From Owenia fusiformis (taxonomy: Eukaryota; Annelida; Polychaeta; Sabellida; Oweniidae): DNA of 64,000 nucleotides. Below are positions 1-64,000 of this stretch, one piece after another. The translations under genes were made by a program, and so were the position numbers. Below the pieces are notes generated by a model. It did no database searches, had not been told where the DNA came from, and saw nothing but the letters and a program-made list of their open reading frames with translations. Positions within the stretch are counted from its first letter, which is position 1. Each line of letters starts with the position of its first letter. The stretch lies in the NCBI GenBank assembly GCA_903813345.2, contig CAIIXF020000169.1, positions 44,614-108,613 on the forward strand, given 5' to 3'.

Positions 1-200
1 ATGTACAATCAGTTCTCAGTTCAAAATACGAAAACATGGACTTGGCGTTGAATGTGTCATATTAAAGTATTATATCACAAATCGTTAATCTAATTCGGAT
101 CTAATTAATCCCCTTTTGGGGATTATGTATTCTCACAGATTTGGGGTTACTTTGACTCACCGTGTGTGGTTCATCCTCAACCAAGTGGTCTAGCGTTCCA

Positions 201-1380
201 ACATTTTATAAATGGTATTTTTCATTCTTTATTTTCTACAAGTGCTAATTCCACTTAATTGTTCTACATGTTCTACATGATATATTTTGTTTATTCCTTC
301 ATTTTATAAATGTTATTTTCATTCATTATTATCTACAAATGCTAATCCCACTTAATTGTTCTACATGATATATTTTGTTTATTCCTTCATTTTATAAATG
401 GTATTTTCCGTTCCTTATTTTTTACATGTGCTAATTCCACTCAATTGTTCTACATGAAATATTTGTTTATTCCTTCATTTTATAAATGGTATTTTTCACT
501 CCTTATTTTCTATAAGTGCTAATTCCACTCAACTGTTATACATGATATATTTTGTTTATTCCTTCATTTTATAAGTGGTATTTTACATTCCTTATCTCCT
601 ACAAATGCTAATTCCACTTAAATGTTATACCTGATATGTTTTGTTTATTCCTTCATTTTATAAATGGTATTTTTCATTCCTTAGTTTCTACAAATGCTAA
701 TTCCACTCAAATGTTATACATGGCATATCTTGTTTATTCTCCCATTTTATAAATGGTATTTTTCATTCTGTATTTTCTACAAGTGCTAATTCCACTTAAT
801 TGTTCTACATGATATATTTTGTTTATTCCTTCATTTTATAAATGGTATTTTTCATTCCTTATTATCTACAAATGCTTATCCCACTTAAATGTTATATATG
901 ATATGTTTTGTTTATTTCTTCATTTTATAAATGGTATTTTTCATTCCTTATTTTCTACAAATGCTAATTCCACTCAAATGTTATACATGATATATTTCGT
1001 TTATTCCTTCATTTTATGAATGGTATTTTTCATTCCTTATTTTCTACAAATGCTAATTCCACTTAAATGTTATACATGATATATATTTTGTCTATTCCTT
1101 CATTTTATAAATGGTATTTTTCATTCCTTATTTTCTACAAATGCTAATTCCACTCAAATGTTATACATGATATATTTCGTTTATTCCTTCATTTTATGAA
1201 TGGTATTTTTCATTCCTTATTTTCTACAAATGCTAATTCCACTTAAATGTTATACATGATATATATTTTGTCTATTCCTTCATTTTATAAATGGTATTTT
1301 TCATTTCTTATTTTCTACAAATGCTAATTCCACTCAAATGTTATACATGATATAATATTTTGTGTATTCCTTCATATTAA
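201..1380. repeat. 89-bp satellite array, outer block (left arm)
   Basis: About 13 tandem copies of an AT-rich unit of about 89 bp. Its constant parts are ATAAATGGTATTTTTCATTC, TTTTCTACAAATGCTAATTC and GTTTATTCCTTCATTTTAT. Neighbouring copies differ at scattered positions, but 961-1140 and 1141-1320 are almost identical, giving a two-unit (180-bp) higher-order repeat. The short open frame at 819-1019 is translated satellite and not a gene. Confidence 0.95.
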
Positions 1381-1403
1381 ATGCTTATGCTAAGTCTACA
1401 CAC

Positions 1404-1532
1404 CTCGAACGAGTCGTCTTGGTTACTGCCACTACTGCTGGATTCACCGAGTGCGTCCATTTCTATTGGTGGCAGCGTATTGTCATCGTTATCCCCATCA
1501 CTATCACTATCAGTGATGACACCAGTGTTGAT
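1404..1532 (-). CDS. Candidate internal exon, acidic Asp/Ser-rich segment (left arm)
   Basis: Reading the minus strand, a 129-nt open segment (43 codons, phase 0 at both ends) follows TTTTTGACAATTTTGACAG and is followed by GTGTGT, giving plausible AG acceptor and GT donor sites. It contains DSDSDGDNDDN and then an SSSSGSNQDD stretch, so it would be a disordered acidic linker. Base composition is clearly less AT-rich than the satellite around it. No family is recognisable from so short and low-complexity a peptide. It may be an exon of a host gene or of a transposon, or a chance open frame. Confidence 0.4.
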
Positions 1533-1899
1533 CTGTCAAAATTGTCAAAAATACATGATTTAATCCGCTCTCCTTATTTTATTAACATACAATAGATGAC
1601 TCTGACACCATTGATGTTACCAGTATATTATCCTTGAAAGGATTTCCTATTATCTTTTTAGGAATTGCATATCAGTATAACAAAATGTATCTCAAGACAT
1701 TGAACTTGTAATGTAAATTGTGAAGCACAATCAAAACTTATAATCACATTATCTTAATTCTGAGCATACTGATTAATAGAAAATAATTACCTATTATCTA
1801 ATCTTCCTTTTAAAATACTATATAGACTACATTCTACTTTTAACAACCCTTATATTCTACTTACGCTAATCCCAGTAATTTGGTATTCTACATTATTTT
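1533..1899. other. Non-repetitive AT-rich gap between satellite blocks
   Basis: No coding signal, tandem repeat or inverted repeat is visible. It separates the outer and inner blocks of the 89-bp satellite and lies next to the acidic exon candidate. The mirror copy is 45573-45939. Confidence 0.5.
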
Positions 1900-3545
1900 T
1901 TAATCATTATTTTCTACGAATGCTAATTCCACTTAAATGTTATACATGATATATTTTGTTTATTCCTTCATTCACTGAATGGTATTTTTCATTCTTTATT
2001 TTCAATACGTGTTAATTCCACTCAAATGTTATACATGATATATTTTGTTTATTCCTTCATTTAATGAATGGTATTTTTCAATCCTTATTTTCTACAAATG
2101 CTAATTTCACTCAAATGTTGTACATGATATATTTTGTTTATTCCTTCATTCTATAAATGGTATTTTTCATTCCTTATTTTCTATAACTGCTAATTCCATT
2201 CCAATGTTATACATAATATATTTTGTTTATTCCTTCATTTTATGAATGGTGTTTTTCATTCCTTATTTTCTATAAGTGCTGATTCCACTCAAACGTTATA
2301 CATGATATATTTCGTTTATTCCTTCATTTTATAAATGGTATTTTTCAATCCTTATTTTCTACAAATGCTAATTTCAGTCAAATGTTGTACATGATTTATT
2401 TTGTTTATTCCTTCATTCTATAAATGGTATTTTTCATTCCTTATTTTCTATAACTGCTAATTCCATTCCAATGTTATACATAATATATTTTGTTTATTCC
2501 TTCATTTTATGAATGGTATTTTTCATTCCTTATTTTCTATAAGTGCTGATTCCACTCAAATGTTATACATGATATATGTCGTTTATTCCTTCATTTTATG
2601 AATGGTATTTTTCATTCCTTATTTTATAAAAATGCTCATTCCACTGAAATGTTATACATGATATATTTTGTTTATTTATTCATTTTATTAATGGTATTTT
2701 TCATTCCTTATTTCTACAAAAGCTAATCCGTCTTAAATGTTATACATGATATGTTTTGTTTATTCCTTCATTTTATAAATGGTATTTTTCATTCCTCATT
2801 TTCTACAAGTGCTAATTTCAATCAAATGTTATACATGATATATTTTGATTATTCCTTCATTTTATAAATGGTATTTTCATTCCTTATTTTCTACAAATGC
2901 TAATTCCACTCAAATGTTGTACATTTTATATTTGGTTTGTTCCTTCATTTTATAAATGGTATTTCTAGTCCCTTTTTCTACAAATGCTAATTCCACTCAA
3001 ATGTTTTACATGATGTATTTTGTTATTCCTTCATTTTATATATGGTATTTTTCATTCCTTTTTTACAAATGCTAATTCCACTCACATGTTATACATGATG
3101 TATTTTGTTAATTTCTTTATTTTATAAATGGTATCTTTAATTCCCGTTTTTCTACAAACGCTTATTCCATTCAAATGATATACATTATATTTTGTTTATT
3201 CCTCCATTTCATAAATGATAATTTTGATTCCTTATTTTCTACAAATGCTAATTCCACTCAATTGTTATACATGATGTGTTTTGTTTATTCCGGCCTCCAT
3301 TTTATAAAAGGTATTTTTCATTCCTTATTTTCTACAAATGCTAATTCCACTCAAATGTTGTACATGATTTATTTCGTTAATTCCTTCATTTTATAAATAG
3401 TATTTTTCAATCCTTATTTTCTACAAGTGCCAATTACACTCAAATGTTATACATGATATATTTTGTTTATTCCTTCATCTTATAAATGGTATTTTTCATT
3501 CCTTATTTTCTACAAATGCTAATTCCACTCAAATGTTATGGAGGA
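1900..3545. repeat. 89-bp satellite array, inner block (left arm)
   Basis: About 18 copies of the same ~89-bp unit as at 201-1380, more diverged. A three-unit higher-order repeat of about 260 bp is visible: the variant with TTTTCTATAACTGCTAATTCCATTCC occurs near 2175 and again near 2440 with matching neighbours. Short reading frames at 3175-3396 and 3486-3734 are satellite-derived. Confidence 0.93.
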
Positions 3546-4070
3546 TATAAAAAATGCCAATTTCTTCTTCATTTTTTGGCTTATTTTTTCATACCCCAGT
3601 TTTTACAAATGCATTGGTATACTTTGTTCATGTCTGATTTTCAACAAATGTTGACCCTCCTTAAGCGTCCTGTCATGGTATTTTTCATTCATTTCCTTTT
3701 ACAAATGCGAATAACATCTATATGGAAAGCATGATTTACATAATTTTGGTTTTCTTCTTACTTCTAAAAAAGCTCATTTCAACTTTATTTCATAGTATAT
3801 TTAATTACTTATTTTTTACAAATGCTAATCCCCTTTTACTGCTAATTTTAATGTTTATTTCCTGTGTATTTGATGATATATATTGTCATCTCTTATTTGC
3901 CATGAATGCTTGTTTCCCCTTCATGCCAAATTGCTAAATCTTTACTTTCTACAAATGCTAGTTCAACAAATCATAATGATACATTTTATTTATTCCTCAT
4001 TTTCTTCAAATGTTTATTCAACCTTCATGTCATGGTCTTTTTGAAGTAATAGATTTCTATAGATGTTAAT
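3546..4070. repeat. Degenerate edge of the satellite array (left arm)
   Basis: Scattered satellite motifs such as TTTCTACAAATGCTA and TTTTACAAATGC recur at irregular spacing, so this looks like decayed units at the array edge. The frame at 3722-3937 has no recognisable product. The mirror copy is 43402-43926. Confidence 0.6.
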
Positions 4071-4188
4071 TTTCACTCCTTGTCCATGCTAATAAAATAT
4101 CTCCACTCTCATGTTATGATTCTGTTTTTATCTTTGCAATTGCTTTTCATGCCAAGTCAGCATCATCAATCATATATATTTTTACTTA

Positions 4189-4256
4189 TGCCCTGGTCAC
4201 ATTTGCTCTGATTTTCTCTACGGCGCCCGGCCGATTGAGTATTTTGTTCAAAATTA
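4189..4256 (+). mobile_element. Half copy of a Harbinger-type MITE (left arm)
   Basis: Starts TGCCCTGGTCACATTTGCTC directly after TTA, and continues through CTACGGCGCCCGGCCGATTGAG. It matches the left half of the complete copy at 57576-57680, but the right half is missing. TTA target duplications and short terminal inverted repeats are typical of PIF/Harbinger elements. Confidence 0.75.
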
Positions 4257-4524
4257 TTTATTGTTAATTAGTGATTTTTGCTCTGTAAGGCCTTCATATA
4301 CACATGATCACCTGTACGAAAAAATGAGTTTTTAAAAATTACTACTCAAAAGTTATGAAGACCTAAACTTCAACCTCTGATTTCTTAATATCAGCGAATA
4401 TGCAATTGTAACAATGTGGAAATAATAGGACGAAATGTCATTGGTATGCAATATGAATATATTTATCTATATATTATTGCACAATAGTCTTTAGATTTGT
4501 TATTTCTCAGGTTAAAACGCTTGT

Positions 4525-5372
4525 AGTCCATGGTATGAAATCTCTAAGACGTCTAATAAAGGAGCTGGTAGCACACTTTAGCGCAGCGATATTTGACCTA
4601 ACATTAACATACCTACATATGTTCCCGAATAATTGTTATTATAACCGTTTAATATACTTCCGGCTTTTAGGCTGAATTATGCCTGCCATTAACAGAGGTC
4701 AAAAAATTACTGAAAAAATAAAATTACAATTTTCCCTATTTGGAGTACACAATGCAATGGAAAATAATACAAAATGATTTTAAATATATGATTTTAGATT
4801 TCTAGGCTATGAGTTTGAGGTTATTTTTCTTATCAATGCCAAAAAATTATGTAATTGGTGTATCGACGTTTTGTATTGTTTCTCAGGTATTAAAAAGATA
4901 AATGCTACAAATGAATCACTTATATTAGAATGACAAATGCTTAAATTATGCTAGTTTTTCCCAAAATGGGTCTCAATACGTTTTGAGATACACACAATTT
5001 TGTTGAATTGGCTTGGCTCATATTTGAAAAATCAAACAAAATCTGAAAAACACACTTGCGTAATTAACAATTATTAAGCACCGACAATATCAGTAAAATT
5101 ATAGTATATTTTTACATTGTGATAGTCTATTTTTGTTCATATGCTTAGAATAACGGTCTGTGTCTTATAAAATGTATAAAAGTTAGAATCAATTTTTTTA
5201 CGTTTTTTACCCCTTGTTATGAGACATTTTTCAACCCGAAAGCCGGAAGTTTTTTCAGCAAATGTTATTTCATAATAATCAAGACATATACATCTTCATA
5301 AATATTGCTTCAAATGTTGCTGCGCTATAGTGTGCCACGGATCCCTCATATTCGGAAGTTATACCATAGACT
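4525..5372. mobile_element. Foldback element with ~150-200 bp imperfect terminal inverted repeats (left arm)
   Basis: The outer parts are inverted copies of each other. AGTCCATGGTAT at the left pairs with ATACCATAGACT at the right; GCACACTTTAGCGCAGCG (~4570) pairs with TGCTGCGCTATAGTGTGCC (~5318-5337); CTTCCGGCTTTTAGG (~4660) pairs with CCGAAAGCCGGAAG (~5236). The centre is AT-rich without a gene. The open frame at 5279-5569 (minus) runs through the right repeat and shows no known domain, so I do not call it. Confidence 0.65.
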
Positions 5373-5646
5373 ATTGTATTTGACTGTAAATTCAGATTCG
5401 AACTTCTGAGAACTTGTAGAAGATTTTGAAAGATGTTCTTTTTGAAGCAAGTTGAAAAATACCTTTTTGACTTTTTTATCTTGAGAAAGTCATCGAAGGT
5501 CAATCTCAAAGCAATGACTTTGTTTCTTGCCACTTTCTTCAACGAACAATCACACCTGGCGCACTGCATTCAAGTTTCTGTCAGTGTATATTCACCAAAC
5601 CCAACGGTACAAATGATCCTCGCAAAAGCGTTGAATACCTCTACCT

Positions 5647-6918
5647 CACGGTGTTATAGCAAGACGGTTACGTCAAGGCAATTTGCAAAATTTTGCGGTA
5701 ACGATAACAAAAAATGGCGAATGGGAAAGGCAGCATGTACTCTTTCTCGCCTGTAGGCAATTCACAGATAAGATTTCCTTTTAAACTAGTTCCATTCGGT
5801 GACGTATATATGGATGGTTATAAAGACTGGGTCAAATCTGCCTCACGGTCTACAAGGAACAGAATATAAGCTGTAAACCTACCGACTGAGATATCCAAGT
5901 TTATAATTTTTGGTCCATTCTCGTGTTTTCTCAGTACATGTGCCTCAGAGCCACTGAATATTAACTGTAGGTAAACTGTGTATAAACAAGGTATAAAATG
6001 ACAAATCCAGAACGGGAACGTGGTGTATATCGTAAATAATAAGGTTTCAAACGCAATGTCGTTAGACGACTACGTATGACTTCTATCGAATTCTATGGAC
6101 GGTAATGTATTGTATTAGTTGTACATAAGATATTTAGCGGACGGTTACGTGCATGCACATCTGTCAAGTCAAGGTTGCTAGATCTGATAGCCTCTATCCA
6201 TGTTATTGTTATAATGGGTAAGAAATTGAATATTGAATTTTCTATATTCGTTCTCAGGACTCGCAAGAGACGCTCTTGTTTCAGCCTCTATAAGGCTGAA
6301 ACAAAGGCTTGCTTTATTTATGAAACCGATGAAAGTGCAAAAGATAGCAATGAAGAGGCAAAAGAAGATTTAGGATCAAGTACCGATGAAGATGACAAAA
6401 TTAACAACAATGAATCGGGGTTTCATATTTGAATCAGGTTCGCGTAACCGTACATCAATTTTTTATGTTACCGCAAATTCAAAATACATCATTATGGCTT
6501 GAGTAGAACATATTAGGTGGTTTCCAATGCTCACTTGGCTTTGTATGATCGTATGTAGATTACATCTATATACCACAGGGTTTTTAGGCAATGTAGACCA
6601 TGCCAAACAACAAAAATAAACAAATTACTAAATTTTTGTGTAGTTTTGAATTTCAAACTCGACAGTTTTTCTCTTATTTCATGTTATCCCCGGGCATCAA
6701 TTTGCAATGACTACGTTCAAAATATACATTACTGAATGTATCACCGAATGCGATGCTTACATAAATCGTTCTTCCTTTCATTGATACACAGTAGTAGAAA
6801 ATAATGCAACAACCTCACTTTTCTCTTCCATCGCGGCCATTTTATTGGATAAATCAGAGAACGTAGCTGCCAAACATCGTTTTCAGAGGTGGCGTAACCG
6901 TCATGCTATAACACCGTG
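5647..6918. mobile_element. 1.27-kb element with 26-bp terminal inverted repeats (left arm)
   Basis: The left end CACGGTGTTATAGCA is followed by a GACGGTTACG motif; the right end is the exact inverted form with one mismatch (6893-6918). The decamer GACGGTTACG or a near form also occurs inside at about 6140 and, inverted, at about 6440, like subterminal repeats of a cut-and-paste transposon. No transposase is visible, so it would be non-autonomous. No clean target duplication could be found. Confidence 0.6.
6175..6432 (+). CDS. Unrecognised small ORF with a Lys/Arg patch and acidic tail (left arm)
   Basis: An 85-codon frame inside the 1.27-kb inverted-repeat element. The N-terminal third is hydrophobic; residues from about 29 on read RTRKRRSCFSLYKAE and then an acidic run with EEAKEDLGSSTDEDD, ending in a stop. 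TTCTCAG just before the basic stretch could be a splice acceptor, so the real coding part may be only the last ~58 codons as a terminal exon. No known domain. It could be an element-carried exon fragment or a chance frame. Confidence 0.3.
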   Translation: MLDLIASIHVIVIMGKKLNIEFSIFVLRTRKRRSCFSLYKAETKACFIYETDESAKDSNEEAKEDLGSSTDEDDKINNNESGFHI

Positions 6919-7322
6919 AACCTGTACCTACGCTTTCACATTCATTATTCACTCTGGGGATTACTCTAAGTTTTATTATGTAATGAATTATATAAAGACA
7001 CGTATTCATTAATGCGTGTTGCAGTTCAAAGCTGGGTCAAAAAGTCAACCTTTGCCTAGCCAATGATAAAAATAAAATAAAACCTCATGGCTATCTTTAC
7101 GATTCTCGAGGATATACAGAAGTTTAGTTACACGTTTTGAGAACCTTTACGTGAAACATTTCGCCTCTCTCTGAATAAACTTTTTAAGGGACCTTATAAA
7201 AATCATTTCCCATAAACCGTTCTCAGTCGGCCTAATAAACAGTACAAATTATCCACAGAGGACCATTATTGTACACGTTCAATTACGAGTTTTAAAAAAG
7301 GTGTGTCCATATTGTATATCAT

Positions 7323-7484
7323 GAGGTTATATAATGGGTCTTTCTGTATATCGTGTTTATATTCGAGTGAGTACATGATATATTCACAAGTGAGCGTAGC
7401 GAACGAGTGAATATATTATATTCTCACGAGAGTATAAAATGCACGATTTACAGAATGAACCATTATATAATCTTATTATGCCAC
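7323..7484. mobile_element. Palindromic MITE with GTGAGCGTAGCGAACGAGTG core (left arm)
   Basis: Ends GAGGTTATATAATGGGTC and CATTATATAATCTTA are inverted repeats, as are CTGTATATCGTG and CACGATTTACAG inside them. The core is a GC-richer imperfect palindrome with ATATTCACAAGTGAGCG. No coding capacity. Confidence 0.7.
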
Positions 7485-9977
7485 TCTAAGTTCAATTACA
7501 GTTGATTCGAACACAATCATAACAATTAAAAACCATAAAAATATCCCATAGCCAACTCAAAGATGCCGATGTTGATCTCAAACCATTTATGACGTGACTT
7601 GATTCTAGAAAATCATGCCGGAACCATTTATGACGTTCAGTGGTATACTTATTTCAGTTATATAGACTATTATATGTTTCAATATCTTAGCGATAGGATA
7701 TATTTTCAGATATAACAGATCATATTTAGATTTTCTTTACATTTCCTCAGTAAATGGGTTATTTCCCATTTGAAGTGGATCATGACTGAAATTATGAGAA
7801 AAGGGTCTATATAAGTATCTACATGTACAATTACTTTTAAAATATTCTTGAAAATAGAAAATCCACAAAGAATCTGGAAAATCCCATTCTGCTCATCAAT
7901 TTGCAGGACATTGACCCATATCGCATTGTAGTGTACTATCGTTTACTTATGCCCTGGTCACATTTGCTCCGATTTTCGCTACGGCGCCCGTCCGATTTGT
8001 TCAAAATTGAATACAATATTGAACAAAATATTCAATCGGCCGGTGTAATAGATCTAAGTGTCCCCAGTGGCCAGTGTCCGTGGGACAGTTAACCCTGGGG
8101 ATGCTTGTCCGTCGGACAGTTAACTCCAAGTTTTAAGTGTCCCCCTTGAAGTTTTGAATGTCCCCTTGGGGACACTAAAAACCAGCATCATTCGAAAGCT
8201 AGTTTTTAGTGCCCCCCCCTTTATTTATGTATTAACTAATAATGCGTTTTATCATTAATAAATCATCGAGCACTACTCTGTCACGTTAAATATAGACCAA
8301 ATATAACACAATTCACAAAATGTAAGTATATTTATCGCGTATATATACTCCTAAATAAAAATGTTTGGTCAATTTGAAGCAAGTTGAAAATTAGTCTTGA
8401 AAAGTTTCGAAATTTGACCTTTTTTCAGTTTTTGAGGTCTAATATCTCAAAACTGTCGCACAATTTTAATGGATAGTCAATTGCTTATATGTGTAGAACC
8501 TTTGGTGGAATATATATTCTGACTTTCATCAAAAAATATTGATTTATAATCATCAACTTTGATAAACTAAGAAAACACAGTTTGTGATTTAGTTTGATGA
8601 CCTTGACATTTGACCTTGCAAAGGAGTGGTATCGATATGATGAACTTTTTGAACACGCGTTTCTCTTAAACCAGTCATCAAAACATTCTGAAAATTTTAC
8701 ACATCGTCCATTTAATGGTCATCTTTTGGATGGTAACATTATAATTTGAATTATATATATAGACTTTTCTCTATATTGTTTTAGAAAAACACATCAGACA
8801 CTTTTTTTGTTCTTTGTATCATATATTCGGAATGAAATGAAATATCTATCCGAACCTCATTGGAACAAAACGACATATAAACACAACGTGTTTAGGTCTC
8901 TCAATATTGCAATTGTACAAAGGAAAGTTTGGTTGATTTTAAATAAGTATCTTGTTAATGAAATGAAAGGTTTATCTTAATTTTTATCTATTTTAGGGGT
9001 TTTGTTTGAAGATTTTGGATACTTTTTGTTAAATCAACCCAAATTTTCTTTGTATAACTATAATATTGAGAGGTCTAAGAAAATGTTGTTTATGCTATTT
9101 TGTTCCAACAAGGTTCGGAAAGACATTTTATTTCATTCTCAAGAATTCGTAAAAAGGAACAAAAAACAATTACATAAAAAAATGTTAGCAAAAACAGTTA
9201 TATAAAATATGTATATGCATTATTTTTGCATTATATTGTTGCCAATCAGTCAACATTACATAAAGGACCGTGTATTTTACAGAATGTTTCCTATAAATGG
9301 TTTAAGAGAAAAACATTGTTGAATTCACTTCACCATATCGATACTTATCCTTTGACTTTCTTAGACATCAGTGGGTCTTTTTGTGATTAAATAAACCTAA
9401 ATTTGAACCCAGAAGGTCAAAAGAAAGGTCAGATTTGAGTTCCCGGTGATTTGTAGATGATTTTAAAAAATAAATTGGTCAATTTGAAGCAATATGACCA
9501 ATTTTTTTTCGTCAATTATCTCAAAAACGGTAAAGATTTAACGCAAACATATAGTAAGCAATTTGTAGGGAATCCTTATCTAGTTACATTTTAATTCATT
9601 GCAAGAAATACTCATGAAATATGAAGACGAAATCTGAGAAACTTAAAAAAACTCTGATTTGACCTAGATTTGGCCTTCGACCTTGACCTAGATAAAAATT
9701 CCTTCCCTGCCAAGTGCAGCTCAGGTCCTTAGTAGAAGCATATAAGAGTTATCTCAGACCTAGCTAGAAGTAGGAGAAAAGTGGTTAAGAGGAATAAAAA
9801 AATAAATAAATAAAGAATATCTATAAAAACTGGTGGTATCATTTGAAGATGAAAAAATGGGCACCAATAATAATAGGCTACAATATAAAACACTACAATG
9901 TATTGAGACTATATAACATACAATACAATATAAAGTGTGCAGACGGTTAATAATTTTACACATGATATATCAATGCA

Positions 9978-10060
9978 GGATTCGAACCTGGAACCTAATA
10001 ACTACAAACACAATTAATAAATACACATTATGCCAACGCTTAAACCATTACGCCACAGTG
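9978..10060 (-). other. tRNA-promoter-like unit inside foldback copy 1 (left arm)
   Basis: On the minus strand TGGCGTAATGGT matches a pol III A box and GGTTCGAATCC matches a B box exactly. The spacing between them is longer than in a normal tRNA and no acceptor stem closes, so this is a tRNA-derived SINE-like head or decayed tRNA rather than a functional tRNA gene. Confidence 0.65.
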
Positions 10061-10249
10061 GGAGAGATGCCGATATCCGATTTCGACTACACTATAACTT
10101 GGATCCTAGTAACTACAAGTATTAAATCCTATCAACGGGGGACATTACAATCTGTTACTGGTGTGACAGATCTGAGAGTCTCCCCAGTTATAACTGTCTC
10201 CCCATTTTACCCTTGTTGATAAAAAACCTGGTTTTCAATGTCCTCCAAT

Positions 10250-10308
10250 GGACAGCCAACCCTAGGGATCGGGGTCCTACGGACCCCGATCCCTAGGGTT
10301 GGCTGTCC
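10250..10308. repeat. Perfect 28-bp-stem hairpin with 3-nt loop (left arm)
   Basis: GGACAGCCAACCCTAGGGAT continues to GGGGTCC at 10277, then TAC, then the exact inverse through 10308. It is GC-rich in an AT-rich region and forms the subterminal part of the foldback element. The second foldback copy begins right at this loop. Confidence 0.9.
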
Positions 10309-10654
10309 CAAGGACACTGACCACCGGGGGACACTTAAATCTGTTACACCGGAGCAAATGTGACCCAGGCATTATTGCAGTACATAACGATGCGATACGC
10401 TTCATAATACCTGTACTTTTTGAAACATATTTATGCAATTCTGAATTTGCATTTCACATTGTGCATCCCATGACTCATAAATAACATAGCATCATGTAGT
10501 TGGTACCACTAAATGGGAATGCGTATGTTGTAAAATAGTTATGTTCGTCGATGAAACCTGAAGTATCATCAATAAATTATCTAATATCAGAGAGCCTACT
10601 TTACAAGTAACTGTGTTAACTTTTAGTAATAAGTACAAATACTATAAGTTATTA

Positions 10655-10765
10655 TATGATTTGAAGTGCAATACAGGATATATTCTGCTCGAGAAATTCC
10701 GTAATGGAACGAGACGAAGTCGAGTTTTAATACAGAATATCTGTTACCTTTACACTGCATCTGAC
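10655..10765. mobile_element. Small palindromic MITE-like unit (left arm)
   Basis: AATACAGGATATATTCTGCTCGA is inverted as TCGAGTTTTAATACAGAATATCTG around a core with CCGTAATGGAACGAGACG. It resembles in design, not in sequence, the element at 7323-7484. The short minus-strand frame across it (10623-10808) is not a gene. Confidence 0.45.
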
Positions 10766-11021
10766 AAATAAATACGACGTATGTTACAACCATTACTTGG
10801 TGAACCATAATTCTGCACCATCATGAACAGGTTAACTTAAAACGTGAATTCTAACATCCCGAAAAAATGGCTTTTCTGATTTATATGTAAAATGAATATT
10901 CTTTTTTAAATTCTCTGATCAAGTTATCATATGCTAACCCTCTTTCCTAATATTTATTTGAATCCATATTTTACCTAGCACTAGCATGTCACAGTAAAAT
11001 GCTACCTATCAGTTGACGGCG

Positions 11022-11120
11022 TAACAAACTATTTCGACTCATTTGAATATGTCAAATGAGTCATACAATAGGAGGTTGATCCGACAGCGGCTGGTGGTTG
11101 AATTCGCGAAAGCTAGCTAA
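11022..11120. mobile_element. Fragment of the ACTCATTTAAATA / CCGACAGGCG MITE family (left arm)
   Basis: Contains GACTCATTTGAATATGTCAAATGAGTC, a near palindrome, followed by GTTGATCCGACAGCGGCTGG and GAATTCGCGAA. The same order of modules occurs at 20525-20950 and at 50731-50905. Confidence 0.55.
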
Positions 11121-11415
11121 GATTCAAAAATGTTAATACGATATGAACGTCTGCTCCTAGTGTTCAAAACAAACCTCATAGTTTTTTCTTATATATACAT
11201 GTATGCTAACATGCATTCAACAGTAGAGCACTTGAGATATTTTAGATTTAAATGTTCCACAACCAAAATGTTCGTCTTGGAGTCAAGGTTCTCGCTATTA
11301 GTCAAAGTATGGTCGATTGGTTGGGAGTTCGTTGCTTCATCAACCATTTTCTATCAAGGAGGCTACTTGGCTCATTCGTCTGTCTTATCAGAACCACGTG
11401 TACATATGTGAGATA

Positions 11416-11427
11416 CCCCCCCCCCCC
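11416..11427 (+). repeat. C12 homopolymer that differs between arms
   Basis: Twelve C here against thirteen G at 36045-36057. It is one of only three arm differences, and it changes the frame of the overlapping non-genic ORF at 11252-11521. Confidence 0.9.
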
Positions 11428-11721
11428 AAGGATGACTTCGAATACCACTTTCTACAATATGTATGATAAGCATCATACGCGCCTCAAGCCAAAGTATAGG
11501 TTATCTTATCTATTCTTTTGATTTATGGAAATCGTTGTATGACTATACATCATGTAAGTTATAATCTACATTTGATTGCAATGTTATTTATAAATCGTCA
11601 ATTATTATTGAAGTATATATGTTTGATTTCTCAACGATGCGTTTAATGTTCTCAACGTTCTATTTCTATTAATCTAACTGAGGACTTGACATTAATGCTC
11701 GCGATGAGATTTTTTCATATG

Positions 11722-12188
11722 ACTGGTGATCCGCTCGATTACGCTTGCAACAAAATATCGCAACCTCGAAGGTCGATTTCTCTTTTTTCCTTATTCCACG
11801 CGTTGTAGGCAAAATTCCCAAAATTATAAAAAATGTGTGTCTTTAAGAAAATGTACACCTTTGCGAACAATTAGTTCAGAAGACTTCAGAATCGTCGATT
11901 TAAAACCCCACTTAAGTTACGTAAACGGATCTGCATATCTAACCCATCCCGTTTAAGTAACTTAAATGAGGTATTGAATCATGGTTCTGTTGTCCTCTGA
12001 ACTAAGTATCTGTTCGCAAACATGTACATTTTTTTTAAACATATGATACTGACGCGCGTTTTTTATAAAAATATCATGGGAATTTTGCCTACAACGCGTG
12101 GAATAAGGAAAAAAGAGAAATCGTTCCTTCGAGGTTCCGACATTATGTTACCGAAACGTTCATCAGCGTAATCGAGCGGATCCCCAGT
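11722..12188. mobile_element. Foldback MITE, ACTGGTGATCCGCTCG family (left arm)
   Basis: The left ~200 bp (ACTGGTGATCCGCTCGATTA, then CTTTTTTCCTTATTCCACGC and TTGTAGGCAAAATTCCC) recur inverted at the right end (GCGTAATCGAGCGGATCCCC). A central AT-rich palindrome TTAAGTTAC...GTAACTTAA forms the turn. No gene. Partial relatives occur at 55811-55965 and 57549-57820 outside the palindrome. Confidence 0.85.
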
Positions 12189-12788
12189 GATACTGGGGCA
12201 AGACCATTCTGATACTCAGACCATCTCTGCTATGCACAAGAATGGTTATAGAAGGACACTGAGAGAAAGCCGTGATATCTCACGATGGGGCAAGACTATT
12301 TTATATTATTTGAAACGCGTTTTAACGCTTTTTAACCAAATTGTACCAGCCCAGAAATTCATGATTATGATTATTTGTATGTAACGTTGTTTTCAAGAAC
12401 TTATTTATGATTTTTTATTTCATTCATATTTTATACAATGCATGTCGACGCATTGGATAATAAAACATGTGCCAACGTTAAGTTTTGGCAAATAAATATA
12501 TCAAAATAAATAAATTAATCTTGAAATATACTTTTTCAAAGAAGAAAGATACAACTTCCAATGGATGTTTGTATGTATTGAATAACTATATGTTTCTACT
12601 AGATTTGAGAACGATCTAGTTTTGCTTTACACCCTGGACTATCTACTCTAATAATTCAACAGTCTTGAGGTTGAACTAGGAACGCTCGAATTCTTTGATT
12701 TTAAAAATGTAGACTTCATACGCTTTTCAATCGTGTAGCTAATTCAAATGTAAATAGTTTAAGACTCTTGTTATAATGCAATGATCGT

Positions 12789-12868
12789 TTGGCGCATTTG
12801 ATAGCGCGTTGGAATTTGCCTTCCCATTAATTTGTCTGAAAGGTTCGTGTTCAAATCCCGACGCTGAC
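12789..12868 (+). other. tRNA-like head, probable SINE or decayed tRNA (left arm)
   Basis: TTGGCGCATTTGATAGCGC fits an A-box region and TGTTCAAATCCCGA a B box about 50 bp downstream. No good seven-base acceptor stem is visible. It is followed within 60 bp by a palindromic MITE. Confidence 0.5.
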
Positions 12869-12920
12869 AATCATTATTTATTTTTTAACCACAATGCATA
12901 TGGGTTATGTCATGGGAGGT

Positions 12921-12999
12921 TTTGTATATGGGGTATATCCCTCGCGAAATATGATAAAGGATATCATATTTTCCGAGGGGTATACCCCATATTCAAAAA
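12921..12999. repeat. Palindromic MITE-like hairpin, GTATATGGGGTATATCCCTCG type (left arm)
   Basis: GTATATGGGGTATATCCCTCGCG pairs with a near inverse CCGAGGGGTATACCCCATAT around AAAGGAT. Flanked by GGTTATGTCATGGGAGGTTTT, similar to the flank of the hairpin at 23068-23201, so both probably belong to one family. The frame at 12809-13018 is not a gene. Confidence 0.7.
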
Positions 13000-13019
13000 C
13001 GTGCATGCGGTATCATAAA

Positions 13020-14137
13020 TGAAGATTTCAGTGTTATCATTTTCATTATTTTCGAAAAATTCATAAACATTTGACCATGAAATATTCTACGTCTGCTGCA
13101 TTCATTCTATAGCAAGATATTCGGACAGTTTAACTATTTCTACATTGAACAAAAATCATTTCCAGGGAATATACAGCGGGAGATATATGTGTCCCACTCC
13201 TCTAGGACATCAGTTCTATATCCAGCTGTTATGTACCTGAAACCAAAATAGCACAGGATAATCATTACTGATTGTCCAGGAGAGACATCTAATTTTGGTC
13301 ATCTGAATGATTTTCAAAAATGACCAAGTTTTATCCAAAGATGAACTTATTTGATCTGTGAAACGCCCTCTATCTATGACTGGTATGAAATTCCGAGACT
13401 CTTCTAATGAGAATGAGGAGCAAAGTGGAACAACTTCTTAGAAAATTCTTTAAACATACTTCTAGTACTGCGCCCCTCAATTGCTTTACGAAAATAAGAC
13501 TTTGCTTCACAATCTAGCCAAGACATATTTTATTTCGCATGTACAGTTGAAGGAAACTTATTGTGCTTTATCGAAAAGTAACGGTCAAAATAGAACATTG
13601 AATTTCATCGCTTTACAAAAAACGTTCTAGAAACGGAAGTTTTAATCATTGAAATATAATATTTCAGGATGTCAAAATTCACCTCATTTCTAAGAAGGTG
13701 TCAAATTTTCATGATGATCACTTCCAGAATAAAAAAGCAATGTCCTTCTAAAAAGCTCTCCTTATCGGGGGTTCTCTTTTAATGATCTGATCGAGTGTTT
13801 CTTTAGAGTTACAATATATTATGTAATTAAATGTACTTCGAAAGGTAAGAGTCATTAATATAAATTAAATCATGCGATTCAATGTTGATTAAAAACTGAT
13901 TTCGCGATGAAAATGCACGAAGAGCTAGTCCAATGTAGCGGGTCATGTTGTCGTCGATTGGTGATTGAATCTCAGCCTACAAGTTCAGCGATCGTTTCAA
14001 CGTTTATTGTTGAAATCTTCTCACCTTTGGTTATCCGATCGATGCCCCGGCATCCACTAAACTCTCATGGATATTTATCTGATAAAATATTTGTATTTTC
14101 ATGATGAATTCGTGCTCAGATTCTTGCAAGATTTGTT
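13020..14137. other. Gene-free AT-rich stretch (left arm)
   Basis: I see no coding signal, tandem repeat or terminal inverted repeat. The 65-codon frame at 13907-14104 has no recognisable domain. The mirror copy is 33335-34452. Confidence 0.5.
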
Positions 14138-14368
14138 CGTAGGACCCCGATCCCTAGGGTTGGCTGTCCATTGGAGGACATTGAAAACCAGGTTTTATTT
14201 CCTATATTAACAAGGGTAAAATGGGGAGACAGTTATAACTGGGGAGACTCTCAGATCTGTCACACCAGTAACAGATTGTAATGTCCCCCGTTGATAGGAT
14301 TTAATACTTGTAGTTACTAGGATCCAAGTTATAGTGTAGTCGAAATCGGATATCGGCATCTCTCCCAC

Positions 14369-14448
14369 TGTGGCGTAATGGTATGAGCGTTGGCATAATG
14401 TGTATTTATTAATTGTGTTTGTATTTATTAGGTTCCAGGTTCGAATCC
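14369..14448 (+). other. tRNA-promoter-like unit inside foldback copy 2 (left arm)
   Basis: Same unit as at 9978-10060 in opposite orientation: A-box-like TGGCGTAATGGT and exact B box GGTTCGAATCC. Its conservation in both copies shows it is part of the element. Confidence 0.65.
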
Positions 14449-15527
14449 TGCATTGATATATCATGTGAAACATATTAACCGTCTGCGCCGTTTATATCGT
14501 ATTGTATGTTATATTGTCTCAATAGATTGTAGTATTCTATATTGTAGCCTATTATAATTGGTGCCCATTTTTTCATTTTCAAAGGATACCACCAGTTTTT
14601 ATAGATATTCTTTATTTATTTTTTTTATTTATTCCTCCTAACCACTTTTCTCCTACTTCTAGCTAGGTCTGAGATAACTTTTATATGCTTCTACTAAGGA
14701 CCCGAGCTGCACTTGGCAGGGAAGGAATTTTTATCTAGGTCAAGGTCAAAGGCCAAATCTAGGTCAAATCAGAGTTTTTTTTAAGTTTCTCAGATTTCGT
14801 CTTCATATTTCATGATTATTTCTTGCAATGAATTAAAATGTAACTAGATAAGCATTCCCTACAAATTGCTTACTATATGTTTGCGTTGAATTTTACCGTT
14901 TTTGAGATAATTGACGTAAAAAAAATTGGTCATATTGCTTCAAATTGACCAATTTATTTTTAAAAATCATCTACAAGTCCCCGGGAACTCAAATCTGACC
15001 TTCCTTTTGACCTTCTGGGTTCAAATTTAGGTTTATTTAATCACAAAAAGACCCACTGATGTCTTATCAAAGGATAAGTATCGATATGGTGAACTGAATT
15101 CAACAATGTTTTTCTCTTAAACCATTTATAGGAAACATTCTGTAAAAACACGGTCCTTTATGTAATGTTGACTGATTGGCAACAATTTATTGCAAAAATA
15201 ATGTATATATATTTTATATAACTGTTTCTGTTAACTTTTTTTATGTAATTGTTTTTTGTTCCTTTTTACGAATTCTTGAGGATGAAATAAAATGTCTTTC
15301 CGAACCTTGTTGGAACAAAATAGCATAAACAACATTTTCTTAGACCTCTCAATATTATAGTTATACAAAGAAAAATTTGGTTGATTTAACAAAAAGTATC
15401 CAAAGACTTAAAACAAAACCCCTAAAATAGATAAAAATTAAGATAAACCTTTCATTTCATTAACAAGATACTTATTTAAAATCAACCAAAGTTTCCTTTG
15501 TACAATTGCAATATTGAGAGACCTAAA

Positions 15528-16149
15528 TGTTACGCGGTAAACACGATACAAAAATATGTCATATTCCGCAACGAATATGGCATATTCACTTGCGGTGTAT
15601 GACAGATTCACCTGCGGTATATGGCATACACACTAACCAATGAGAACGTGATACGGAAGTACGCAATTGTCAATTGCATCGATTGAACGAACAAGTTAAA
15701 CTTAATAAATTATTATAATGATTACTGAATCAACAGTACTGTGTATCGAATATATTAACTTAGCAGAAGTATCAGTCACCAATCTCACGTAATAAACTTA
15801 CTCAATCAATCCAGGATTCATATATTAGTACTCGACGCACTAACTATCCAGCGTAGTTTTACATTTAGAGTCGATTCTCGCAACCAATCAAATCAAGGCT
15901 TTCTGTATCACGTTTTCACCTGCGGTATATGTCATATTCGCCTGCGGTATATGGCATATTCCGCAAATTAGTATGACATATTCCGCAGGTGAGTATCGGG
16001 TATTCACTGAAATCAATGTATCGCATATTCACTGCGGAATATCGCATACTCACCTGCGAAATATGCCATATACCGCAGGGGAGTATGACATATTCACCCG
16101 TATCACAAATACCGCGCAACCATGAATGTATGCCATATACCGCGTAACA
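15528..16149. mobile_element. 622-bp element, TGTTACGCGGTA ends, CTAAA target duplication (left arm)
   Basis: Perfect 12-bp inverted ends TGTTACGCGGTA and TACCGCGTAACA, bounded by CTAAA at 15523-15527 and 16150-16154. Foldback copy 1 has the empty site with a single CTAAA near 8894, proving an insertion. The interior has about a dozen inverted and direct copies of a module like CCTGCGGTATATGGCATA near both ends. TG...CA ends with a 5-bp duplication fit a solo LTR; long perfect inverted ends and subterminal repeats fit a non-autonomous DNA transposon (Ginger-like TGTNR ends). No coding sequence; frames at 15916-16232 are module translations. Confidence 0.88.
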
Positions 16150-17132
16150 CTAAACACGTTGTGTTTATATGTCGTTTTGTTCCATTGAGGTTCGGATAGA
16201 TATTTCATTTCATTCCGAATATATGATACCAAGAACGAAAAAAGTGCCTGATGTGTTTTTCTAAAACAATATAGAGAAAAGTCTATATATATAATTCAAA
16301 TTATAATGTTACCATCCAAAAGATGACCATTAAATGGACGATGTGTAAAATTTTCAGAATGTTTTGATGACTGGTTTAAGAGAAACGCGTGTTCAAAAAG
16401 TTCATCATATCGATACCACTTCTTTGCAAGGTCAAATGTCAAGGTCATCAAACTAAATCACAAACTGTATTTTCTTAGTTTATCAAAGTTGATGATTACA
16501 AATCAATATTTTTTGATGAAAGTCAGAATATATATTCCACTAAAGGTTCTGCACATATAAGCAATTGACTATCCATTAAAATTGTGCGACAGTTCTGAGA
16601 AATTAGACCTCAAAAACTGAAAAAGGGCAAATTTCGAAATTTTTCAAGACTAAATTTCAACTTGCTTCAAATTGACCAAACATTTTTTAAGACCATCAAA
16701 ACTATTCGAACGACCCTTGTATTTAGGAGTACATATACGCGATAAAATGTGACCTATGTTCATTAGTAGTAGAGGACAGTGATGCAGAGTCATTAAGGTT
16801 AATGTAGGCTCACTTGATGTCTATGCAAATAAAAGCAATAATATACATACATTTTGTGAATTGTGTTATATTTGGTCTATATTTAACGTGACAGAGTAGT
16901 GCTCGATGATTATTAATGATAAACGCATTATTAGTTAATACATAAATAAAGGGGGGGGGGCACTAAAAACTAGCTTTCGAATGATGGTGGTTTTTAGTGT
17001 CCCCAAGGGGACATTCAAAACTTCAAGGGGGACCCTTACAACTTGGAGTTAACTGTCCGACGGACAAGCATCCCCAGGGTTAACTGTCCCACGGACACTG
17101 GCCACTGGGGACACTTAGATCTATTACACCGG

Positions 17133-18006
17133 CTCTGATTATCATATACAATTTACTTTAATCAATTTTACCCGTTTTTTGAACTTCAAAACTGTCACAT
17201 ACATATTGGTGGTCCCTATAATCATATTAGGACCAATAACAAACAACATAATTAAAACTGGAAAACATACAAACAGGATCTTAAGAGGTTCTGGACAAAT
17301 CATTTGATTCTGGACTTGACATATTTTTTTTCCAACGAAATCACATCCAAGGGTTGAATTTTTATTGGATATTTAGAGAGCGAGTCCTGTATTGATTTCA
17401 ATAAAAAGGTTAAAATAGAACGCTATTTGAGAGTTAATCTTATACTTTCATTACATTGATAAATTAAGGCAAATTCTGAAAAATTTTAAAGTGCATTTTT
17501 TATGAAATATTATCCAAGTATTTAGATGAAACGGTCTTATTTAAATACAAATCATAACATGATGATATTTTTTCATAAAATATTTCTTCAAGAAATTCAA
17601 TTGAAGGCTCAAGATAAAACGAGCTAATTTAGGTGAAAACCCTTACATGATGATGTGTTTTCATGACTTCTTTCATAAAATTCCATCAAGGGGTGAAAAT
17701 AAAATGATCGAATTTAAGTGATTTAAGGATCACGAGGATAGGTTTTCTTGGATATTTTTTATGAAATCCCATCCAGTGGTCAAGGTAAAATTTTTATTTG
17801 GTATATTTGGTCACGTGTTCGAACCCATAGAACCATATAGGAACGTCATTTTGAATGTTACGTGATAAATCCATATAAGGCTTTTAGAACAATGTGGGGA
17901 AAGATGAGGGGAAACCCCTGACACCTGTTCACGATTTTATCCGAACGTTCATCGGATCATTTCGGTTTTTATGCACTTCATTATTTTACCGAAGTTTGCC
18001 GATTCG
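17133..18006. repeat. Gene-free stretch with degenerate ~85-bp tandem motif (left arm)
   Basis: A loose motif of the type TTCATAAAATT-CCATCAAGGGGT-AAAATAAAA recurs near 17505, 17580, 17670 and 17755. No genes. The mirror copy is 29467-30340. Confidence 0.4.
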
Positions 18007-18225
18007 ATTCGTCGTATTTCGGAATATTGGGGACAATTTTATACTCCATTGGGAGTATTTTTAATCTACTTCTTATTACGAAGATTCCCGAACCTTGTTC
18101 GGATTAATCCGGATTTTCTGACCTACTTCATCTACCGAGATTTAACGAGTTAACATTCGTCTAATTTCGGAATCCTGGTGACAATTTTATACTCCATTGG
18201 AGTATTTTTGATCTACTTTTTCTGG
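18007..18225 (+). repeat. 147-bp tandem duplication, about 1.5 copies (left arm)
   Basis: ATTCGTCGTATTTCGGAAT at 18007 and ATTCGTCTAATTTCGGAAT at 18154 begin matching segments, each followed by ACAATTTTATACTCCATTGG. The 60-codon frame at 17971-18153 is not a gene. Confidence 0.75.
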
Positions 18226-18277
18226 ATTTTGCCCTACTTATTATAAGTTGACAGCAAGCAAATCAAAAAGTTCGCCA

Positions 18278-18346
18278 TGAACGGGTTTCGATCGACTAAC
18301 CTAGAGAGTGGAAGCTAAACACGCTAGCCATGAGGCTAACGTTCAC
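18278..18346 (-). other. tRNA-like unit, minus strand (left arm)
   Basis: On the minus strand TTAGCCTCATGGCTAGCGTG resembles a D-arm/A-box region, and CGATCGAAACCCG a decayed B box. No intact acceptor stem is visible, so probably a pseudo-tRNA or SINE head. It faces the unit at 18453-18512 in inverted orientation. Confidence 0.4.
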
Positions 18347-18452
18347 CTGTGTGAGATGATAAAAGTATCATATATTTATACCGAGCGTCAATTTAGAATG
18401 ATCTTCGCTTTTGACTCCACTTAGATACAACTCGTCAGTTGTATCCAGAATA

Positions 18453-18512
18453 GGTGAACGCCTATGGTGTTAGTGAATAACCAAATCCCAGGCGAGTGGT
18501 TCGTATCCCACC
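18453..18512 (+). other. tRNA-like unit, plus strand (left arm)
   Basis: GTGAACGCCTATGGTGTTAG followed by B-box-like GGTTCGTATCCC. It is the inverted counterpart of the neighbour at 18278-18346, so the pair may be one palindromic SINE-like element. Confidence 0.4.
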
Positions 18513-18799
18513 GTGATATGTTATTTTTGCTTTATTAATACGACAGAAAGGAGCAAGGTGTAGGTTTGAAAACAAGACGTACGTTTATTTCAATACAGTT
18601 TTAGAAACATTAACCTCTGATAATTGAAGGATTTCCACTTCTGAAGCGCGACTAGATCTAAGAAGTTCATTAATCAAGACAGTGTAAACCTTTTAGATAT
18701 ATGTTAGACAATGTACACGCCCCGTGTGGAATCAACTAAATGTTACATTTTGGATTTCATTGAGATCCTGTCATAGTCCTAAAATTTATTTTCTGGAAC

Positions 18800-19010
18800 A
18801 TCATTTTTTCAACACTGATACAAATTTCCCTGACATTTCCATGACATGTCTACAGTTTCAAAATTCCCGGACTCTTTGGCCCTTTTTGACCTTATTTTAA
18901 AATTCTCTGACATTTCAGGCACTTGGAAAATTAAATCAAAACCCTGACATTTCCAGGTGTGTACGAACGCTGGAATTATTCTTAAAATATCCTTCAAACA
19001 AAAGGGGAAA
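18800..19010 (-). repeat. CCTGACATTTCC dispersed repeat (left arm)
   Basis: Contains CCCTGACATTTCCATGACAT, CTCTGACATTTCAGG and CCCTGACATTTCCAGGTGTG spaced by 60-70 bp, with GTACGAACGCTGG at the end. It reads as a short interspersed element with internal repetition. The frame at 18809-19021 is not a gene. Confidence 0.45.
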
Positions 19011-19029
19011 ATGCTATGCACAAATACTC

Positions 19030-19086
19030 TAATTTAGTTGTATTGTAATGCGTTGTATTACATTGCATTGCATTGTATTGTGTATT
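19030..19086. repeat. TGTATTGTAATG/CATTG simple repeat (left arm)
   Basis: Short imperfect repeat of five-base units around GCATTGCATTGTATTGTG. Confidence 0.7.
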
Positions 19087-20524
19087 TATTTGAGTGTCCG
19101 TTGACGGTAAAGAAGGCATTTAAAAGTTATTTGTGAAACTTAATAAACTTAATAAACAATACTTTAACAGTATTCTGTTATGGCAAAGTATATTTCATTT
19201 TTTCTCTTGTTCTCTACAATCTGCGTTGAGGACACTGAAGCATATGTCTGTATTTTGTTGGTGGGGAACAGCGTATCCTATCGTTCACGGAGCAAATTCA
19301 ACTCTCGTTCACGAGTACCTTGTTTTTGGGCTCTTGTCCCAAAGATAACGATTGTATAAGGTTGCATAATCAGGATTATGAGCTTTCATGTTCTCATAGT
19401 TACATCTGTTGTAAAACGAATCTTGTCGCAACCTCTGCGAATCACGACAGCATAACATTTGAATCACGTTGACATCATTGCAAAATTAGGCTAAATATGC
19501 TAAGTCAAGACGTTAATTAGCCCACGAAAGTTCATGGGTAACCTGAAAAACTACAAAATACAACCAAATACTTTTCGAACGTACAATAGCAATATTTTTC
19601 ACCTAACGTCTTCATAGTTTTAGGAACGTATTTTAAACGCATGATAGCCAAATATATCAAGATACTATATCTGCCTAAATGAAGTTATCTAGTGTTTACA
19701 AAGTTTTGAAATATATTATATCCAGATCCATCAGAAATTAACTTATCCATTTACATTACTTTACTAGTTCTAGTATCTTGCATGACTCGTTCATAAGAAT
19801 TCTTTAATTCTACCTCGTTCCCAATACGTCCTCAGACAGACAAGAAATTGAAGTCACACCCGTTTGTTTGCGTGGCATATTTATACGTATACGCACTTTC
19901 TCTGATTATTGTCAAACAGATACATTTCAGGAGAAGAACATAAAAAACAAATGCCTGAAACGAATGCCGAAACATAAATCCCAAGTGATTAAGTATAGAA
20001 TGTTTTATTCTTTTACGATTTGATAAGAGACCGAGACTAAGAAATTAAATGCGACGAAATATTTCGACAACGTAATTTGTATACTGTTTTATTCTTAAAG
20101 TTCTATGCGATAAATTATTTTATCTGTTTCAAAATGTTTCATTTTATTTTGCCTATATAAAAGAGATTGAAGAAGATAAGATAAACTGTTCCGTAATATA
20201 TATTGTGTTTTAATAACCTTTTTTTAGAATCACAATGTAAAATAAATCTCCCGTTCCTGCCATTCTGGTAACGCCATGCAATGGATGCAATTCAAAGTGA
20301 GAGAGAGATCTATGAATAACAGAATGCGTCCATGCCATTAATTTGGCCAAATACATGGCATGAAACTGACGTAAGTTTAAGTAAGCTACGCCCCCCGCTT
20401 TCTCTGGTAAATTATGACTTTATTTTTCGGAGTAATGGGTTTCGGACAACTGGGTTTCGGAGAACTGGGGTGTACCCGATTACGCTTTGCACGCCGCTTT
20501 AAAATCCCGATGTCTCCAGAGGTA
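19087..20524. other. Gene-free AT-rich stretch (left arm)
   Basis: I see no recognisable gene, tandem array or element. The 71-codon frame at 19133-19348 has no recognised domain. The mirror copy is 26949-28386. Confidence 0.45.
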
Positions 20525-20950
20525 GTTTAATCCGGTAGCCGACAGGCGTTTCTTGCATTATTGAATACAAGCTAACCTTATATTCGCGAATGCAACTAAC
20601 GCCTTCCGGCTACCTGATTAACCCAGTATAATATGACCAAGTCATTTAAATATGAATGGAATAGTGGCAGGTACTATTCGTATTGACATGAGTTTCCAGT
20701 AAAATAATAGGTTAATCCGGTAGCCGACAGGCGTTAGTTGCATTTGCGAATACAAGCTAAGACTATGATTTGGGAATGGAAGATTTCAGCTTCCGGATTA
20801 ACCTACCATTCTATGGGCGACTCATTTAAATATGAAAAGAACCTGACAATATTCCATTGATATTTTAATGAATTGCCCATAAAATAGTAAAGTAGGTTTA
20901 TCCGGTAGCCGACAGGCGTTAGCGGCATTCGCGAATACAAGCTCCTTTAT
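20525..20950. repeat. ~185-bp repeat of palindromic CCGGTAGCCGACAGGCGTTAG modules (left arm)
   Basis: TCCGGTAGCCGACAGGCGTT occurs at about 20531, 20715 and 20901. Each module runs to an inverted partner (CGCCTTCCGGCTACC at ~20605, GCTTCCGGATTAACC at ~20790), so every unit is a palindrome of about 100 bp. Units are separated by TCATTTAAATATGAA...TTGACATGAGTTTCC spacers that are themselves inverted-repeat-like. Probably a tandem multimer of a MITE. Confidence 0.8.
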
Positions 20951-21770
20951 TTCATAATTTGGGAAATATATATTTTCACAATATTGAAATAGATGGTGGT
21001 TCAAAGTGGAATACATATCATACAAGTGTCACAGATATTTTTAGTGCATATATGGTCTGTCTTTGCATGACTTTGTAGAACATATCAAAACCCTGGGATC
21101 CACAGGGTAACAGTAAGTACATTTCGTTAGATCTTCCGAAGTTCATGCTTCAAAGTTGTCAAAGTTGTAAAAGGGTAATCCTTTTTTGAGTACGAAAGCG
21201 TACTTTTTGTTCAATAGCCTTTCCCAGCTGCTAATCTTTTGAGTGCATCGTGCATTCAACGAATTGTATTCACTTATTAACCAATCAGTGCCAGGAACAA
21301 AATGCACGCTTACTTTTTGGGCTAAGTTTAGTGTTTTATGAAGCATGCTACATACAAATGTTACGCTTTTGCTCATTTACTTTGAGAACTATCTATAGGT
21401 ACACATTACCAATTGACTCCTAGATTTGAGTGAACAAGTACCTCGTATTTTTCATTTTTCGATATTTTGAGATTTGTTGGCTGATGAGTAACTTGATATT
21501 TTATGTCTAAATATATTAAAGTGGTTAATAGTAATAGTTTTATTGTACACCATAAACTGTTAACGTTTTAGAATTGGGACACAATATATGATTTGATAAT
21601 AGAACAATACATGTATATGTCTTACTCTAAACTCGGTGGTTTGTTTGTTAGTATGTTTTCTTAACAACTCAATAACTGTTGTATTAATAAGGCGTTATAC
21701 TATGAAAAAAAGATTGAACGATGTAGGCATAGGCAGAGGGAGTATCACACTACCCTACCACGTGAACACA
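20951..21770. other. Gene-free AT-rich stretch (left arm)
   Basis: I see nothing recognisable. The minus-strand frame at 21143-21376 (77 codons) lacks a known domain and its composition is unremarkable. The mirror copy is 25703-26522. Confidence 0.4.
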
Positions 21771-21971
21771 TTTAAAAAGAATACAGGGTACAGTTAAGTT
21801 GCAAATAGAGCGGGTATTCTTTGTCCTTTTCCATAGGACTTTTCTGGTGATAGTGCGTTGCAAACTGCTCGATGAATCTATACAATGTAAAATCTAGTAT
21901 TCCTCCAGAACTATGGAAATAAACAAAGGTCCTCCATTTGCAACTTCACTGTAGCCTGTATTCCTTTTAAA
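21771..21971. mobile_element. 201-bp MITE with ~60-bp inverted ends (left arm)
   Basis: TTTAAAAAGAATACAGGGTA and onward to CCTTTTCCATAG is inverted as CTATGGAAAT...CCTGTATTCCTTTTAAA. TTTAAA lies at both tips. A further inverted stub AAAGAAATACGGGCTACAG follows at 21969-21987. No coding capacity. Confidence 0.8.
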
Positions 21972-21987
21972 GAAATACGGGCTACAG

Positions 21988-23067
21988 TATTGGGGTATAG
22001 TAGTTTGATTTTTCAATATATCACTAATCTAGCTTCTTTCCTTGAAAAAACATGAGTTTTGATGTACGTATATCAAACATGGGCCACTGCACTATATTGA
22101 ACCAGGGTGCCGGTGTTACATAATGTGATTTTATGGGCCATCATACAACCACCTCTTGCCCACTTTATTCATGTTTTGGATTACAGTTTATACACAATGC
22201 ATAAACAGCATGAAACAATCATTTCTACTTGTGGATTAGATTTGTATACATCTCTTTGTGAACTGAGTGTTATGTTCAATATGTGAAAATATCATGGACT
22301 TAAATTGTACTTATATTTATAACCTGACCATATTTGCATATGTTCAACAACTGACTGAGTCACTGGCATGTAGCGATTATAGCGGTCCTGTCTTGGCTTA
22401 TTGAATTGTTACGAAGTTACGTATGCGGTGTGGAAGTTAGAGAGCAAATGACCATCATTTCAATGTAATAGTTTATGCAGGAAAATTGAGATTAGGCCAT
22501 TGGAGTATTTGTTTCATGCATTTGTAAAACGTTACCCACTCATAGGTCATACTTATCGTTAAACCAATAACTCAAATATATGCCCTTGTACACCGATCAC
22601 CTGTTGAAATTAATACAGGCCGATTTCAACAAATGTAAACGGCGATATATTTAAAATCGTATTCAAGCATGACCACGTCCCAACTTCTTTTGTTTTCTTT
22701 ACAACTAAGCTATGACTGCAGTCTATTCAGTGTTGCGTATCGAACCTTGTTTATTATAAAAATAGTGCAACAACAAGCAGAATTCACACATTTACCTTAT
22801 ACTTATTCTCAACTGAAGACATTGAATTTATCTCTTAGGTTTTACATTATAAATATCTTAACATGCAGAATACGAAAATAGAGGCTTAGGCCCAACTTTG
22901 TATGAATTTTATGAGAATAATCTGATTTTAGAGAAATGAAAAGAAAAATGTCCACACACTACACAAAATATTTATGGTTCCCCGGGAATACGTATGTGCT
23001 GCTTGTATATTAGAATCGTATTCCAGTTACAGAAAGAAGTACATATCATGCTAAACTATATACAACA
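21988..23067. other. Gene-free stretch (left arm)
   Basis: No supported gene or repeat. The 70-codon frame at 22669-22881 is not recognisable. The mirror copy is 24406-25485. Confidence 0.4.
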
Positions 23068-23201
23068 GTTATGCACTTGGAGGTTTTGGATACAGGGAAT
23101 ATCCCGAGGGATACATAATATGTCTTCCCTTGGTCCCTCGGGAAGAAATATTGTATATCTCTCGGGATATTCCCTGTATCCAAAACCTCCAATTGCATAA
23201 C
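23068..23201. mobile_element. 134-bp palindromic MITE, long hairpin (left arm)
   Basis: GTTATGCACTTGGAGGTTTT through GGGAATATCCCGAGGGATAC is inverted at the right end as ATCTCTCGGGATATTCCCTG through CCTCCAATTGCATAAC, a stem of about 45 bp with few mismatches. Both strands give short frames across it only because it is a palindrome. Likely the same family as 12921-12999. Confidence 0.85.
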
Positions 23202-23540
23202 CCCTATATAATGGCCAAGGGATAATCCCAATATCCTGACTATAGGATAATATGTTTATCCCATACCAATCTTGGTCATCTGGTTCACATTGTTAAATCG
23301 TGGAAATATTTTAGAATATTCATGTCCAGTTTTGTTTTCTTGGCCGTGGGCGGATTTTCATGTTCTCTCAAATAATCCCATATTTATTTTCTCGAATTTT
23401 TTATTGATAAAGTGGATGCTCTCTCCCTTTTTTAACTATCAAACAGACCCTGATTGTCTGTGTTTTCTCCATTGCCGTTTACAGTCATTCCGCGAACGTT
23501 ACAAATTATGAACAAATATGCAAGCGGCGATTATGACGTA

Positions 23541-23567
23541 GCGGGCAGATATACTACATCTGCCCGC
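23541..23567. repeat. 10-bp-stem hairpin, GCGGGCAGAT (left arm)
   Basis: GCGGGCAGAT, seven-base spacer, ATCTGCCCGC. It is unusually GC-rich for the region and lies 170 bp from the palindrome axis. The mirror copy is 23907-23933. Confidence 0.75.
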
Positions 23568-23730
23568 TTGAAGCGGGACGTAAAGCTTTATCCCATGGTT
23601 GCAAGGAGGATATAGATCGAATATCACATGATGATATATTTGATATGTGGATCAAGATATCATATTTTAGCAAACAATTTACGAACCATCGAATATCACT
23701 TTTAAACTATCGAATATCACATCTTAAATA

Positions 23731-23742
23731 GAGGATATCCTC
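23731..23742. other. Symmetry axis of the giant palindrome
   Basis: The axis falls between 23736 and 23737 inside GAGGATATCCTC. Immediately on both sides lie copies of the decamer CGAATATCAC (about 23617, 23688 and 23708 on the left, mirrored on the right). There is no unpaired loop, so the two arms are directly joined. Confidence 0.95.
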
Positions 23743-23906
23743 TATTTAAGATGTGATATTCGATAGTTTAAAAGTGATATTCGATGGTTCGTAAATTGTT
23801 TGCTAAAATATGATATCTTGATCCACATATCAAATATATCATCATGTGATATTCGATCTATATCCTCCTTGCAACCATGGGATAAAGCTTTACGTCCCGC
23901 TTCAAG

Positions 23907-23933
23907 CGGGCAGATGTAGTATATCTGCCCGCT
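23907..23933. repeat. 10-bp-stem hairpin (right arm copy)
   Basis: Mirror of 23541-23567, same sequence inverted about the axis. Confidence 0.75.
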
Positions 23934-24271
23934 ACGTCATAATCGCCGCTTGCATATTTGTTCATAATTTGTAACGTTCGCGGAATGACTGTAAACGGCA
24001 ATGGAGAAAACACAGACAATCAGGGTCTGTTTGATAGTTAAAAAAGGGAGAGAGCATCCACTTTATCAATAAAAAATTCGAGAAAATAAATATGGGATTA
24101 TTTGAGAGAACATGAAAATCCGCCCACGGCCAAGAAAACAAAACTGGACATGAATATTCTAAAATATTTCCACGATTTAACAATGTGAACCAGATGACCA
24201 AGATTGGTATGGGATAAACATATTATCCTATAGTCAGGATATTGGGATTATCCCTTGGCCATTATATAGGG

Positions 24272-24405
24272 GTTATGCAATTGGAGGTTTTGGATACAGG
24301 GAATATCCCGAGAGATATACAATATTTCTTCCCGAGGGACCAAGGGAAGACATATTATGTATCCCTCGGGATATTCCCTGTATCCAAAACCTCCAAGTGC
24401 ATAAC
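24272..24405. mobile_element. 134-bp palindromic MITE (right arm copy)
   Basis: Mirror of 23068-23201; identical on the opposite strand. Confidence 0.85.
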
Positions 24406-25501
24406 TGTTGTATATAGTTTAGCATGATATGTACTTCTTTCTGTAACTGGAATACGATTCTAATATACAAGCAGCACATACGTATTCCCGGGGAACCATA
24501 AATATTTTGTGTAGTGTGTGGACATTTTTCTTTTCATTTCTCTAAAATCAGATTATTCTCATAAAATTCATACAAAGTTGGGCCTAAGCCTCTATTTTCG
24601 TATTCTGCATGTTAAGATATTTATAATGTAAAACCTAAGAGATAAATTCAATGTCTTCAGTTGAGAATAAGTATAAGGTAAATGTGTGAATTCTGCTTGT
24701 TGTTGCACTATTTTTATAATAAACAAGGTTCGATACGCAACACTGAATAGACTGCAGTCATAGCTTAGTTGTAAAGAAAACAAAAGAAGTTGGGACGTGG
24801 TCATGCTTGAATACGATTTTAAATATATCGCCGTTTACATTTGTTGAAATCGGCCTGTATTAATTTCAACAGGTGATCGGTGTACAAGGGCATATATTTG
24901 AGTTATTGGTTTAACGATAAGTATGACCTATGAGTGGGTAACGTTTTACAAATGCATGAAACAAATACTCCAATGGCCTAATCTCAATTTTCCTGCATAA
25001 ACTATTACATTGAAATGATGGTCATTTGCTCTCTAACTTCCACACCGCATACGTAACTTCGTAACAATTCAATAAGCCAAGACAGGACCGCTATAATCGC
25101 TACATGCCAGTGACTCAGTCAGTTGTTGAACATATGCAAATATGGTCAGGTTATAAATATAAGTACAATTTAAGTCCATGATATTTTCACATATTGAACA
25201 TAACACTCAGTTCACAAAGAGATGTATACAAATCTAATCCACAAGTAGAAATGATTGTTTCATGCTGTTTATGCATTGTGTATAAACTGTAATCCAAAAC
25301 ATGAATAAAGTGGGCAAGAGGTGGTTGTATGATGGCCCATAAAATCACATTATGTAACACCGGCACCCTGGTTCAATATAGTGCAGTGGCCCATGTTTGA
25401 TATACGTACATCAAAACTCATGTTTTTTCAAGGAAAGAAGCTAGATTAGTGATATATTGAAAAATCAAACTACTATACCCCAATACTGTAGCCCGTATTT
25501 C

Positions 25502-25702
25502 TTTAAAAGGAATACAGGCTACAGTGAAGTTGCAAATGGAGGACCTTTGTTTATTTCCATAGTTCTGGAGGAATACTAGATTTTACATTGTATAGATTCA
25601 TCGAGCAGTTTGCAACGCACTATCACCAGAAAAGTCCTATGGAAAAGGACAAAGAATACCCGCTCTATTTGCAACTTAACTGTACCCTGTATTCTTTTTA
25701 AA
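25502..25702. mobile_element. 201-bp MITE (right arm copy)
   Basis: Mirror of 21771-21971. Confidence 0.8.
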
Positions 25703-26522
25703 TGTGTTCACGTGGTAGGGTAGTGTGATACTCCCTCTGCCTATGCCTACATCGTTCAATCTTTTTTTCATAGTATAACGCCTTATTAATACAACAGTTA
25801 TTGAGTTGTTAAGAAAACATACTAACAAACAAACCACCGAGTTTAGAGTAAGACATATACATGTATTGTTCTATTATCAAATCATATATTGTGTCCCAAT
25901 TCTAAAACGTTAACAGTTTATGGTGTACAATAAAACTATTACTATTAACCACTTTAATATATTTAGACATAAAATATCAAGTTACTCATCAGCCAACAAA
26001 TCTCAAAATATCGAAAAATGAAAAATACGAGGTACTTGTTCACTCAAATCTAGGAGTCAATTGGTAATGTGTACCTATAGATAGTTCTCAAAGTAAATGA
26101 GCAAAAGCGTAACATTTGTATGTAGCATGCTTCATAAAACACTAAACTTAGCCCAAAAAGTAAGCGTGCATTTTGTTCCTGGCACTGATTGGTTAATAAG
26201 TGAATACAATTCGTTGAATGCACGATGCACTCAAAAGATTAGCAGCTGGGAAAGGCTATTGAACAAAAAGTACGCTTTCGTACTCAAAAAAGGATTACCC
26301 TTTTACAACTTTGACAACTTTGAAGCATGAACTTCGGAAGATCTAACGAAATGTACTTACTGTTACCCTGTGGATCCCAGGGTTTTGATATGTTCTACAA
26401 AGTCATGCAAAGACAGACCATATATGCACTAAAAATATCTGTGACACTTGTATGATATGTATTCCACTTTGAACCACCATCTATTTCAATATTGTGAAAA
26501 TATATATTTCCCAAATTATGAA

Positions 26523-26948
26523 ATAAAGGAGCTTGTATTCGCGAATGCCGCTAACGCCTGTCGGCTACCGGATAAACCTACTTTACTATTTTATGGGCAA
26601 TTCATTAAAATATCAATGGAATATTGTCAGGTTCTTTTCATATTTAAATGAGTCGCCCATAGAATGGTAGGTTAATCCGGAAGCTGAAATCTTCCATTCC
26701 CAAATCATAGTCTTAGCTTGTATTCGCAAATGCAACTAACGCCTGTCGGCTACCGGATTAACCTATTATTTTACTGGAAACTCATGTCAATACGAATAGT
26801 ACCTGCCACTATTCCATTCATATTTAAATGACTTGGTCATATTATACTGGGTTAATCAGGTAGCCGGAAGGCGTTAGTTGCATTCGCGAATATAAGGTTA
26901 GCTTGTATTCAATAATGCAAGAAACGCCTGTCGGCTACCGGATTAAAC
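26523..26948. repeat. CCGGTAGCCGACAGGCG palindromic modules (right arm copy)
   Basis: Mirror of 20525-20950, three inverted module copies with the same spacing. Confidence 0.8.
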
Positions 26949-28386
26949 TACCTCTGGAGACATCGGGATTTTAAAGCGGCGTGCAAAGCGTAATCGGGTA
27001 CACCCCAGTTCTCCGAAACCCAGTTGTCCGAAACCCATTACTCCGAAAAATAAAGTCATAATTTACCAGAGAAAGCGGGGGGCGTAGCTTACTTAAACTT
27101 ACGTCAGTTTCATGCCATGTATTTGGCCAAATTAATGGCATGGACGCATTCTGTTATTCATAGATCTCTCTCTCACTTTGAATTGCATCCATTGCATGGC
27201 GTTACCAGAATGGCAGGAACGGGAGATTTATTTTACATTGTGATTCTAAAAAAAGGTTATTAAAACACAATATATATTACGGAACAGTTTATCTTATCTT
27301 CTTCAATCTCTTTTATATAGGCAAAATAAAATGAAACATTTTGAAACAGATAAAATAATTTATCGCATAGAACTTTAAGAATAAAACAGTATACAAATTA
27401 CGTTGTCGAAATATTTCGTCGCATTTAATTTCTTAGTCTCGGTCTCTTATCAAATCGTAAAAGAATAAAACATTCTATACTTAATCACTTGGGATTTATG
27501 TTTCGGCATTCGTTTCAGGCATTTGTTTTTTATGTTCTTCTCCTGAAATGTATCTGTTTGACAATAATCAGAGAAAGTGCGTATACGTATAAATATGCCA
27601 CGCAAACAAACGGGTGTGACTTCAATTTCTTGTCTGTCTGAGGACGTATTGGGAACGAGGTAGAATTAAAGAATTCTTATGAACGAGTCATGCAAGATAC
27701 TAGAACTAGTAAAGTAATGTAAATGGATAAGTTAATTTCTGATGGATCTGGATATAATATATTTCAAAACTTTGTAAACACTAGATAACTTCATTTAGGC
27801 AGATATAGTATCTTGATATATTTGGCTATCATGCGTTTAAAATACGTTCCTAAAACTATGAAGACGTTAGGTGAAAAATATTGCTATTGTACGTTCGAAA
27901 AGTATTTGGTTGTATTTTGTAGTTTTTCAGGTTACCCATGAACTTTCGTGGGCTAATTAACGTCTTGACTTAGCATATTTAGCCTAATTTTGCAATGATG
28001 TCAACGTGATTCAAATGTTATGCTGTCGTGATTCGCAGAGGTTGCGACAAGATTCGTTTTACAACAGATGTAACTATGAGAACATGAAAGCTCATAATCC
28101 TGATTATGCAACCTTATACAATCGTTATCTTTGGGACAAGAGCCCAAAAACAAGGTACTCGTGAACGAGAGTTGAATTTGCTCCGTGAACGATAGGATAC
28201 GCTGTTCCCCACCAACAAAATACAGACATATGCTTCAGTGTCCTCAACGCAGATTGTAGAGAACAAGAGAAAAAATGAAATATACTTTGCCATAACAGAA
28301 TACTGTTAAAGTATTGTTTATTAAGTTTATTAAGTTTCACAAATAACTTTTAAATGCCTTCTTTACCGTCAACGGACACTCAAATA

Positions 28387-28443
28387 AATACACAATACAA
28401 TGCAATGCAATGTAATACAACGCATTACAATACAACTAAATTA
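28387..28443. repeat. Simple five-base repeat (right arm copy)
   Basis: Mirror of 19030-19086. Confidence 0.7.
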
Positions 28444-28462
28444 GAGTATTTGTGCATAGCAT

Positions 28463-28673
28463 TTTCCCCTTTTGTTTGAAGGATATTTTAAGAATAATTC
28501 CAGCGTTCGTACACACCTGGAAATGTCAGGGTTTTGATTTAATTTTCCAAGTGCCTGAAATGTCAGAGAATTTTAAAATAAGGTCAAAAAGGGCCAAAGA
28601 GTCCGGGAATTTTGAAACTGTAGACATGTCATGGAAATGTCAGGGAAATTTGTATCAGTGTTGAAAAAATGAT
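28463..28673 (+). repeat. CCTGACATTTCC dispersed repeat (right arm copy)
   Basis: Mirror of 18800-19010. Confidence 0.45.
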
Positions 28674-28960
28674 GTTCCAGAAAATAAATTTTAGGACTAT
28701 GACAGGATCTCAATGAAATCCAAAATGTAACATTTAGTTGATTCCACACGGGGCGTGTACATTGTCTAACATATATCTAAAAGGTTTACACTGTCTTGAT
28801 TAATGAACTTCTTAGATCTAGTCGCGCTTCAGAAGTGGAAATCCTTCAATTATCAGAGGTTAATGTTTCTAAAACTGTATTGAAATAAACGTACGTCTTG
28901 TTTTCAAACCTACACCTTGCTCCTTTCTGTCGTATTAATAAAGCAAAAATAACATATCAC

Positions 28961-29020
28961 GGTGGGATACGAACCACTCGCCTGGGATTTGGTTATTCAC
29001 TAACACCATAGGCGTTCACC
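28961..29020 (-). other. tRNA-like unit (right arm copy)
   Basis: Mirror of 18453-18512. Confidence 0.4.
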
Positions 29021-29126
29021 TATTCTGGATACAACTGACGAGTTGTATCTAAGTGGAGTCAAAAGCGAAGATCATTCTAAATTGACGCTCGGTATAAATA
29101 TATGATACTTTTATCATCTCACACAG

Positions 29127-29195
29127 GTGAACGTTAGCCTCATGGCTAGCGTGTTTAGCTTCCACTCTCTAGGTTAGTCGATCGAAACCCGTTCA
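29127..29195 (+). other. tRNA-like unit (right arm copy)
   Basis: Mirror of 18278-18346. Confidence 0.4.
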
Positions 29196-29247
29196 TGGCG
29201 AACTTTTTGATTTGCTTGCTGTCAACTTATAATAAGTAGGGCAAAAT

Positions 29248-29466
29248 CCAGAAAAAGTAGATCAAAAATACTCCAATGGAGTATAAAATTGTCACCAGGA
29301 TTCCGAAATTAGACGAATGTTAACTCGTTAAATCTCGGTAGATGAAGTAGGTCAGAAAATCCGGATTAATCCGAACAAGGTTCGGGAATCTTCGTAATAA
29401 GAAGTAGATTAAAAATACTCCCAATGGAGTATAAAATTGTCCCCAATATTCCGAAATACGACGAAT
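29248..29466 (-). repeat. 147-bp tandem duplication (right arm copy)
   Basis: Mirror of 18007-18225. Confidence 0.75.
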
Positions 29467-31323
29467 CGAATCGGCAAACTTCGGTAAAATAATGAAGTGC
29501 ATAAAAACCGAAATGATCCGATGAACGTTCGGATAAAATCGTGAACAGGTGTCAGGGGTTTCCCCTCATCTTTCCCCACATTGTTCTAAAAGCCTTATAT
29601 GGATTTATCACGTAACATTCAAAATGACGTTCCTATATGGTTCTATGGGTTCGAACACGTGACCAAATATACCAAATAAAAATTTTACCTTGACCACTGG
29701 ATGGGATTTCATAAAAAATATCCAAGAAAACCTATCCTCGTGATCCTTAAATCACTTAAATTCGATCATTTTATTTTCACCCCTTGATGGAATTTTATGA
29801 AAGAAGTCATGAAAACACATCATCATGTAAGGGTTTTCACCTAAATTAGCTCGTTTTATCTTGAGCCTTCAATTGAATTTCTTGAAGAAATATTTTATGA
29901 AAAAATATCATCATGTTATGATTTGTATTTAAATAAGACCGTTTCATCTAAATACTTGGATAATATTTCATAAAAAATGCACTTTAAAATTTTTCAGAAT
30001 TTGCCTTAATTTATCAATGTAATGAAAGTATAAGATTAACTCTCAAATAGCGTTCTATTTTAACCTTTTTATTGAAATCAATACAGGACTCGCTCTCTAA
30101 ATATCCAATAAAAATTCAACCCTTGGATGTGATTTCGTTGGAAAAAAAATATGTCAAGTCCAGAATCAAATGATTTGTCCAGAACCTCTTAAGATCCTGT
30201 TTGTATGTTTTCCAGTTTTAATTATGTTGTTTGTTATTGGTCCTAATATGATTATAGGGACCACCAATATGTATGTGACAGTTTTGAAGTTCAAAAAACG
30301 GGTAAAATTGATTAAAGTAAATTGTATATGATAATCAGAGCCGGTGTAATAGATCTAAGTGTCCCCAGTGGCCAGTGTCCGTGGGACAGTTAACCCTGGG
30401 GATGCTTGTCCGTCGGACAGTTAACTCCAAGTTGTAAGGGTCCCCCTTGAAGTTTTGAATGTCCCCTTGGGGACACTAAAAACCACCATCATTCGAAAGC
30501 TAGTTTTTAGTGCCCCCCCCCCTTTATTTATGTATTAACTAATAATGCGTTTATCATTAATAATCATCGAGCACTACTCTGTCACGTTAAATATAGACCA
30601 AATATAACACAATTCACAAAATGTATGTATATTATTGCTTTTATTTGCATAGACATCAAGTGAGCCTACATTAACCTTAATGACTCTGCATCACTGTCCT
30701 CTACTACTAATGAACATAGGTCACATTTTATCGCGTATATGTACTCCTAAATACAAGGGTCGTTCGAATAGTTTTGATGGTCTTAAAAAATGTTTGGTCA
30801 ATTTGAAGCAAGTTGAAATTTAGTCTTGAAAAATTTCGAAATTTGCCCTTTTTCAGTTTTTGAGGTCTAATTTCTCAGAACTGTCGCACAATTTTAATGG
30901 ATAGTCAATTGCTTATATGTGCAGAACCTTTAGTGGAATATATATTCTGACTTTCATCAAAAAATATTGATTTGTAATCATCAACTTTGATAAACTAAGA
31001 AAATACAGTTTGTGATTTAGTTTGATGACCTTGACATTTGACCTTGCAAAGAAGTGGTATCGATATGATGAACTTTTTGAACACGCGTTTCTCTTAAACC
31101 AGTCATCAAAACATTCTGAAAATTTTACACATCGTCCATTTAATGGTCATCTTTTGGATGGTAACATTATAATTTGAATTATATATATAGACTTTTCTCT
31201 ATATTGTTTTAGAAAAACACATCAGGCACTTTTTTCGTTCTTGGTATCATATATTCGGAATGAAATGAAATATCTATCCGAACCTCAATGGAACAAAACG
31301 ACATATAAACACAACGTGTTTAG

Positions 31324-31945
31324 TGTTACGCGGTATATGGCATACATTCATGGTTGCGCGGTATTTGTGATACGGGTGAATATGTCATACTCCCCTGCGG
31401 TATATGGCATATTTCGCAGGTGAGTATGCGATATTCCGCAGTGAATATGCGATACATTGATTTCAGTGAATACCCGATACTCACCTGCGGAATATGTCAT
31501 ACTAATTTGCGGAATATGCCATATACCGCAGGCGAATATGACATATACCGCAGGTGAAAACGTGATACAGAAAGCCTTGATTTGATTGGTTGCGAGAATC
31601 GACTCTAAATGTAAAACTACGCTGGATAGTTAGTGCGTCGAGTACTAATATATGAATCCTGGATTGATTGAGTAAGTTTATTACGTGAGATTGGTGACTG
31701 ATACTTCTGCTAAGTTAATATATTCGATACACAGTACTGTTGATTCAGTAATCATTATAATAATTTATTAAGTTTAACTTGTTCGTTCAATCGATGCAAT
31801 TGACAATTGCGTACTTCCGTATCACGTTCTCATTGGTTAGTGTGTATGCCATATACCGCAGGTGAATCTGTCATACACCGCAAGTGAATATGCCATATTC
31901 GTTGCGGAATATGACATATTTTTGTATCGTGTTTACCGCGTAACA
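31324..31945. mobile_element. 622-bp TGTTACGCGGTA element (right arm copy)
   Basis: Mirror of 15528-16149, with the same inverted ends and the same 5-bp target duplication (TTTAG on this strand). Confidence 0.88.
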
Positions 31946-33023
31946 TTTAGGTCTCTCAATATTGCAATTGTACAAAGGAAACTTTGGTTGATTTTAAATA
32001 AGTATCTTGTTAATGAAATGAAAGGTTTATCTTAATTTTTATCTATTTTAGGGGTTTTGTTTTAAGTCTTTGGATACTTTTTGTTAAATCAACCAAATTT
32101 TTCTTTGTATAACTATAATATTGAGAGGTCTAAGAAAATGTTGTTTATGCTATTTTGTTCCAACAAGGTTCGGAAAGACATTTTATTTCATCCTCAAGAA
32201 TTCGTAAAAAGGAACAAAAAACAATTACATAAAAAAAGTTAACAGAAACAGTTATATAAAATATATATACATTATTTTTGCAATAAATTGTTGCCAATCA
32301 GTCAACATTACATAAAGGACCGTGTTTTTACAGAATGTTTCCTATAAATGGTTTAAGAGAAAAACATTGTTGAATTCAGTTCACCATATCGATACTTATC
32401 CTTTGATAAGACATCAGTGGGTCTTTTTGTGATTAAATAAACCTAAATTTGAACCCAGAAGGTCAAAAGGAAGGTCAGATTTGAGTTCCCGGGGACTTGT
32501 AGATGATTTTTAAAAATAAATTGGTCAATTTGAAGCAATATGACCAATTTTTTTTACGTCAATTATCTCAAAAACGGTAAAATTCAACGCAAACATATAG
32601 TAAGCAATTTGTAGGGAATGCTTATCTAGTTACATTTTAATTCATTGCAAGAAATAATCATGAAATATGAAGACGAAATCTGAGAAACTTAAAAAAAACT
32701 CTGATTTGACCTAGATTTGGCCTTTGACCTTGACCTAGATAAAAATTCCTTCCCTGCCAAGTGCAGCTCGGGTCCTTAGTAGAAGCATATAAAAGTTATC
32801 TCAGACCTAGCTAGAAGTAGGAGAAAAGTGGTTAGGAGGAATAAATAAAAAAATAAATAAAGAATATCTATAAAAACTGGTGGTATCCTTTGAAAATGAA
32901 AAAATGGGCACCAATTATAATAGGCTACAATATAGAATACTACAATCTATTGAGACAATATAACATACAATACGATATAAACGGCGCAGACGGTTAATAT
33001 GTTTCACATGATATATCAATGCA

Positions 33024-33103
33024 GGATTCGAACCTGGAACCTAATAAATACAAACACAATTAATAAATACACATTATGCCAACGCTCATACCATTACGCC
33101 ACA
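33024..33103 (-). other. tRNA-promoter-like unit (right arm copy)
   Basis: Mirror of 14369-14448 within foldback copy 2. Confidence 0.65.
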
Positions 33104-34472
33104 GTGGGAGAGATGCCGATATCCGATTTCGACTACACTATAACTTGGATCCTAGTAACTACAAGTATTAAATCCTATCAACGGGGGACATTACAATCTG
33201 TTACTGGTGTGACAGATCTGAGAGTCTCCCCAGTTATAACTGTCTCCCCATTTTACCCTTGTTAATATAGGAAATAAAACCTGGTTTTCAATGTCCTCCA
33301 ATGGACAGCCAACCCTAGGGATCGGGGTCCTACGAACAAATCTTGCAAGAATCTGAGCACGAATTCATCATGAAAATACAAATATTTTATCAGATAAATA
33401 TCCATGAGAGTTTAGTGGATGCCGGGGCATCGATCGGATAACCAAAGGTGAGAAGATTTCAACAATAAACGTTGAAACGATCGCTGAACTTGTAGGCTGA
33501 GATTCAATCACCAATCGACGACAACATGACCCGCTACATTGGACTAGCTCTTCGTGCATTTTCATCGCGAAATCAGTTTTTAATCAACATTGAATCGCAT
33601 GATTTAATTTATATTAATGACTCTTACCTTTCGAAGTACATTTAATTACATAATATATTGTAACTCTAAAGAAACACTCGATCAGATCATTAAAAGAGAA
33701 CCCCCGATAAGGAGAGCTTTTTAGAAGGACATTGCTTTTTTATTCTGGAAGTGATCATCATGAAAATTTGACACCTTCTTAGAAATGAGGTGAATTTTGA
33801 CATCCTGAAATATTATATTTCAATGATTAAAACTTCCGTTTCTAGAACGTTTTTTGTAAAGCGATGAAATTCAATGTTCTATTTTGACCGTTACTTTTCG
33901 ATAAAGCACAATAAGTTTCCTTCAACTGTACATGCGAAATAAAATATGTCTTGGCTAGATTGTGAAGCAAAGTCTTATTTTCGTAAAGCAATTGAGGGGC
34001 GCAGTACTAGAAGTATGTTTAAAGAATTTTCTAAGAAGTTGTTCCACTTTGCTCCTCATTCTCATTAGAAGAGTCTCGGAATTTCATACCAGTCATAGAT
34101 AGAGGGCGTTTCACAGATCAAATAAGTTCATCTTTGGATAAAACTTGGTCATTTTTGAAAATCATTCAGATGACCAAAATTAGATGTCTCTCCTGGACAA
34201 TCAGTAATGATTATCCTGTGCTATTTTGGTTTCAGGTACATAACAGCTGGATATAGAACTGATGTCCTAGAGGAGTGGGACACATATATCTCCCGCTGTA
34301 TATTCCCTGGAAATGATTTTTGTTCAATGTAGAAATAGTTAAACTGTCCGAATATCTTGCTATAGAATGAATGCAGCAGACGTAGAATATTTCATGGTCA
34401 AATGTTTATGAATTTTTCGAAAATAATGAAAATGATAACACTGAAATCTTCATTTATGATACCGCATGCACG

Positions 34473-34551
34473 TTTTTGAATATGGGGTATACCCCTCGGA
34501 AAATATGATATCCTTTATCATATTTCGCGAGGGATATACCCCATATACAAA
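34473..34551. repeat. Palindromic MITE-like hairpin (right arm copy)
   Basis: Mirror of 12921-12999. Confidence 0.7.
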
Positions 34552-34603
34552 ACCTCCCATGACATAACCCATATGCATTGTGGTTAAAAAATAAATAATG
34601 ATT

Positions 34604-34683
34604 GTCAGCGTCGGGATTTGAACACGAACCTTTCAGACAAATTAATGGGAAGGCAAATTCCAACGCGCTATCAAATGCGCCAA
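34604..34683 (-). other. tRNA-like head (right arm copy)
   Basis: Mirror of 12789-12868. Confidence 0.5.
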
Positions 34684-35283
34684 ACGATCATTGCATTATA
34701 ACAAGAGTCTTAAACTATTTACATTTGAATTAGCTACACGATTGAAAAGCGTATGAAGTCTACATTTTTAAAATCAAAGAATTCGAGCGTTCCTAGTTCA
34801 ACCTCAAGACTGTTGAATTATTAGAGTAGATAGTCCAGGGTGTAAAGCAAAACTAGATCGTTCTCAAATCTAGTAGAAACATATAGTTATTCAATACATA
34901 CAAACATCCATTGGAAGTTGTATCTTTCTTCTTTGAAAAAGTATATTTCAAGATTAATTTATTTATTTTGATATATTTATTTGCCAAAACTTAACGTTGG
35001 CACATGTTTTATTATCCAATGCGTCGACATGCATTGTATAAAATATGAATGAAATAAAAAATCATAAATAAGTTCTTGAAAACAACGTTACATACAAATA
35101 ATCATAATCATGAATTTCTGGGCTGGTACAATTTGGTTAAAAAGCGTTAAAACGCGTTTCAAATAATATAAAATAGTCTTGCCCCATCGTGAGATATCAC
35201 GGCTTTCTCTCAGTGTCCTTCTATAACCATTCTTGTGCATAGCAGAGATGGTCTGAGTATCAGAATGGTCTTGCCCCAGTATC

Positions 35284-35750
35284 ACTGGGGATCCGCTCGA
35301 TTACGCTGATGAACGTTTCGGTAACATAATGTCGGAACCTCGAAGGAACGATTTCTCTTTTTTCCTTATTCCACGCGTTGTAGGCAAAATTCCCATGATA
35401 TTTTTATAAAAAACGCGCGTCAGTATCATATGTTTAAAAAAAATGTACATGTTTGCGAACAGATACTTAGTTCAGAGGACAACAGAACCATGATTCAATA
35501 CCTCATTTAAGTTACTTAAACGGGATGGGTTAGATATGCAGATCCGTTTACGTAACTTAAGTGGGGTTTTAAATCGACGATTCTGAAGTCTTCTGAACTA
35601 ATTGTTCGCAAAGGTGTACATTTTCTTAAAGACACACATTTTTTATAATTTTGGGAATTTTGCCTACAACGCGTGGAATAAGGAAAAAAGAGAAATCGAC
35701 CTTCGAGGTTGCGATATTTTGTTGCAAGCGTAATCGAGCGGATCACCAGT
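35284..35750. mobile_element. ACTGGTGATCCGCTCG foldback MITE (right arm copy)
   Basis: Mirror of 11722-12188. Confidence 0.85.
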
Positions 35751-36044
35751 CATATGAAAAAATCTCATCGCGAGCATTAATGTCAAGTCCTCAGTTAGAT
35801 TAATAGAAATAGAACGTTGAGAACATTAAACGCATCGTTGAGAAATCAAACATATATACTTCAATAATAATTGACGATTTATAAATAACATTGCAATCAA
35901 ATGTAGATTATAACTTACATGATGTATAGTCATACAACGATTTCCATAAATCAAAAGAATAGATAAGATAACCTATACTTTGGCTTGAGGCGCGTATGAT
36001 GCTTATCATACATATTGTAGAAAGTGGTATTCGAAGTCATCCTT

Positions 36045-36057
36045 GGGGGGGGGGGGG
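36045..36057 (+). repeat. G13 homopolymer (right arm copy, one base longer)
   Basis: Mirror of the C12 run at 11416-11427; the extra base is an arm difference. Confidence 0.9.
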
Positions 36058-36352
36058 TATCTCACATATGTACACGTGGTTCTGATAAGACAGACGAATG
36101 AGCCAAGTAGCCTCCTTGATAGAAAATGGTTGATGAAGCAACGAACTCCCAACCAATCGACCATACTTTGACTAATAGCGAGAACCTTGACTCCAAGACG
36201 AACATTTTGGTTGTGGAACATTTAAATCTAAAATATCTCAAGTGCTCTACTGTTGAATGCATGTTAGCATACATGTATATATAAGAAAAAACTATGAGGT
36301 TTGTTTTGAACACTAGGAGCAGACGTTCATATCGTATTAACATTTTTGAATC

Positions 36353-36451
36353 TTAGCTAGCTTTCGCGAATTCAACCACCAGCCGCTGTCGGATCAACCT
36401 CCTATTGTATGACTCATTTGACATATTCAAATGAGTCGAAATAGTTTGTTA
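36353..36451. mobile_element. ACTCATTTAAATA / CCGACAGGCG MITE fragment (right arm copy)
   Basis: Mirror of 11022-11120. Confidence 0.55.
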
Positions 36452-36707
36452 CGCCGTCAACTGATAGGTAGCATTTTACTGTGACATGCTAGTGCTAGGT
36501 AAAATATGGATTCAAATAAATATTAGGAAAGAGGGTTAGCATATGATAACTTGATCAGAGAATTTAAAAAAGAATATTCATTTTACATATAAATCAGAAA
36601 AGCCATTTTTTCGGGATGTTAGAATTCACGTTTTAAGTTAACCTGTTCATGATGGTGCAGAATTATGGTTCACCAAGTAATGGTTGTAACATACGTCGTA
36701 TTTATTT

Positions 36708-36818
36708 GTCAGATGCAGTGTAAAGGTAACAGATATTCTGTATTAAAACTCGACTTCGTCTCGTTCCATTACGGAATTTCTCGAGCAGAATATATCCTGT
36801 ATTGCACTTCAAATCATA
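36708..36818. mobile_element. Small palindromic MITE-like unit (right arm copy)
   Basis: Mirror of 10655-10765. Confidence 0.45.
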
Positions 36819-37164
36819 TAATAACTTATAGTATTTGTACTTATTACTAAAAGTTAACACAGTTACTTGTAAAGTAGGCTCTCTGATATTAGATAATTTA
36901 TTGATGATACTTCAGGTTTCATCGACGAACATAACTATTTTACAACATACGCATTCCCATTTAGTGGTACCAACTACATGATGCTATGTTATTTATGAGT
37001 CATGGGATGCACAATGTGAAATGCAAATTCAGAATTGCATAAATATGTTTCAAAAAGTACAGGTATTATGAAGCGTATCGCATCGTTATGTACTGCAATA
37101 ATGCCTGGGTCACATTTGCTCCGGTGTAACAGATTTAAGTGTCCCCCGGTGGTCAGTGTCCTTG

Positions 37165-37223
37165 GGACAGCCAACCCTAGGGATCGGGGTCCGTAGGACC
37201 CCGATCCCTAGGGTTGGCTGTCC
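37165..37223. repeat. Perfect 28-bp-stem hairpin (right arm copy)
   Basis: Mirror of 10250-10308; loop reads GTA here. Confidence 0.9.
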
Positions 37224-37412
37224 ATTGGAGGACATTGAAAACCAGGTTTTTTATCAACAAGGGTAAAATGGGGAGACAGTTATAACTGGGGAGACTCTCA
37301 GATCTGTCACACCAGTAACAGATTGTAATGTCCCCCGTTGATAGGATTTAATACTTGTAGTTACTAGGATCCAAGTTATAGTGTAGTCGAAATCGGATAT
37401 CGGCATCTCTCC

Positions 37413-37495
37413 CACTGTGGCGTAATGGTTTAAGCGTTGGCATAATGTGTATTTATTAATTGTGTTTGTAGTTATTAGGTTCCAGGTTCGAATCC
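37413..37495 (+). other. tRNA-promoter-like unit (right arm copy)
   Basis: Mirror of 9978-10060: TGGCGTAATGGT then GGTTCGAATCC on the plus strand. Confidence 0.65.
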
Positions 37496-39988
37496 TGCAT
37501 TGATATATCATGTGTAAAATTATTAACCGTCTGCACACTTTATATTGTATTGTATGTTATATAGTCTCAATACATTGTAGTGTTTTATATTGTAGCCTAT
37601 TATTATTGGTGCCCATTTTTTCATCTTCAAATGATACCACCAGTTTTTATAGATATTCTTTATTTATTTATTTTTTTATTCCTCTTAACCACTTTTCTCC
37701 TACTTCTAGCTAGGTCTGAGATAACTCTTATATGCTTCTACTAAGGACCTGAGCTGCACTTGGCAGGGAAGGAATTTTTATCTAGGTCAAGGTCGAAGGC
37801 CAAATCTAGGTCAAATCAGAGTTTTTTTAAGTTTCTCAGATTTCGTCTTCATATTTCATGAGTATTTCTTGCAATGAATTAAAATGTAACTAGATAAGGA
37901 TTCCCTACAAATTGCTTACTATATGTTTGCGTTAAATCTTTACCGTTTTTGAGATAATTGACGAAAAAAAATTGGTCATATTGCTTCAAATTGACCAATT
38001 TATTTTTTAAAATCATCTACAAATCACCGGGAACTCAAATCTGACCTTTCTTTTGACCTTCTGGGTTCAAATTTAGGTTTATTTAATCACAAAAAGACCC
38101 ACTGATGTCTAAGAAAGTCAAAGGATAAGTATCGATATGGTGAAGTGAATTCAACAATGTTTTTCTCTTAAACCATTTATAGGAAACATTCTGTAAAATA
38201 CACGGTCCTTTATGTAATGTTGACTGATTGGCAACAATATAATGCAAAAATAATGCATATACATATTTTATATAACTGTTTTTGCTAACATTTTTTTATG
38301 TAATTGTTTTTTGTTCCTTTTTACGAATTCTTGAGAATGAAATAAAATGTCTTTCCGAACCTTGTTGGAACAAAATAGCATAAACAACATTTTCTTAGAC
38401 CTCTCAATATTATAGTTATACAAAGAAAATTTGGGTTGATTTAACAAAAAGTATCCAAAATCTTCAAACAAAACCCCTAAAATAGATAAAAATTAAGATA
38501 AACCTTTCATTTCATTAACAAGATACTTATTTAAAATCAACCAAACTTTCCTTTGTACAATTGCAATATTGAGAGACCTAAACACGTTGTGTTTATATGT
38601 CGTTTTGTTCCAATGAGGTTCGGATAGATATTTCATTTCATTCCGAATATATGATACAAAGAACAAAAAAAGTGTCTGATGTGTTTTTCTAAAACAATAT
38701 AGAGAAAAGTCTATATATATAATTCAAATTATAATGTTACCATCCAAAAGATGACCATTAAATGGACGATGTGTAAAATTTTCAGAATGTTTTGATGACT
38801 GGTTTAAGAGAAACGCGTGTTCAAAAAGTTCATCATATCGATACCACTCCTTTGCAAGGTCAAATGTCAAGGTCATCAAACTAAATCACAAACTGTGTTT
38901 TCTTAGTTTATCAAAGTTGATGATTATAAATCAATATTTTTTGATGAAAGTCAGAATATATATTCCACCAAAGGTTCTACACATATAAGCAATTGACTAT
39001 CCATTAAAATTGTGCGACAGTTTTGAGATATTAGACCTCAAAAACTGAAAAAAGGTCAAATTTCGAAACTTTTCAAGACTAATTTTCAACTTGCTTCAAA
39101 TTGACCAAACATTTTTATTTAGGAGTATATATACGCGATAAATATACTTACATTTTGTGAATTGTGTTATATTTGGTCTATATTTAACGTGACAGAGTAG
39201 TGCTCGATGATTTATTAATGATAAAACGCATTATTAGTTAATACATAAATAAAGGGGGGGGCACTAAAAACTAGCTTTCGAATGATGCTGGTTTTTAGTG
39301 TCCCCAAGGGGACATTCAAAACTTCAAGGGGGACACTTAAAACTTGGAGTTAACTGTCCGACGGACAAGCATCCCCAGGGTTAACTGTCCCACGGACACT
39401 GGCCACTGGGGACACTTAGATCTATTACACCGGCCGATTGAATATTTTGTTCAATATTGTATTCAATTTTGAACAAATCGGACGGGCGCCGTAGCGAAAA
39501 TCGGAGCAAATGTGACCAGGGCATAAGTAAACGATAGTACACTACAATGCGATATGGGTCAATGTCCTGCAAATTGATGAGCAGAATGGGATTTTCCAGA
39601 TTCTTTGTGGATTTTCTATTTTCAAGAATATTTTAAAAGTAATTGTACATGTAGATACTTATATAGACCCTTTTCTCATAATTTCAGTCATGATCCACTT
39701 CAAATGGGAAATAACCCATTTACTGAGGAAATGTAAAGAAAATCTAAATATGATCTGTTATATCTGAAAATATATCCTATCGCTAAGATATTGAAACATA
39801 TAATAGTCTATATAACTGAAATAAGTATACCACTGAACGTCATAAATGGTTCCGGCATGATTTTCTAGAATCAAGTCACGTCATAAATGGTTTGAGATCA
39901 ACATCGGCATCTTTGAGTTGGCTATGGGATATTTTTATGGTTTTTAATTGTTATGATTGTGTTCGAATCAACTGTAATTGAACTTAGA

Positions 39989-40150
39989 GTGGCATAATAA
40001 GATTATATAATGGTTCATTCTGTAAATCGTGCATTTTATACTCTCGTGAGAATATAATATATTCACTCGTTCGCTACGCTCACTTGTGAATATATCATGT
40101 ACTCACTCGAATATAAACACGATATACAGAAAGACCCATTATATAACCTC
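39989..40150. mobile_element. Palindromic MITE with GAGCGTAGCGAACGAG core (right arm copy)
   Basis: Mirror of 7323-7484. Confidence 0.7.
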
Positions 40151-40553
40151 ATGATATACAATATGGACACACCTTTTTAAAACTCGTAATTGAACGTGTA
40201 CAATAATGGTCCTCTGTGGATAATTTGTACTGTTTATTAGGCCGACTGAGAACGGTTTATGGGAAATGATTTTTATAAGGTCCCTTAAAAAGTTTATTCA
40301 GAGAGAGGCGAAATGTTTCACGTAAAGGTTCTCAAAACGTGTAACTAAACTTCTGTATATCCTCGAGAATCGTAAAGATAGCCATGAGGTTTTATTTTAT
40401 TTTTATCATTGGCTAGGCAAAGGTTGACTTTTTGACCCAGCTTTGAACTGCAACACGCATTAATGAATACGTGTCTTTATATAATTCATTACATAATAAA
40501 ACTTAGAGTAATCCCCAGAGTGAATAATGAATGTGAAAGCGTAGGTACAGGTT

Positions 40554-41825
40554 CACGGTGTTATAGCATGACGGTTACGCCACCTCTGAAAACGATGTTT
40601 GGCAGCTACGTTCTCTGATTTATCCAATAAAATGGCCGCGATGGAAGAGAAAAGTGAGGTTGTTGCATTATTTTCTACTACTGTGTATCAATGAAAGGAA
40701 GAACGATTTATGTAAGCATCGCATTCGGTGATACATTCAGTAATGTATATTTTGAACGTAGTCATTGCAAATTGATGCCCGGGGATAACATGAAATAAGA
40801 GAAAAACTGTCGAGTTTGAAATTCAAAACTACACAAAAATTTAGTAATTTGTTTATTTTTGTTGTTTGGCATGGTCTACATTGCCTAAAAACCCTGTGGT
40901 ATATAGATGTAATCTACATACGATCATACAAAGCCAAGTGAGCATTGGAAACCACCTAATATGTTCTACTCAAGCCATAATGATGTATTTTGAATTTGCG
41001 GTAACATAAAAAATTGATGTACGGTTACGCGAACCTGATTCAAATATGAAACCCCGATTCATTGTTGTTAATTTTGTCATCTTCATCGGTACTTGATCCT
41101 AAATCTTCTTTTGCCTCTTCATTGCTATCTTTTGCACTTTCATCGGTTTCATAAATAAAGCAAGCCTTTGTTTCAGCCTTATAGAGGCTGAAACAAGAGC
41201 GTCTCTTGCGAGTCCTGAGAACGAATATAGAAAATTCAATATTCAATTTCTTACCCATTATAACAATAACATGGATAGAGGCTATCAGATCTAGCAACCT
41301 TGACTTGACAGATGTGCATGCACGTAACCGTCCGCTAAATATCTTATGTACAACTAATACAATACATTACCGTCCATAGAATTCGATAGAAGTCATACGT
41401 AGTCGTCTAACGACATTGCGTTTGAAACCTTATTATTTACGATATACACCACGTTCCCGTTCTGGATTTGTCATTTTATACCTTGTTTATACACAGTTTA
41501 CCTACAGTTAATATTCAGTGGCTCTGAGGCACATGTACTGAGAAAACACGAGAATGGACCAAAAATTATAAACTTGGATATCTCAGTCGGTAGGTTTACA
41601 GCTTATATTCTGTTCCTTGTAGACCGTGAGGCAGATTTGACCCAGTCTTTATAACCATCCATATATACGTCACCGAATGGAACTAGTTTAAAAGGAAATC
41701 TTATCTGTGAATTGCCTACAGGCGAGAAAGAGTACATGCTGCCTTTCCCATTCGCCATTTTTTGTTATCGTTACCGCAAAATTTTGCAAATTGCCTTGAC
41801 GTAACCGTCTTGCTATAACACCGTG
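40554..41825. mobile_element. 1.27-kb inverted-repeat element (right arm copy)
   Basis: Mirror of 5647-6918. Confidence 0.6.
41040..41297 (-). CDS. Unrecognised small ORF with acidic tail (right arm copy)
   Basis: Mirror of 6175-6432; the translation is identical. Confidence 0.3.
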   Translation of the reverse strand: MLDLIASIHVIVIMGKKLNIEFSIFVLRTRKRRSCFSLYKAETKACFIYETDESAKDSNEEAKEDLGSSTDEDDKINNNESGFHI

Positions 41826-42099
41826 AGGTAGAGGTATTCAACGCTTTTGCGAGGATCATTTGTACCGTTGGGTTTGGTGAATATACACTGACAGAAACTT
41901 GAATGCAGTGCGCCAGGTGTGATTGTTCGTTGAAGAAAGTGGCAAGAAACAAAGTCATTGCTTTGAGATTGACCTTCGATGACTTTCTCAAGATAAAAAA
42001 GTCAAAAAGGTATTTTTCAACTTGCTTCAAAAAGAACATCTTTCAAAATCTTCTACAAGTTCTCAGAAGTTCGAATCTGAATTTACAGTCAAATACAAT

Positions 42100-42947
42100 A
42101 GTCTATGGTATAACTTCCGAATATGAGGGATCCGTGGCACACTATAGCGCAGCAACATTTGAAGCAATATTTATGAAGATGTATATGTCTTGATTATTAT
42201 GAAATAACATTTGCTGAAAAAACTTCCGGCTTTCGGGTTGAAAAATGTCTCATAACAAGGGGTAAAAAACGTAAAAAAATTGATTCTAACTTTTATACAT
42301 TTTATAAGACACAGACCGTTATTCTAAGCATATGAACAAAAATAGACTATCACAATGTAAAAATATACTATAATTTTACTGATATTGTCGGTGCTTAATA
42401 ATTGTTAATTACGCAAGTGTGTTTTTCAGATTTTGTTTGATTTTTCAAATATGAGCCAAGCCAATTCAACAAAATTGTGTGTATCTCAAAACGTATTGAG
42501 ACCCATTTTGGGAAAAACTAGCATAATTTAAGCATTTGTCATTCTAATATAAGTGATTCATTTGTAGCATTTATCTTTTTAATACCTGAGAAACAATACA
42601 AAACGTCGATACACCAATTACATAATTTTTTGGCATTGATAAGAAAAATAACCTCAAACTCATAGCCTAGAAATCTAAAATCATATATTTAAAATCATTT
42701 TGTATTATTTTCCATTGCATTGTGTACTCCAAATAGGGAAAATTGTAATTTTATTTTTTCAGTAATTTTTTGACCTCTGTTAATGGCAGGCATAATTCAG
42801 CCTAAAAGCCGGAAGTATATTAAACGGTTATAATAACAATTATTCGGGAACATATGTAGGTATGTTAATGTTAGGTCAAATATCGCTGCGCTAAAGTGTG
42901 CTACCAGCTCCTTTATTAGACGTCTTAGAGATTTCATACCATGGACT
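42100..42947. mobile_element. Foldback element (right arm copy)
   Basis: Mirror of 4525-5372. Confidence 0.65.
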
Positions 42948-43215
42948 ACAAGCGTTTTAACCTGAGAAATAACAAATCTAAAGACTATTGTGCAATAATA
43001 TATAGATAAATATATTCATATTGCATACCAATGACATTTCGTCCTATTATTTCCACATTGTTACAATTGCATATTCGCTGATATTAAGAAATCAGAGGTT
43101 GAAGTTTAGGTCTTCATAACTTTTGAGTAGTAATTTTTAAAAACTCATTTTTTCGTACAGGTGATCATGTGTATATGAAGGCCTTACAGAGCAAAAATCA
43201 CTAATTAACAATAAA

Positions 43216-43283
43216 TAATTTTGAACAAAATACTCAATCGGCCGGGCGCCGTAGAGAAAATCAGAGCAAATGTGACCAGGGCA
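43216..43283 (-). mobile_element. Half Harbinger-type MITE (right arm copy)
   Basis: Mirror of 4189-4256. Confidence 0.75.
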
Positions 43284-43401
43284 TAAGTAAAAATATATAT
43301 GATTGATGATGCTGACTTGGCATGAAAAGCAATTGCAAAGATAAAAACAGAATCATAACATGAGAGTGGAGATATTTTATTAGCATGGACAAGGAGTGAA
43401 A

Positions 43402-43926
43402 ATTAACATCTATAGAAATCTATTACTTCAAAAAGACCATGACATGAAGGTTGAATAAACATTTGAAGAAAATGAGGAATAAATAAAATGTATCATTATG
43501 ATTTGTTGAACTAGCATTTGTAGAAAGTAAAGATTTAGCAATTTGGCATGAAGGGGAAACAAGCATTCATGGCAAATAAGAGATGACAATATATATCATC
43601 AAATACACAGGAAATAAACATTAAAATTAGCAGTAAAAGGGGATTAGCATTTGTAAAAAATAAGTAATTAAATATACTATGAAATAAAGTTGAAATGAGC
43701 TTTTTTAGAAGTAAGAAGAAAACCAAAATTATGTAAATCATGCTTTCCATATAGATGTTATTCGCATTTGTAAAAGGAAATGAATGAAAAATACCATGAC
43801 AGGACGCTTAAGGAGGGTCAACATTTGTTGAAAATCAGACATGAACAAAGTATACCAATGCATTTGTAAAAACTGGGGTATGAAAAAATAAGCCAAAAAA
43901 TGAAGAAGAAATTGGCATTTTTTATA
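43402..43926. repeat. Degenerate satellite edge (right arm copy)
   Basis: Mirror of 3546-4070. Confidence 0.6.
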
Positions 43927-45572
43927 TCCTCCATAACATTTGAGTGGAATTAGCATTTGTAGAAAATAAGGAATGAAAAATACCATTTATAAGATGAAGG
44001 AATAAACAAAATATATCATGTATAACATTTGAGTGTAATTGGCACTTGTAGAAAATAAGGATTGAAAAATACTATTTATAAAATGAAGGAATTAACGAAA
44101 TAAATCATGTACAACATTTGAGTGGAATTAGCATTTGTAGAAAATAAGGAATGAAAAATACCTTTTATAAAATGGAGGCCGGAATAAACAAAACACATCA
44201 TGTATAACAATTGAGTGGAATTAGCATTTGTAGAAAATAAGGAATCAAAATTATCATTTATGAAATGGAGGAATAAACAAAATATAATGTATATCATTTG
44301 AATGGAATAAGCGTTTGTAGAAAAACGGGAATTAAAGATACCATTTATAAAATAAAGAAATTAACAAAATACATCATGTATAACATGTGAGTGGAATTAG
44401 CATTTGTAAAAAAGGAATGAAAAATACCATATATAAAATGAAGGAATAACAAAATACATCATGTAAAACATTTGAGTGGAATTAGCATTTGTAGAAAAAG
44501 GGACTAGAAATACCATTTATAAAATGAAGGAACAAACCAAATATAAAATGTACAACATTTGAGTGGAATTAGCATTTGTAGAAAATAAGGAATGAAAATA
44601 CCATTTATAAAATGAAGGAATAATCAAAATATATCATGTATAACATTTGATTGAAATTAGCACTTGTAGAAAATGAGGAATGAAAAATACCATTTATAAA
44701 ATGAAGGAATAAACAAAACATATCATGTATAACATTTAAGACGGATTAGCTTTTGTAGAAATAAGGAATGAAAAATACCATTAATAAAATGAATAAATAA
44801 ACAAAATATATCATGTATAACATTTCAGTGGAATGAGCATTTTTATAAAATAAGGAATGAAAAATACCATTCATAAAATGAAGGAATAAACGACATATAT
44901 CATGTATAACATTTGAGTGGAATCAGCACTTATAGAAAATAAGGAATGAAAAATACCATTCATAAAATGAAGGAATAAACAAAATATATTATGTATAACA
45001 TTGGAATGGAATTAGCAGTTATAGAAAATAAGGAATGAAAAATACCATTTATAGAATGAAGGAATAAACAAAATAAATCATGTACAACATTTGACTGAAA
45101 TTAGCATTTGTAGAAAATAAGGATTGAAAAATACCATTTATAAAATGAAGGAATAAACGAAATATATCATGTATAACGTTTGAGTGGAATCAGCACTTAT
45201 AGAAAATAAGGAATGAAAAACACCATTCATAAAATGAAGGAATAAACAAAATATATTATGTATAACATTGGAATGGAATTAGCAGTTATAGAAAATAAGG
45301 AATGAAAAATACCATTTATAGAATGAAGGAATAAACAAAATATATCATGTACAACATTTGAGTGAAATTAGCATTTGTAGAAAATAAGGATTGAAAAATA
45401 CCATTCATTAAATGAAGGAATAAACAAAATATATCATGTATAACATTTGAGTGGAATTAACACGTATTGAAAATAAAGAATGAAAAATACCATTCAGTGA
45501 ATGAAGGAATAAACAAAATATATCATGTATAACATTTAAGTGGAATTAGCATTCGTAGAAAATAATGATTAA
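43927..45572. repeat. 89-bp satellite array, inner block (right arm copy)
   Basis: Mirror of 1900-3545, with the same unit variants in the same order. Confidence 0.93.
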
Positions 45573-45939
45573 AAAATAATGTAGAATACCAAATTACTGG
45601 GATTAGCGTAAGTAGAATATAAGGGTTGTTAAAAGTAGAATGTAGTCTATATAGTATTTTAAAAGGAAGATTAGATAATAGGTAATTATTTTCTATTAAT
45701 CAGTATGCTCAGAATTAAGATAATGTGATTATAAGTTTTGATTGTGCTTCACAATTTACATTACAAGTTCAATGTCTTGAGATACATTTTGTTATACTGA
45801 TATGCAATTCCTAAAAAGATAATAGGAAATCCTTTCAAGGATAATATACTGGTAACATCAATGGTGTCAGAGTCATCTATTGTATGTTAATAAAATAAGG
45901 AGAGCGGATTAAATCATGTATTTTTGACAATTTTGACAG

Positions 45940-46068
45940 ATCAACACTGGTGTCATCACTGATAGTGATAGTGATGGGGATAACGATGACAATACGCTGC
46001 CACCAATAGAAATGGACGCACTCGGTGAATCCAGCAGTAGTGGCAGTAACCAAGACGACTCGTTCGAG
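45940..46068 (+). CDS. Candidate acidic internal exon (right arm copy)
   Basis: Mirror of 1404-1532: acceptor TTTTGACAG, 43 open codons, donor GTGTGT, here on the plus strand. No other part of a gene is visible nearby. Confidence 0.4.
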
Positions 46069-46091
46069 GTGTGTAGACTTAGCATAAGCAT

Positions 46092-47271
46092 TTAATATGA
46101 AGGAATACACAAAATATTATATCATGTATAACATTTGAGTGGAATTAGCATTTGTAGAAAATAAGAAATGAAAAATACCATTTATAAAATGAAGGAATAG
46201 ACAAAATATATATCATGTATAACATTTAAGTGGAATTAGCATTTGTAGAAAATAAGGAATGAAAAATACCATTCATAAAATGAAGGAATAAACGAAATAT
46301 ATCATGTATAACATTTGAGTGGAATTAGCATTTGTAGAAAATAAGGAATGAAAAATACCATTTATAAAATGAAGGAATAGACAAAATATATATCATGTAT
46401 AACATTTAAGTGGAATTAGCATTTGTAGAAAATAAGGAATGAAAAATACCATTCATAAAATGAAGGAATAAACGAAATATATCATGTATAACATTTGAGT
46501 GGAATTAGCATTTGTAGAAAATAAGGAATGAAAAATACCATTTATAAAATGAAGAAATAAACAAAACATATCATATATAACATTTAAGTGGGATAAGCAT
46601 TTGTAGATAATAAGGAATGAAAAATACCATTTATAAAATGAAGGAATAAACAAAATATATCATGTAGAACAATTAAGTGGAATTAGCACTTGTAGAAAAT
46701 ACAGAATGAAAAATACCATTTATAAAATGGGAGAATAAACAAGATATGCCATGTATAACATTTGAGTGGAATTAGCATTTGTAGAAACTAAGGAATGAAA
46801 AATACCATTTATAAAATGAAGGAATAAACAAAACATATCAGGTATAACATTTAAGTGGAATTAGCATTTGTAGGAGATAAGGAATGTAAAATACCACTTA
46901 TAAAATGAAGGAATAAACAAAATATATCATGTATAACAGTTGAGTGGAATTAGCACTTATAGAAAATAAGGAGTGAAAAATACCATTTATAAAATGAAGG
47001 AATAAACAAATATTTCATGTAGAACAATTGAGTGGAATTAGCACATGTAAAAAATAAGGAACGGAAAATACCATTTATAAAATGAAGGAATAAACAAAAT
47101 ATATCATGTAGAACAATTAAGTGGGATTAGCATTTGTAGATAATAATGAATGAAAATAACATTTATAAAATGAAGGAATAAACAAAATATATCATGTAGA
47201 ACATGTAGAACAATTAAGTGGAATTAGCACTTGTAGAAAATAAAGAATGAAAAATACCATTTATAAAATGT
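46092..47271. repeat. 89-bp satellite array, outer block (right arm copy)
   Basis: Mirror of 201-1380, including the 180-bp higher-order duplication. Confidence 0.95.
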
Positions 47272-47471
47272 TGGAACGCTAGACCACTTGGTTGAGGATG
47301 AACCACACACGGTGAGTCAAAGTAACCCCAAATCTGTGAGAATACATAATCCCCAAAAGGGGATTAATTAGATCCGAATTAGATTAACGATTTGTGATAT
47401 AATACTTTAATATGACACATTCAACGCCAAGTCCATGTTTTCGTATTTTGAACTGAGAACTGATTGTACAT

Positions 47472-48170
47472 AAATATATTAACTTATGACACAGAACAGA
47501 AGATTCCACAATTACAAATATTTTCATTAGATAGGAATCCAATCAATCCATGTGCTTAAGCTCGTATAATAAATATAAATCGAAATGTGGACCTAATTAT
47601 TCTATCCAAAAAAGCGTCAGTCTATGCATCAATCCATTTATCCAAATCCTTTTATTCGGGAAGTAGTACAAAAAGAGGACACCTGGGTTCATCCAAAGGT
47701 GATTGGAATATCGGCATTCAAAACTGCTACATCACAACCTATCCAAGTGATCCGTAGCATTCTGTTTTTATATTACTACAGAATAACACTGATTAACCTG
47801 AACTTACCGCAAAGAAATGGAGATAATGTTGCACAGAAAGTTTGGCGGAGACCGCCCTAATTGCAAGATAAATTCTTGCACAACAATGGCAATGTTAAAA
47901 TCTTAACTATATATAATATTGTATGATTTATTCTTTCTCTGCTATTTTCTGCCACAACCGCGGGAATTCAGTTTTATCAATATCTTGCTTTTACCCAGTT
48001 TATATAATACTCATCATTGTCTCTTCAACCGCAAATAATACAGCCATATTTAGTACGCTGTTTTTATTCAACTTGACTTTCACACCCAATCGTTTTCAAT
48101 GTTTATGTTACGATACTGCGAAGCACTATTGGATTATGTTAAAAGTTAAGTTTTGCATTAATTTTTTTAA
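47472..48170. other. Unique flank just outside the palindrome, no supported gene
   Basis: First sequence not duplicated in the window. A 78-codon frame at 47624-47860 and a 100-codon hydrophobic-start frame at 47923-48225 show no recognisable domain, and the second runs into the minisatellite. I do not call either as a gene. Confidence 0.45.
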
Positions 48171-48174
48171 GATA

Positions 48175-48725
48175 CAGACTATCGCACAGACACTCGCACA
48201 GACATTCACACAAATACTCACATAGATAATCACACAGACACTCACACATACACAGAAACGCACATACTCACTCTTACAGACACTCATACATACACACACG
48301 CACACAGAAACGCACACAGATACTCGCATGGGCACTTCTACTCAGAGACTCACTTAGACACTCGCACAGACACTCACACTGACATTCACACAGATACTCA
48401 CACAAACACTCACACAGATAGTCACACAGACACTCACACATACACAAAAACGCACACATACTCTCTTACAGACACTCATACATACACACACACGCACACA
48501 CAGAAACGCACACATACACTCTTACAGACACTCATACATACACACACGGACACAGAAACGCACATAGACACTCGCACAGACAGTCACACATACACATAAA
48601 TGCACATAGACACACATACACTCACATAGACACTCACACAGACACTCACATAAATACTCACACAGACTCTCACACATACTCTCACACATACACAGAAACG
48701 CAAACAAACACTCTCATATACACAG
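48175..48725. repeat. CACACAGACACT minisatellite, ~550 bp
   Basis: Runs of CACACAGACACTCACACAGA variants with a larger period visible where ACATACACAGAAACGCACA and CAGACACTCATACATACACA recur together (about 48250, 48280, 48430, 48490, 48540, 48690). On the minus strand it produces several cysteine/valine-rich frames such as CVCVC and CECLCECLCE, which are translation artefacts. It abuts the transposase pseudogene. Confidence 0.95.
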
Positions 48726-48747
48726 AAAATAGAAATATTACTCATTA

Positions 48748-50455
48748 TATCTTCCAGATTGGACCCGAGTATCTTGGGCCGAGGTGCGGCATATGTGGAG
48801 GGACCAGACGAACGGGGGATCCAATGGTCAAACTGGCGTGTGAGGTCCAATTGAACATGGCACGACTTCATCATATCATACTGGACCCACGTGTCAAGAT
48901 TTGCCAGTCACACCTTTTAAATAATGGGGACCTTAAGCATGACACTGTTCCAATGAAACACTTCAATTTTGCCACAGGTGGAATTGAAGTTCTTCCTCAA
49001 AGCAGGGCAACCCCGATAATCAATGAGTTGTGTGGCGTTGTTATATGACATTGCTAGGTAACAGAGCCCCGTTTAACTTCCCTAGAATGTCTGACAACAC
49101 TTGTCTTATACAGACGGGTTTTGACAAGGTCACCCTGTCCATCATGTCCAAATACCTACCACATGTTAGGAACACAAAAAAACGTTCCAAAATGAACGCT
49201 TTGTTAATATTCTGGATGAAGGTGAAAAGTAACGACCCCTACCCCCATATTGCAACTTTATTTAACATTACCGAGAAGGTGCTAAGCAGAACAGAAAATT
49301 CAGTAATGGATGTCCTTTTCAAATACTTTGTACCTAACTTCCTTGGGTTTAACCATCGTTCAAGGAATGGCGCCAAAATCCATATGACAGACTTTGGCAC
49401 AACTTTTTTCGGAAATGATTCAATAGCGTTAATTTTAGATGGTATATATTTTTATTGCCAAAAGTGTGAAAACTATCACATTGCCAAAAAAATGTACAGT
49501 GGTCAGAAAAAAAGACAACTTTTTAAGTTTATGTCAATGTGTTTGCCCGACGGCTACGTTATGGATACAGTCGGCCCTTATTATGCCGATGGTAAAAATA
49601 ACGATGCCAGCATTACTCTCCATATCCTCAATCAGGGAGATAAGGATCCATTCAATAGTCTGGTAGCTTGGATGGAGCCCCTTGATATCTGTATTGTCGA
49701 TCGAGGGTTTCGCGATGTCGTGGAATCACTTGAATACAGAGGATATGATACCAAGATGCCACACTATCTTCCCAAAGACCAAAAACAGCACACGTGTAAA
49801 GAGGCAAATGAAAGCAGAATGTGTACAAAACTCAGGTGGGTTGTTGAGAGCAAATACGGTCGGTTAAAAAATGGAAAATGCTACAAGACTGCATTGACCA
49901 TAGTCATTTCCCCAAACTTGGAAAAATTGTCAAAATAGTGACAGCATGTTTAAATGCTTTTCGGCCTCCCCTTGCTACCAATGACCCAGATGATGTGAAT
50001 GCTGTGAGAATGATGATGCTAAGAGTGAGAGATGGTACAAGTGAGTTGTATGAGCGAGTGCAAGGTTTGCGAAAGAGGGTTGGATGGCAGAGTGTGGACG
50101 CAGCTGATCCTGAATTTGACGGATATACAAGCTGCATGTGTATTTTGATGCCGAAGACCCAATCCGTGTTCGCATCAAAAGTAGGTTTATAGGGGCAAAG
50201 GAGTATTACCTTTGGATCCAGTATGGGCAGGGGGAAGAACCAATACAGGGTTGGTATTGTGGGTGTAAAGCAGGACAACGGACAATTGGTTGTTGCGCAC
50301 ATGTGGCTTCTGTTTTGTGGTTCTTGGGCTTAGCTAGGCACCACCAAAGGCTACCTCACAAAACCCCACAAATGTGATGCATGGATGCAGCTGATGCAGT
50401 GCGAATTCTTCCATACACAGACACTAGTTCGACTGGTGCAAGTGACAGTCATTAG
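48748..50455 (+). pseudogene. DDE transposase with N-terminal zinc motif and C-terminal SWIM finger, frame-broken
   Basis: The coding order runs through three frames. Frame 2 (~48748-49048) has a CGICGG-type C-x2-C motif and later CQSHLL, like the N-terminal zinc module of this transposon group. Frame 1 (49045-49938) holds a helix-turn-helix-like region, then the DDE core: Asp in LILDGIYF (codon 49438), YSGQKKRQLFKF, Asp in IVDRGFRD (49699), Glu in VVESKYGRLK (49846). Frame 3 (~49878-50135) continues the family C-terminus. Frame 2 (~50120-50377) holds a SWIM finger (WYCGCKAG...GCCAHVASVLW). A premature TGA at 50375-50377 is followed by more in-frame family-like sequence to TAG at 50453. It belongs to the DDE_Tnp_4-like class known from cnidarians and molluscs. 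At least three frame breaks and a stop make it a dead copy unless some are sequencing errors. No terminal inverted repeats were found. Confidence 0.88.
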
Positions 50456-50730
50456 TGCAATCTGCATCGTACAAACGATTGTTTCAAAGCAAATCTACTA
50501 TTTTGTCACGAGTTCATTAATATTGATACGCCATTATCTAATGTCAACATTTTGCTACGTGAATTATACGTTAATGCAACGTGTTGAATAATAGTAGTAG
50601 GCTAGTAGTAGTATTCACATATGATGATCTAATAAGTTACCGATGTGTGTTTGTTTTGTTTTAATGAAATACTTTCATTTACCAATGAGCTATTGTTCTT
50701 TTTCTGCTAATGAACCCACCGCCATGTTAG

Positions 50731-50905
50731 CATTTGCGAATTCAATTGCCGTCTGGCGGCTGACGGTTGAATTTACATTTTATCCCCAACTCATTTAAAT
50801 ATAAATAGAACAGTGGCATGAACTATTTGTATTGAAATGAGTTCCCGTAAACAGTTTGTTAATTCGGCAACCGCCAGCTGGCAGTTGAATTTCCGAATGC
50901 TACTC
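50731..50905. mobile_element. MITE, GCGAATTCAATTGCCG family
   Basis: CATTTGCGAATTCAATTGCCG with GGCGGCTGACGGTTGAAT at the left, and an inverted counterpart GGCAACCGCCAGCTGGCAGTTGAATTT at the right, enclosing ACTCATTTAAATATAAATAG and ATTGAAATGAGTTCCCG. It shares modules with 20525-20950 and 11022-11120. Confidence 0.65.
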
Positions 50906-51382
50906 AAATGTGAAATTGCATCGAATGCTGTTTGTGCAACTGAGAGTGGAAGTATGTAGCGATGCTCGTGTTATAAGAATGAAAGTAATCTGTACCATGT
51001 CCAATTTCACACATTTTATAACATTTTACGATCTAGCATATTCTGCTTTCAATTGCCTCTAGTAATATATTTTCATACATTGCGTCATTTCATTCCCGGT
51101 TATTTTTGGGTTTGTCGCATTATGGTTATTCATACGAGGACGACAGACTTGCCACTATTATTCGCGACGATTCTTTAGCTTCTTTTAGTGTTATTGATAC
51201 GACGACAATGAGCGAAATGCCTAAGTGAGATTCTCTAAATGTGATTATTGAAACGAAAATTACTTGATAGTCAATTATAATTCTTCCAGTTTTTTTTAAT
51301 TCTCTCCGTTATCATACGATGATAACAGGATTTCATTATCTTTTCAGAGAATCATTTGGTTCCTCACTAAAAGCCATCATTC
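50906..51382. other. Gene-free stretch
   Basis: No coding or repeat structure I can support. Short inverted ATGATAACAGGATTTC-like motifs only. Confidence 0.4.
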
Positions 51383-54344
51383 ATCACTGGGGAGTATCGT
51401 GATGCAACAACACCGTGTTGTTGCATCAAGATGGCCAGACTTCCGGTGATAGATTTTCGTACGATATTTTGTTTCCCCAATTAAACCCATTTCTAGGACG
51501 AGTTGCTCAATAACCATACACATGCAGTTAGCGCACGATCTATATTTAAAGAAACTGTCATTAGTATACATGTACCATCACCAAGAAGCAATAAGTTCAC
51601 GGTTTTAGTTCCTCACTATTGATGCAACAACACCGAACCGAAGATGCAACAACACCCCTCTAGATTTGAGCAATGATGCAGCAACACCAATTAATAGTAT
51701 AATTTCAGAAGACCATAAATCTCGAGAGGAACAGATTTTTAAATGCTACTTTTGCAACACCGTTACCCATTACCCATATTTGCGTTCTTCTCAAGGCATT
51801 CAAAATACACGTCCTGCGGGCGAAGATCCTTTATATGTATTTCCAAAAATTTATAGTTTTAAATATTATAATGTACTGGACGTTGTTCTATAACATAGTT
51901 CAATCGCCTTTAACATGGCAAGCTTTAGTAACCCAATCTATTTTCATAAACCACTGTTCCATAGCTTGATGACCCTGACTCCAGTTAGTATCATTCAAAA
52001 TGGTGGACAAACATCTTTCGTTCTCGGTAAACATGATGAGCTATTGGAAATTATCTGTCATCCATCTGTGGAACAGTGATGAACTAGTAGATGTACGTTA
52101 CCACTGTTTATCAAATTATAACTAAAACAGTTTAACTGTGACATTCGTGAGCTTATGTTGATGGGATGATTGCTTCATCTATGATATAATATGATATGAT
52201 TCTTTATCTCCTCCAATTTGGAGAGCCAACGTGTAAAAACGTCTAATTGACTTTATTAGAGGCCGTTTAGTTACACGTTTAATGGAAATCTTGCACGACG
52301 CACGTGTACAATTATTGCTCTCTTTGGATTCCTTCTCTCCGACTGAGTAAAAAGGTAAACAAAAGTGATAAGATTAAGGGCCCAAAAAGGTAAATTGATA
52401 GGGGTACAGTTATCCCAGATATCCCGGGCCCTCGGGAAATATCATATTGTCTCTCGGAATAAAACCAATATTGAATCCCTCTCAGTAAATAACCTTTAAA
52501 TATAATAGCATTAACTGCAATATCATTAAACCAACACTCTTCCTACACAACTCTTGAGAACGATGTACAACTCCTGGATAGCGTAAACTCCTGAGCAGCG
52601 TATACAACTCTTCAACTTGATACATGACATCATACTTTGGGTGGGATAACAAAGGATATACAATATACAATTGAGGTCAACTGGCAAAACTGTATACCAA
52701 TACTGTAATCCTTGAAAGTTCGGAGGTCGAGGTCAACAGTACTCTCAGGGTTTACTGTTGAGGTATACACTTTGGCCAGTTGACCGAATAGAGAGGTTGA
52801 CAATTGTTTGTTAGTCCGAAGAATATCATAATTTGAAGGATATGAATTATACAATTGTAGACCTCTCTTAAGGTCAACTGGCAAAATTGTATACCGATAC
52901 TGTAAACCTTGAAAGTACTGTTGATGAAGACCAGAGGTCGAGGACACTTTTGCCAGTTGACCGAAAAGAGAGGTTAACAATTGTTCTGTAAGTCCAAATA
53001 ATATAATAATTGGACGAATATATAATCGAATGTCACGTGAACATATTTGATAAGTAAAGGTATCTCCAAGCCGTCGAATACTTGTAATTTTTTACACAAC
53101 TTATTTTTTCAAAATTAAAAAAAAATAGGGGTCAACAGTACCTAGTAGTGGTCAACAGTTTACAATTGTTGACCTCCCCAGAGGTCAACCGGCAAAATTG
53201 TATACCGAGACTGTATACGAAAAACTACTGTTGACAGAGACCGAAGGTCGAGGTTTACAGTCGAGGTATATGATTTTGACGGTTGATCGAATGGAGAGGT
53301 CTACAATTGTTTTGTTAGTCTGAGTAAACTAATAATACACATATAGACGACAATCATTAATCGGCATGGCTTCATTTCACAACCTTTTCTCCGAACCACG
53401 TTAGCAATATTTTTTTAGAAAATCTGGAGACAGTGCAAGTAGCTCAACTCTGTATTTGGCACATCACGGCGTACTCGTTAGTGAATTAATGTTAATTTTA
53501 AGTTTCTATTTGTATTTTTGCTATACTTGTCGCCTAGTAAAGTCATTTTCACTAACGTTTACAAAATGTCCGTCTTCCATGTTTTTTTTGTGACGTCATG
53601 AAACTTTTTTTCAGAAGTAGCGGTCAACAGTACCTAGTAGTGGTCAACAGTACATAATTTTAACCGCTAATCAACCAATCAGAATTGAGCATTTCAATTG
53701 AGGTACTAATAACACAAAATGACTGATATCTGTTGTCTTTCCAAAATTATATTAGTTATTTGTAAGCAATTTCCATACGATTAATCAAGGGCATTTAATT
53801 TAGAAAATGTATAATCTTTATTTTTCAGATACAATATCAATGAGATTGCCTCCCGGGGATTCTGTACTTTATTTAGTTTGCCATGTATATCCTTTTAACT
53901 TTGATATAGACAAAGAAACCAAACAAAATACGTTTCGTTCATGGACCACTGACTCACGCGTTTTATTCATGTCCCGACCTACACCTGTAAACAGAACATA
54001 AAACAGTTTCTCTTGTTGTTCAATGATAAATTATATTGGCGTTTTTGCATCAGCACATTGGTGTTGTTGCATCATCGATAAGAAACAGAGTGGTGTTGTT
54101 GCATCAATAGTGAGGAATTAAAACCACGAATTTATCGCTTCTTGATGATGCTACATGTAAACCAATGACAGTTTTTTAAAATATAGATCATGCGCTAACT
54201 GCATGTGTATGATTATTGAGCAACTCGTCCTAGAAATGGGTGTGAATTGGAAAAACAAAACATCGTACGAAAATCTATCACCGGAAGTCTGGCCATCTTG
54301 ATGCAACAACACGGTGTTGTTGCATCACGATACCCCCCAGTGAT
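51383..54344. mobile_element. 2.96-kb element with ~300-bp terminal inverted repeats (GATGCAACAACACC family)
   Basis: Left repeat 51383-51685 and right repeat 54042-54344 are inverted copies at roughly 90% identity by eye. Both contain ATCACTGGGG, then GATGCAACAACACCGTGTTG, a self-palindromic core, then GGCCAGACTTCCGGTGATAG, and on the inner side further GATGCAACAACACC motifs (about 51621, 51646, 51674; 54053, 54093 inverted). The interior has no transposase; it holds a GGTCAACTGGC repeat cluster and AT-rich DNA. Long repeats with iterated 14-bp motifs resemble foldback or Mutator-like non-autonomous elements. No clear target duplication. Confidence 0.82.
52673..53330. repeat. GGTCAACTGGCAAAATTGTATACC repeat cluster inside the 2.96-kb element
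   Basis: Units start near 52673, 52871 and 53182. Each has AGGTCAACTGGCAAAA followed by TTGTATACCGATACTGTA, and an inverted end TTTTGCCAGTTGACCGAA, then AGAGAGGTTGACAATTGTT. So each unit is itself an inverted repeat. The minus-strand frame at 52630-52980 is a translation of two units (SLFGQLAKV twice) and not a gene. Confidence 0.75.
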
Positions 54345-55810
54345 TCATGCGAGAACCATCCGTTTGCAAGGAAGTATTTTTAACAATTGTATATATATAA
54401 TTGTATTCCTTCATATAATAGTTCACACGACTTAACAATTTTTCCAGCCTGGCTTTTGTCATGGATATAGGTCCATGCTTTTGTCCACTGTTCGATTGCA
54501 AGTACTATCTGCGACAAATATTCTGTTTTACAAATGTGCTCAGTTATGCATATTAATACAATTGAAAGCTATTTTTCCAAATGTTCAATCAGTTATGTTA
54601 TGAAGGAGTGTGGCATTTTGCTGAAAGTCTTGAAATTGCTACCTTTTCAATGGACACACAATTATATCAGAGATCAGAACCAAAATTATGTATATTCTCT
54701 CCTGTATTATTACATGGCGGAGAAATAATATTTTGCATACATGCAGAGCATCAGCAAAACAACAAACAATTAACCCGTAAAACAAAAAATCAGCGATGAC
54801 TCTATCAATTTCATTCAATATACCATAAAACCACGTACTTTCCTAGCGTATCTCTTCCTTGCAACGATATGTCATCCATTCGCATGGGATAATGCTTGGT
54901 CGAATGGTCATATTTTGCACAGTGGGCAAAATCGGCAATCGCCTCGCGGACAACTTTAAAAATCACCGAAGTCGGTGCATGGGACCAGCTGCTATTGAAA
55001 GAAAGTTTTCATAACCATGCTCAACATGCAAGATTGCATCCCATGCATTCAATTATCCATATGACCACCATTTCTATACTGCTTCGCTCTCGTGGAGTAA
55101 ACTTTTTTTACTTTTCGTGGAATATTTCTTGTGGTAATTCAAAGTATATCATCCCCATCATCCAGAAATGATCAACATCCAAAAATTATTTGACAATTCA
55201 TTCATACTAAAGCGTTGAGAATAAATTGAATTCATAACTGATTATACTTGCCATCAAAAATGGTTGCAGTGTATAGACACACGATTCAAGTGCATTTAGT
55301 CCCTTATTATGTTGAACAGTCCAATCCCAAACTCCATTATACAGCATTTACTTGCGAGACAATAATATCAATAGCTCGTATTTCCATATTTTCACCTGAT
55401 GATTCCAGATTGAAACAGACACGTAATCATTTTAATGTTTTATTTTCGTCATTAAAACCTATAAAATAAGATACCAAAAGACAACTATGCTGTATTTTAT
55501 GAAAAATGTATCTACACTATACTCGAATGACATTTGTATATATCTGGTTGCATTTGTTTTGGTTAATTAAATGTGTAGGCTCTTATATTTAGATGTTTTT
55601 CTGCCGTGTTATTTTCCAAAAAATAACATGTTTGGAACATGACGTTACAGGTTTATTGCACATCAATAAATGAATGTGAAATATACAAAATGTTATAGGT
55701 GTACAATGGAATATTTTTCCATATATAAGGATTTTGTGGTCTTTTGATTCCCTATTTTTGTTTGATTTATAGACAAAAATGAAACATTTAATGCAGCTGT
55801 AGGTATATTC
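54345..55810. other. Intergenic stretch with possible decayed coding traces
   Basis: No gene can be supported. The 91-codon plus frame at 54896-55171 and an open minus frame over about 54840-55000 (containing VIFKVVREAIADF) are less AT-rich than the surroundings, which could mean a remnant of a transposase, but no catalytic motif is visible. Confidence 0.3.
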
Positions 55811-55965
55811 ACTGGTGATCCACTCGATTACGCTGGTTACCGAAACGGTTCGTTTTGGTGACAAAATGTCGGAACGTCGAAGGTACGATTTTTCTTTTTT
55901 GCTTATTACGCTCGTTGTAGGCAGAATCTCCACGACATTTTTCTAACAAACGTGTTTCAGTATCG
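55811..55965 (+). mobile_element. Left-end fragment of the ACTGGTGATCC foldback MITE
   Basis: ACTGGTGATCCACTCGATTA, GTCGGAACGTCGAAGG, CTTTTTTGCTTATTACG and TTGTAGGCAGAATCTCC follow in the same order as in 11722-11830. The inverted right end is absent, so this is half an element outside the palindrome. Confidence 0.8.
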
Positions 55966-56263
55966 TTGCGTTGTTTTATGAAAGACAACATTGTAGTTGC
56001 TGTTATTCATTGTAGTTGAAGTCACGGGCGTTGTAATGTTTTAAGAAATGTTTTCTACGTTTTCGTACTTCTTGTAATGTCATCTCTCCTATGAACTTTA
56101 AGTCAGTGTTGACTTGTACATGCAATCACAAAACCAAAGACATCAACTGTCTCTCAATATCAGGAAGAGAACATGTGGGTGTAACAAGGTATTCATACAA
56201 GAGTGCTAACTACATTGTACCACTTGAAGTAGTTTCCCGTGTCATGATTTTTTATTCAGTAGA

Positions 56264-56299
56264 ACCATGGGCTCTATCAGAGGTGGTAGAGCCCATGGT
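56264..56299. repeat. 13-bp-stem hairpin ACCATGGGCTCTA
   Basis: ACCATGGGCTCTA, ten-base loop, TAGAGCCCATGGT. It lies in a 75-codon frame (56091-56318) that has no recognised domain. Not a convincing terminator or promoter in a eukaryotic context. Confidence 0.6.
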
Positions 56300-57545
56300 A
56301 GAACACTGGAAAATGTAGGACATCGACGATTACTGAGACATGGTGTTACTTTGTTATGCAAATCCCGCGCAGGTGATAAATACATGCATCGAGACAGCAA
56401 AATTGTAGAAGTTTATGTATGTTGTTGATTCATGTATCCAATGAGTCCTCATTACGCACACGTTTGTCTGCGGAAAACATGCACCGAAGTATGTAACCAA
56501 GGGTTTTTCCCACGATGGTATGCTGAATATCTCTAGTCACTTAATTGAGATTCAATAGATTTTCATTCAATGTTGATGATTGTCCCTATAGACATGGCTT
56601 CATACGAAAGCACATAGTCTCGTACTATGTGGTTGTTCTGCAAGCTGTTAATTAACACTTTATGTTCACCATTTATTGTTATTATCACAATGTAATTTTT
56701 TATCGGTTACTTAAGAGATCGTTTTACAAGATAGAGCAATTCACTCAGGACAATCAAGTATTTCATTTCCCAGTTACATGTATGTATGGGAACCGGATGA
56801 GAACCAATAATAACACGGCGCACATTTTGCAGGTTGATTGACTTTACAATTAGCTCCATGCAAACTGCAATCAGACTCCAATTGTTGCTACAATTAACAT
56901 AATTAACTAGCTGCATAACAACAAATTGTAACCAATAAGAGCCAGTAATTAACTTGAATAACATGGTTGCAGTTTCAATAGATTAAGCGGTAGCCGTCAT
57001 TTGAAATAAATGTACAGGTTTCATCATCATGGAATTCGAATAAAATATCTTAAATGATTTGTCATAGTTGCCATTACTGTATTTTGACAAATATCAGAAA
57101 TTAGCTGCCATATATAGTATGAATTATAAAATGTTGTACTAGATCCTTACATTTTTCAAATAGTTGCCTAAAATGTCCACTTGACTCTATTTGTATATTA
57201 TTTCGATTTATCAACTCATCGTATTTTATATATTAGTTTTACTTAAAATGTGATCATTTAACATACGGTAATTCTTTTGAACGTTTTCAACAAATTGTAC
57301 ACTCCTTTCTCCAGTTCTAATGTTTGGGAATGTTTCATTCTCGTTTGCGTTGTCTTCAAAAGTGACATTTTCATGGCTCTCATTCATGTACGCACATATA
57401 TTGTTATATTGTTGTATTTGTTATTGTTATCGAAAATTAGTTTTAGGCTATGTAAGAAAATGTTCAATTTGGATAATATGTAATTATCATGTACAGGATG
57501 GAAATTGACAAACTCTCACACATTGAACTACTGCACTCTTCAAAC
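56300..57545. other. Gene-free AT-rich stretch
   Basis: I see no supported gene, tandem repeat or element. The frames at 56707-56964 (minus) and 57277-57508 (plus) are not recognisable. Confidence 0.4.
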
Positions 57546-57548
57546 AAC

Positions 57549-57820
57549 ATGTAGTTACTGAAAAGTACTCGTTTATGCCCTGGTCACACTTCCTCCGATT
57601 TTCACTACGGCGCCCGGCCGATTGAGTATTTTGTTTAAAATTAAATACAATATTGAACAAAACACTCAATGACCCAGGCATTAGTGACAATATGTGGGAA
57701 CATCGAAGATTTAATGATGTTTCTTTTGCCTTATTTCACGATCTGTAGATAGTTTTCATGACATTTTTAGCACGTGTGTGTCAGAGTATGTTTAAGGGAA
57801 TATGCAAGTTTGTGATGAAC
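57549..57820 (+). mobile_element. Degenerate ACTGGTGATCC-family fragment split by a MITE
   Basis: GTTACTGAAAAGTACTCG before the MITE and GTGACAATATGTGGGAACATCG, then TTTCTTTTGCCTTATTTCACG after it, line up with GGTTACCGAAACGGTTCG...GTGACAAAATGTCGGAACGTCG in the copy at 55811. The MITE at 57576-57680 therefore landed inside this older element. Confidence 0.65.
57576..57680 (+). mobile_element. Complete 105-bp Harbinger-type MITE
   Basis: Ends TGCCCTGGTCACACTTCCTC and GACCCAGGCA, bounded by TTA on both sides (57573-57575, 57681-57683). The inner part ATTGAGTATTTTGTTTAAAA...TTGAACAAAACACTCAAT is palindromic. Same family as 4189 and 7950. Confidence 0.88.
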
Positions 57821-58019
57821 GATCGTTCAAAAGACGACAGTCTCATCAATATAATTTATTTCCTAATTAAACAGTCTTCACCACAAACCACACAACATAA
57901 TATCACATATATTATAGGATTAAATTCGAGCCAGCAGCTACGCCAGAACCTCCTAAAAAACGGGCAAACTAGTGTCCAAAGCTCGAAATGTCTCTTCCTT
58001 GAGACTTCCAACAAAGGTA

Positions 58020-58395
58020 GTCTTCCTTGAATCAGTCCAAGGCATCTTCTCTGTATCACACGTACATGTATCTATCTTATATGGATCTCAATCCAACAAA
58101 GTAAAGTCTTCTATTAATCAGCTCAAAGCATCTAACCTATATCACGCTTGTATCTATCTTGTATGGACAAAATGTGTTCCAGAGTTCACTTAGGCTTGTG
58201 TCCATATCCTACTATGGGTTGTATTTCTTGTATCTGTCTTATATGGATCTCAATCCAACCAAGTAGTCTTCTTGAATCAGTCCAAATCATCTTATTTATA
58301 TCACACTTGTATCTATTTTATAAGGACAACTTGTGTTCCAGTGTTCATTTAGGCGTGTGTCCATACCCTACTATGGGTTGTATTTCCTGAAATTA
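58020..58395 (+). repeat. Two-copy tandem repeat, ~170 bp
   Basis: CTTGAATCAGTCCAA...ATCACACTTGTATCTAT...GTGTTCCAG...TTCACTTAGGC and GTGTCCATATCCTACTATGG occur twice about 170 bp apart (for example GTGTTCCAG at ~58162 and ~58331). Open frames across it are repeat translations. Confidence 0.85.
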
Positions 58396-58529
58396 CACAG
58401 AACTAGCATTAAAAACATGCAAATATCGCATTGTCGCTCCAAGCGACTAACCCCTTTTGAGGTTGCTAAATTGTACCTGCGTTCGACGCATTATATGAAT
58501 CCGTCAACCCACGATACAAATAGACTTTT

Positions 58530-59050
58530 ACGTCAGAGTTCGAACTGTACTGCATCAGAACAACTGCTCGACGTAATGGCTACAATGCCAAACATAACAA
58601 TTTTTACGTCGGAGTTCCAACTGTACTACAACAGAACAACTATTCGACGCACTGGAAATAATGCCAAACATGACAACAATATTTACGTCGGAGTTCAACT
58701 GTACTTCAACAGAACAACTATTCGACGTTCTGGTAATTATGTCAAACATGATAACAATCTTTATGTCGGAGTGCCAACTGTGCTTTAACAGAACAACTAC
58801 TCAACGTAATGGCCATAATGCCAAACATGTTCAATATAGAATGCAATTAGCTGACGAACACTTCTCTAATGTGTTCGTCACACTAATATCATAAATGTTG
58901 TTAGGAACACAACTATCATCTTAAAACCATATTAACTACTATTCGACGTCATGGCTATAATGTCAAGCATGACAACAATTTTTATTCAACAGAACAACTA
59001 CTCAACGTAATGGCTATAATGCCAAACATAATAACAATCCTCAGTCAGAG
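58530..59050 (+). repeat. ~78-bp tandem repeat, five to six decaying copies
   Basis: Unit: ACGTCGGAGTTCCAACTGTA, CAACAGAACAACTATTCGACG, AATGCCAAACATGACAACAA. Copies start near 58530, 58607, 58685 and 58763, with looser ones near 58935 and 58990. The 151-codon frame at 58333-58788 and its neighbours translate this repeat (the RTTIRRTGN motif recurs) and have no other support as genes. Confidence 0.88.
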
Positions 59051-59099
59051 TTCAAATATGTAATTTTACCAAGTGTATTTCTTGTCGCTGCAGGTAAAA

Positions 59100-60760
59100 C
59101 ATAACGATCACGTAGTCTATCTGAATTGACAACTTCAAAAATCAATACACAACAATTCATTTGATTCTTTAAAATCTAAAAATGTAATATTTCAATTTCG
59201 CTCTGCATTCTAAATACATCCGTGAATATGCCAGATTAAAATAGTTTCTTGGCATTTCATCTTTCTTCTTGAAGATTTTATCATCTTTCAAATAACTTGC
59301 TCAATTTTAACCAAAATTATATGCAGTAATAAATGTTAAACATCAATGTTTGCAAAAACATGGATCATCCAGGGAACATACCTGGATCAAAATACCCAAT
59401 GTGTAAACTCAAACCATTGTCTATCTTACATCGATTTCTCAATGCTATATACAGTAAACTCTAGAAATGTACAATTATCATTTGGACCAGGAATGACACA
59501 CTAAGCTCTCGCTTATTTCAAAATGTCTCAAGTATGGAGCAACTCCGCAAGTTTTTATTTAATCTTCGATAAACTATTCAACATGCAATAATCATGCATT
59601 TATCTAACAATGTAACCAAAGTAAATGTCCAAATCTGTCTACTCCCAGTCTCGAATCAAGACAAATCAACTATCTTCTAAAAAATAGTCCAGGTTTTAAA
59701 CCTAAATGATTATATTCGGGAAATCAATTCACCTGCCTAATCAGACTATTTAAGTATTTATTCAAAATCTTCTAATCGCTTTTAGAAAAGTATCGATCGA
59801 TTTTCAAACAAATCGAAAACAAGAGTGTTAAAGACGAAAAGTAAGCAAATACAACTATTATTGTAAAGTATGCGTACCAAGCATATGTCTGAATCCGACT
59901 ACCCATGTATCGATTCACAACATACCTTCAAAGATAACCACCCTATTCATCAATGTTATAAACAGAGATACTAGACCAAACTGTTGGTATAAACACCTTA
60001 TTAGTAAACTTAAAATGCTGATATTATACAATGCACTTTTATAGACCAGCATTTCACTTCTATTTCACATAACCAGTATTCAAAGATATCGCTCCCCGAT
60101 ATTTTAAGCAAAAAAGCTATTTATGAACATGCAAATTAAAAATATTCTAGTAACCTTTTTGCATCTATCAACATTAACTGTTTGATCCTGAATACGACTA
60201 CTCTTAGAACTAATTTGATCAAGCAGTTTATTTAACTGAATCAGTCAAATAAAATATTCTCCATAAGTAAGCAACTTATCTTTGGCGAAGAAAAGTTCTG
60301 AATATAGAAACTTATACAGTATGCAATTTATTCTTGTACGGATATTCGGTATCTAAAACATATGCCTGAACCCTACCCTCCTGGCAACAATTCACGACAT
60401 TTCCCAACCAAAAAGACTGTTATGATTACTCTCAGAGCCCTTTAATGGCATTTTGATCATTTCTAAATATGAATGAATGTTTTGAGTAGCAAACGAAGAT
60501 GTTTGCGATAACATGTAGCTCACAAAAATTCATTATGATTCTGTCGAATCCAAGCATCCTCTTGATAATAAAAGATATGAAAATACAAGTGTACAATTTC
60601 ACTTGCAGGATATGAAGTATCCAAGGTGTATGTCTGAATCCAACCTTCCCAGTAACGATTCACGACAATTAATGTCTGTTCTAAATACAAATACGCGTTA
60701 TTAGCTAATAACTTAAATGGTATACCAATATGGCTCACCAATCGACGACATTTAACAATT
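59100..60760. repeat. Degenerate ~240-270 bp tandem repeat region, no gene
   Basis: A loose module CATATGTCTGAATCC-ACTACCC-GTATCGATTCACAACA recurs near 59885, 60362 and 60632, with weaker forms near 59640 and 60185. The minus-strand 73-codon frame at 60520-60741 lies in it and is not supported as a gene. Confidence 0.5.
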
Positions 60761-60858
60761 CAATGACTCTTCAGTAACACAACTCGTTAGTTGTTTGTCA
60801 TGACTTACAACATTAAAATGCTTACGTTGCAAAACTTTATACAAAAACTATAATTGTA

Positions 60859-61282
60859 TCACCTATGCTTTTGAAGCAGGCGATAGCTGATAGGTGTCAT
60901 GTAAAGGCTTTAAGTACATTGTATAGCAATAATTAAAGGTAAGAAGGTACTGTTTCATTCATATTTCTTGGTTTTAAAAACATTTAATCAAATAAGCTGG
61001 AAATTTTTTTGAGAAATGATATGATGGTGAAAGAAATAGATACAAAATTATAAAAAATTTATAATTAGCGAAAATTGATATCCGCAAAATTTCAAAATTG
61101 CAAAATTGTGAAAGATAACAGCATCAAATATTAGTGGCAGTACAGTATTTGCATGTGAAATAATTATGATATATTAATATAATAATATAATAATTGATGA
61201 AACAATTGCAATGAACTGTTTTGATTAGCCAAGGCCAGAGCATTGGAATTTGAACTAAAGTTGAGTATAATGTTATTGTATA
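60859..61282 (+). repeat. 424-bp direct repeat, copy 1
   Basis: Begins TCACCTATGCTTTTGAAGCA and ends AATGTTATTGTATA. It matches 62682-63105 at constant offset 1823 with four substitutions noticed. Its first 38 bp can fold (CACCTAT with ATAGGTG). It ends 23 bp downstream, in the minus sense, of the stop codon of the recombinase-like exon. Confidence 0.95.
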
Positions 61283-61305
61283 CGTCACGACCATCAATAA
61301 CCTAT

Positions 61306-61650
61306 TTATTTCATAATAACATGTTTTGAAGTACCAATGGACTTCAGCAAATCTTCCATGTATTCTTTATCCTTGAGATATCTTGCGATGCTGCTCATAA
61401 AAGCTCTTAAGGTTGATGGTTGATATTCTGCACCATCCTCCTTTCTTATGTTAATGAAAAAATGTTTGAGGTGGTCATTAAGATCATGGGGATCTATCTC
61501 CTCGATCGGTCTGAGTTCATTCCTCTCACTCCGTAAAAAATCTACTAGGATTTTTATGTCACTTTTAGTTTTCTTCGAAGTATTGATATTTTCTTGACCT
61601 TTAATGAAGTCATCAATAGGGGTGAGATGACAACCCGATGAGTCGAGGAC
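61306..61650 (-). CDS. Exon-like ORF: tyrosine-recombinase-type core-binding domain (Crypton/ZMYM2/QRICH1-like)
   Basis: Minus-strand frame of 114 codons closed by TAA (61306-61308) and bounded upstream by an in-frame TGA at 61651. There is no Met start, so it reads as an exon or 5'-truncated piece; TTCATTAAAG near 61610 is a possible acceptor. The peptide contains NTSKKTKSDIKILVDFL, IEEIDPHDLNDHLKHFF, IRKEDGAEYQPSTLRAF and SSIARYLKD, in the order and spacing of the helical N-terminal DNA-binding domain of Crypton-type tyrosine recombinases and their domesticated relatives. The catalytic domain (Arg...His-x-x-Arg...Tyr) is not in the window. It could be a host gene or a mobile element remnant. 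Confidence 0.75.
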   Translation of the reverse strand, partial: VLDSSGCHLTPIDDFIKGQENINTSKKTKSDIKILVDFLRSERNELRPIEEIDPHDLNDHLKHFFINIRKEDGAEYQPSTLRAFMSSIARYLKDKEYMEDLLKSIGTSKHVIMK

Positions 61651-62681
61651 TCAATTTCCCTCTTAGTCTTAATAAAAGCCAATGGCATTTATTTTGAGTT
61701 CTTTCTAATAAAGGCCCTGTGCAAAATAAATGCTCAGTGGGCCTATATGTTCGTTGAATTTAAAATTTCCCCTTCTACTCAATTTTTATAAATGTTTTAT
61801 GCATCAGTATGTTGCATTTGGAGACACAAATAAACTCTTAAAAGGAAAATATTTTCTCTTTAGTATGTTAACTTTGTCTACAAATGCAACATATTAATGT
61901 GAAAACATTATTAAAAAAATGGAAGGAACTGAAAATCAGGAAAACATTTTTGAAAAAAAAATGTTGATGCACCTTCCCTGTCTCAATCTCCAATTTTTTT
62001 ATCATCTGTATGAGTACTTTTCCTTTAGATAATGCATTGGCCTAACATACACACCTTACATTTTCAGAAAATTTCTGCAATTCAACATATGACCGTCTAA
62101 ATTCTGTTGCGAAACCTTTAGTATTCTTTCAAGAAATTTCCTGCTTACATGAAAGTCTTTTACAGTTTTACATTCTGTTTTTTTTTAATGTAACATAATG
62201 GCTGATACCAATATTGTTCAAAGTTGTACAGTATAATATGTGCAAAAGCAAGTTGGAAGTTTTATTACAAAATCATTCAAAAACTTAAACTTGCCTGGAG
62301 ATTAACATTTTGTATGCATCACACCTAAAGTATATTATAACATATATGTAAATAACAAGTTTTTTGTATAAATTGTATATATTAGTGTAGTGTAGTGTAG
62401 TTTTGTGAAATTTCATTTTGTAATGACTAATATGTCAGGTCATGACATCTAAAGAGTCAATAAAAGATATATATATATGTTTACACTATGGAACTAATCA
62501 TTCTTTGAATTGAGTTCGATTCCTGAACAACTGGATATTTGACTAAACATTCCTTGGATTTGATTTGGTTTGATGAAGAGAAATCTTGACTGACAAAAAT
62601 GCAGCTGATAACTAACAGATTTTCCCAAACAGAAAATATAAAAAAAATTTAAAGTGAGCGCTTGATTTCAATAGTTTAGTT
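61651..62681. other. Spacer between recombinase-like exon and repeat copy 2
   Basis: AT-rich; no further coding exon recognised on either strand. A short (GTGTA)n/(TA)n simple repeat lies at 62380-62480. Confidence 0.45.
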
Positions 62682-63105
62682 TCACCTATGCTTTTGAAGC
62701 AGGTGATAGCTGATAGGTGTCATGTAAAGGCTTTAAGTACATGGTATAGCAATAATTAAAGGTAAGAAGGTACTGTTTCATTCATATTTCTTGGTTTTAA
62801 AAACATTTAATCAAATAAGCTGGAAATTTTTTTGAGAAATGATATGATGGTGAAAGAAATAGATACAAAATTATAAAAAATTTATAATTAGCGAAAATTG
62901 ATATCCGCAAAATTTCAAAATTGCAAAATTGTGAAAGATAACAGCATCAAATATTAGTGGCAGTACAGTATTTGCATGTGAAATAATTATGATATATTAA
63001 TATAATAATATAATAATTGATGAAACAATTGCAATGAACTGTTTTGATTAGCCAAGGCCAGAGCATTGGAATTTGAACCAAATTTGAGTATAATGTTATT
63101 GTATA
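62682..63105 (+). repeat. 424-bp direct repeat, copy 2
   Basis: Second copy of 60859-61282, about 99% identical. Confidence 0.95.
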
Positions 63106-63688
63106 AATTAAAAAAATAATTATAGAGACTTCTTACAAAGTTGATCTTCATTTCAAATAGCTGAGAATATTTCCCAAAATAGATTGACTAGGCCTTCAGA
63201 TTTTTTTAATTTCAGTATTACTATTAATCATACAGTAAAACCTGTCTAATCCAAATGCCACCGTGCAGTTAAAAACATTCAGATTGGGAGGTGTTCGTTA
63301 TCACAATAGATTATAATTATATCATTGATAATTTAGAGTTTATTCAAAGATGGCAGCAGCATTCTCAGAACAAAACAATCAGAATCTCATTAATCTTTTG
63401 TTCACGTTAGTTATTTAAACTTTATATTCATATATAGATGGCAGTTCTTAAATATATGATAGACACCAATAATTCAACATCATAATTTAACCTTTTCCAT
63501 TAAATATACCCTGTATCAAGCACAGAAACGTATTTACACCCTTTACTAAAATGGCAACCCCTGTATCACGCACTTGCTGCAAATAAATAAAACTTAACCT
63601 TAAAAAAATACCCTTCGAACTTTGTTTGGTGGGATAACAATTATAGCCATTATCTCAGACAAAACATTCAAGCTTTAGTATATTCTAC
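63106..63688. other. Intronic or intergenic AT-rich stretch
   Basis: No coding or repeat feature recognised. Confidence 0.4.
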
Positions 63689-63770
63689 CTTATTCAGTAT
63701 GTCAATTCTTGCTCCATGTTGTATTAGAAGTTTTGCTTCCTCCATCATGTCATCTTCACATGCCATATGT
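63689..63770 (-). CDS. Ankyrin-repeat exon (partial gene, minus strand)
   Basis: On the minus strand ATATTGCAG precedes an 82-nt open segment, and GTAGAATA follows it, so both splice sites are present. It encodes MACEDDMMEEAKLLIQHGAR followed by IDILNK, which fits the ankyrin consensus (A-C, E-x-A-K-x-L-I, H-G-A, N-K). Such proteins use ankyrin repeats for protein binding. The exon starts with one base of a split codon, so it needs an upstream exon to the right of the window. The rest of the gene is not visible; no relation to the recombinase-like exon on the same strand can be shown. Confidence 0.72.
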
Positions 63771-63828
63771 CTGCAATATCAAACATACATCAGTTAAATA
63801 ATATAAAATAAAATGAACCATCTTTTAG

Positions 63829-63905
63829 CTTTGGATGGAAAAGAGCAAGGAATTAATTGCCATGAGCTCAATTACTGAGGCCTTTAGGATGATAGAATCT
63901 CGAAG
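63829..63905 (+). CDS. Weak candidate exon on the plus strand
   Basis: TCTTTTAG acceptor, 77 nt open in one frame (LWMEKSKELIAMSSITEAFR), then strong donor CGAAG|GTAAGT. No domain is recognised. It lies 58 bp from the ankyrin exon on the other strand, so both cannot easily be exons of abutting genes; this one is the weaker. Confidence 0.3.
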
Positions 63906-64000
63906 GTAAGTTCAGGTTCATGGTTTGCATTTAAAGCCCCAATACAAAGTTTAAACCACTCTGGCATATAATATAGTTTTATCCGATGTTATCAAAGTGT

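Follow-up and report, generated by a model that had tools for sequence, protein, structure and literature searches.

A spacer-free 74-kb fold-back palindrome, probably an artefact, with one native and one fused end in an Owenia fusiformis contig

Extent and contents of the palindrome

The window analysed here consists of the last 64,000 bases (C169:44614-108613) of a contig of 108,613 bp, C169. It holds part of a palindrome that occupies C169:31227-105471 (74,245 bp) and is made up of a left arm of 37,123 bp and a right arm of 37,122 bp, which meet with a spacer of 0 bp (Table 1). Over their full length the arms are 99.992% identical, a self-match far beyond chance. No substitutions separate them (95% upper bound 8.1e-5 per site), and the only differences are three homopolymer runs that vary by 1 base each, with none further in the outer 20 kb of each arm. 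The first-pass annotation of the window had described a palindrome of ~47.5 kb with ~99.99% arm identity, a right end at 47471 and only three single-base homopolymer differences. The identity stands and the count of differences holds over the complete 37-kb arms, but the size was underestimated: position 47471 is not a real boundary because pairing extends to base 1 of the window, and it merely mirrors the window's left edge.

Table 1. Features of the palindrome and its right flank (window positions unless C169 is given)
Feature	Position	Strand	Remarks
Left arm, visible portion	1-23736	-	complete arm C169:31227-68349
Difference 3 between arms, A6/T5	7294/40178
Difference 2 between arms, C12/G13	11416/36057
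Difference 1 between arms, T8/A7	14619/32854
Axis palindrome AGGATATCCT, 10 bp	23732-23741	.	centre between 23736 and 23737; also in 6 unfolded copies of element A
Right arm, 37,122 bp	23737-60858	+	C169:68350-105471
Element A, high-copy, 5' 1,376 bp, cut at axis	23737-25112	-	mirror ~22361-23736
Element B, high-copy, ~5.1 kb, two overlapping matches	25113-30201	.	mirror copy in left arm
Internal inverted repeat, arm 1	30340-33337	+	partner 37189-39434
Internal inverted repeat, arm 2	37189-39434	-	partner 30340-33337
Transposase-like ORF, 303 aa, DDE_Tnp_4, E-value 2.1e-10	49027-49938	+	mirror C169:42177-42650, beyond window
Repeat C, truncated at 60858	57848-60858	+	left-arm copy extends 1.2 kb further (C169:30028-34237), like copies elsewhere
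Repeat D, right flank, entered mid-element	60859-63592	+	closest copy, among the matches listed, lies on C6 (99.7% over 1,380 bp)
Tail to contig end, ~408 bp	63593-64000	+	C169:108206-108613

Both arms carry element A (transposon-like) at the axis, followed outwards by element B, whose copies elsewhere are 95-100% identical (the long ones ~98%). Farther out lies an internal inverted repeat with 95-97% identity in three blocks and 64 substitutions in 2,213 aligned bases: the internal repeat of each arm has diverged, whereas the 37-kb arms themselves have not. The single gene recognised in the scanned ORFs (window 23737-43850 and right of 49 kb) is a DDE transposase, with named relatives that come mostly from molluscs (chiefly bivalves) and bdelloid rotifers, together with two moths (30-53% identity). 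A transposase encoded on contig C1 had no identical counterpart in a protein search (best matches 58-60%). No publication on bivalve or mollusc palindromes was evident by title among the matches listed. In window 23737-43850, Pfam comparison covered the 65 ORFs of at least 60 aa among 83 stop-to-stop ORFs of at least 55 aa and gave chance-level matches only, with 9 families hit once each (best E-value: 0.001). Right of 49 kb, 13 ORFs of at least 90 aa yielded the transposase, a QRICH1 match below the curated cut-off and weak matches to VPS9 (0.0013) and others. Neither Rfam (gathering threshold) nor a tRNA search gave any match in the window.

On its left the palindrome is flanked by 5.5 kb of other sequence, by 23 N and by a 25.7-kb satellite array with a 153-bp unit; on its right only 3,142 bp separate it from the contig end. 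The sole alignment between the two flanks is 28 bp long, of which 20 bp are arm sequence and 8 bp are additional, and the tail matches nothing else in C169 (left flank included) and none of the other loci compared. There is no run of at least three TTAGG/TTAGGG units in the window and none of at least two TTAGGG units in C169, and so there is no sign of telomere fusion. In the assembly searched (498,259,871 bases, 525 contigs), C169 falls outside the large-contig set C1-C12. Twelve of the 15 smaller contigs checked have sizes in whole thousands of bases, which looks like cut debris; the length of C169 itself is not a whole thousand.

Junctions at the axis and at the arm ends

The axis falls inside element A. 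When copies of this element were sought in the assembly, 40 of 2,899 candidates were scored, and most of them matched the full query at 98-100%. The copies at the six loci examined (L044-L049, of which five lie on large contigs and one on the small contig C22) agree in their 5' end and continue past the axis position without interruption, with AGGATATCCT intact, whereas C169 reverses at the centre of this motif. The axis junction of C169, which a natural palindromic variant of the transposon would be expected to carry at further loci, is absent from all six copies, which were drawn from those 40 of 2,899 candidates and which represent other copies of the element rather than the allele of the C169 locus. 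Because all six run past this point, the junction is not a natural end of element A. Centres of palindromes of at least 10 bp occupy 62 of 42,555 positions in C169:25736-68300 and 158 of 70,714 positions in 12 other loci (A copies included). As the axis sits on AGGATATCCT and such centres are rare (62/42,555), its self-complementarity probably set the fold-back point. Yeast foldback inversions centre on natural inverted repeats of 3-15 bp (PMC10622511) and the axis of C169, judged from the other A copies, likewise lies at a short natural inverted repeat within this range.

Both arms terminate in repeat C. At the outer end of the left arm, the junction between C169 positions 31226 and 31227 is crossed unbroken by each of the six C copies fetched (L052-L057), and their matches continue past it by 0.7-1.2 kb, five to ~C169:30030 and one to 30489. 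Because these copies match across the junction, the left arm is in its native context here. The C copy of the right arm, in contrast, lacks its last 1.2 kb and is fused to the middle of repeat D, the right limit of which is approximate (63576-63608, depending on the copy compared). The D copies on C6 and C3 share more sequence upstream of the join point; this sequence is absent at the C169 junction but present at the second 427-bp unit of C169. The right junction therefore joins two unrelated repeats, each cut mid-element, and the duplicated arm ends, as a foldback-primed duplication would, at a breakpoint fused to other sequence. We considered D as a simple transposable element insertion in the right arm and rejected it, since the join lies in the interior of D and C is not taken up again in the remaining 3.1 kb; C may nevertheless resume past D, beyond the contig end. 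An earlier suspicion that one arm might not be in the genome was fair, but the suspect is the right arm with its broken, fused end, as the left arm continues natively.

Further copies of the duplicated 37-kb segment (S) were sought in the assembly. A 7.9-kb piece of the arm has only two full-length matches, both on C169 (best 25 of 10,595 candidates), and the arm transposase ORF has only two occurrences that agree in score, profile range and ORF length, again both on C169 (150 of 269 candidates scored). For the outer 2 kb of the arm, the full matches at ~100% among those listed are only on C169, with the next at 98% (40 of 3,733 candidates scored). Thus, no third or allelic copy of S was seen among the scored candidates of the assembly. 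That no single-copy S was seen elsewhere does not decide between an artefact and a homozygous real palindrome, and gives the former no preference over the latter.

Probable in vitro fold-back origin of the second arm

C169 is an inverted duplication of the fold-back type that has a second breakpoint, which is non-homologous. Its most likely source, with a probability of roughly 0.6, is a chimeric palindromic molecule or read that was built into a dead-end contig. One genomic segment S would then be represented twice, head to head: a strand end within a copy of element A would have snapped back at AGGATATCCT, for example through a 3-bp stem and a 4-nt loop, and its extension along its own strand would have produced an inverted copy with zero spacer. 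The copied arm would stop at the non-homologous join from repeat C to mid-repeat D, 3.1 kb from the contig end. We infer both this hairpin step and its occurrence in vitro, in a library molecule or read that was palindromic through self-priming or chimerism and was subsequently assembled. If the origin is in vitro, then the right arm and its flank would not be a second genomic copy.

We favour an artefact on four grounds: the spacer is zero, the arms lack substitutions, the contig is small and the join is a dead end. As in a fold-back artefact, the two halves of the palindrome are reverse complements of each other and abut directly (0 spacer, 0 substitutions). The 37-kb arms are unsubstituted, against 64 substitutions in 2,213 bases for the inverted repeat within the same arm, and three homopolymer length differences without a substitution are of the kind left by consensus errors. 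The axis lies inside element A, on a 10-bp palindrome and away from the natural end of the element. At the end of the inverted arm, both repeats are interrupted by the join only 3.1 kb short of the contig end, as is expected of a chimeric dead end. Lastly, C169 lies outside C1-C12, and 12 of the 15 smaller contigs checked look like cut debris from their lengths.

Fold-back long-read artefacts, as described for Breakinator (PMC12870357) and Pacasus (PMC6218980), are similar to C169 in that a sequence is followed by a near-perfect reverse complement of itself, in many cases without any intervening bases. They are reported to make up ~0.55-0.6% of ONT genomic reads, and more than 11 bp separate the halves in fewer than half of the flagged reads (PMC12870357). 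Palindromic reads also arise from missed SMRTbell adapters, and numerous inverted duplications in a published gorilla Y assembly were attributed to whole-genome amplification (PMC6218980). In the available parts of PMC8848313 and PMC6977585, missed adapters are mentioned only as a read artefact, and among the matches listed there was no paper devoted to palindromic contigs as misassemblies. C169 differs from these artefacts in its 37-kb arms within an assembled contig, its axis on a natural 10-bp palindrome and the extra join at one arm end. Such arms are long for a single fold-back read, an adapter missed at some random end does not call for a natural palindrome, and two artefact junctions (the axis and the join of C to D) are needed. 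Fold-back reads would also be rare if the platform was HiFi, for which virtually none are described, in three PacBio samples only (PMC12870357).

If C169 is an artefact, it illustrates clearly the appearance of a false giant palindrome when the complete contig is available, and it demonstrates that the correct sequence at the axis can be read from copies of the repeat at other loci. Contigs of this type would then call for a check of depth and of spanning reads before use.

Alternative origins

The natural palindrome at the fold-back point suits foldback priming in vivo equally well, and a genuine inverted duplication that arose very recently in the animal sequenced, either germline or clonal somatic, is a less likely but plausible origin. 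By this route, a break close to AGGATATCCT in element A would lead to foldback priming and a hairpin-capped end, replication would convert this end into a palindrome, and breakage in C would be followed by fusion to a D locus. In yeast lacking Sae2 or the Mre11 nuclease, inversions likewise centre on a short natural inverted repeat and have their second breakpoint joined elsewhere, with the broken dicentric stabilised by telomere capture through translocation; in that system the break is induced, whereas C169 is known from one contig alone (PMC10622511). Human inverted duplications can adjoin translocations (PMC3907307), and they resemble C169 in having foreign sequence fused beside the inverted duplication. 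Where an inverted duplication is joined to a translocation, the layout is the one seen here, with one end native and the other broken and fused, and single-copy S was not seen elsewhere in the assembly among the scored candidates.

Four points argue against a real duplication. First, the human disomy-inversion junctions described in PMC3907307 keep a normal-copy spacer in all 21 sequenced cases (at least 766 bp, range 766-70,466 bp), in contrast to the zero spacer here. Second, 0 substitutions demand extreme youth. Third, a heterozygous duplication would be expected to leave a normal allele, and none was seen in the assembly among the scored candidates. Fourth, perfect palindromes without a spacer are unstable in vivo. 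That a perfect, spacer-free 74-kb duplication arose in the animal from foldback priming at a hairpin-prone transposon, and was caught before the usual central deletions, is less likely than not. If it is real, C169 would be a rare newborn perfect palindrome with a birth site that can be read to the base, and the hairpin-capped-chromosome pathway of yeast would be shown to work in an invertebrate germline or soma.

A very recent inverted duplication and gene conversion had both been proposed for this palindrome at first pass. The geometry agrees with the former (zero spacer, no substitution, one native and one broken end), while gene conversion is unsupported. An established large palindrome with arms kept identical by gene conversion, as on sex chromosomes (PMC3723533, PMC8981503), would share the arm identity of >99% that is described there, and near-perfect identity is what it would predict. 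The arms of C169 nevertheless have no spacer between them, a transposase is the only gene recognised in the scanned ORFs and one arm ends in a raw break; in addition, the axis interrupts a repeat that other loci carry intact, and C169 is not a large contig. We therefore regard this origin as highly improbable. Least probable of all is a collapsed two-haplotype path, in which S would be one unitig walked twice through a false fold-back edge with two exits (native C, and C broken by D), for although identical arms would follow automatically and the outer flanks do differ beyond them, the mid-element entry into D and the failure of C to resume in the last 3.1 kb do not describe a simple insertion allele, and 37 kb without one substitution would rarely be common to two haplotypes of an outbred animal.

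Element A and repeats within the arms

Element A, the high-copy element cut at the palindrome axis, may be hairpin-prone, because a longer copy of it that reads through the axis (L046) contains a second copy of the axis region, inverted and 89% identical, at positions 3598-3797 of L046. The arms also contain simple and tandem repeats (see table), and the two arrays of the AT-rich 89-bp repeat are 86-89% alike. A unit of approximately 9 kb with long inverted repeats inside (3.0 and 2.2 kb, 95-97%) was observed at window 30340-39434; it may be an element whose terminal inverted repeats are long.

Simple and tandem repeats of the palindrome arms
Feature	Window	Mirror (other arm)	Remark
AT-rich 89-bp tandem repeat, two arrays	43933-45578 and 46093-47270	196-1379 and 1894-3539	
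CA-rich simple repeat, long	48174-48728		adjoins the transposase ORF

Repeats C and D

In four of the six copies of repeat C (the repeat at the outer end of both arms) fetched from elsewhere (L052, L053, L056 and L057), a 198-bp direct repeat is found at both ends, and these repeats are LTR-like. The copy on contig C169 (C169:30028-34237) has just one of the two.

Repeat D, which forms the right flank, holds a tandem duplication, seen as a 427-bp direct repeat on C169 (window 60856-63105) and as a 1,213-bp self-match in the copy on contig C6 (C6:34953300-34957600, L058). An ORF fragment in repeat D has a sub-threshold match to QRICH1.

Satellite array left of the window

Left of the window, C169:1-25712 (L009-L011) is an array of approximately 168 copies of a 153-bp satellite (99% identity), closed by a 23-N gap.
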